36,477 nucleotides of DNA from an uncultured bacterium (lineage in GTDB: Bacteria; Bacillota; Clostridia; Lachnospirales; Lachnospiraceae), in contig CAMWUN010000034.1 in NCBI GenBank assembly GCA_947177425.1, positions 1 through 36,477 of the forward strand, written 5' to 3'. Of this stretch, positions 1 through 36,477 are shown piece by piece. The translations under genes were made by a program, and so were the position numbers. Each line of letters opens with the position of its first letter. Positions within the stretch are counted from its first letter, which is position 1. The notes under the pieces were generated by a model. The model did no database searches. It was given only the letters and a program-made list of their open reading frames with translations, and was not told where the DNA came from.

Positions 1-56
1 CGAAGGCAATTTTCGATGGATTTTTGCATGTTACTGGTCACGGAGTGAACAGTGAA
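1..56 (+). repeat. MITE-like intergenic repeat, copy A (right part only)
   Basis: The right half of the ~130-bp repeat family also found at 7221, 10134, 25475 and 36418. The stretch from the CGAAGGCAATTTTCGATGG segment to GGAGTGAACAGT is the same as the corresponding part of the 7221-7353 copy. Its last bases are GTGAACAGTGAA instead of the usual GTGAACAGTAAC, so this end has decayed. The left half lies outside the window. Confidence 0.85.
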
Positions 57-85
57 ATAAAATCAGGAAAAGGGCAATTTTTATT

Positions 86-114
86 AAGACAGGGACTGGC
101 AGGGGTGCTATAAT
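86..114 (+). promoter_or_regulatory. Probable promoter of the AraC-type regulator / ClpP pair
   Basis: A perfect TATAAT at 109-114 is preceded by TGC, giving an extended -10. A weak -35 (AAGACA, 86-91) lies 17 bp upstream. It begins about 30 bp after the repeat copy ends and 26 bp before the start codon at 141. Confidence 0.55.
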
Positions 115-140
115 GGGCAAAAGCAGGAAGGAGAGATTCT

Positions 141-530
141 ATGATGGATAGTATGCCGTTGACGGAAAAAGTGCTTTTGTACATTGAAAACAATCTGGAT
201 AAAAAGCTGACATTAGAGAAAATAGCGGAAGAACTGCATTACTCAAAATTTTATATGGCAAGGACATTTAAAGAAGATACGGGATGTACGCTGTATAAGT
301 ATATACGGGGCAGGCGCATGGACGAGGCGGCGCGGAAGCTGGCCCAGACCGGGAAGTCCATTGCCGAGATTGCCTTAGAGGCCGGTTACAGTTCCCAGCA
401 GGCATTTACACAGGCTTTTGGCTGTGCGTACCAGTGCACGCCCCAGGAATACAGGAGAATTGGGGTATATCATCCCAGACATAAGGGAACGGATGTGGAA
501 ATGAGACTTGCGGGAGGATTGGCGGCATGA
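141..530 (+). CDS. AraC-family DNA-binding protein, DNA-binding domain only
   Basis: This 129-residue protein is essentially just the double helix-turn-helix of the AraC/XylS family. The first HTH is around residues 22-45 ([19 protein letters not shown]) and the second around 72-95 ([18 protein letters not shown]), followed by the usual P-x-E-Y-R ending (TPQEYRR). There is no N-terminal sensor domain, so ligand sensing, if any, must reside elsewhere, as in the short SoxS/MarA-type regulators. An AGGAGAG-type ribosome site precedes the ATG. The stop overlaps the next gene's start by 4 bp (ATGA at 527-530), so regulator and protease are translationally coupled. Family assignment is firm; the target genes are unknown. 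Confidence 0.9.
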
Positions 531-1120
531 GCGTGATTCCTTATGTGGTTGAGCAGACGGGCAGGGGGGAGAGAAGCTATGATATTTATTCAAGGCTTCT
601 TTCGGACAGGATTGTGTTTTTAGGGGAGGAAGTCAGCGACAGTTCGGCAGGCATAATCATTGCCCAGATGCTTTTTTTAGAAGCACAGGATCCTGAAAAG
701 GATATTCAGTTTTATATAAACAGTCCGGGGGGTTCTGTATCGGCGGGATTTGCGGTTTATGATACCATGCAGTATATAAAATGTGATATCTCTACTATAT
801 GCCTTGGGATGGCTGCCAGTTTCGGAGCGTTTCTGCTGGCAGGCGGAACCAGGGGAAAACGGATGGCACTGCCCAATGCGGAGATTATGATACATCAGCC
901 TGCCATTCACGGAGACGGTGTCCGGGGACAGGCAACAGATATAAAGATTATGTCAGACCATATCCAGAACAGTAAAAGGAAGCTGAACAGAATACTGGCG
1001 GAAAATACCGGAAAGACAGTGGAAGAGATTGCAGTTGCCACGGAGAGGGATAATTACCTGTCGGCTGGGGAAGCGTTGGAATTTGGACTGATTGATAAAA
1101 TTCTTACCCGGCGGCTGTAA
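527..1120 (+). CDS. clpP: ClpP-like serine protease (197 aa)
   Basis: ClpP is the barrel-forming peptidase of Clp proteolytic machines and works with an AAA+ unfoldase. The catalytic triad is visible: Ser98 in GMAASFGAF, His123 in MIHQP and Asp175 in ERDNYLSA. The oxyanion-hole loop INSPGGSV is at residues 65-72. Length is normal for the family. The start overlaps the AraC-type gene by 4 bp. No clpX or tig is adjacent, unlike the usual housekeeping clpP locus, so this is probably an additional ClpP paralogue under its own regulator. That is an inference: the rest of the genome is not visible. It might be induced under particular stresses. Confidence 0.92.
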
Positions 1121-1238
1121 TAAATATGTTCCCATTATGTTCCTTCCTGTGCTATGATTAGTTTCATGGTAATACACTTTTGATGCCCCGTTGCTTACAG
1201 CGGGGTTGCTGACTATAGGAAAGGAACAGGTGAGGAGA

Positions 1239-1856
1239 ATGAAGGTTTTACTGATTAATGGGAGTCCGCGGGCAAATGGAAATACTTATATCGCGCTTCA
1301 TGAGATGGAAAATGTCTTTGGGCAGGAGGGAGTGGAAACAGAGATTTTGCATATCGGCAATAAGGACATCCGGGGATGCATCGGTTGTGGTTCCTGTGCG
1401 CAGAACGGTAAATGTGTATTTGACGATGCAGTAAATGAGACGGCGGCAAAGTTTGCGGCCTGTGACGGGCTGGTGGTTGGCAGTCCTGTTTACTACGCAT
1501 CGGCCAATGCAACCCTGGTGGCGTTTCTGACACGGCTGTTTTACAGTACTTCTTTTGATAAGACCATGAAGGTCGGGGCAAGTGTTGTGGCGGCCCGCAG
1601 GGGCGGCTTATCGTCAACCTTTGATGAACTGAATAAATTTTTTACGATTTCGGGTATGCCTGTGGCATCCAGCCAGTATTGGAACAGCATCCATGGAAGG
1701 GCGGCAGGCGAAGCACAGCAGGATATGGAAGGATTGCAGACCATGCGCACGCTGGCAAGAAATATGACATTTCTTATGAAAAGTATTGCCCTTGGAAAGG
1801 AAAAGTATGGCCTTCCTGAAAAGGAGCCGTTCCAGAGGACGAATTTTATACGGTAA
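1239..1856 (+). CDS. NAD(P)H-dependent FMN reductase / flavodoxin-fold protein
   Basis: The N-terminus MKVLLINGSPRANGNT is the phosphate-binding loop of the NADPH-dependent FMN reductase / flavodoxin-like fold. VVGSPVYYASAN, around residues 83-94, is the second FMN-contacting loop. A cysteine-rich segment between them (GCIGCGSCAQNGKCVF) is common in the iron-sulfur flavoprotein-like branch, though the cluster spacing here is not diagnostic. I place the start at 1239, where the protein begins with the conserved strand and an AGGTGAGGAG ribosome site lies directly upstream; the frame is open from 1191 but that extension is not conserved-looking. It likely reduces quinones, nitro- or azo-compounds; substrate unknown. 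A hairpin terminator follows. Confidence 0.88.
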   Translation: MKVLLINGSPRANGNTYIALHEMENVFGQEGVETEILHIGNKDIRGCIGCGSCAQNGKCVFDDAVNETAAKFAACDGLVVGSPVYYASANATLVAFLTRLFYSTSFDKTMKVGASVVAARRGGLSSTFDELNKFFTISGMPVASSQYWNSIHGRAAGEAQQDMEGLQTMRTLARNMTFLMKSIALGKEKYGLPEKEPFQRTNFIR

Positions 1857-1862
1857 GATTGG

Positions 1863-1898
1863 GCAGGCTGTCCCCGGATATCCGGGGCGGCCTGCTTT
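1863..1898 (+). terminator. Hairpin terminator after the flavin reductase
   Basis: GCAGGC (1863-1868) pairs with GCCTGC (1890-1895), enclosing a perfect inner stem CCCCGGATATCCGGGG (1872-1887). Only a short T run follows (TTTCC). It separates two convergent genes. Confidence 0.65.
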
Positions 1899-2009
1899 CC
1901 CACGGCCTCTTTTCAGTTTAATGAAATTGCAGTCCCCGGCGTGTGCGGCTAATTGTTCCCGGGGCAGCTCTTTTAGCCGTATGTAAAAGATACAAACACA
2001 TCATAAAAA

Positions 2010-3026
2010 TTACAGAACCGTTTCCGTCCATGCATCCACCTTTTCATGATAAAGGAATAATTCCGCAGGAATTTTAGTGGTTTCAGGCGGGAGGGGCGTC
2101 TGTATGACACAGCCTTTGAGGGGAAGGTGGTGGCTTCCGGTTTCTTTATCCGGCCTTAAGCGCATTAACAGAAAGTAGGAACTGCCACAGTGGGTTTCGG
2201 GGCGCGACTTTAAGAATTCCTTGGAATAAAATGTCAGAATAAAATCTTTACTGCATTCGTATTCTATGCCTACATAACACATGCCTTCAGGGCAGTTCTG
2301 CTCAAGTGCTTTATAACTGTGTTCCCTTGCCTGCGCTAACTGTTCCGGAGAAAATCGTTCCGCCAGTTTTGGATCGCTCAATTGTTTTTCTGTATCTTTC
2401 CACACATCTATCAGCGTGACATTATTAATATGACACCATATCTCATCCCCATGGGTATCCTTAAAGGAAAAAGAACGTCTTTTTCCCACCTGCAAAGTTA
2501 TGGTCTTTTCCAGTATATGTTTGATGGGAGTGGGCCTGTGGGTTATGGTGATGGGCATTTCCGGGGAATACACGGGCAGTCTTTTCATGTCGGCAATGGT
2601 TAAAGTTGTCAGTTGCAGGCAGTCCCATTCCTCGTTTTCCAGCCAGTCAGGAACCTGCCAGCCAGCGCTCATCATATCAAAAAATAGCTGGACAGTACCA
2701 TAATCCCCTGTAGAATATTTTAAGGGATTGCCTGTAGCGCCCTGTACCTGCATCTTTTCCATACCCAGACAGACCTCGCTGCAATGTAAATAAAAACAGC
2801 TATTTTCGTCGTCTTCCTTTTGGATCCTTCTCTGAGTGCGGCTTCTGCTTTTGGCTTTGTGCCTGTTTTCCGGTTCTGTGTATGGTTCGATAATATACAG
2901 CTTTGCATCTTCGGATAAAGTCATGCCGACAATGTGATGCTTTCTGTTATCCCTTTCTGTAGTTTTCCCGATTACAAGGATATCCTGCCATTTTTCATGA
3001 AAACCTTCTAAAGCTGAAAAATTCAT
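2010..3026 (-). CDS. Hypothetical protein (338 aa)
   Basis: I do not recognise this protein. It is soluble-looking, has no signal peptide or membrane segments, and is rich in aromatic and charged residues. A basic stretch (KAKSRSRTQRR) lies near residue 58-68. The start ATG at 3026 is preceded by TAGGAGCG on the minus strand, a good ribosome site, so it is a real gene. It is the only clearly supported minus-strand gene in the window and stands alone, convergent with the flavin reductase and divergent from the biotin operon. Function unknown. Confidence 0.75.
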   Translation of the reverse strand: MNFSALEGFHEKWQDILVIGKTTERDNRKHHIVGMTLSEDAKLYIIEPYTEPENRHKAKSRSRTQRRIQKEDDENSCFYLHCSEVCLGMEKMQVQGATGNPLKYSTGDYGTVQLFFDMMSAGWQVPDWLENEEWDCLQLTTLTIADMKRLPVYSPEMPITITHRPTPIKHILEKTITLQVGKRRSFSFKDTHGDEIWCHINNVTLIDVWKDTEKQLSDPKLAERFSPEQLAQAREHSYKALEQNCPEGMCYVGIEYECSKDFILTFYSKEFLKSRPETHCGSSYFLLMRLRPDKETGSHHLPLKGCVIQTPLPPETTKIPAELFLYHEKVDAWTETVL

Positions 3027-3085
3027 AATTATATCGCTCCTACAATAAAAAGCATGTTTGAAAATGCGTTATGTTTTACAGGCCA

Positions 3086-3091
3086 ATTATA
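3086..3091 (-). promoter_or_regulatory. Candidate -10 of the minus-strand hypothetical gene
   Basis: On the minus strand TGATATAAT (extended -10) lies about 60 bp upstream of the start at 3026. No convincing -35 is seen at the expected distance. Weak evidence. Confidence 0.35.
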
Positions 3092-3133
3092 TCACATGGA
3101 TGCGGATAGTTCTATGAAATACATTTTGCAGTG

Positions 3134-3246
3134 AACAAACGCTGCCATACTTTGCGAAGCAGCTTTATTGTAACAAACGCTGCCATGTTTCGCGAGCCAG
3201 CTTTATTGTAACAAACGCTGTCACGCTTTGCGAGCCATCTTATTGT
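3134..3246. repeat. Three tandem 38-bp repeats upstream of bioY
   Basis: Units begin at 3134, 3172 and 3210 with AACAAACGCTGYCA and end in CTTTATTGT (the third has lost one base). Each contains an imperfect hairpin, AAACGCTG...CAGCTTT, around a TTTGCGA/TTTCGCG core. The units differ by several substitutions. There are no spacers between units and no CRISPR-like features. The array ends 7 bp before the BirA operator. Confidence 0.85.
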
Positions 3247-3252
3247 TATAAA

Positions 3253-3309
3253 TAAATGTAAACCGAATTGATAATATTGGTTGACATTTATCTGCTTTTT
3301 TGTTACTTT
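3253..3309 (+). promoter_or_regulatory. BirA operator overlapping the bioY promoter
   Basis: TAAATGTAAACC (3253-3264) and GGTTGACATTTA (3279-3290) form an inverted repeat with one mismatch and a 14-bp spacer. This is the architecture of Firmicutes biotin-repressor (BirA) sites, whose consensus half-site is TGTAAAC/GTTWACA. The right half-site contains the -35 TTGACA (3281-3286). A 17-bp spacer leads to TACTTT (3304-3309) with an upstream TG (extended -10). BirA-biotinyl-AMP bound here would block RNA polymerase, so the operon should be off when biotin is plentiful. Confidence 0.88.
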
Positions 3310-3380
3310 AGTTTACAGATGGATTTATATGCCGGCAAAAATAAACAAAAACAAAAGAATGAAGAAATGGAGACGAATGG

Positions 3381-3938
3381 ATGAAGCGGAAGTTTTCAAT
3401 GAGAGACATGACTTTATGTGCACTGTTTACGGCACTGACAGCAGTAGGGGCGTTTATAAGGATACCGGTCCCGGTAGTTCCTTTTACTTTGCAATTTCTA
3501 TTTACCATGCTGGCAGGGCTTCTGTTAGGAGGGAAGCTGGGGGCGGTAAGCGTGGCGCTATATGCTTTTCTGGGGCTCGTGGGACTCCCCATTTTTGCAG
3601 AAGGAGGCGGATTCTGGTATATTTTAAAGCCAAGCTTCGGCTATATCATCGGTTTTATTGTAGCAAGTTATGTGACCGGAAAAATGACGGAAAAGCTGGA
3701 CGGACTGACCTTTGGAAAAATACTGGCTGCAAATTTTACAGGTCTTGCAATTGTCTATGGAGCCGGAATGGTGTATTATTATGTCATATGTAATTTTGTG
3801 ATAAATTCACCTATCGGGTTGTGGCCTTTGTTTCTTTACTGCTTTTTACTGGCGGTTCCGGGGGACATCTGCCTGTGCTTTGTGGCAGCAGTTCTTACCA
3901 GGCGGCTGAAACCAGTGCTTGCCAATATGCAGGGATAG
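3381..3938 (+). CDS. bioY: BioY biotin transporter (S component)
   Basis: BioY is the biotin-binding membrane component of energy-coupling-factor transporters. The 185-residue protein has about six hydrophobic segments. It has typical BioY sequence: RDMTLCALFTALTAVGAF at the N-terminus, the VPFTLQFLFTMLAGLLLG segment and LGGKLGAVSVALYAFLGLVGLP. The ATG at 3381 is preceded by GGAG with 8-nt spacing. It is the first gene after the BirA operator and is followed within 34 bp by bioB. No EcfA/EcfT partner is nearby; these are usually shared and encoded elsewhere. Confidence 0.95.
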   Translation: MKRKFSMRDMTLCALFTALTAVGAFIRIPVPVVPFTLQFLFTMLAGLLLGGKLGAVSVALYAFLGLVGLPIFAEGGGFWYILKPSFGYIIGFIVASYVTGKMTEKLDGLTFGKILAANFTGLAIVYGAGMVYYYVICNFVINSPIGLWPLFLYCFLLAVPGDICLCFVAAVLTRRLKPVLANMQG

Positions 3939-3972
3939 GGACATAGAAAGACATAGGAGGTCTGGGAATAAA

Positions 3973-4947
3973 ATGAGTTTTGTATCCGAAATGAAGGAAA
4001 AAGTTTTAAAAGGTGGGCTGGTTGGACGGCAGGAAGCGCTGCGGCTGGCGGAGGAACCCCTTTTGGAACTGCAGGAAGCGGCGGACGAGATACGGAAAGC
4101 GATGTGTGGGAATGGATTTGACATCTGCACGATTGTCAACGGAAAGTGCGGCAGATGTTCGGAGGACTGTAAATACTGTGCCCAGAGCGCTCATTACCAT
4201 ACGGCGTGTACAGAAAGCTATCCGCTGTTATCCACAGAAGAACTGGTGGAAGGGGCGAAACATAATGAGAGACAGGGAGTTCTGCGCTATTCCATTGTGA
4301 CTTCAGGCAGACGGCTTTCTGATGCGGAAGTGGACCAGGTATGTGAGAGCATACGCAGGATTAAAGAGGAAACTTCCATAGAGGTATGCGTTTCTTTCGG
4401 GCTTCTTGAAGAAGAGCATTTCCGCAGGATTAAAGCGGCAGGGGCTTCAAGGGTGCACTGCAATCTGGAATCTTCGGCCCGTTATTTTCCTTATATATGC
4501 ACCACCCACACCTACGAAGAAAAAATCAGGACGCTGGAAGCGGCGAAAGCGGCGGGACTGTCTGTTTGTTCCGGCGGAATTCTGGGACTGGGGGAAACCA
4601 TGGAGGACCGCATCGACATGGTTCTGACAGCCAGAGAACTGGGGGTGAAGTCCATTCCGGTGAATCTTTTGAATCCCATTCCGGGAACTCCTTATGAAAA
4701 TAGACAGCCTCTTACCAATGAGGAAGCCTGCAGAAGTGTGGCAGCGTTCCGTTTTCTGATTCCCGATGCTTCTGTCAGACTGGCAGGAGGCCGCGGGCTG
4801 GTGGGAGATAAGGGAGAAGCCTGCTTTAAAAGCGGGGCAAACGCAGCGATTTCAGGGGACATGCTGACTACTGCGGGCATTACTGTGGAGACGGACATGG
4901 CATTAATTCATCAATTAGGATTTGAGGCGAAACTTTGTAATGAGTAA
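3973..4947 (+). CDS. bioB: Biotin synthase BioB (radical SAM)
   Basis: BioB inserts sulfur into dethiobiotin to make biotin. The radical-SAM CxxxCxxC motif is at Cys62/Cys66/Cys69 (GRCSEDCKYCAQS). Downstream conserved blocks are visible: HCNLESSARYF (the BioB N-L-E-S/T motif), CSGGILGLGE and NLLNPIPGTP. The length (324 aa) is normal. I start at 3973 because AGGAGG at 3955-3960 precedes it and the protein then begins like the family; the frame is open upstream to 3919. It overlaps bioD by 8 bp. Confidence 0.96.
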   Translation: MSFVSEMKEKVLKGGLVGRQEALRLAEEPLLELQEAADEIRKAMCGNGFDICTIVNGKCGRCSEDCKYCAQSAHYHTACTESYPLLSTEELVEGAKHNERQGVLRYSIVTSGRRLSDAEVDQVCESIRRIKEETSIEVCVSFGLLEEEHFRRIKAAGASRVHCNLESSARYFPYICTTHTYEEKIRTLEAAKAAGLSVCSGGILGLGETMEDRIDMVLTARELGVKSIPVNLLNPIPGTPYENRQPLTNEEACRSVAAFRFLIPDASVRLAGGRGLVGDKGEACFKSGANAAISGDMLTTAGITVETDMALIHQLGFEAKLCNE

Positions 4948-5626
4948 AAAAATATTTATTACCGGAACGGGAACGGATGTAGGGAAAACCTTTGTTACAG
5001 GTCTGATTGTTAGAAAATTAAAAGAAAACGGGATAAATGCGGCTTATTATAAGGCGGCAATGAGCGGTAACGTGCGCACAGCCCAGGGAGAACTGATTCC
5101 CGGGGATGCCCTTTATGTGAAAAATGTTTCGGGGATTTCCCAGCCCCTTGGGGAGATGTGCCCTTACATATATGAGACGGCGGTTTCTCCCCATCTTGCT
5201 TCAAGAATAGAAGGAAATCCTGTCGCCATGGAAGAGGTGAAAAAGGGGTTTGAAAAGGTATGTCAGAAATATGACTTTGTGACTATGGAAGGAAGCGGGG
5301 GGATTTTGTGTCCCATTTGTTTTGACCAGAAGGAAATATGGCTTGAGGATGTGATAAAGGAGCTGGGCCTTTCCAGCCTGATTGTGGCGGATGCAGGACT
5401 GGGCACCATAAACAGTGTAGTTCTGACCGCTGAATATATGCGTGCCAGAAATCTTCCTGTGAAGGGGATTATTTTCAATCATTTTCATCCCGGCGACAGA
5501 ATGGAGGAAGATAACCTGCGGATGTGCGAATACAGGACAAATCTGCCTGTGCTTGCCTGTGTGGAGGAGGAAAGTGGGGAACTAGCCATGGACATTGGCC
5601 GTCTGGTTTCATTATATGAAGCGTAA
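4940..5626 (+). CDS. bioD: Dethiobiotin synthetase BioD
   Basis: BioD closes the ureido ring of dethiobiotin from 7,8-diaminopelargonate, CO2 and ATP. The N-terminal P-loop KIFITGTGTDVGKT (residues 4-17) is the family signature, followed by YYKAAMSG, which carries the active-site lysine, and VTMEGSGGILCPI. The length is 228 aa. The start at 4940 lies inside the end of bioB (ATGAGTAA overlap), so the two are translationally coupled. The frame is open from 4922, but that would add a tail lacking family similarity. Confidence 0.95.
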   Translation: MSKKIFITGTGTDVGKTFVTGLIVRKLKENGINAAYYKAAMSGNVRTAQGELIPGDALYVKNVSGISQPLGEMCPYIYETAVSPHLASRIEGNPVAMEEVKKGFEKVCQKYDFVTMEGSGGILCPICFDQKEIWLEDVIKELGLSSLIVADAGLGTINSVVLTAEYMRARNLPVKGIIFNHFHPGDRMEEDNLRMCEYRTNLPVLACVEEESGELAMDIGRLVSLYEA

Positions 5627-5823
5627 AAAGGTACAGGCAGATGCGGAACTTTAAATTAAGAGAAAATGTGAAAAGAATATCGAAAGGGGAAGTGAACACC
5701 GCTTAAGATATTCTAAGTTTTACCAAAAAATAGCGCCGGAGCGTCACAAATATAAATCACCGGGCCCAATCTGCATTGTGCCTGCGTGTCTGCGTAAAAA
5801 ACGCTCCGACAAGGAGGAATGAC
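5627..5823 (+). other. bioD-bioA intergenic spacer with inverted repeat
   Basis: A 197-bp gap interrupts an otherwise compact operon. CGGAGCG at 5737-5743 is mirrored by CGCTCCG at 5802-5808, which could fold as a long stem-loop just upstream of the bioA ribosome site (AAGGAGG, 5811-5817). No second BirA operator is visible. No T run follows the stem, so it is not an obvious terminator. It could be a remnant of an intergenic repeat or an RNA element tuning bioA. Confidence 0.45.
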
Positions 5824-7020
5824 ATGATCTGGTATCCATATCAGCAAATGAAAACTATGAAACAGCCCTATAAGATTATAGACGCGGAGGGTGTCTGGAT
5901 GCAGACACCAGAGAGGAAGATGATTGATTCTGTCTCTTCCTGGTGGAGCGTGATTCATGGGTATAAGCATCCTGTGCTGAACGAGGCAGTTAAATCCCAG
6001 GTAGACAATTTTTCACATGTAATGCTGGGAGGGCTGACGCATGAGCCAGTGCAGAAGCTTTCAGATAAACTGCAGGAGTTTTTGCCGGGAGACTTGAATT
6101 ACAGCTTTTTTTCGGATTCGGGAAGCGTTGCGGTGGAGGTTGCCCTTAAAATGGCGCTGCAATATTATGTAAACCGCGGGGAGATGGAGAGAATCAAAGT
6201 GCTTTCCCTTACCCATGCTTATCATGGGGATACCTTTAAGACTATGGAAGTGGGGGATGATGAGGATTATCATTTTATCCTGGAGGCTTATGGGGAGAAA
6301 AAGGATGTAATACATGTTCCTACGGAAATTCCGGCGCTGGAGGCGGCTTTTGAGAAATACCACAGGGAATTGAACTGCTTTATTGTAGAGCCTTTACTGC
6401 AGGGGGCAGGCGGGATGCGGATGTATGACATTTCTTTCCTTGCCCGTGCAAGACAGCTTTGTGACCAGTACGGAGTCCTTCTAATTTTTGACGAAGTTGC
6501 CACAGGATTCGGGCGGACAGGGAACCGGTTCGTGGCGGATTTGGTGCAGCCTGACATTCTCGTGCTGGGCAAGGCGCTGACAGGAGGGTATATTGGCCAT
6601 GCGGTTACGGTGGCGAACCAGAAAGTCTATGAGGGATTCTATGGAGATGACCCCGAAAAGGCACTGATGCACGGCCCTACCTTTATGGGAAATGCGCTGG
6701 CATGCAGTGTGGCTCTTAAATCCATTGAACTGTTTGAACAGGAAGATTATATGTCGAAGATTCAACGGATCGAAGAAATCACAAGACGCGAAATGGAAGG
6801 GTTTGCGGACTCCCGGATAAGGGAAGTGCGGATAATGGGAGGATGCGTCTGCGTGGAGGTGAAGGATTCCGGCATACTGAAAGGATTCCAGCAGTTTGCC
6901 TATGAGCGCGGCGTTTTCAGCCGTCCTTTCCTGAACTGTATGTATGCCATGGTTCCTTATATTATATCGGAGGAAGAACTGGTGAAAGTTCTTGATACCA
7001 TGAAAGCATGGTTTTTATAA
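5824..7020 (+). CDS. bioA: Adenosylmethionine--8-amino-7-oxononanoate aminotransferase BioA
   Basis: BioA transaminates 8-amino-7-oxononanoate (KAPA) to 7,8-diaminopelargonate, with S-adenosylmethionine as donor in most members. The 398-residue PLP enzyme shows the family N-terminus IWYPYQQMK and the substrate loop SSWWSVIHGY. It also shows the HAYHGDT phosphate region, the PLP-aspartate segment LIFDEVATGFGRTG and the Schiff-base lysine in LVLGKALTGGYIGHA. I start at 5824 because AAGGAGG is placed 6-7 nt upstream and the protein then begins as in the family. The pathway here covers KAPA to biotin; no bioF, bioW, bioC or bioH is present in the window. Confidence 0.95.
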   Translation: MIWYPYQQMKTMKQPYKIIDAEGVWMQTPERKMIDSVSSWWSVIHGYKHPVLNEAVKSQVDNFSHVMLGGLTHEPVQKLSDKLQEFLPGDLNYSFFSDSGSVAVEVALKMALQYYVNRGEMERIKVLSLTHAYHGDTFKTMEVGDDEDYHFILEAYGEKKDVIHVPTEIPALEAAFEKYHRELNCFIVEPLLQGAGGMRMYDISFLARARQLCDQYGVLLIFDEVATGFGRTGNRFVADLVQPDILVLGKALTGGYIGHAVTVANQKVYEGFYGDDPEKALMHGPTFMGNALACSVALKSIELFEQEDYMSKIQRIEEITRREMEGFADSRIREVRIMGGCVCVEVKDSGILKGFQQFAYERGVFSRPFLNCMYAMVPYIISEEELVKVLDTMKAWFL

Positions 7021-7037
7021 TCAAATATAGATAAAGC

Positions 7038-7083
7038 AATAGCAGAGCCATATTATGTAAGAATAGTGATTCTGCTATTTTTA
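7038..7083 (+). terminator. Terminator after bioA
   Basis: AATAGCAGA (7038-7046) pairs perfectly with TCTGCTATT (7071-7079), with a 24-nt loop and a T run immediately after (7078-7082). The loop is long, so efficiency is uncertain. Confidence 0.6.
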
Positions 7084-7212
7084 CAGGATAATCGGTGGGA
7101 GGTTTTCTGCTTTTTCACCGCACATGAACATTGACAGCAGTCTGCCAGGGACGTGCTGTCTTCCGACTGGCTTCCGTATCGTACTAAGTGATGTTGTAAG
7201 TGAACAGTAGCA
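7084..7212. other. Intergenic DNA with solitary repeat end
   Basis: Apart from GTGAACAGTAGC at 7200-7211, which is an exact inverse of the left end of the adjacent repeat (GCTACTGTTCAC, 7221-7232), I see no gene or recognisable site here. Confidence 0.6.
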
Positions 7213-7220
7213 ATGCCTCA

Positions 7221-7353
7221 GCTACTGTTCACACAGAACTGCGCATTTACTGCGCTGGTCGTAAGAAAATGATTCGAGAGTGCAAAAATCCCATTGCCGA
7301 AGGCAATTTTCGATGGATTTTTGCATGTTACTGGTCACGGAGTGAACAGCAAC
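7221..7353 (+). repeat. MITE-like intergenic repeat, copy B (complete, 133 bp)
   Basis: The ends are GCTACTGTTCAC and GTGAACAGCAAC, a 12-bp imperfect terminal inverted repeat. Inside are a GACC...GGTC hairpin around GCGCATTTACTGCGC, and GCAAAAATCC...GGATTTTTGC around ATTGCCGAAGGCAAT. The right end is itself a palindrome (GTTACTGGTCAC, GGA, then GTGAACAGCAAC). It is flanked by the exact 8-bp direct repeat ATGCCTCA at 7213-7220 and 7354-7361, as a transposition target duplication would be. Confidence 0.9.
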
Positions 7354-7393
7354 ATGCCTCATGAAACGACCCTGGATTGAAAACGGAATAAGG

Positions 7394-7422
7394 TTTACAC
7401 TTTTTATCTAATTTGCTATAAT
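7394..7422 (+). promoter_or_regulatory. Promoter of the 61-aa protein
   Basis: TTTACA (7394-7399), a 17-bp spacer and TATAAT (7417-7422) form a near-consensus sigma-A promoter. A TG two bases before the -10 adds an extended -10 element. Confidence 0.8.
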
Positions 7423-7466
7423 CATATTATAACAACTGATTAGTAGCTATAAAGGGCGGTGATATC

Positions 7467-7652
7467 ATGACAGAAAAAGAAATGATACAAAGAAACATTG
7501 AAGAATTTTCGCGGCTTCAAAAGTATATGATTTTAACGCCGGATAAAGAATCAGCAGCTTATAAAGAGATGTATGAAAGATATGTTGATTTAAAAGCAAT
7601 ACTTACTGTGTCCGGTGTTAATGTAGCAGAGCTTGACAGGGTAAAAGCATAA
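7467..7652 (+). CDS. Small hypothetical protein (61 aa)
   Basis: A small charged, probably helical protein (MTEKEMIQRNIEEFSRLQKY...) with no signal peptide or membrane segment. I recognise no family. It is convincingly a gene because it has its own near-consensus promoter (7394-7422), a GGGCGGTGA ribosome site and a strong terminator right after it (7676-7725). It is therefore a free-standing monocistronic unit. Function unknown. Confidence 0.75.
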   Translation: MTEKEMIQRNIEEFSRLQKYMILTPDKESAAYKEMYERYVDLKAILTVSGVNVAELDRVKA

Positions 7653-7675
7653 AAATAAATATTATGATATGGTCG

Positions 7676-7725
7676 AAGAGCGTAAATTTTATTGAGTTTT
7701 CCAATAAGATTTACGCTCTTTTTAT
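7676..7725 (+). terminator. Strong intrinsic terminator
   Basis: AAGAGCGTAAATTTTATTG (7676-7694) pairs with CAATAAGATTTACGCTCTT (7702-7720). It is a 19-bp stem with one G-U position and a 7-nt loop, followed by a T run. The AT-rich symmetric stem could work in both directions. Confidence 0.92.
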
Positions 7726-7759
7726 GTGTTCTAACGGTACATTGAAAGGTCAAGTTTTA

Positions 7760-7933
7760 GAACGTGTTTTAAAATTCATTGCCCCAATCTGCACGCCCAA
7801 CTTTGCGCGATATTTGTACCAAATTTAGTCAACGTAGTTCGCTGCGCCTCGTAAATCCGGCAGAGCATTCATGCTCTTAGTCTCCCATGAATTGTGACGC
7901 ACATCTTAAGGAAAGCAATTTTCAAACATGCTC
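7760..7933. repeat. Second MITE-like intergenic element (~174 bp)
   Basis: Its ends GAACGTGTTTTAAAATT (7760-7776) and AATTTTCAAACATGCTC (7917-7933) form an imperfect 17-bp inverted repeat. The interior is non-coding and has further small palindromes (GAGCATTCATGCTC at 7863-7876). The end sequence AGCATGTTTGAAAAT recurs at 3051-3065, suggesting a fragment of the same family there. No flanking duplication is evident. Confidence 0.5.
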
Positions 7934-7964
7934 CAGGAAACTCTGATAAGACAATTTCTGACAG

Positions 7965-7993
7965 TTGAAAAAGAACATAAGTTCTGATAAAAT
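7965..7993 (+). promoter_or_regulatory. SOS promoter with LexA box
   Basis: TTGAAA (7965-7970), a 17-bp spacer and TAAAAT (7988-7993) form the promoter. The spacer contains GAACATAAGTTC (7973-7984), an exact match to the Firmicutes LexA/DinR pattern GAAC-N4-GTTC. LexA bound here would sit between the -35 and -10 elements, so the downstream polymerase should be induced by DNA damage. Confidence 0.88.
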
Positions 7994-8031
7994 ATATCTG
8001 TAAGAAAGAAATTTTAAATGAGGCATCGGAT

Positions 8032-9561
8032 ATGTTACAGAAAAATCGTGTTTATGTTGCTATAGATTTGAAATCATTTTACGCTTCTGTGGAATGTGCG
8101 GAGCGGGGACTGGATCCGCTGACTACAAATCTTGTGGTGGCTGACGCTGCCCGTACAGAAAAGACTATCTGTCTGGCAGTGTCGCCGTCCCTGCGGGCCT
8201 GGGGGATACCGGGACGGGCAAGGCTGTTTGAAGTGGTCCAGAAAGTCAGGGAAATAAATGCCGGACGCCGTCTGCAGGCGCCGGGGCATGTTTTTGACGG
8301 TTCTTCCTATGATGACGGACAGTTGAGGGCATCTCCCGGGCTTTCTCTTTCCTATGTTACAGCCCCGCCCCGGATGGCTCTCTATATGGAATACAGTACG
8401 AAAATTTATAATATTTATCTGAAATATATAGCGCCTGAGGATATTCATGTTTATTCCATTGATGAAGTGTTTATGGATGTTACGGATTATCTGCATACTT
8501 ACAGGCTTGATGCCCGGGGACTGGCGAAGAAGATGATACAGGAAGTTTTGCAGGATACAGGAATCACAGCTACCGCCGGGATTGGTGATAATCTTTATCT
8601 GTGCAAGGTTGCACTGGATATTATGGCGAAGCATATTGCACCGGACGAGGACGGGGTGAGGATTGGGGAACTGGATGAAATTGCTTACCGGAGAATGCTC
8701 TGGACCCACCGTCCCCTTACGGACTTCTGGCGTGTTGGCAGAGGCTATGCCAGAAAGCTGGAAGAAAACGGGATTTTTACAATGGGAGACGTGGCAAGGT
8801 GCTCTCTGGGCAGGCCGGAGGATTTTTATAATGAAGAACTGCTTTACAGATTGTTTGGTATCAATGCGGAACTTCTGATAGACCATGCCTGGGGCTGGGA
8901 ACCCTGTACCATAAAGGAAGTGAAGGCATACAGGCCGGAAAACAGCAGTTTAGGTTCCGGGCAGGTGCTCCAGTGCCCTTACAGCTTTGAAAAGGGGAAA
9001 CTGATCGTGCGGGAAATGGCAGATTTACTGGCACTGGATTTGGTTGACAAAGGGCTTGTGGCTGACCAGGTTGTGCTGACCATTGGCTACGATATTGAAA
9101 ATCTGACGAATCCCGAAATCAGGAGGAAGTACAAGGGGCCTGTCACCACAGACCATTACGGGCGCAGGGTTCCTAAACATGCCCATGGCACAAGGAATCT
9201 GAATCAATATACTTCTTCCACCAAACTGATTCTGGATGCCGTTACAAAGCTTTATGAGGAAATCACAGACAAAAACCTGCTGGTCAGGAGAGTCAACGTT
9301 ACGGTAAACCATGTGATTGAAGAGAAAATGGCGGTAAAGGAAGAGGTTTTTGAACAGCTTGATCTGTTTACGGATTATGAAGCGCGGCAGAAAGAGAAGG
9401 AGGAGGAACATGCAGAAGCAGAGCGCGAGCGCAGACTGCAGATGGCAATGCTGGATATTAAGAAAAAGTATGGAAAAAATGCCATTCTTAAAGGCATGAA
9501 CCTTGAAGAAGGGGCAATGACAATGGAGCGGAACAGGCAGATTGGCGGCCATAAGGCGTAA
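8032..9561 (+). CDS. Y-family DNA polymerase (UmuC/UvrX-type)
   Basis: A 509-residue lesion-bypass polymerase. The catalytic carboxylates are visible: Asp12 in VAIDLKSFYASVE, and Asp144-Glu145 in YSIDEVFMD. An IMS-domain thumb with helix-hairpin-helix (KLEENGIFTMGDVA) and a little-finger region follow. The C-terminal ~60 residues are charged and coiled. It resembles the UvrX/YqjW group often carried next to a YolD-like gene rather than chromosomal DinB. Start ATG 8032 has GAGG 8 nt upstream and lies 38 bp after the LexA-controlled -10. Expected role: SOS-induced translesion synthesis and mutagenesis. Confidence 0.93.
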   Translation: MLQKNRVYVAIDLKSFYASVECAERGLDPLTTNLVVADAARTEKTICLAVSPSLRAWGIPGRARLFEVVQKVREINAGRRLQAPGHVFDGSSYDDGQLRASPGLSLSYVTAPPRMALYMEYSTKIYNIYLKYIAPEDIHVYSIDEVFMDVTDYLHTYRLDARGLAKKMIQEVLQDTGITATAGIGDNLYLCKVALDIMAKHIAPDEDGVRIGELDEIAYRRMLWTHRPLTDFWRVGRGYARKLEENGIFTMGDVARCSLGRPEDFYNEELLYRLFGINAELLIDHAWGWEPCTIKEVKAYRPENSSLGSGQVLQCPYSFEKGKLIVREMADLLALDLVDKGLVADQVVLTIGYDIENLTNPEIRRKYKGPVTTDHYGRRVPKHAHGTRNLNQYTSSTKLILDAVTKLYEEITDKNLLVRRVNVTVNHVIEEKMAVKEEVFEQLDLFTDYEARQKEKEEEHAEAERERRLQMAMLDIKKKYGKNAILKGMNLEEGAMTMERNRQIGGHKA

Positions 9562-9644
9562 AGTACAGAAATTTGTTTTTAAAGCGGTTCAGCCTTAGAG
9601 ACAGCACCTATGGACTTCCAGATGGCAATAATGAAGGAGAAAAA

Positions 9645-10067
9645 ATGACAAAAAAGAGCAGTAATGACAGACACCGCTATGAGGACATCATCCATCTGCC
9701 CCATCATGTATCCGGCGTCCATCCACAGATGACGCAGAGGGACAGGGCGGCCCAGTTTTCGCCTTTTGCAGCACTTACCGGATATGAAGACGCTCTTGAG
9801 GAAGCAGGACGCCATACCGGGGAAAGGATAGAACTGGACGAAGACGCTAAGAACATTCTGGATGAAAAACTTCGGATGATACAGGAACAGATAACAGTCC
9901 GTCCGCAGGTACAGATTACCTATTTCGTGCCTGATGAAAAGAAGACAGGCGGCGCTTATACTGTGGCGGAGGGCTGGGTGAAAAAGATAGACAGATATGG
10001 ACAGAATATCATAATGGATGACGGGAGGACAATTCCAGTTGGGGAGATTATAGAAATAAGAATATAA
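9645..10067 (+). CDS. YolD-like protein
   Basis: A 140-residue member of the YolD-like family. The N-terminal QRDRAAQFSPFAALTGYEDAL block and the C-terminal beta-rich half are typical. I place the start at 9645, where AAGGAG (9634-9639) precedes the ATG; the frame is open from 9573, but the extra residues overlap the spacer and lack similarity. It follows the Y-family polymerase gene by 83 bp, an arrangement conserved across Firmicutes (for example B. subtilis YqjW/YqjX), so a function together with the polymerase is likely though not biochemically defined. Confidence 0.9.
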   Translation: MTKKSSNDRHRYEDIIHLPHHVSGVHPQMTQRDRAAQFSPFAALTGYEDALEEAGRHTGERIELDEDAKNILDEKLRMIQEQITVRPQVQITYFVPDEKKTGGAYTVAEGWVKKIDRYGQNIIMDDGRTIPVGEIIEIRI

Positions 10068-10133
10068 TGCCTGCCAGAAATAAGCCTTTTTGCAAGGGGA
10101 TAAGGCTCTATGTTAAATTTGAAATATAAACTG

Positions 10134-10261
10134 GTTACTGTTCACACAGACCTGCGCATTTACTGCGCTGGTCGTAAGAAAGTGATTCGAGAATGCAAAA
10201 AAACATTGCGAAGGCAATTTTCGATGGATTTTTGCATGCTGCTGGCGGAGCGAACAGTAAC
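10134..10261 (+). repeat. MITE-like intergenic repeat, copy C (complete, 128 bp)
   Basis: The ends are GTTACTGTTCAC and GCGAACAGTAAC. It is flanked by the exact 8-bp direct repeat ATAAACTG at 10126-10133 and 10262-10269. It is slightly shorter than copy B because of small deletions in the right-hand palindrome (TGCTGCTGGCGGAGCGAAC). It lies between the YolD-like gene and the lipoprotein gene. Confidence 0.9.
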
Positions 10262-10321
10262 ATAAACTGGATTTTCAGGCATGATTGCGATTTCAGGCGG
10301 CTTTTTATTTTCTGACATATA

Positions 10322-10330
10322 TGATAAAAT
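10322..10330 (+). promoter_or_regulatory. Candidate extended -10 promoter of the lipoprotein gene
   Basis: TGATAAAAT (10322-10330) reads as an extended -10. The -35 position holds only a T-rich stretch. It is the best candidate in the 311-bp gap upstream of the lipoprotein and could drive the whole 10.4-23.8 kb run. Confidence 0.35.
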
Positions 10331-10378
10331 AGGAAATAAAAATTAAGGTAAGGGTTTGGGATAGGGAGGAATGTTAAG

Positions 10379-12433
10379 ATGATGGGTTCATGGATTCAAA
10401 AGCTGGGATTCGGCCTGCTGACTGGCCTTACGGTTACAGCGCTGCTGACAGGATGTGGAAAAAGCGCCAGTCCGAAAAGCTTTACAAAATTTGGCGAGGA
10501 GAAAGAAGCAGAGCCGGAGGCAGAAGAGAAGGAAGAAGGCAAAGACAGTTCAGACGATGACGAAGACGACGGTTTTCCTTATCTGAAAAAGCAGAAAATT
10601 GTGGATTATAACAATAAGGAAGCAAAATACGAAATCTTTATGCCAAAGGGAACGGATGTAAATGACGGGTTTGGCTCCTACTATGAGCATGGAATTGATT
10701 ATACAGTCACGGTCAACTCAACACAGGGCTATGATTCTTTTGAGCATTTTTTTCAGATCAATCAGGAATACTGGCCTGACCCGGATACGGATTACATAGA
10801 TATTTACAGCACAGGAATAATGGAAAACGGGGATGACAGATATTTTATTCTGACAGGGAAGGGAACCAATTACGAAGGCACAGCGTTTGTGATAAAGGTT
10901 CTTGAATATATGGAAGTGGAGCCCTCCGGGGACTGCATTAACTGGAGTCTTGAGATGTATCCCGAACATGCAGATGAAGATACGGATCTTGTGATTGCCG
11001 ATATGGAAAAATGCTATGGCATTGATATGGGGCTGTTAAAAGGAGACAGTCAGTTAAAAACAGACACCCATGACCAGGACGAATATGTGCCGGGGGAAGG
11101 ACAGGCTGTGCTGAATGACTTGGAGGGATACCAGTATTTAGGGGCAGTGGAACTGTCGGATTATTACGGGGAAGGCGTCTGTCCGGTAATGATGCCCAAA
11201 GGATATCACACAAATGTGGAAAAGTCCCATGTCTACTCCTTCATGCACGGTATCTGGGCAACGGCTGACGTGGAAGAATTTTATAATGATAATGTTCTGA
11301 TGACTGAATTGAAAAGTATTGTAGACAACAAGTATGAATCAAGATTCGGAAATACGGAAAGAATAAGGAATGTCTGGCGCAGTGCCATGATGCCTGTGCC
11401 TGGCTTTGACAATGCATTTTACACGGTGATTTCTTATGAGAAAAAGGGATATGATACGGAAGAATACTTTCCCAAAGCGGAGGTCCTCTGTTATATCCAG
11501 TATGATGCAGAACACTATATTGCCCTAGAGATTTTCCTCTCCGGCGACAAATATGACGATTCCAGCAACAAGGTAATACGGGAATTTGAGACAGCCTATG
11601 GAATGGATTTGTCAAAATATTATAGAGAGGGGGAAAATGAGGGGGATACGGATAGTCTGGATTCCGGAGAGGGAGAACCGGTTATTCTGGCGGAACTGAT
11701 AAGTAGTGAAATAAGCGGAAATGAAAGTGAAGCATGGACAGCAGGCGGCAGTGAAGAAGCGCTTCCCGATACCGTCCTCTGGTTCAATGCCACCTATGCG
11801 CCCCTTATTTACAGCAATGGATGGGACTGGAAGCTGGTAGGAGGCATTAAGCCCACCCAGGAAAATATAGAAATAATGGATTACCTGTTAAAGCAGAGCT
11901 GGGGCGTAAGCGACAGGGAATCAGCACTGGAAAGCGTGGAGAATTTAAAGGAAAAAGGCCATAGGAACATCTGTCGGAAATGCATGGAGGAACTGGAAGA
12001 ACTGGGGCTTTTGGATTTGGATGAAAAAGAATTTAAAAAAGCATTTCTGAAATCCGGCCTGACAGACAAGGCATACCGGTATGTAATTGCCTATCAGATG
12101 TATCAGTCCGGCCTGGACGCGGATGCCATGGCCGCCTGGGATTTGTGCAGGGTAAACCAGTTATATGCATCCTACTATATCTGTGGATATATGACCTATG
12201 AGGAAGCCATGGATGCATCCCTTGAAAATTCCCTGGTACTGCAGGAGATGTACGCTTCCTGGGATGAGATGATGGACGGCTATGTGCTGGGATACCAGTT
12301 CTGGCAGGGGGATCCGGATACAAAGGAGGACTCCCCCACGAAAGAACGGCGCCGCATGTATGAAATGATGCTGCAGATGGAGGATAACCCATATCTGCTG
12401 GATTGGGATATGGAACTGGAGAAAAGCTGGTAG
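10379..12433 (+). CDS. Lipoprotein with C-terminal DUF1266 domain
   Basis: The 684-residue protein starts with a lipoprotein signal peptide ending in the lipobox LLTGC (Cys26). A very acidic linker follows (residues ~37-66, runs of E and D), then a long extracellular region of unknown fold. The C-terminal ~130 residues match the DUF1266 pattern: AWDLCRVNQLYASYYICGY, then YEEAMDASLENSLVLQ, then a Y-x-SWDE-M segment and GYVLGYQFW. DUF1266 has no known biochemical function. The ribosome site AGGGAGGAA lies about 9 nt before the ATG pair at 10379/10382. Only 62 bp without a clear terminator separate it from the bile salt hydrolase, so co-transcription is possible. Confidence 0.82.
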   Translation: MMGSWIQKLGFGLLTGLTVTALLTGCGKSASPKSFTKFGEEKEAEPEAEEKEEGKDSSDDDEDDGFPYLKKQKIVDYNNKEAKYEIFMPKGTDVNDGFGSYYEHGIDYTVTVNSTQGYDSFEHFFQINQEYWPDPDTDYIDIYSTGIMENGDDRYFILTGKGTNYEGTAFVIKVLEYMEVEPSGDCINWSLEMYPEHADEDTDLVIADMEKCYGIDMGLLKGDSQLKTDTHDQDEYVPGEGQAVLNDLEGYQYLGAVELSDYYGEGVCPVMMPKGYHTNVEKSHVYSFMHGIWATADVEEFYNDNVLMTELKSIVDNKYESRFGNTERIRNVWRSAMMPVPGFDNAFYTVISYEKKGYDTEEYFPKAEVLCYIQYDAEHYIALEIFLSGDKYDDSSNKVIREFETAYGMDLSKYYREGENEGDTDSLDSGEGEPVILAELISSEISGNESEAWTAGGSEEALPDTVLWFNATYAPLIYSNGWDWKLVGGIKPTQENIEIMDYLLKQSWGVSDRESALESVENLKEKGHRNICRKCMEELEELGLLDLDEKEFKKAFLKSGLTDKAYRYVIAYQMYQSGLDADAMAAWDLCRVNQLYASYYICGYMTYEEAMDASLENSLVLQEMYASWDEMMDGYVLGYQFWQGDPDTKEDSPTKERRRMYEMMLQMEDNPYLLDWDMELEKSW

Positions 12434-12495
12434 AAAACTGCAAAATCTACCCATATGGGCAGGACAGAACACCATGAAAATAGAGGAGACAGATT

Positions 12496-13470
12496 ATGTG
12501 TACAGCAGTAACATATAAGACGAAAGATTTTTACTTTGGACGTACGCTGGATTATGATTTTTCTTATGGAGAGGAAATTGCGGTGACACCCCGTAATTTT
12601 GTTTTCCGTTACAGTTTCATGGGCGCCATGACCAACCATTATGCAATGATTGGCATAGCGCATATAGAAGAGGATTATCCCCTGTATTATGACGCGGTCA
12701 ATGAAAAAGGGCTGGGAATGGCAGGGCTAAATTTTGTGGGAAATGCGGACTATAAGAAAGATATACCGGGCAGGGATAATGTGGCTGTCTTTGAGTTCAT
12801 TCCCTGGATTTTAAGCCAGTGCGCCACTGTAGGAGAAGCAAAGGAACTGCTTGGGAAAATAAATCTGACAGACAGGGATTTTAACGAAAAACTTCCGACG
12901 GCGCAGCTCCACTGGCTGATTGCGGACCGTACAGAAGCCATTACAGTGGAATCCGTGAAGGAAGGCGTCATGGTCTATGATAATCCGGCAGGAGTGCTTG
13001 CCAACAACCCCACTTTTCGGGAGCAGATGTTTCAGCTAAACAACTATATGCATTTATCTCCCAAGTCTCCGCAAAACCATTTTTCAGATAAGCTGCCTTT
13101 ATCTGTTTACGGCAGGGGGATGGGTACTATTGGACTTCCAGGAGATTTGTCTTCCCAGTCCCGTTTTGTTAGAGCAGCTTTCGTAAAGATGAATGCAGTA
13201 TCAAGCGACTCGGAAAATGAGAGTGTCAGCCAGCTTTTTCATATACTCGGTTCGGTGGACCAGCAGAGAGGATGCTGCGAAGTGGAGAACGGAAAGTATG
13301 AATATACGATTTACACTTCATGCTGTAATGGAGACAAAGGAATTTACTATTATACTACTTATGATAACCACCAGATTACAGCAGTAGATATGCATAAGGA
13401 AAATCTGGATGGCGGCCAACTGATAAGATACCCGCTCATCCAGGGCGAACAGATTAAAAGACAGAATTAA
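12496..13470 (+). CDS. Bile salt hydrolase / choloylglycine hydrolase family
   Basis: A 324-residue Ntn-hydrolase of the choloylglycine hydrolase family, which cleaves glycine or taurine from conjugated bile acids (relatives act on penicillin V or acyl-homoserine lactones). Key residues are in place: Cys2, which becomes the N-terminal nucleophile after Met removal; Arg16 and Asp19 in GRTLDYD; Asn79 in GLNF; Asn170/171 in GVLANNPTF; and Arg223 in LPGDLSSQSRF. There is no signal peptide, so it is cytoplasmic. The selectivity loop reads VYGRGMGTIG, with Gly where many lactobacillar enzymes have Ser before Arg. GAGGAG precedes the start. It lies 18 bp upstream of the MoxR gene and probably shares its transcript. 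Confidence 0.9.
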   Translation: MCTAVTYKTKDFYFGRTLDYDFSYGEEIAVTPRNFVFRYSFMGAMTNHYAMIGIAHIEEDYPLYYDAVNEKGLGMAGLNFVGNADYKKDIPGRDNVAVFEFIPWILSQCATVGEAKELLGKINLTDRDFNEKLPTAQLHWLIADRTEAITVESVKEGVMVYDNPAGVLANNPTFREQMFQLNNYMHLSPKSPQNHFSDKLPLSVYGRGMGTIGLPGDLSSQSRFVRAAFVKMNAVSSDSENESVSQLFHILGSVDQQRGCCEVENGKYEYTIYTSCCNGDKGIYYYTTYDNHQITAVDMHKENLDGGQLIRYPLIQGEQIKRQN

Positions 13471-13488
13471 AGCGGAACAGGAGGAAAT

Positions 13489-14598
13489 ATGCAGGAGAGT
13501 ATAAAGCCGCCGGTGGAGGTGCGGTACAAGGAAGAACTGGAGGCGTTGAAAGCCACGGACACGGGAAACAGGCCCGCAAACTGGCAGATGTCGCCGAAAG
13601 CAGTCAGGACTTTTATATTAGGAAGTCCCAGGCCGATCATTTATGAGGGAAAGGAATACCGGATTGAGAAGAAGTATTTTGGCAATGATGCGTTGATAGA
13701 GCGGTGTATCATCACGCTGGCGGGAAACCGGGGGCTGATGCTGGTAGGAGAGCCGGGGACGGCGAAAACCATGCTTTCGGAACTGCTGTCAGCGGCCATC
13801 AGCGGCGTCAGCACCAACACGATCCAGGGAACCGCAGGCACCACAGAGGATATGATTAAGTATTCATGGAATTATGCGCTTTTGCTTGCCAAAGGGCCCA
13901 GCCGGGAGGCACTGGTTCCGTCGCCGCTTTATGTGGGGATGGAAAAGGGGATTTTGACGAGATTTGAGGAAATCACCAGAACACCTGCGGAAATTCAGGA
14001 CAGTCTGATTAGTGTTTTAAGCGATAAAGTGCTGAATGTGCCGGAATTGGGAGATGAAGGGCTTTTGTTTGCCTGCCAGGGCTTCAATGTGATTGGTACA
14101 GCCAATACGAGGGACAAAGGGGTCAATGAAATGAGCAGCGCATTGAAAAGGCGGTTCAATTTTGAGACCGTGACCCCGGTCAGGGAGGCGGCTCTGGAAA
14201 AACAGATTATTATAAACGAGGTGGATAAACTTGCGAAGGAAAGCGGTATCCGCATGGAGCCGGATGAGGACGTGGCGGAACTTCTTGCCTCTACATACCA
14301 TGAACTGCGGGAAGGAATTTCCTCCTACGGACACAGAATCGACAAGCCGGCAGCAGTCATGAGCACAGCAGAAGCCGTATCGGTTTATTATCAGACCATG
14401 CTGACAGGTTATTATTATAAAGAGGGCCGCATGGATGTGGATTGTCTTGTGCAGAATCTGGTGGGCGCTATATCCAAAGAAAATAAAGAAGATCTGGAGA
14501 AAGTAAAGGGATATTTCAATACCGTTATTAAGGATAAAAGCGGCAAAGAGGGTGGATTATGGAAACAATATTACGAAGCGAGGAAATGGCTGAAATAA
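13489..14598 (+). CDS. MoxR-family AAA+ ATPase (YehL-like)
   Basis: A 369-residue AAA+ protein. Walker A is GEPGTAKT (residues 87-94). The Walker B position reads GILTRFEEITRTP (~154-166), with Glu-Glu where most MoxR proteins have Asp-Glu. Sensor 1 is VIGTANTRD (Asn206) and the arginine finger is in LKRRF (~219-223). MoxR ATPases typically act as chaperones or metal/cofactor insertion factors together with a VWA-domain protein, and one is encoded two genes downstream. Order and lengths match E. coli YehL and its neighbours. AGGAGG precedes the start; the stop lies inside the next gene (40-bp overlap). Confidence 0.93.
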   Translation: MQESIKPPVEVRYKEELEALKATDTGNRPANWQMSPKAVRTFILGSPRPIIYEGKEYRIEKKYFGNDALIERCIITLAGNRGLMLVGEPGTAKTMLSELLSAAISGVSTNTIQGTAGTTEDMIKYSWNYALLLAKGPSREALVPSPLYVGMEKGILTRFEEITRTPAEIQDSLISVLSDKVLNVPELGDEGLLFACQGFNVIGTANTRDKGVNEMSSALKRRFNFETVTPVREAALEKQIIINEVDKLAKESGIRMEPDEDVAELLASTYHELREGISSYGHRIDKPAAVMSTAEAVSVYYQTMLTGYYYKEGRMDVDCLVQNLVGAISKENKEDLEKVKGYFNTVIKDKSGKEGGLWKQYYEARKWLK

Positions 14599-16988
14599 TG
14601 CTGCTTCCGGTCCGGCATCACAGCCCGGCCTGTGCGCTCCATATAAAGAAAACAATAGAGCAGTTCCAGCCTGCGGCCGTATTGGTGGAAGGCCCGGACA
14701 ATGCTAACTGCCTGCTTCCGGTCATGGTGCATGAGGAAACAAAAGCGCCCTTTGCCATCTATTATTCTTATCATGATAAGACAGGGAAAATAGCAGGGGA
14801 GAAGGAGCACTATAAATGCTATTATCCGTTCCTTGCCTATTCCCCGGAACTCCTGGCTGTGAAGGAAGCGGACAAAAGAGGAATAAAGGCGGCTTTCATT
14901 GATTTGCCTTATGGGGATATCCTTGCGGCATCAGGGGAAGGAAGAGGTCTGCTGAAAGAGGAGGAAAAGAATAATTATAATGACGATTACCTTCTTACCA
15001 GGAACGAGTACATAAAACGGCTGTGTGAAAAGGCCCGGCTTAGGAATTTTGACGAATTCTGGGAAAAGTATTTTGAACTGAACGGGCTTTATGAGGACAG
15101 CGGCACATGGTTTTCCCATCTCCTTACCTATTGCAGGCTGGCAAGGGAAAATACGCCCCCGGAGATTTTAATGGAAGAGGGATGCCTTGCAAGGGAAGAA
15201 CATATGGCGGCAAGAATCGTTCAGTGGGCGCTGGCGGAACGAAACGGGGAAAAGCAGGCCCGGAACAGGATTCTGGTTGTTACAGGCGGTTTCCATACGC
15301 CGGGGCTGGTGGAGCGGCTTTCCGGCGACAAATGGGAGGAGACAAAGGCTGCTGCCAGCCGGCTTTCGGGAAAACATGCTGATAAAGAGCAGAGCGTTTA
15401 TCTGATGCCTTATTCCATGGAAGCGGCGGATGCACTGAACGGCTACGCAAGCGGTATGCCTTTTTCCGGGTTTTATCAAAAGGTCTGGGAGAATTTTGAG
15501 AAAGATGAGGAACCTTACAAAGCAGCAGTGCTGGATTTGCTGACAACGTCAGGGAAGGAGGTGCGGAAAAAGGAGGGGACAGTTTCCACCTATGATGAAA
15601 TCTGTGCCTGGCAGATGGCGCAGGGGCTTGGCACACTTCGGGGGAAACCCCAGCCGGGAGCCTATGAACTGCTGGATGCAGTACTTTCCTCTTATATTAA
15701 GGGTGAGTATAACATCGCTTCCGATATGCCTGTCAGAATCCTGAAGAAGTTGATGCAGGGAAGGGGGACGGGAAGCCTGTGTGGAATGGCCGATGTGCCG
15801 CCGATTCTTCATGATTTTGAAAGCCAGTGCAAAAGCTTTGGCCTGAAAATTCATTCCACCCTGGAGACAGAAATAACACTGTCTGTCTTTTCCAACAAAA
15901 AGCACAGGAACATTAGCAGATTTTTTCACCGGATGGTTTTTCTGGATACTGCTTTTGCAAGGCGGATAAAAGGTCCAAACCTGCAGTTAAAAAAGAACCT
16001 GAATCTGATACGGGAAATCTGGAAATATAAATGGAATACCCGCGTCCCGGCAGCGCTCATTGACGTCTCTGTCCATGGCGCAACTATTGAGGAGGCAGCA
16101 GTCAGTCTGGTACGGGAACAGTTAAAAAAGGACATGAGTGCAGGAAGTGCCGCCAGCCTTTTGACACAGGTTTTTGAGATGGGACTTAAGGGACAGCTTG
16201 AAGCGGTCTATGGGAGGGTTCATGAACTGATTCTGGAGGAAGGGGATTTTTATGCCATTGCCGACGCCGTCAAATCCCTGACCATGATGGAGGAACTTGA
16301 CAGTCTTTATCAATCCGGGCTGGAACTTGGGGCACTGCTTGATACAGGAGTGCAGAAGATGATTGCTCTTCTGCCTTCCATGACACAGATCAGGGATGAG
16401 AACCTTGAAGAATCCATGGACGCTCTGAAAATGCTGAACAGGATTGCAGGAAGAAGCAGTATAGACCTGGGAAGTAAAAGGGAGGGCTATTACGAAGCCC
16501 TTGCAAAGATGCAGACAGACGTTCAGATTCATCCGGGGCTGAACGGCTGTATCTGCGGAATCCTTTATGGGAGCGGAAAAAAGAGCGCGGATGCGGTGGA
16601 GAAAACCTGCCGGGGCTATCTTACAGGTACAAGGAAGCAGCTTATGCAGACGGCCTTTTTCTTCCGGGGGCTTTTCTGTACTGCCAAAGACCTGATTTTT
16701 ATCGGAAACAGTATGACGGGGATGCTGGATAATTTTTTCGGACAGGTGGATGAGGAAGAATTTATGGAACTGCTGCCCCAGCTACGCATGGCCTTTACTT
16801 ATTTCACTCCTGCTGAGACCGATAAGATTGCACAGATGGCGGCGCAGTTGCATGGAAAAGACAGGGAGGACATCACACAGCGCAGTGAAATTATGCCGGA
16901 CTGGTATGCCTATGGCAGGGAACTTGACTGTTATGCGCAGGCGTGTATGATGGAAAGGAAAACGGTGCAGAAATCAGCTTGCGATTAA
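14559..16988 (+). CDS. DUF5682 family protein (YehM-like)
   Basis: An 809-residue soluble protein resembling YehM/DUF5682. Conserved-looking blocks are LLPVRHHSPACA (residues 15-26), VLVEGPDNANCLLPV (41-55) and VVTGGFHTPGLVE (~243-255). The histidines in the first and third could form a metal or catalytic site, reminiscent of the TraB/ChaN-like hydrolase layout, but that is speculation. GAGGGTGG just upstream supports the start at 14559 rather than the internal ATG at 14586, whose GAGGAA abuts the codon. It overlaps the MoxR gene by 40 bp, so expression is coupled. Function unknown; the family occurs in MoxR/VWA gene clusters. Confidence 0.85.
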   Translation: METILRSEEMAEIMLLPVRHHSPACALHIKKTIEQFQPAAVLVEGPDNANCLLPVMVHEETKAPFAIYYSYHDKTGKIAGEKEHYKCYYPFLAYSPELLAVKEADKRGIKAAFIDLPYGDILAASGEGRGLLKEEEKNNYNDDYLLTRNEYIKRLCEKARLRNFDEFWEKYFELNGLYEDSGTWFSHLLTYCRLARENTPPEILMEEGCLAREEHMAARIVQWALAERNGEKQARNRILVVTGGFHTPGLVERLSGDKWEETKAAASRLSGKHADKEQSVYLMPYSMEAADALNGYASGMPFSGFYQKVWENFEKDEEPYKAAVLDLLTTSGKEVRKKEGTVSTYDEICAWQMAQGLGTLRGKPQPGAYELLDAVLSSYIKGEYNIASDMPVRILKKLMQGRGTGSLCGMADVPPILHDFESQCKSFGLKIHSTLETEITLSVFSNKKHRNISRFFHRMVFLDTAFARRIKGPNLQLKKNLNLIREIWKYKWNTRVPAALIDVSVHGATIEEAAVSLVREQLKKDMSAGSAASLLTQVFEMGLKGQLEAVYGRVHELILEEGDFYAIADAVKSLTMMEELDSLYQSGLELGALLDTGVQKMIALLPSMTQIRDENLEESMDALKMLNRIAGRSSIDLGSKREGYYEALAKMQTDVQIHPGLNGCICGILYGSGKKSADAVEKTCRGYLTGTRKQLMQTAFFFRGLFCTAKDLIFIGNSMTGMLDNFFGQVDEEEFMELLPQLRMAFTYFTPAETDKIAQMAAQLHGKDREDITQRSEIMPDWYAYGRELDCYAQACMMERKTVQKSACD

Positions 16989-17018
16989 TGAAGCCAGAGA
17001 AAGAACAGAGGAATCAAC

Positions 17019-18146
17019 ATGGACGAACAGGAAATTTTAAACCGCTGGCGGCTTGTATTGGGAAAGTATGCGTCAGAACAGATTTCTTTTTCAGGAAACA
17101 GTCTTAAGTTTATGGATATGGAGCAGGTGCTTGATTATCTGTATGAAAGGGAGTATGGGGAAGAACAGGGGATCAGGAAGGAGCGCAAAGGGGGAAGTGA
17201 GGATTCCTGTCTCACGGTGCCGGACTGGCTTTTGAAGATTAAGAAGCTGTTCCCAAAACAAACGGTGGAGATTATGGAGCGCCATGCCCTTGAGAAGTAT
17301 CAGATGACAGAACTTCTTACAGACCCGGAGGTGCTTAAGAAACTGGAGCCCAACAAAGAACTGCTTAAAACCATATTAAGCCTAAAGCATATGATGAAGG
17401 GCGAGGTGCTGGACGTAGCAAGGGAACTTGTGCGCAGGGTGGCAGAAGAGCTGATGAGGAAACTGGAGCAGGAACTAAAAACCTCCTTTTTTGGAAAGCT
17501 GAACAGAAATATCAGCAGTCCGGTGCGCTCTGTAAGGAATCTGGATATGAAAAAGACCATACGGATGAATCTGAAAAATTATGACAAGGAACAGGAGCAG
17601 CTCATACTAAAGCAGGTTTACTTCAGTTCCCGGATGAAGAAATACAATATGTGGCGGGTAATCATCTGTGTGGACGAGAGCGGTTCCATGCTGGATTCTG
17701 TGATTCACAGTGCAGTCATGGCGGGAATTTTTGCGAAACTGCCCATGCTGGATACGAAGCTTGTGATTTTTGATACCAATGTGGTGGATTTAAGCGGCTA
17801 TGTCAGCGATCCGGTGGAGATTCTGATGAGTGTCCAGTTGGGAGGAGGCACCAATATTGCAGGGGCGCTTTCCTACTGTGAAAAGCTGATTGAATTTCCT
17901 TACAGAACCATGGTGGTTCTGATTACCGACCTCTATGAAGGGGGTGGATATCAGAATCTTTACCAGGTCAGCAAAGGAATTATAGAAAGCGGCGCAAAGC
18001 TGACTGTCCTGACAGCGCTGGATGTCAATGCGGACCCTAATTACCATAGAGGCGCAGCAGCAGCCCTGGCGGATATGGGGGCATTTGTAGGGGCCATGAC
18101 CCCGGAGGAACTGGCAGAGTTCATGGGCAGGATTGTTGGAGGATGA
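17019..18146 (+). CDS. VWA-domain protein with intact MIDAS (YehP-like)
   Basis: A 375-residue protein with an N-terminal helical region (~1-200) and a C-terminal von Willebrand factor A domain. The metal-ion-dependent adhesion site is complete: Asp219-x-Ser221-x-Ser223 (DESGS), Thr278 (GGGTNI) and Asp304 (ITDLYEGG). VWA partners of MoxR ATPases usually bind the ATPase and present substrate through the MIDAS metal. It starts 30 bp after the DUF5682 gene, and the SWIM gene begins 7 bp after its stop. It is intracellular, as there is no signal peptide. Confidence 0.93.
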   Translation: MDEQEILNRWRLVLGKYASEQISFSGNSLKFMDMEQVLDYLYEREYGEEQGIRKERKGGSEDSCLTVPDWLLKIKKLFPKQTVEIMERHALEKYQMTELLTDPEVLKKLEPNKELLKTILSLKHMMKGEVLDVARELVRRVAEELMRKLEQELKTSFFGKLNRNISSPVRSVRNLDMKKTIRMNLKNYDKEQEQLILKQVYFSSRMKKYNMWRVIICVDESGSMLDSVIHSAVMAGIFAKLPMLDTKLVIFDTNVVDLSGYVSDPVEILMSVQLGGGTNIAGALSYCEKLIEFPYRTMVVLITDLYEGGGYQNLYQVSKGIIESGAKLTVLTALDVNADPNYHRGAAAALADMGAFVGAMTPEELAEFMGRIVGG

Positions 18147-18153
18147 GGAAAGT

Positions 18154-19899
18154 ATGGGTGACTGGAAAGCATGGCTGGCGGATGTGGATGATGATTATCT
18201 GACGGGGATTGCCAATAAAGGCATTGTAAAGCGGGCTTATAAGGATAAGGAAGAAGGCAATTATCAGGTTTTGTCCCTTGATGAGGAGGCGGAAGTAAGC
18301 ATCGGGGAGGAAAAAGTGGTAATTAAAATGCCCCTTGGGGAGAGCAGATGTTCCTGTCCCTCCAGAAGCATCTGCCGTCATGTGATACTTGGGATACTGG
18401 CGTTGAAAGAAAAGGCAGGGGCGTCCGGGCAGGAGCAGACGGAATGCGGGCAGATAACGACGATGCAGGACTTATGTCAGGAAACCCAGACGCAGGGCAG
18501 GGAAAATGTTCTGGCATCAAAGCTTATGGAGGAAATTGGGAATTTTCCTGATGCATCTGTCCAAAAGGTATTGGGAAGCAGGCAATTACAGGGGATTCTG
18601 GAGCAGAAAAAGGCATCGCAGGTTCCCCTGATTACTTATTCCAGTGTAATTACCGTGGAACTGGCAGGGATGGGACAGACAGTAAAGCTTTTATCCCCTC
18701 TGGAACATTCTTCCTGTACCTGTCACAAGAAGGATTTCTGTATCCATAAGGCAGTAGCCATCTTATGGTGCAAGCTGGAAAAAGGACTGGTCAGAGCGGA
18801 GAATCTGGAAGGGGAGGATTTGGGGGAGCCTCCCTTTGACAGGGTGCAGATAAAGGAGACAGCCCTGCAGATGAAAAACTTTTTGGAGGAACTAATACAT
18901 ACAGGGCTTGCAAGGGTTTCGCCGGATATACTGGATCAGATGGAGCGGTTTGCCACTATCAGCCACAATGTCCGGCTGGCTGAGTTTGAGGGATATTTCC
19001 GGGCTTTACAGGACTCTTACAGGAATTATTTCGATAGAAAGGCATCTTTCCGTACGCAGACTCTTATGGAACAGTTTTCCAGACTGTACCGGAGGGTGGA
19101 ACTTCTGCTGGATGCAGAGAGTGACGGGGAGATTGCAGAACTGGCCGGAGAGTTTAAGGCAGAGTACCTTCCGGCTGGAACACTGGATTTGACTGGAATT
19201 GCCATAGAGCACTTTGAAAGCCAGACTGGATACGAAGGGGAAACGGTGTACTTTTTGGAAGAAAATACAAAAGAGTGGTATACCTATACTTGGGCAAGGC
19301 CGGTTTTTTACGAAGATGCCAAAAGGCGCGGGCGGCAGGAGAAGGCAAAAGCGCCCTGGGGAATTCCCCTTTCGCTGGAAGGAATGGCGCAGGCACGCAT
19401 GAAGCTGACAGGGGCAAGGTGCGACTGCAGAAGGAGACTTTCCTCCAGCCAGGAAACGAAGGGGGAGCTGATTGAAAGCAGGGGGAAGGAAAAAAGCCTG
19501 CATGTGAAAGAGTTGGGCGGCTGGTATTACCGGGATTTTGGGAAGCTTTTTACAGAAAGGATAGGCAGCAGGAAGGCTTCATGGCTGAAAAAACAGGAAG
19601 ATGACAAAAGGGGGATGGAACTGGTATTCCTGCGCCCCGCATCCTTCCAGAAGGCGGTTTTTTCGGAAACAGAGCAGAAGCTTTATATGAGTCTGTATGA
19701 TGAAAATGGGAAGGAAATTGTCATAGAGACCCCTTATTCTAAAAAGGAAGCCTGGGGCATCCGGTATCTGGAGCGGATAAAGGAGGAAAGCAGACCCTGC
19801 TTTTTAGGTAAAATATATCTGCTGGACGGGAGAATCCGTATGTATCCGGTAGCTGTATTTGAGAAGGGAGAGGTGCTGGAAGATGGGAACGGTAAGTAA
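18154..19899 (+). CDS. SWIM zinc-finger protein with two SWIM motifs (YehQ-like)
   Basis: A 581-residue protein with two SWIM-type motifs of identical spacing C-x-C-x5-C-x-H. The first is at Cys66/68/74 and His76 (SRCSCPSRSICRH), the second at about Cys188/190/196 and His198 (SSCTCHKKDFCIH). SWIM domains bind DNA or proteins. I start at the ATG at 18154, which has GGAGG (18138-18142) about 11 nt upstream; the frame extends to a TTG at 18133 inside the VWA gene. The C-terminal part is rich in basic and aromatic residues with no family I recognise. The next gene starts 17 bp before this one stops. Confidence 0.88.
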   Translation: MGDWKAWLADVDDDYLTGIANKGIVKRAYKDKEEGNYQVLSLDEEAEVSIGEEKVVIKMPLGESRCSCPSRSICRHVILGILALKEKAGASGQEQTECGQITTMQDLCQETQTQGRENVLASKLMEEIGNFPDASVQKVLGSRQLQGILEQKKASQVPLITYSSVITVELAGMGQTVKLLSPLEHSSCTCHKKDFCIHKAVAILWCKLEKGLVRAENLEGEDLGEPPFDRVQIKETALQMKNFLEELIHTGLARVSPDILDQMERFATISHNVRLAEFEGYFRALQDSYRNYFDRKASFRTQTLMEQFSRLYRRVELLLDAESDGEIAELAGEFKAEYLPAGTLDLTGIAIEHFESQTGYEGETVYFLEENTKEWYTYTWARPVFYEDAKRRGRQEKAKAPWGIPLSLEGMAQARMKLTGARCDCRRRLSSSQETKGELIESRGKEKSLHVKELGGWYYRDFGKLFTERIGSRKASWLKKQEDDKRGMELVFLRPASFQKAVFSETEQKLYMSLYDENGKEIVIETPYSKKEAWGIRYLERIKEESRPCFLGKIYLLDGRIRMYPVAVFEKGEVLEDGNGK

Positions 19900-20257
19900 G
19901 GAGGAAGTCCTTAAGGAGTTTCTGGAAGAGGCGGGGGGACTGCTGGAGGAATTATATCAGAGCGGTTTTGATACGGTTCACGACAGCACGTTAGAAGCCT
20001 TGGGAGGAATGGGAAAGCTGGCCGGAGAGTATGGTATGGGGTATTTGTCCATGCTGCTGGGGCAGTTGACCGGAGGACTTGCCATGGGGCGCCATCAGAT
20101 GAAGCAGAAAAAAGACGGCATCACAGAAATTTATGTAAAGCTTAATGAATATTTATACTTATGCAGGGAAAAAACAGCCTGTGATACAGGAAAAAATTAT
20201 TACATTGACGGGGAGGAAAAACAGTATGATGAATCCAAGGGACATGTACAGCCGTAA
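19883..20257 (+). CDS. Small hypothetical protein in the MoxR cluster (124 aa)
   Basis: It is not a family I recognise. The protein is mostly helical: an acidic N-terminal helix (EEVLKEFLEEAGGLLEELYQ), a glycine-rich amphipathic centre (GGMGKLAGEYGMGYLSMLLG) and a polar C-terminus. The start at 19883 overlaps the SWIM gene by 17 bp and the stop overlaps the DUF4132 gene by 32 bp. That pattern of double overlap argues it is a genuine, translationally coupled component. The E. coli yeh set has, to my knowledge, no obvious counterpart. It could be an adaptor or small regulatory subunit. Confidence 0.72.
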   Translation: MGTVSKEEVLKEFLEEAGGLLEELYQSGFDTVHDSTLEALGGMGKLAGEYGMGYLSMLLGQLTGGLAMGRHQMKQKKDGITEIYVKLNEYLYLCREKTACDTGKNYYIDGEEKQYDESKGHVQP

Positions 20258-23200
20258 GCTGATTGAGGTAATTGAACAGATTAACCTGCCAAAAGATAAA
20301 ATGGCTCTTGCAGAGGATTATCTGATGAAGGAAGCCGGGGATGAGATATTGGAGCATTTTGAATTTCAGGATTTGTCAAAAATCCCGGAAGAAAAGTCCG
20401 TAAAAATGTTCCATGAATTAAGCAGGAAGGGACGGAAAGAGGAGGCTGGACGACTTTTCAGGCTGCTCTTTGCCATAGGCTGGTCAACCTGCTATCACAT
20501 GACGCCATTAGGCAGTCTCTATCCGGGTAAAGAAGCCCTGATTGAGGAGACTGACAAGCTGGCGGCGGTCTACGCGCCGGAGATTGGGATGCAGCAGCAC
20601 ATGCAAAGCGGTCAGACAATAAACCGTCTGATAAAATTGGTCAATGGGGATGCGGAAAAGATAAAAAAGGCAGTTGGATACCAGAAAAATAGGTTTGATA
20701 ATGGGAAGCTGGTTCTGCTTGCAGTCTACTTTATGATGAAATACGGCAGCCAGGAAGAAAGCGGCAAAAAGCCGGAGGGAATTTTAGGAAATATCGGTAA
20801 ACTTTTCGGCGGCAGAGACAGAGCCGGGACAGCGGTACCGATAGAGAAGGAAGATATGCCGTTGATGGAGCAGTATGAAGAAATCATTATATCCAGCTTT
20901 GGCAATCTATATAAAAATCAGATAGATCCGCAGACCCTTTCAAAGATACAGAAAGCAGTGCGTGATAATCTGATGACGGAAAAAGTATTGCGGCTGGCCA
21001 ATGAGGCCGGGCATGTGGACGCCTTTTTGCTGAAACTGTTAGGAGGCATGGCTTATCTGAACTTCCGGCTTTCCGCCACACTGAAAAACGTTGTAAAGCT
21101 ATGTCTGGCGGCCAGTACAGAGACGACGCTGGATGCTGTCCGTTATGTGAGTAAGGGGCTTTTGACGGATATTGGCATAGTGGGAGGAAATTTTGACCAG
21201 GTGTTTGGAATCGACAGCGGACGGTATCTGTGCTGGGCGGCCAATAAAAATCTTGAAAAAATTTTAAAGAAGCAGTTGGAAAGCAACCAGCCCTGCTATT
21301 TGAAAGTGATGAATGAGACGGATACGGAAACGGCTGGCAGGATGATTGAGGTGCTGAAAGCATCTGATCCGGAGCTTTGTGAAAGCATTCTGGCAAAAAG
21401 AAGCGGCCCGGACCGGGAAAAGCTGATGGGAGTCCTGATAGGAAAAGATTACGCAAACGCAGACCTGATAAAGGGATACTTAAGGGGGGAGACGAAAGTG
21501 GATGCCCTGTATCCCTATGCTGACCAGATTGCGCAGAAGAATACCTATTCAGGATGGCAGGAGCGCAGAAGTGTAAATGAATACAGGAAGCACTATCAGG
21601 ATGAAGTTTTTTACCGTAGATGTCAGGTATATATGCTGATGAAACATTACATATACTTTTTCCAGGACGATATGATGCAGGGGGCTGAGTTAAGTAAGCG
21701 GCAGATAGAGGAAATTTTCAGGAATTTTGACAGGGAAGGTCTTACTATTGACCGCCAGCTTTCCGGTTTTGCGCTGTTTTATGATTTCCTTTATGGGGAA
21801 AGGCGCAAACAGGATTTTACAGACATTGTGGAAAAGTGCTTTGACGGATATCTGTCAGAACGCAGGGAGGAAACGCTCAGCGCCTTTTCCGGGGCGGAAG
21901 CAACAGGACGCCTCCTGGGGCTCCGTGTCATGGGAAAAAATGCACGGGAAAATAAGAAGGAAATCCTTGCCTACACCCAGGATGGCTCTAAGGCAGTGAA
22001 AGAAGAACTCCTGCATATTCTCTGCCAGCAGAGGGAGTGGGAGGAAGAAGTGACAACTCTTTTGGCATCCAAAAAGGCGGCAGAGCGGGAACTTGCTATC
22101 AAGACCCTTCTTAGCTGGCAGGAGCAGGGGAAGGATTATCAGGAACTGTTCAGGCAGGCTCTTGAAAAGGAGAAAAACAACAAGATAAGGGAACTTTTAA
22201 GCAATGCCCTTCAGATAGAGCCGGAAAAGGGCAGCGGCGCCAAAGCCCTGGCGCAGGGGGATTTGGTAAAGGAACTGCATAAGGGCGGCAAAAAGCGTTC
22301 CCTTGCATGGGCTTACGAGACGCCTTTTTCAGAGGTACACAGGTTAAACGGGGAACCAGCCCATGAAGAATACCTTCAGGCAGTTCTTTTGTGCTATGCC
22401 TCCGCTGGCAGGTGCGGAATCAGTCAGAATGCCGCCATTCTGGCACAGGATTTAAATCAGGAAGAATTGGCTGTTTACATGAACGAACTTTTTGACAAAT
22501 GGCTGGAAGCAGGGGCGGAAGCGAAAAAACGCTGGGTACTCTACGCATCGTCCATACATGGCGGCCCGGAGATTATCAGGAAACTCCAGCACCAGATTCA
22601 GGAATGGCCCCAGCACGCAAGAGGCGCCATTGCATCGGATGCAGTCTGGGCGTTGAGTTTAAATCCCCTGCCCCAGGCGCTTTTGATTGTGGACGGCATT
22701 GCCCGGAAATTCAAATTCAAACAGGTGAAGGCGGCCGCAGGAAAGGCGCTGGAATTTGCCGCCGAACAGCTTGGCATCACCAGTGAAGAACTGGCAGACA
22801 GAATTGTTCCTGACCTGGGATTTGATGAAAACGTGGAGAGAAGCTTTGATTATGGTGGGCGTGCCTTTAAGGTCACAATTACCCCGGAACTTGAGATAGA
22901 GATTTTTGATGAAACGGGAAAGAAGCTGAAAAATATGCCTGCCCCCGGCAAGCGGGATGATGAGCAGAAAGCCAAAGCTTCCTATGAGGAATTTAAGCAG
23001 ATGAAAAAGCAGATGAAGATGACCGTCACAAGTCAGAAGATGCGTCTGGAGCAGGCTTTGTCTACAGGAAGGGAATGGAATGTGGATGCATGGAAAAACC
23101 TTTTTGTGAAAAATCCTGTGATGCATCAGTTTGCCATTGGCTTGATCTGGGGAATCTATGAAAACAAGAGACTGGTTCAAAGCTTCCGCTATATGGAGGA

Positions 23201-23798
23201 CGGCTCTTTTAACACCCAGGACGAGGAGGAGTATGAACTTCCGGCAGAAGGAAAAATAGGTCTGGTGCATCCCATTGAACTGGATGAAGAGGGGAAAAAA
23301 GCATGGCAGGAACAGCTTGAGGATTATGAAATCACCCAGCCTGTGGAACAGATAAAGCGTTCTGTATACCGTATTACAAAGGAAGAGGAAAACAGCCAGA
23401 GCCTGGAACGTTTCGGGGGCTGTATCATAAATGATTTGTCATTGGGGGGAAAACTCCTGGGGGCCGGCTGGTACCGGGGGTCTGTGATTGACGGCGGCGG
23501 TTTTGACACCTATTACAGAGAAGATACAGAAACCGGCCTTGGAGTGGAACTTCATTTCTCGGGAAGCTATGTGGGAGGCGAAAACGAAGAGGTCACTGTC
23601 TATGACGCAAGATTCTATAAGGCGGGCGATGTGAAAAGGGGCAGCTATGTTTATGATGAAGCGGATAAGGAAAAAGCATGTTTCCTAAAAGATATTCCAC
23701 CCAGGTATTTCAGCGAAGCGGTTTTGCAGCTTACGAAAGCAACGGCCTCTGCCAAAGAGAGAAATGAGAATTGGAGGGACAATTTTACAAACAGATAA
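20226..23798 (+). CDS. DUF4132 protein (YehI/MolR-like)
   Basis: A 1190-residue protein. A long alpha-helical, HEAT-like middle (for example ELAIKTLLSWQEQGKDYQEL around residue 630) leads into a DUF4132-type C-terminal third with W-K-NLFVKNPVMHQFAIGLIWG, FRYMEDGSF and IGLVHPIELDEE. The C-terminus carries two glycine-rich strands (LLGAGWYRGSVIDGGGFD and VELHFSGSYVGG). I start at 20226, where GGGGAGG precedes the ATG; the open frame from 20145 lies inside the small upstream gene. E. coli YehI is of similar size and neighbours the same set of genes. It is cytoplasmic. Function is unknown; the old link to molybdate regulation is weak. Confidence 0.87.
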   Translation: MMNPRDMYSRKLIEVIEQINLPKDKMALAEDYLMKEAGDEILEHFEFQDLSKIPEEKSVKMFHELSRKGRKEEAGRLFRLLFAIGWSTCYHMTPLGSLYPGKEALIEETDKLAAVYAPEIGMQQHMQSGQTINRLIKLVNGDAEKIKKAVGYQKNRFDNGKLVLLAVYFMMKYGSQEESGKKPEGILGNIGKLFGGRDRAGTAVPIEKEDMPLMEQYEEIIISSFGNLYKNQIDPQTLSKIQKAVRDNLMTEKVLRLANEAGHVDAFLLKLLGGMAYLNFRLSATLKNVVKLCLAASTETTLDAVRYVSKGLLTDIGIVGGNFDQVFGIDSGRYLCWAANKNLEKILKKQLESNQPCYLKVMNETDTETAGRMIEVLKASDPELCESILAKRSGPDREKLMGVLIGKDYANADLIKGYLRGETKVDALYPYADQIAQKNTYSGWQERRSVNEYRKHYQDEVFYRRCQVYMLMKHYIYFFQDDMMQGAELSKRQIEEIFRNFDREGLTIDRQLSGFALFYDFLYGERRKQDFTDIVEKCFDGYLSERREETLSAFSGAEATGRLLGLRVMGKNARENKKEILAYTQDGSKAVKEELLHILCQQREWEEEVTTLLASKKAAERELAIKTLLSWQEQGKDYQELFRQALEKEKNNKIRELLSNALQIEPEKGSGAKALAQGDLVKELHKGGKKRSLAWAYETPFSEVHRLNGEPAHEEYLQAVLLCYASAGRCGISQNAAILAQDLNQEELAVYMNELFDKWLEAGAEAKKRWVLYASSIHGGPEIIRKLQHQIQEWPQHARGAIASDAVWALSLNPLPQALLIVDGIARKFKFKQVKAAAGKALEFAAEQLGITSEELADRIVPDLGFDENVERSFDYGGRAFKVTITPELEIEIFDETGKKLKNMPAPGKRDDEQKAKASYEEFKQMKKQMKMTVTSQKMRLEQALSTGREWNVDAWKNLFVKNPVMHQFAIGLIWGIYENKRLVQSFRYMEDGSFNTQDEEEYELPAEGKIGLVHPIELDEEGKKAWQEQLEDYEITQPVEQIKRSVYRITKEEENSQSLERFGGCIINDLSLGGKLLGAGWYRGSVIDGGGFDTYYREDTETGLGVELHFSGSYVGGENEEVTVYDARFYKAGDVKRGSYVYDEADKEKACFLKDIPPRYFSEAVLQLTKATASAKERNENWRDNFTNR

Positions 23799-23837
23799 TA
23801 TACTATTATAAGATATCATAAAGGAGACTTTCTGAAT

Positions 23838-24386
23838 ATGCAGGAAAGAGTAAATCCTTTAACCAATGACTGCAGCTTTTCCGGTGTGAAACCCATTATG
23901 GCAGACTTACCATACCCGCCAATTCAGGTGAAGGAGAGGAATCTGATGTATGCCAATATGCTCAGCGTTGATTACTGCGGCGCTGTGTCGGAATTATCGG
24001 CAATCACACAGTACATCAACAATGAAAACCGTCTGTCCTGCCATCATTGTTCCATGGCAAAAACCCTTCTGGGAATTGGGATAGCGGAAATGATGCATCT
24101 GCAGAAATTAGGCGAACTGATTTTTCTGTTGGGGGGCACCATTGATTTTACTGCAAAATACCGCAATGGAAGGCCGAAAATGTGGACGCCGGAGTATCTT
24201 TCGATTCCGGAAAATACAATGCATATGCTGGCGGCCGATATAGAGGCCGAACAGGATGCAATCCGGCAGTATGAGGCCCATATCAGCGCAATCAATGATG
24301 AATTTGTCAATGCAGTGCTGAAAAGAATCATTGCAGATGAGGAATACCATATCATGCTGCTTCAATACTTAATGGGAGAATTATAA
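23838..24386 (+). CDS. Ferritin-like diiron-type protein
   Basis: A 182-residue four-helix-bundle protein. Metal-ligand-like motifs recur: SELSAITQY (~53-61), IAEMMHLQ (~81-88), EAEQDAIRQYEAH (~138-150) and ADEEYHIMLLQ (~167-177). This E-x-x-H pattern is typical of ferritin-like/rubrerythrin-type proteins. Four cysteines occur (Cys13, Cys49, Cys66 and Cys69), the last two as CHHCS between helices, which is unusual and could bind a metal. AAGGAG lies about 12 nt before the start. It follows the DUF4132 gene by 39 bp with no terminator, so it may be the last gene of that transcript. Likely role: iron or peroxide handling. Confidence 0.82.
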   Translation: MQERVNPLTNDCSFSGVKPIMADLPYPPIQVKERNLMYANMLSVDYCGAVSELSAITQYINNENRLSCHHCSMAKTLLGIGIAEMMHLQKLGELIFLLGGTIDFTAKYRNGRPKMWTPEYLSIPENTMHMLAADIEAEQDAIRQYEAHISAINDEFVNAVLKRIIADEEYHIMLLQYLMGEL

Positions 24387-24510
24387 AATTATCCCTGTGC
24401 ATGTATACGATTGGTTACGAGAACAGGCCGGTTTGAGACATTTTCATTAAGAAAATAAGGAAACATTACGATAGATAAAATGAAAAGGTCTTGAAACGGA
24501 GGGAAATTTT

Positions 24511-25155
24511 ATGAATATACCATTATTTGGCACAGGTAGCAGCTCCAATGGAATCTTTGCCGGGAATCTGTCCATGATGCAGGGGAACAGGCTGAAAAGT
24601 ACTCAGGAAAAGGAACAGCGGCAGCAGAAGACGGCCGGGCAGATAGAGTTCTGGGAACAGCAGAAAGCCAACCTTAAAAATATAGAGAGTGATACGTTAG
24701 AGGAAATTGCCCGGAAACTGGAAATGTTCCATAATTATGACGATGAAATTGCGGCGGCAAAGGCAGCTTATAATAATGAGCAGATGTTCCACATTCTGGA
24801 CGAAGCCAGAGAGCAGGGCGAAAAGATTGCCGAAGCTGTGGAGAAGACCGAACCCAAGACTCCCGAAGAGAGGAAAGAGGAACTTGTGGAGGAAGCACTT
24901 GGAACCGACGAGGAGAAAGGTGTTTTATCGGAAGTTATGGATGAAATTCTGGAAGAGGTCACGGAAATCGTGGAAGAAATCGGCGAAAACGCGGAAACCC
25001 TGACCCAGGAAATGCAGGAGGAATTTACAGATAAGATGGCGGAAAATGCGGAGGAGATGGCGGCCCTGACAGAGAGAGGGCAGGCTCTCTCAGAACAGGA
25101 ACTTGCCGGAATAAAAGCGGAGATGATATATAAGAGGTTTGATATCCGTATCTGA
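24511..25155 (+). CDS. Hypothetical coiled-coil protein (214 aa)
   Basis: It is strongly acidic, Glu/Lys/Ala/Gln-rich and almost entirely helical. After a Gly/Ser-rich N-terminal segment (FGTGSSSNG) come long heptad-like helices (residues ~30-110 and 125-200). No cysteines, signal peptide or membrane segments are seen. CGGAGGGA precedes the ATG, so translation is likely. I do not recognise a family. The stop lies directly against the transposase remnant at 25175. Confidence 0.7.
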   Translation: MNIPLFGTGSSSNGIFAGNLSMMQGNRLKSTQEKEQRQQKTAGQIEFWEQQKANLKNIESDTLEEIARKLEMFHNYDDEIAAAKAAYNNEQMFHILDEAREQGEKIAEAVEKTEPKTPEERKEELVEEALGTDEEKGVLSEVMDEILEEVTEIVEEIGENAETLTQEMQEEFTDKMAENAEEMAALTERGQALSEQELAGIKAEMIYKRFDIRI

Positions 25156-25174
25156 CCTTTCTCTGGCAATGGTA

Positions 25175-25397
25175 TGTTGATTTCTTCCGCACAGGATTCG
25201 TTTTCGGGAAGGTTTGTTATGATGTTCTCATATGTGCCGTTGCCGGTGGGGAAACGCAGGACACGAAAGGATATTTCATATTCTGCATATCCTTCATTCT
25301 GGAAATAGTCGAAAGCCACCTTTTTGCAGATGTGCCGGTACTGGTCTTCTGATTCGGGATGCAGGTATTTCTTTTTCGCATGGGCTGGATGACTGCG
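25175..25397 (-). pseudogene. IS4-type transposase fragment
   Basis: Read on the minus strand, about 74 codons encode a recognisable internal piece of an IS4-like DDE transposase. It contains KKYLHPESEDQYRHICKK, FDYFQNEGYAEYEISFRVLR and NGTYENIITNLPENE. In intact relatives this is followed by the region with the catalytic Glu (..LRWGIETSFRELK..), which is missing here. A stop (TGA at 25400-25398) closes the frame upstream and there is no start codon or remaining catalytic Asp. It is a decayed insertion-sequence relic next to repeat copy D. Confidence 0.8.
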
Positions 25398-25474
25398 TCA
25401 GTATAGACCCTATTCAGGAACTAACTCGGCAGCTTAACTAACTGACATTGGGAGTGAACAGTAACCACTGTTAC

Positions 25475-25607
25475 GTTACTGCTCACTCCGTGACCAGTAA
25501 CATGCAAAAATCCATCGAAAATTGCCTTCGGCAATGGGATTTTTGCACTCTTGAATCATTTTCTTACGACCAGCGCAGTAAATGCGCAGGTCTGTGTGAA
25601 CAGTAAC
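25475..25607 (-). repeat. MITE-like intergenic repeat, copy D (complete, inverted, 133 bp)
   Basis: In reverse orientation it matches copy B almost throughout. On the + strand it begins GTTACTGCTCAC and ends GTGAACAGTAAC. It is flanked by the exact 8-bp direct repeat ACTGTTAC (25467-25474 and 25608-25615). A further solitary end, GTGAACAGTAAC, lies at 25454-25465, one base before the left duplication. Confidence 0.9.
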
Positions 25608-25634
25608 ACTGTTACAATAAAAGTGCCATCCATG

Positions 25635-25674
25635 AACACATGTAGTTTACAACTACATGTGTTTTGTGTATAAT
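25635..25674 (+). promoter_or_regulatory. glmS promoter with overlapping palindromic operator
   Basis: TTTACA (25646-25651), 17 bp and TATAAT (25669-25674) form a strong promoter. AACACATGTAGTT (25635-25647) and AACTACATGTGTT (25651-25663) form a perfect 13-bp inverted repeat around a 3-bp centre, covering the -35. This suggests a dimeric repressor. The ACTACATGTRGT-like content resembles operators of BlaI/CopY-type winged-helix repressors, but the regulator is not identified. Confidence 0.75.
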
Positions 25675-25728
25675 AGCATTTGACGAACATTGGAAATTAA
25701 ATAGAGATTGTCATTGTTTCCCTAATCT

Positions 25729-25990
25729 AGCGCCATGGCCTTTTTCAGGTTTGTCCAGGCAGGCTTGAAAGAAGGCTGACGAGGAAAAGAGTTATCGAAA
25801 ATTCGGCGGATGCTCTTTCGTACGCCTCCGGTGCGAGATATACCGGCAAATATGCGGGTAACTGCAAAACAAATACGGTATAGCGGAGGAAATCAGGAAG
25901 AACTTCTAACGGTGTCCGGCATAGAATAGAACATCGGGAAGTACAGTACATCAGGCGCTGCCACACTTTGAGCGGCAGTGTCTGATTCCC
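25729..25990 (+). ncRNA. glmS ribozyme (glucosamine-6-phosphate-activated riboswitch)
   Basis: The self-cleaving leader of glmS. The cleavage site is predicted between A25729 and G25730 in TCTAGCGCC. The core follows: TGACGAGG (25777-25784) and GTTATCGAAAATTCGGCGG (25791-25809). An enlarged P3 is closed by CCTCCG (25825-25830) with CGGAGG (25884-25889), and a P4-like stem pairs AATCAG (25891-25896) with CTGATT (25982-25987). Glucosamine-6-phosphate binding causes cleavage and loss of the mRNA, giving feedback control of GlmS. The 3' boundary is approximate. Confidence 0.93.
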
Positions 25991-26124
25991 CATGGCAGCG
26001 GCCAGGCAGATGCGTTTAGGCATATATTTGGCGGCTGACGCGGGGGTTGACTTAAGATTTGAAAGCCCTGAGACGAGACAGCGTAAGGGGTAATGATAAA
26101 TGATAGAAAGATGAGGGAAACGAC

Positions 26125-27942
26125 ATGTGTGGAATTATTGGATATACAGGAAAAGGCAATGCACAGGAGATTATGCTGGATGCGCTGGAACTTCTGGAAT
26201 ACAGGGGGTATGACAGTGCAGGGATAGCTCTTTTAAAGGAGGGGAGAACACAAATCGTAAAGCGTGCGGGAAGAGTGAAGGATTTGCGTGATTTGTGTGC
26301 ACAGGTGAAACCGGAGGGCCAGTGCGGGATTGGTCATACAAGGTGGGCCACCCACGGCGGTGTGTGCGATGAGAATGCCCATCCCCACAGATTTGGACGG
26401 ATTACACTGATACATAACGGTATTATTGAGAACTACAGGGAGTTGACGGAAAAGTATGCCCTGGAGGGAGCGCTTGTATCGGAGACGGACAGTGAAGTGG
26501 TGGCGGCGGTTCTTGAGCATTTTTACTCCGGCGACCCTTATTCAGCCATACGCAGGACTGTGCTGAAACTGAAAGGAACCTTTGCCCTGGCAATTATGTT
26601 TGATGATCAGCCTGACAGGATTTATGCAGTCCGTAATGTAAGCCCCATTGTGGCGGCAGTTACGGAAGACGGCGCCATTTTATCTTCTGATGTGGCGGCA
26701 ATTGTGCCTTTCACAGCAGATTATTTTGTGATGCCTGAATTTCATGTGGTATGTTTAAGCCCTGACGGCGTGGAAATGTTCGATTTATCCGGGGACAAAG
26801 CACAGATTGAATGGCAGAAGGTGGATTGGGATGTGAGCCGCAGCGGCAAGGGCGGTTATCCCTTTTATATGGAGAAGGAAATTATGGAACAGCCGCAGGT
26901 CATAAAGGAGACGATTCTGCCAAGAATTAAAGATGACAGGCCCGATTTTTCTGCGGAGGGGATACCCGATACAATCCTTGCGGAATGTAAAAGAATCTGC
27001 GTGATTGCCTGTGGCACTGCCATGCATGCAGGGCTGGTGGGCAAGAGCCTTATCCAGGCAATGATAGGAATTCACGTGGATGTGGTGATGGCTTCCGAGT
27101 TTATGTATAATGATCCAGTGGTGGATAAGGATACGCTGGTAATCGCAATCTCCCAGTCGGGGGAAACGATCGATACCTTAGAAGCCCTTAAGTTTGCAAG
27201 AAAGTGCGGTTCCCCCAGCATTTCCATTGTGAATGTAAAAGGAGCGTCCATTGCCCGGGCCAGCGAGCATGTGATTTACACCTGTGCGGGGCCGGAAATT
27301 GCAGTGGCAAGCACCAAGGCATATACTACCCAGCTCGCAGTGCTCTATCTGATTACTGCAAGAATGGCTATGGCGAGGGGGCTTTGGAGCCAGGAAAAAA
27401 TTACAGGGTTTATAAAAGAACTGCAGAGAGTTCCCGGGGTGATGGAAAAGATTCTTGACAGTAAGGAGGAGATACACCGCCTTGCAGGTACAATTTTGAA
27501 CGCCAGAGACGTGTTTATGATAGGACGTGGGCTGGATTACTCCATTTTGCTGGAAGGTTCCCTTAAGTTAAAAGAGGTTTCGTATATTCATTCGGAGGCG
27601 TATGCTTCCGGCGAACTGAAGCACGGTACCATTGCGCTTATCACAGAGGATACGCCTGTTATCGCGGTAGTGACCCAGGATAAGCTAAAGAGCAAGGAGC
27701 TTTCCAATATCAGGGAGGTGCAGTCCAGAGGGGCAAGAGTCGTTCTTCTGATTAAGGAAAACGAAACCCTGGATGAGGGCGAACAGTGGAGCTGCGTTTA
27801 CAGACTGCCAAGGATGGAAGATCCGTTTATGGTCATGCCGGCTTCGGTGGTCTTACAACTGATAGCCTATTTTGTGTCTCTTGATAAGGGGCTGGATGTG
27901 GATAAACCGCGAAATCTTGCAAAAGTAGTGACAGTAGAATAA
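26125..27942 (+). CDS. glmS: Glutamine--fructose-6-phosphate aminotransferase (isomerizing) GlmS
   Basis: GlmS makes glucosamine-6-phosphate from fructose-6-phosphate and glutamine, the first step to UDP-GlcNAc for cell-wall synthesis. The 605-residue protein begins MCGIIGYTG, with Cys2 becoming the N-terminal nucleophile of the glutaminase domain. LEYRGYDSAGIA, GHTRWATHG and HNGIIENY are family motifs. Two SIS sugar-isomerase domains follow (CGTAMHAGLVGK and ISQSGETIDTLEALK; later GRGLDYSILLEGSLKLKE), and it ends DKPRNLAKVVTVE. GAGGG lies 7 nt before the ATG. It is preceded by the glmS ribozyme and followed 14 bp later by hemZ. Confidence 0.98.
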   Translation: MCGIIGYTGKGNAQEIMLDALELLEYRGYDSAGIALLKEGRTQIVKRAGRVKDLRDLCAQVKPEGQCGIGHTRWATHGGVCDENAHPHRFGRITLIHNGIIENYRELTEKYALEGALVSETDSEVVAAVLEHFYSGDPYSAIRRTVLKLKGTFALAIMFDDQPDRIYAVRNVSPIVAAVTEDGAILSSDVAAIVPFTADYFVMPEFHVVCLSPDGVEMFDLSGDKAQIEWQKVDWDVSRSGKGGYPFYMEKEIMEQPQVIKETILPRIKDDRPDFSAEGIPDTILAECKRICVIACGTAMHAGLVGKSLIQAMIGIHVDVVMASEFMYNDPVVDKDTLVIAISQSGETIDTLEALKFARKCGSPSISIVNVKGASIARASEHVIYTCAGPEIAVASTKAYTTQLAVLYLITARMAMARGLWSQEKITGFIKELQRVPGVMEKILDSKEEIHRLAGTILNARDVFMIGRGLDYSILLEGSLKLKEVSYIHSEAYASGELKHGTIALITEDTPVIAVVTQDKLKSKELSNIREVQSRGARVVLLIKENETLDEGEQWSCVYRLPRMEDPFMVMPASVVLQLIAYFVSLDKGLDVDKPRNLAKVVTVE

Positions 27943-27956
27943 AGAAGTGGGAAACG

Positions 27957-29447
27957 ATGACAATGATGAAAAAAGACAATTTAATTGTAATTACCGTAAA
28001 TAATGCCGGATTTGAATATGATATCCATGCGCTGGTGAAAGCATTTTATCCGGCCTGCCAGGTAAAGGTGTTCGTAGAAGAAAACCAAAAGGAAAGTTCG
28101 GATTTGGGACTTCCGGATCTTGACATTCAATTCACAAGGGAAGCTGTGCTGCTTTCTATCATAGGAGGAGAAGGCGGCAGGGCTTCTTTTGGTATCCGGA
28201 AGATAGAAATTGATGAGGGCATGGCAAGACCGGAGATAAAAAACCGTCTGAAACAGCTTTTGTACACGGTATTGTCTGAACACACAGGCATACAACTGCC
28301 CTGGGGCACCCTGACGGGCATCCGTCCTGTGAAAATCCCAATGACCATGCTCACAGAGGGCAGAAGCGATGGGGATATTATGGAATATATGAAGGAGACG
28401 TACTTTATCAGCGATGAAAAAGGGGGGCTTGCGCTGGAAATTGCAAAAAGGGAGAAGTGTCTGCTGGAGAATCTCCACTATGAGGACGGCTATAGCCTGT
28501 ATATAGGGATTCCCTTCTGCCCTACCACATGTCTGTACTGCTCTTTTACCTCTTATCCTATTGTTACCTGGAAAAAGCGGATAAACGAATACCTGGATGC
28601 ACTGGATAAAGAAATTGAGTTTACAGCCGGATTTTACAGGGACAAGACGCTGGATACGGTTTACATTGGAGGCGGTACCCCTACCACGCTGGAAGCGGAG
28701 GAGCTGGAAAGGCTTCTTGGTAAAATAACAAATAGTCTGGATTTGTCCCAGCTTAAGGAATTTACAGTGGAGGCAGGACGGGCAGACAGCATTACTCCGG
28801 ACAAGCTGGCGGTTCTTAAGAAGTATGGCGTTACCAGAATTTCCGTAAATCCCCAGACTATGAAACAGGAAACACTGGATTTCATTGGGAGAAAACATAC
28901 CGTTGAACAGGTAAAGGAAGCCTTTGCCCTGGCCAGGGAAGCGGGATTTACCAATATCAATATGGATTTGATTCTTGGACTTCCGGGAGAGACGGGGGAC
29001 GATGTGTCAGCCACTATGGAAGAAATTGAAAAGCTTGGGCCGGACAGCCTTACCGTCCACTCCCTTGCTGTCAAGCGGGCCTCCAGATTACATCAGTGGA
29101 TTGAGGAGAACGGCCTTCTGGCACTGCATAATACAGAACAGACCATGAAGATTACCGCAGGCAGCGCCGCCAGGATGGACATGGTTCCCTACTACCTATA
29201 CCGGCAGAAAAATATGGCTGGCAATTTTGAAAATGTGGGGTATGCAAAGGAAGGGAAATTTGGGATTTATAATATTTTGATCATGGAGGAGAAACAGGAC
29301 ATCGTGGCGCTGGGCGCAGGCTCTATCTCCAAGAGGGTCTACCCGGACGGGCAGATTGAGCGGTGCGAGAATGTCAAGGATGTGGCCCAATATATCGGGA
29401 GAATCGACGAGATGATTGAGCGGAAAAGGCAGCTTTTGGGCAATTGA
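27957..29447 (+). CDS. hemZ: HemZ-type radical SAM protein (coproporphyrinogen dehydrogenase-like)
   Basis: A 496-residue radical-SAM protein of the HemN/HemZ group. A poorly conserved ~170-residue N-terminal region typical of HemZ contains WGTLTGIRPVKI. It precedes the cluster motif Cys188-x3-Cys192-x2-Cys195 (GIPFCPTTCLYCSF), then IGGGTPTTLE, NPQTMKQETLDFIGR and NMDLILGLPGE. HemZ is named for B. subtilis coproporphyrinogen oxidation, but many clostridial members occur in genomes without heme synthesis and may have another role. The 14-bp gap after glmS suggests co-transcription. Confidence 0.92.
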   Translation: MTMMKKDNLIVITVNNAGFEYDIHALVKAFYPACQVKVFVEENQKESSDLGLPDLDIQFTREAVLLSIIGGEGGRASFGIRKIEIDEGMARPEIKNRLKQLLYTVLSEHTGIQLPWGTLTGIRPVKIPMTMLTEGRSDGDIMEYMKETYFISDEKGGLALEIAKREKCLLENLHYEDGYSLYIGIPFCPTTCLYCSFTSYPIVTWKKRINEYLDALDKEIEFTAGFYRDKTLDTVYIGGGTPTTLEAEELERLLGKITNSLDLSQLKEFTVEAGRADSITPDKLAVLKKYGVTRISVNPQTMKQETLDFIGRKHTVEQVKEAFALAREAGFTNINMDLILGLPGETGDDVSATMEEIEKLGPDSLTVHSLAVKRASRLHQWIEENGLLALHNTEQTMKITAGSAARMDMVPYYLYRQKNMAGNFENVGYAKEGKFGIYNILIMEEKQDIVALGAGSISKRVYPDGQIERCENVKDVAQYIGRIDEMIERKRQLLGN

Positions 29448-29949
29448 TAACTAGGTTTTTGGAAGAAATATTATTAGGAAGAAGGTACGGCTGGGGCAAG
29501 GAGCATGGTGGAAGTATTCAGATGCAGTTAAAAAGCTGGAAATAGGAAAAGGCAGACGAAGCAGGGAAATAACTGATGATTCAGATTTGTTTCTCTGTTT
29601 TTTGGCTTTTTTTCAGAAATTTATGGATATGGCAGCGCCAATAAGTCCGTATTCTTGTACAGCGTCAGGGCAATTACAGAAAAAGAAAGGAAGGAGGCAT
29701 GCATCACGGGGAGTTGATTACTTTCTGCTTTGCGTAAATCTGAGTTGTATTGTTTTTGTTAATATATATCTGTTTTACTTTATGAAGACGAGAAAAGAAC
29801 GAGTTGGAGTTTCAAATTGCTTCTTCTTGCGGACAAAAAGCAGGTGGCGGAGAGCATTGGCATCCGGTTCGTGGTAAAGGTGGAAGGATAGCCATTTATG
29901 AATCCAATTTTTTGTGCAAATAAGTTGTCTGGAATGAAAGGAATTAAAC
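29448..29949. other. 502-bp gap without a convincing gene
   Basis: No family-like protein is seen in any frame. A frame of 96 codons (29587-29877) lacks a ribosome site and looks random. A second short + frame, opening after the TGA at 29783 and possibly starting at TTG 29804, runs to 29923. It reads with a Gly/His-rich middle (SSCGQKAGGGEHWHPVRGKG), but its start has no good ribosome site. No repeat copy is found. A promoter for the LytTR regulator should lie near 29890-29930, but none is clear. Confidence 0.5.
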
Positions 29950-30681
29950 ATGTATAGGATTGGAATTTGTGATGATGATAAAATTTTATGCGCTTCTTTG
30001 GAAGAGGAGATAAATGGGATTTCAAAAGAACTGGCAATAAAAACGGAAATTGATGTGTGGTATTCAGGTGAGGGTATACAGAATGACCTGCAAAAAGGAA
30101 TAGAGTTAGATTTGATTTTTCTGGATATTGAATTAGTTCAGAAAAATGGCATTGCGGTAGGAGACTTTATCCGAAATGAAATGGAAGATATGCAGACACA
30201 TATTGTATATATTTCTTCAAAAGAAGGTTATGCCATGCAGCTATTTAAAATACAGCCACTGGATTTCCTTATTAAACCTGTTTCCAGAGAACAATTAAGA
30301 GAAGTGCTTTCAAGGAGCATAAGGCAGAAAAGAAGCGCAGATACCTATTTTGAGTATCAAAAGGGAAGCTCTGTATTTCGGATTCCGGTAAAAGATATTG
30401 CTTATTTTATGAGCATGGACAAGAAAATCGTAATTGTTAAAAAGGATGGAGAGGAGATTTTTTATGGAAAGCTAAAAAATATAGCGGGAAATCTTCCGGC
30501 TGAATTTATAATGATCCACCAGTCCTATATCATTAACCAGACTTATGTCAGTGAGTATTCCTATGAAACAGTAAAGATGATAAATGGAGAGAATCTGAAT
30601 ATCAGCAAACCATACAGAAAAGAAACCAGAAGCAGAATAAAACAGTATCAGAAAGCGAATATGGGTGATGACAGCATATAA
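29950..30681 (+). CDS. LytTR-type response regulator
   Basis: A 243-residue AgrA/ComE-like regulator. The receiver domain (1-~120) has the acidic pair in CDDD (8-10), phospho-acceptor Asp59 in LIFLDIEL and the conserved Lys in FLIKPVSREQL. A LytTR DNA-binding domain follows (~135-235: VKDIAYFMSMDKKIVIVKKDG, MIHQSYIINQTYV). LytTR regulators bind pairs of 9-bp direct repeats spaced about two helical turns apart; such a pair lies at 31935-31965. Its end overlaps the kinase gene. AAAGGAATTAAAC precedes the ATG. Confidence 0.93.
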   Translation: MYRIGICDDDKILCASLEEEINGISKELAIKTEIDVWYSGEGIQNDLQKGIELDLIFLDIELVQKNGIAVGDFIRNEMEDMQTHIVYISSKEGYAMQLFKIQPLDFLIKPVSREQLREVLSRSIRQKRSADTYFEYQKGSSVFRIPVKDIAYFMSMDKKIVIVKKDGEEIFYGKLKNIAGNLPAEFIMIHQSYIINQTYVSEYSYETVKMINGENLNISKPYRKETRSRIKQYQKANMGDDSI

Positions 30682-31921
30682 TCCGGTAATTGTGTTAATT
30701 GTAAACATTCTCAGAGTTTTTTTATTGAAGAAGGTCATGGACATATTTTTGCAGGCGGAGGATATAGAAAACAAATTATTAAAAACTGCTCTGGGAATTT
30801 ATTGCCTGCTGATAACAATTGTGTATAGTATTTTTCAAGTATCCGCAGTATATGAAATATGTAACTGTCTGGGAATGGTAAGCCTTACATGTTTTTATCA
30901 GGATGTTTGGAAAAAGAGATTGTGGGTATCATTGATGCTGTTTAGTCTGGATATGGCAGGCTCTTTGATTGTGCTTTTTATTTTTGGACAGTTGGCAGAA
31001 TTTCAACAACCGGCGATTCAGGCGTTACTGTTGTTGATCTGTGTGACAGCCATAAGCCATATTTCATATCCTGATAACGGAAAAGAAATGGCTTTTGACA
31101 GAAAGCAGACATTATTGCTGATAGTGATTCCGGCAATGAGTGTTATGATATTAAGTGTACTGATGATTGGGAATCTTGAAAAAATGTTTGCTTTATTGAT
31201 TTGCACCTGTACATTGGTTATTAACATTAGTGTATTTTATCTTTATAATGTGCTGCTGGAAAATTATATTCATTTAAGGGAAAATGATACCTATAAGCAG
31301 CAGACATACGCATATCAGAACCAGTTGGAAGTGATTACGGAGTCGCAGAACAATATCCGGGCTTTGCGGCATGATATGAAAAATCACATTTTGGCATTAC
31401 AGGCATTGGTTCAAAAAAGTGAAACAAAGGAAGCGGAAGATTACTTAAATTCCATGTGGCATTTTATGGCGAATCCGCAGGAATACGTGGCTACAGGAAA
31501 TGATACGATTGACAGTCTGCTAAATTACAAAATACAAAAGGCGAATGATGTCCTGGATTTGGTAGAAACCCAAATCAGTATCCCGGAACAGTTAAACTTA
31601 CATTCTTTTGATTTAAATGTAGTATTGGGGAATTTGCTGGATAATGCAATAGAGGCGTCCATGCAGACAGAAGATAAGCAGTTAAGAATGAAACTGAAGC
31701 TTGATAAGGGGATTTTGTTTTTAAATATCCGTAATAGCTGTCGGGGCATTGCCGAAGGGAAGCAAAATATTCTTGAGACTACAAAACCAGACAAAGTAAA
31801 TCATGGCATAGGGCTGAAAAATGTGCAGAAGATTGTGGAAAAATATCATGGAGATATGGAACTTTTGTGTGAAGACGGTTTCATGGAAACGGACATTATG
31901 ATGTATGTAAAAAATTTATAG
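30668..31921 (+). CDS. GHKL-type sensor histidine kinase (AgrC-like)
   Basis: The N-terminal ~200 residues contain about six hydrophobic membrane segments, as in the peptide-sensing AgrC/ComD kinases. The cytoplasmic part has the phospho-acceptor His (~235) in ALRHDMKNHILAL, the N-box VLGNLLDNAIEAS, and the G-box HGIGLKNVQKIVEKYHG. The GTG at 30665 is an alternative start; the gene overlaps the regulator by 14 bp, so kinase and regulator are co-expressed. The ligand is unknown; a peptide is the usual one for this architecture, but no obvious precursor gene lies beside it. Confidence 0.92.
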   Translation: MTAYNPVIVLIVNILRVFLLKKVMDIFLQAEDIENKLLKTALGIYCLLITIVYSIFQVSAVYEICNCLGMVSLTCFYQDVWKKRLWVSLMLFSLDMAGSLIVLFIFGQLAEFQQPAIQALLLLICVTAISHISYPDNGKEMAFDRKQTLLLIVIPAMSVMILSVLMIGNLEKMFALLICTCTLVINISVFYLYNVLLENYIHLRENDTYKQQTYAYQNQLEVITESQNNIRALRHDMKNHILALQALVQKSETKEAEDYLNSMWHFMANPQEYVATGNDTIDSLLNYKIQKANDVLDLVETQISIPEQLNLHSFDLNVVLGNLLDNAIEASMQTEDKQLRMKLKLDKGILFLNIRNSCRGIAEGKQNILETTKPDKVNHGIGLKNVQKIVEKYHGDMELLCEDGFMETDIMMYVKNL

Positions 31922-31934
31922 CAGGATTTTCAGG

Positions 31935-32002
31935 CTGATTTCGGCAATAGTATGGACTGATTTCGCCAGAGAGCAGAAATAAGTAGGGATTGCATTTATA
32001 AT
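31935..32002 (+). promoter_or_regulatory. Putative LytTR operator and activated promoter
   Basis: The 9-bp direct repeat CTGATTTCG occurs at 31935-31943 and 31957-31965, exactly 22 bp apart, within longer matches (GG-n-CTGATTTCG-n-CA). A perfect TATAAT follows at 31997-32002, while the -35 position (31974-31979, CAGAAA) is poor. This geometry is that of an activator-dependent LytTR promoter. It lies between the kinase gene and the lipoprotein gene. Confidence 0.7.
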
Positions 32003-32014
32003 AAACTCATAATA

Positions 32015-32048
32015 AATCACATAGGGACAAAAAGCCCCTGCTGTGATT
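32015..32048 (+). other. 5'-leader hairpin of the lipoprotein mRNA
   Basis: AATCACA (32015-32021) pairs with TGTGATT (32042-32048), with an inner AGGG/CCCT stem. It begins about where the transcript predicted from the -10 at 31997 would start. Possible mRNA-stabilising or attenuating structure. Confidence 0.45.
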
Positions 32049-32092
32049 AGAACCTGGTATGCGTGGCAGGAAGCGCAGGAAAGAGGAAAATT

Positions 32093-33250
32093 ATGAGAAA
32101 CAAAATTTTTAAATTATTGGCAGTGACAGTAGTGATGGCAACCCTTATCTGCGGCTGTCAGAAGGAACCGGAAAGCACAGCGGATGGAGCAGTCCGACAT
32201 GCAAAGGATACGGTGGAAAATGAGGTGGCTGGGATAGTGGGCGGAAACCCGGCAGGAACGGAAAATAACAGGCAGGATATTGACTGTCTGATAGGGACAG
32301 AAGACAACGGGATAAGAATCCAGGCCCAAATGCCGGAGATTCCGCAGAACGTTTACCGTATGGTTTTGAAAGAAAATGAGACACTTACGAAAGAACTTTT
32401 AGCTGATTTTTTGGAAAGTGACACGGGAAATATCAGTGACTTATCTGAAGAAGCATCAAGAGAAGCGGAGCAGTCTGAAAAAGACAATGCGCAAGGCGAA
32501 GATCGCGCGGTGTATTCTGTTTTTGGCAGTGGGATTATTTATGAACTATCCGCCGGGCAAAAAACAGCAGTTTTTTCGCATGGCACAAGCGCTTACTATC
32601 AGGATGACGCTTTATATGAAAAATGCATATCTATTTATAAGTCTGTGAAAGAAAGCGTATTGAAGGAAACCGATTATACAGATATTTATAAAGAAGCAGA
32701 AGAATTATTATCAGGCAGACTTTCAAAAATAGGCGTAAAAGAAATCTATATTTACAAAATTACACAATATCAGAGCGAAAGCGCCATCTTTTATGAAATA
32801 GAGTTTACGCCTTCCTATGATGGTATGGGGGTTGTACATGAACTTGGCTCTATAACATCGGGGGAGATTTTTCCTTTAGGAAGAGCATGGATATGTGAAG
32901 GCGATATTGCATTTTTAGATATGGATTATTTTTTAGGGAAGGTAGAAACACAGGAAAAGCAGGAAACATTATTATCATGGGAACAGGTTAAGGAAATTCT
33001 GGAAGTAAATCTAAGCAATGGAAAAATCACTGGAAGCAGTAAGGCTGTTCTGACTGAGGCAGAGTTTTTATATTATCCTGTTTTTAAAAAAGCTGAAGAC
33101 AAATTAGAGCTTGTTCCAGTATGGCATTTTTATATACCTATGTCTGTGTGGATAGAGAATGAGGAATTATCAGAACAATTTACCACAAATGGCACTGCGT
33201 GGAGTATTTGTGTGAATGCAGTATCAGGAGAAATTGTGAGGGTTGAGTAG
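32093..33250 (+). CDS. Lipoprotein of the LytTR/ABC module (385 aa)
   Basis: The signal peptide ends in a lipobox with Cys22 (TLICGCQ), so the protein should be anchored outside the membrane. I start at 32093 with AAGAGGAAA just upstream; the frame is open from 32063 but that would spoil the signal peptide. The remaining sequence is acidic and mixed alpha/beta. It weakly resembles DUF6034-type lipoproteins common in Lachnospiraceae (tentative). It is the first gene behind the putative LytTR operator and precedes three ABC-2 type membrane proteins, so a binding, sensing or immunity role linked to the exporter is plausible. Confidence 0.8.
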   Translation: MRNKIFKLLAVTVVMATLICGCQKEPESTADGAVRHAKDTVENEVAGIVGGNPAGTENNRQDIDCLIGTEDNGIRIQAQMPEIPQNVYRMVLKENETLTKELLADFLESDTGNISDLSEEASREAEQSEKDNAQGEDRAVYSVFGSGIIYELSAGQKTAVFSHGTSAYYQDDALYEKCISIYKSVKESVLKETDYTDIYKEAEELLSGRLSKIGVKEIYIYKITQYQSESAIFYEIEFTPSYDGMGVVHELGSITSGEIFPLGRAWICEGDIAFLDMDYFLGKVETQEKQETLLSWEQVKEILEVNLSNGKITGSSKAVLTEAEFLYYPVFKKAEDKLELVPVWHFYIPMSVWIENEELSEQFTTNGTAWSICVNAVSGEIVRVE

Positions 33251-33311
33251 GTGAAAAGTAGTTCTAAAGCTCACAGCAAAGGCTGTTTCGCCAAGAACTA
33301 CTAAGTTTCAC
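33251..33311 (+). other. Large stem-loop between lipoprotein and ABC genes
   Basis: GTGAAAAGTAGTTCT (33251-33265) pairs with AGAACTACT (33294-33302) and TTTCAC (33306-33311), leaving a 3-nt bulge. The loop holds a small CAGC/GCTG hairpin. No T run follows directly, but a terminator-like hairpin comes next at 33316. Confidence 0.6.
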
Positions 33312-33315
33312 CCGG

Positions 33316-33354
33316 AAAAATGCCTAAAATACGCCCTAAAAGGGGGCATTTTTT
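33316..33354 (+). terminator. Intrinsic terminator or attenuator
   Basis: AAAAATGCC (33316-33324) pairs with GGCATTTTT (33345-33353), followed by the T run. It lies 44 bp before the first permease start, so it could reduce, rather than abolish, transcription into the ABC genes. Confidence 0.75.
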
Positions 33355-33397
33355 ATTCTGACTTGAGATTCCGCAGAGCGGAATCATGGAGGTTAGC

Positions 33398-34153
33398 ATG
33401 AAAGGATTCTTTTTGCAGGATTTAAAAAGGAGTTTTCTGAATAAAGGATTTTTGGCAGGTCTTATAGCGGTAACGTGGATTCTGGTATCAGGAGCTTTCC
33501 ATGCACCGCTTAACAGGAGCAGAAGCAGTTATTTTATTATGCTGGAAATATTTGCAGCATCGGGTTTTACTCCTTTTGCCGCCATATTTCCGGTACTTGC
33601 TTACGCCTCTGTTTTTTGTGAAGAATACAGCAGTGGTTATTTCATAATGATTATTTCCAGAATGTCACTGGTAAAATTCGGAATTATTCGTATTATAACA
33701 GTTGCGCTTTCTGGCGGAGTCATGTTGGCAATTCCATTTTTCATTGCCATGAGCATTGTTTATTGCTGTGGCATTCCGGGAATACCAGCAGGAAGCGATC
33801 AGGGACTTATGGCAGGAAAAGCATTGATTTCTTACATAGAAAACTATGGAGAATGGTATATCTTCTTTTGGAAAATAGTATTAGGATTCCTGTTTGGATG
33901 CACATGGGCATTAGCAGGGCTGGCTTTTGCGGTATGGATGCCTAATAAATATGTGGCTTTGCTTGCGCCATTTGTGCTGTATGAAGCTATGTGGCTTGCT
34001 TTGGGAGAAGTTCCTGTTTTAAATCCGATTTACCTTATGCGGGGAGATGATTTAAATAATTATCCGCTGTCCGGGTTTATGGAATGTGTATACATTTTAC
34101 TGGCAGCATCCCTTGTCCTGCAGGGGCTGAAACGGAGGTATCAGGATGGATAA
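33398..34153 (+). CDS. ABC-2 type membrane protein 1
   Basis: A 251-residue membrane protein with about six hydrophobic segments. It begins with an amphipathic stretch (FFLQDLKRSFLNKGF) typical of ABC-2 permeases. The conserved-looking EEYSSGYFIMIISRMS after the second helix is the coupling-helix region of BcrB/LanE-like permeases. GGAGG (33388-33392) is 5 nt before the ATG at 33398; an upstream ATG at 33386 is less likely. It ends within the next gene (8-bp overlap). Expected to be part of a peptide or drug exporter with the ATPase at 35622. Confidence 0.85.
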   Translation: MKGFFLQDLKRSFLNKGFLAGLIAVTWILVSGAFHAPLNRSRSSYFIMLEIFAASGFTPFAAIFPVLAYASVFCEEYSSGYFIMIISRMSLVKFGIIRIITVALSGGVMLAIPFFIAMSIVYCCGIPGIPAGSDQGLMAGKALISYIENYGEWYIFFWKIVLGFLFGCTWALAGLAFAVWMPNKYVALLAPFVLYEAMWLALGEVPVLNPIYLMRGDDLNNYPLSGFMECVYILLAASLVLQGLKRRYQDG

Positions 34154-34988
34154 AGTAAAGCAGGTTTTTTGCATTACCCAAAATATTTTCCTGGAAGAAC
34201 AGACTAGCAGACGGGTAATTATGGGTTATATTTTGGGAATAGCATTATTTGGATACTGGTTGAATAATTTTGTGCGGTATGTGTGGGATACAGGAGAGCC
34301 GGTCAATATTCTGGAAGCCTTTATTGTTGTGGAGCATCATGACAAAACCATATTATTTTTGGCCCTTGGATGGCTGCTTATTATCTCAGATGCCCCTTTC
34401 ATAAAAAGAAATACATATTTGATATTATGCAGAAGCAGCCGCAGAAAGTGGAATATAGCTATGTGGCAGTACATTATGATTCAGGCATTTCTATATACTG
34501 CCTGCATTGCCACCGTGTCAATCATTGCCTGTATTTTTTCAGGATTTTCCGGCAGCATATGGAGCAGTCCGGTTTATGACCTTGCAATGGATAAAGGAAA
34601 TAATTTAGGCGTGAAATATAACATGACATTTGGATGGACAAATATCATGGAAAATATGACAGTCCCACAGGCGTTTGCGGTTACATTCATTTTTTTGTTT
34701 TTATATCTGGCTGTATTAGGAAATCTGCTCTATGTTTGCAGTCTGTTATTAAAAGAAATTTATGGCATATTGATTGTGTTTGGCATACAGATATCCGGTT
34801 ACTTGTTACAGCAGGAAGGATTAGGAAAATTTTCATTTATGGCGAAAGCAATACCTGGATATTCCTACGATGAAAATAGCGGACCGTGGAAAACGGTATG
34901 CTGGTTTATGGGAGTTGTGTTGATCCTGACAGTAATTTCTTCATGTCTGATTGGGCGGATAGATTTTATGGATACAGCGGAGGAATAA
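34146..34988 (+). CDS. ABC-2 type membrane protein 2
   Basis: A 280-residue polytopic membrane protein with about six hydrophobic segments (for example LGIALFGYWLNNFV, FIFLFLYLAVLGNLLYVCSL, CWFMGVVLILTVISSCLIG) and a long extracytoplasmic loop near residues 140-165. It is translationally coupled to protein 1 by an 8-bp overlap. I know no precise family beyond ABC-2-like permeases. It is followed by a third membrane gene after 5 bp. Confidence 0.8.
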   Translation: MDKVKQVFCITQNIFLEEQTSRRVIMGYILGIALFGYWLNNFVRYVWDTGEPVNILEAFIVVEHHDKTILFLALGWLLIISDAPFIKRNTYLILCRSSRRKWNIAMWQYIMIQAFLYTACIATVSIIACIFSGFSGSIWSSPVYDLAMDKGNNLGVKYNMTFGWTNIMENMTVPQAFAVTFIFLFLYLAVLGNLLYVCSLLLKEIYGILIVFGIQISGYLLQQEGLGKFSFMAKAIPGYSYDENSGPWKTVCWFMGVVLILTVISSCLIGRIDFMDTAEE

Positions 34989-34993
34989 GGGGG

Positions 34994-35617
34994 ATGTTTT
35001 TTAAATTTTTTGCAGGTGTCCCTATGGATGAGATGGATACGTTTCCCCTGCTCCCTTTAGGGCGCTGGTTACTTATGACGGGAATTTATCTGCTGATGAT
35101 AAGCTTCCATTTTGACATAAGCAGGCAAAACAGGCGGTTTGCTATGGTTCGGTATAGCCGTGTACTGCGGTGGTGGAGAATCCATTTTTTGAAAAATCTT
35201 TTTGACGGAGTATTAGCAGCAATTATATTTCTGGGGGTGTTTAAAATAATTGAGCTGCTTGTATTGCAGAAATCCATGGAAAGCCTGAAAGAGATATTTG
35301 TGGTTTCTGTTTTATGGACAGTCCATGCTGCTGTTTTATCGGCGGGTTTTCTTTTTCTGGAATTACTAAATATAAGAAAAATAATTCCTGGGGCAATACT
35401 ATTATTTGAAGGTTTCACTTTTTTGGGTGGCTTCCGCTTGAAAGAGATTGCAAAGTTTATGTTTGGCTCATGGGGAATGTACGTACAGAGCAATTTATAT
35501 GAAGACAGATATGGATTCCCGGTCATAAGTGTCATATTAATACAGGCAGCAATTATTGCAGGTTTATTCCGTCTGGGCGGTTATTTATTAAAAGGCAGGG
35601 AAATGGATGGAGTTTAG
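34994..35617 (+). CDS. ABC-2 type membrane protein 3
   Basis: A 207-residue membrane protein with about five hydrophobic segments and a basic cytoplasmic stretch (SRQNRRFAMVRYSRVLRWWR). I start at 34994, with GGAGG (34979-34983) about 10 nt upstream; the frame is open from 34886 but overlaps the preceding gene. It is smaller than its neighbours, so the transporter may use three non-identical membrane subunits. It is immediately followed by the ATPase gene. Confidence 0.78.
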   Translation: MFFKFFAGVPMDEMDTFPLLPLGRWLLMTGIYLLMISFHFDISRQNRRFAMVRYSRVLRWWRIHFLKNLFDGVLAAIIFLGVFKIIELLVLQKSMESLKEIFVVSVLWTVHAAVLSAGFLFLELLNIRKIIPGAILLFEGFTFLGGFRLKEIAKFMFGSWGMYVQSNLYEDRYGFPVISVILIQAAIIAGLFRLGGYLLKGREMDGV

Positions 35618-35621
35618 AGGC

Positions 35622-36275
35622 ATGGAAAGCATTATAAAAGTAGACAATGTAACAAAAAAATTTGGAGCGGATACTGTTCTAAGCAATATCTCAATAGAAT
35701 TTGCAAAAGGTAAAATTTACGGAATCATAGGAAGGAATGGTTCTGGAAAAACGGTTTTATTTAAGACAATGATTGGCTTTTTAAAACCCACCAGCGGCAG
35801 AGTCATTGTAGATGGAAAAGAAATCGGTAAAGATATGGATTTTGCAGATAATATTGGAATTATCATTGAAACGCCAGGTTTTCTTAGTAGATTTAATGGC
35901 TATAAAAATCTGGAATATCTGGCAAGTATTAGAAACACAATCAAAAAAAAGCAAATACAGGAAAGTATGGAACGCGTAGGCTTAGATCCGAAAAGTAAAA
36001 AGAAAGTCGGGAAATATTCTTTGGGAATGCGGCAAAGACTTGCAATCGCACAGGCAATTATGGAAAATCCCGATATCCTGATTTTAGATGAGCCGATGAA
36101 CGGCCTGGATAACCAGGGGGTAGAGGATATCAGGAAAATTTTGCTGGACTTGCGGAATGAAGGAAAAACTGTTATTCTGGCAAGCCATAATAAGGAGGAT
36201 ATTGAAGTATTATGCGATGAAGTATATGAGATGGATCAAAGTCATATTTACAAAAGGATATGCGTCAGCCCTTAA
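35622..36275 (+). CDS. ABC transporter ATP-binding protein
   Basis: A 217-residue nucleotide-binding protein of the BcrA/LanF-like exporter group. Walker A is GRNGSGKT (37-44), the signature is YSLGMRQRLAIAQA, Walker B is ILILDEPMNGLD and the switch His is in ASHNKED. The ABC signature is LGMRQ instead of the classical LSGGQ, which is normal in this group. It may start at 35607 or 35622; I prefer 35622 because the protein then begins like its family. The C-terminus is short but the fold is complete. It is the last gene of the module, and a strong terminator follows. Confidence 0.93.
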   Translation: MESIIKVDNVTKKFGADTVLSNISIEFAKGKIYGIIGRNGSGKTVLFKTMIGFLKPTSGRVIVDGKEIGKDMDFADNIGIIIETPGFLSRFNGYKNLEYLASIRNTIKKKQIQESMERVGLDPKSKKKVGKYSLGMRQRLAIAQAIMENPDILILDEPMNGLDNQGVEDIRKILLDLRNEGKTVILASHNKEDIEVLCDEVYEMDQSHIYKRICVSP

Positions 36276-36347
36276 AGAGTATAAAGGAAATATTTTGCTT
36301 GTGGGAATCGCTGGCAAAGCTGGAAGCGGAGCGGAGGATCGATTTAT

Positions 36348-36405
36348 AATAGGACTAAATAAAGAACCTTTTAACTATGAGGGCTTTATTTAGTCCTATT
36401 TTTTT
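36348..36405 (+). terminator. Strong intrinsic terminator of the ABC operon
   Basis: AATAGGACTAAATAAAG (36348-36364) pairs perfectly over 17 bp with CTTTATTTAGTCCTATT (36384-36400), with a 19-nt loop followed by a T run. Its symmetric AT-rich form could also act on the other strand. Confidence 0.93.
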
Positions 36406-36417
36406 ATGTGTGTAATG

Positions 36418-36477
36418 GTTACGTTCACACAGACCTGCGCATTTACTGCGCTGGTCGTAAGAAAGTGATTCGAGAGT
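36418..36477 (+). repeat. MITE-like intergenic repeat, copy E (left part, cut by window end)
   Basis: The left 60 bp of the family: GTTAC-GTTCACACAGACC, lacking the TGT of the standard end, then GCGCATTTACTGCGCTGGTC and GTAAGAAAGTGATTCGAGAGT. It continues past the window end. It starts 13 bp after the operon terminator. Confidence 0.88.

What the first reader, a model, noticed from the sequence alone, without database searches (positions are those of the whole stretch)
7213..25615. An ~130-bp MITE family with perfect 8-bp target duplications
All three complete copies (7221-7353, 10134-10261, 25475-25607) share 12-bp inverted ends of the form GTTACTGTTCAC and are flanked by different but exact 8-bp direct repeats: ATGCCTCA, ATAAACTG and ACTGTTAC. 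That is direct evidence for transposition rather than conserved regulation. The inside is non-coding and almost wholly palindromic, so RNA copies would fold strongly. A parent element making 8-bp duplications (for example IS66, IS256, ISL3 or IS1595 type) must exist or have existed. I know of no named family with these ends.
Basis: seen in the sequence. Interest (0 to 1): 0.8.

Follow-up and report, generated by a model that had tools for sequence, protein, structure and literature searches.

The report
Hairpin MITE family, 8-bp target duplications
A gut bacterium carries many copies of a 133-base non-coding jumping element that folds into hairpins and leaves an 8-base footprint; related elements of the same shape occur in many related bacteria, but the enzyme that moves them was not found.

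Summary
The three complete copies, their 12-bp inverted ends and their exact, differing 8-bp duplications are in the window. Genome-wide, 22 of 39 complete copies examined have an exact 8-bp duplication and 25 of 39 have at most one mismatch; of 1482 mismatched flank pairings 2 are exact. This is a non-autonomous transposon (MITE) family of a Parablautia-genus Lachnospiraceae genome, with matches in 38 of 299 family genomes, own genome included.

In 800 kb of one relative, all 18 exact-duplication copies of the large class are 133 bp although three subfamilies differ inside. (2) Reduced forms of 27-63 bp carry the same 8-bp duplications. (3) An IS4-family insertion sequence uses the MITE end as target (12 of 17 ends).

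The mover is unknown: IS66, IS256, ISL3 and IS1595 were tested and either are undetected in the richest relative or have other ends. No base-exact empty site was obtained. New variant of a known kind.

The parts
7221..7353 (+). complete MITE copy 1 (133 bp)
7213..7220 (.). 8-bp target duplication ATGCCTCA, left of copy 1
7354..7361 (.). 8-bp target duplication ATGCCTCA, right of copy 1
7236..7260 (+). internal stem-loop 1 of copy 1; covaries across genera
7280..7326 (+). internal long stem-loop 2 of copy 1; covaries across genera
7327..7353 (+). right-end hairpin of copy 1 (27 bp: inner GTTACTGGTCAC, GGA, outer end); the part left over in solo forms and the part that the IS4-type element enters
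10134..10261 (+). complete MITE copy 2 (128 bp)
10126..10133 (.). 8-bp target duplication ATAAACTG, left of copy 2
10262..10269 (.). 8-bp target duplication ATAAACTG, right of copy 2
25475..25607 (-). complete MITE copy 3 (133 bp, reverse orientation)
25467..25474 (.). 8-bp target duplication ACTGTTAC, left of copy 3
25608..25615 (.). 8-bp target duplication ACTGTTAC, right of copy 3
1..56 (+). right part of a fourth copy, cut by the start of the contig
7200..7211 (-). isolated MITE end fragment, 9 bp from copy 1
25451..25465 (-). MITE terminal fragment (15 bp) cut by an IS4-type element, 9 bp from copy 3
25179..25450 (-). remnant of an IS4-type insertion sequence; its end (CAATGTCAGTTAGTTAAG) at 25433-25450 abuts the MITE fragment; 83% identical over 69 aa to the transposase in L323

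Best explanation
The copies belong to a MITE family: short non-coding DNA transposons without a gene of their own, moved in trans by a transposase that recognises the 12-bp ends and cuts the target with an 8-bp stagger. Shown: inverted ends, 8-bp duplications at many different sites, many near-identical copies, the same architecture in other genera. Inferred: that a DDE-type transposase supplied in trans does it, and that this enzyme is (or was) encoded elsewhere in the host. Also inferred: the conserved internal stem-loops help mobility or make insertions tolerable, and the 27-31 bp solo hairpins are remnants left when the left end and its inner copy (GTTACTG...) recombine or slip.
For: 22 of 39 own copies have exact 8-bp duplications, 25 of 39 at most 1 mismatch; mismatched pairings 2 of 1482 exact; of lengths 4-12, 8 bp gives 22 copies and no other length more than 1. 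138 exact 12-mer ends vs 1 in the control. Copies are on average 97.2% identical to their consensus and 34 of 39 are exactly 133 bp. 41 elements with 8-bp duplications (0-1 mismatch) from 19 other genome handles plus one named contig (at least two rows are evident chance matches). In 800 kb of G222: 18 elements of 133 bp and 7 of 27-63 bp with exact duplications, one 11.2-kb pair that I take for chance, control motif 2 pairs. Mostly intergenic: 25 of 29 own loci have no ORF of 100 aa or more across the joined flanks.
Against: 14 of 39 own copies have 2 or more mismatches in the duplication. The terminal 12 bases vary more between own copies (0.045, 0.064 per column) than the interior (0.028), the reverse of what pure end-selection predicts. 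No autonomous parent was found. No base-exact empty site was obtained. Four own loci do have an ORF across the joined flanks.
Confidence: 0.9

Rival explanations
1. The IS4-type element (ends CAATGTCATTWAGTTAAG) is the mover: a form bounded by MITE ends is the parent, and the MITE is its deletion derivative.
For: In L320 (G067, intact 461-aa transposase ORF) and L340 (G099) the IS is bounded on both sides by inverted MITE-type ends, has no direct duplication of its own, and the 8-mers outside agree at 7 of 8 bases (AAAATTCG/AAAATTTG, AAATTTTT/AAATTTTA).
Against: Both 8-mer pairs are AT-rich and imperfect. L318, L319, L321 and L323 show the IS simply inserted in a MITE-type end with its own 9-10 bp direct duplication; L322 has such a duplication at a site without a MITE end. 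L317 and L329 have MITE ends on both sides and no duplication. Presence of IS and MITE is not associated over 298 genomes (9 of 37 vs 39 of 261, Fisher p = 0.15). G222, with 207 ends, is not among the 48 genomes matched, and its 800 kb hold one end-like match.
Confidence: 0.1
2. The element is a regulatory or processing RNA hairpin spread by recombination, and the 8-bp repeats are incidental.
For: Strong folding (z -3.0 to -8.1), covarying internal stems, mostly intergenic places.
Against: Site-specific 8-bp duplications far above mismatched pairings. No Rfam family at gathering score; with lax thresholds only two animal or plant microRNA families well under their cut-offs.
Confidence: 0.04
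3. It is a MITE, and the stem covariation is mutational, not selected: arms of quasi-palindromes correct each other by template switching.
For: Quasi-palindrome correction is an established mutational process (recalled). It would also act on the right-end hairpin.
Against: Length stays at 133 bp across three subfamilies with different stems in one genome, and the linker GTAMGAAAA between the stems is shared. The right-end hairpin, equally exposed, shows less covariation (3 of 12 pairs, not above shuffles on that count).
Confidence: 0.35
4. The 27-63 bp forms are not remnants but themselves mobile minimal units.
For: Solo hairpins: 4 exact and 7 one-mismatch duplications of 36 candidates, against 0 and 1 of 1260 mismatched pairings. 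Two 61-bp forms with similar junctions at different exact-duplication sites in G222.
Against: They are what a deletion between the left end and its inner copy would leave, the hairpin arms differ from copy to copy, and 27-30 bp is short for a paired transposase complex (general knowledge). At least one of the 7 one-mismatch cases (L131) looks like a chance hairpin.
Confidence: 0.12

Closest known systems
Bacterial MITEs in general (review PMC10969869: listing and a term search only)
   Same: Small, non-coding, inverted ends, target duplications, many copies, no own transposase
   Different: Named parent not found; conserved multi-stem interior with covariation; solo-hairpin remnants with duplications. 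The review has no occurrence of 'Clostrid', 'Firmicutes', 'Lachnospiraceae', 'IS66', 'IS4' or '8 bp'
IS66 family
   Same: 8-bp duplication; ends begin GTAA, as in the second MITE end type GTAACTGTTCAG
   Different: In Lachnospiraceae the ends are GTAAGCGTCAAATC-like (15 of 46 loci) or GTAAACGGTAAAA (own genome), not GTTACTGTTCAC/GTAACTGTTCAG
REP / GTAG- and CGTC-tagged palindromes (PMC3733652, listing only), ERIC-type elements (recalled)
   Same: Short extragenic palindromes, hairpins, entered by insertion sequences
   Different: These copies have exact 8-bp duplications and 12-bp inverted ends
ISRm22 (IS4Sa subgroup) inserting in REP sequences (PMC1525189 abstract; PMC2266710 passages)
   Same: An IS4-family element with strong preference for a hairpin repeat; direct repeats of 8-10 bp in the IS4Sa subgroup
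   Different: Here the target is a MITE end in Lachnospiraceae

Membership tests
MITE | short, non-coding, terminal inverted repeats | tested here: met
   34 of 39 copies 133 bp
MITE | target-site duplications of fixed length at differing sites | tested here: met
   22 of 39 exact, only at 8 bp
MITE | multiple dispersed copies | tested here: met
MITE | autonomous element with the same ends | tested here: not met
   not found in the parts examined; an autonomous parent is customary but not required, as it can be lost
MITE | sites without the element in relatives | tested here: inconclusive
   29 of 29 relative loci lack it but none aligns on both sides of the site
IS66-derived | ends shared with an IS66 element | tested here: not met
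IS256-derived | ends shared with an IS256 element | tested here: not met
   30 loci, no pair of ends; the own-genome copy L183 has one end-like match (GTTACTGTTCAG) 179 bp before the transposase match and no partner
ISL3-derived | ISL3 transposase with these ends | tested here: not met
   2 of 16 genomes have the family; no such ends in the 3 loci
IS1595-derived | IS1595 transposase in MITE-rich genomes | tested here: not met
   1 of 16 genomes; the ends of that one locus (L347) were not examined
IS6, IS1, IS21, IS982, ISAs1-derived | transposase with these ends | not tested
IS4 (IS4Sa-like) derived | ends shared and 8-bp duplication outside | tested here: inconclusive
   L320 and L340 yes with 7 of 8 bases, L317 and L329 no
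known structured RNA | Rfam match at gathering score | tested here: not met

The most novel reading that the evidence does not exclude
The folded shape is part of the mobility signal: an unknown enzyme, not of the classical 8-bp-duplication families, recognises the stem-loops (as single-stranded or cruciform DNA, or through an RNA) together with the ends. Selection for that shape keeps the length at 133 bp and the stems paired while their sequences change, and even the 27-30 bp end hairpin can be carried.
Probability: 0.17. Interest if true: 0.78.

Novelty: new variant of a known kind. Interest (0 to 1): 0.47.

Why it matters
A high-copy, recently active element shapes intergenic DNA in gut Lachnospiraceae (207 exact ends in one relative of about 3.3 Mb) and breaks draft assemblies, since many contigs end inside it. 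Its covarying interior makes testable whether MITE interiors are selected for shape. It also gives a three-layer system: unknown mover, MITE, and an insertion sequence that lives in the MITE.

Tried and rejected
Parent search. (a) Exact-end pairs in the own genome: the first 100 of 138 places showed one facing pair 2.4 kb apart (C4); it holds ordinary genes, no transposase was seen among its ORFs and the flanking 8-mers differ. (b) All loci held (293 loci, 1.49 Mb), pairs 250-9000 bp apart with an exact 8-bp duplication: one poor match. (c) 800 kb of G222: no long element except an 11.2-kb pair with bad ends. (d) IS66, IS256, ISL3, IS1595. (e) The smallest contigs of the own genome, C123-C142: no parent; three of the 20 came as N.

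Wider spread: plasmids no match; viral contigs no match to an 18-base pattern; phages 7 records, all unannotated human-faecal contigs. Three of those 7 were inspected and two carry a 133-bp relative with an exact 8-bp duplication, but whether they are phage DNA is not established.

Literature: 78 of the held library gave nothing naming this element; the 12-mer itself occurs in 0 papers.

Empty sites: joined flanks of copies 1 and 2 against relatives aligned on one side only.

For the covariation count 7 of 23 aligned rows of A1 were dropped before A2, because their central stems were misaligned; the structure was taken from one window copy, which favours it over slid versions.

Full report
What is there. 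The three copies, ends and exact 8-bp duplications are as described. Two further fragments of ends lie 9 bp from copies 1 and 3, and the contig begins inside a fourth copy.

Genome-wide test. The window is contig 34 of a 4.19-Mb draft of 142 contigs. One copy as query gave 44 matches, with only 40 of 222 candidates scored, so this is a lower bound. The exact 12-mer occurs 138 times, its reversed control once. Among 39 complete copies in the stretches I had fetched, 22 have an exact 8-bp duplication, 3 have one mismatch and 14 have two or more. Of 1482 pairings of left and right flanks from different copies 2 are exact, both consistent with copies of one tandem array. Exact duplications of 4 and 9 bp occur once each and of the other lengths between 4 and 12 not at all. 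Some of the 14 fit other explanations: L006 has a 9-bp duplication and L002 a shifted 6-bp one. The 22 exact duplications show no evident base preference.

Age and place. Own copies are on average 97.2% identical to the consensus and 94.6% to each other; 34 of 39 are 133 bp. Contrary to simple expectation the terminal 12 bases vary more than the interior. In 25 of 29 loci no ORF of at least 100 aa runs across the joined flanks; in 4 one does. Tandem copies with an 8-bp spacer occur on C64 (three, the last cut by the contig end) and C45 (two, the last cut), and with 9 bp on C115.

Relatives. 38 of 299 family genomes match, own genome included. A same-genus genome of 20 contigs (G300) has no more ends than the control, while G222 has 207 and G276 171. 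Two end types occur, GTTACTGTTCAC and GTAACTGTTCAG; mixed types are rare in the listed places (capped list). Elements with 8-bp duplications (0-1 mismatch) were found in 19 other genome handles (41 rows outside the own genome, at least two of them chance). In 800 kb of G222, exact duplications flank 18 elements of 133 bp belonging to three subfamilies with different stems, seven small forms (27, 30, 30, 50, 61, 61, 63 bp) and one 11.2-kb pair with poor ends; the reversed motif gave 2 pairs.

Structure. The element reads: end, stem-loop 1, linker, long stem-loop 2, right-end hairpin. On 16 sequences from the own and 12 other genomes, 17 of 27 internal pairs are changed on both sides, 91.8% of cells pair, and shifted versions pair in 30-40%. 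The helix of the two ends pairs in 93% with 3 of 12 pairs changed on both sides; the right-end hairpin pairs in 77% with 3 of 12, not above shuffles on that count. Seven of 23 aligned sequences were left out because their stems were misaligned. Selection for shape is one reading; correction between hairpin arms is the rival that these data cannot exclude.

Solo hairpins. Of 36 candidates without a partner end nearby, 4 have exact and 7 one-mismatch 8-bp duplications; of 1260 mismatched pairings none is exact and 1 has one mismatch. Several of the other candidates are visibly parts of larger elements. The solo is what remains if the left end recombines with its inner copy in the right-end hairpin; that is inference.

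The insertion sequence in the MITE. An IS with ends CAATGTCATTAAGTTTAGC stands at 17 contig ends of the own genome. 9 of the 17 abut the MITE's terminal 15 bases, 3 the inner side of the same point, 3 only a GTTCAC-like core, 2 nothing similar (no shuffled control was run). Relatives encode a DDE_Tnp_1 transposase and make 9-10 bp duplications in MITE-type ends in L318, L319, L321 and L323; L322 has such a duplication elsewhere. Tblastn hits on plasmids, at under 60% identity, are annotated as IS4-like IS1675 in most listed rows. Published precedent: IS4Sa-subgroup ISRm22 enters REP sequences (PMC1525189, abstract; PMC2266710, passages). A remnant of such an IS lies at 25179-25450 in the window, 83% identical over 69 aa to the one in L323. 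In L320 and L340 the IS is bounded by MITE ends on both sides with outer 8-mers agreeing at 7 of 8 bases; in L317 and L329 MITE ends are present without duplication. The two kinds of element are not associated across genomes (p = 0.15).

The mover. G222, with many exact-duplication copies, has no match for IS66, IS256, ISL3 or IS1595 transposases nor for the IS4-type query. IS66 elements elsewhere in the family have other ends, though they share GTAA with the second MITE end type. So the mover is either another family (IS6, IS1, IS21, IS982 and ISAs1 were not tested), an enzyme not of a classical kind, or lost. Only about a quarter of G222 was read.

Verdict. A true MITE family with a widespread superfamily around it; ordinary in kind, unusual in its conserved folded interior and its solo remnants, and without a known mover.

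Noticed in passing
window 25718-25892 and 26125-27942: glmS ribozyme (Rfam RF00234, 82 bits) ahead of a glmS-like ORF; MITE copy 3 ends 110 bp upstream of the ribozyme.
   Followed up: no
L332, L339, L342, L345 and others: More distant IS4-type relatives stand next to other repeated motifs such as GGGGACGGGG, so this IS group may often choose repeat palindromes.
   Followed up: no
L294, L295, L296: Tandem MITE arrays with an 8-bp (C64, C45) or 9-bp (C115) spacer at contig ends.
   Followed up: partly
L368, L369 (MT837311.1, MT836459.1): 133-bp relatives with exact 8-bp duplications in unverified faecal contigs labelled as bacteriophage.
   Followed up: partly
L145 137-1180 (own genome C127): Short (1044-bp) IS66-type element with ends GTAAACGGTAAAA and 8-bp duplication CTTTTATC.
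   Followed up: no
L308, L312, L090 5807: A second MITE subfamily in the own genome (GTTACTGTTCACACAGACCTGCGCATTCCGTGAG...), not analysed further.
   Followed up: no
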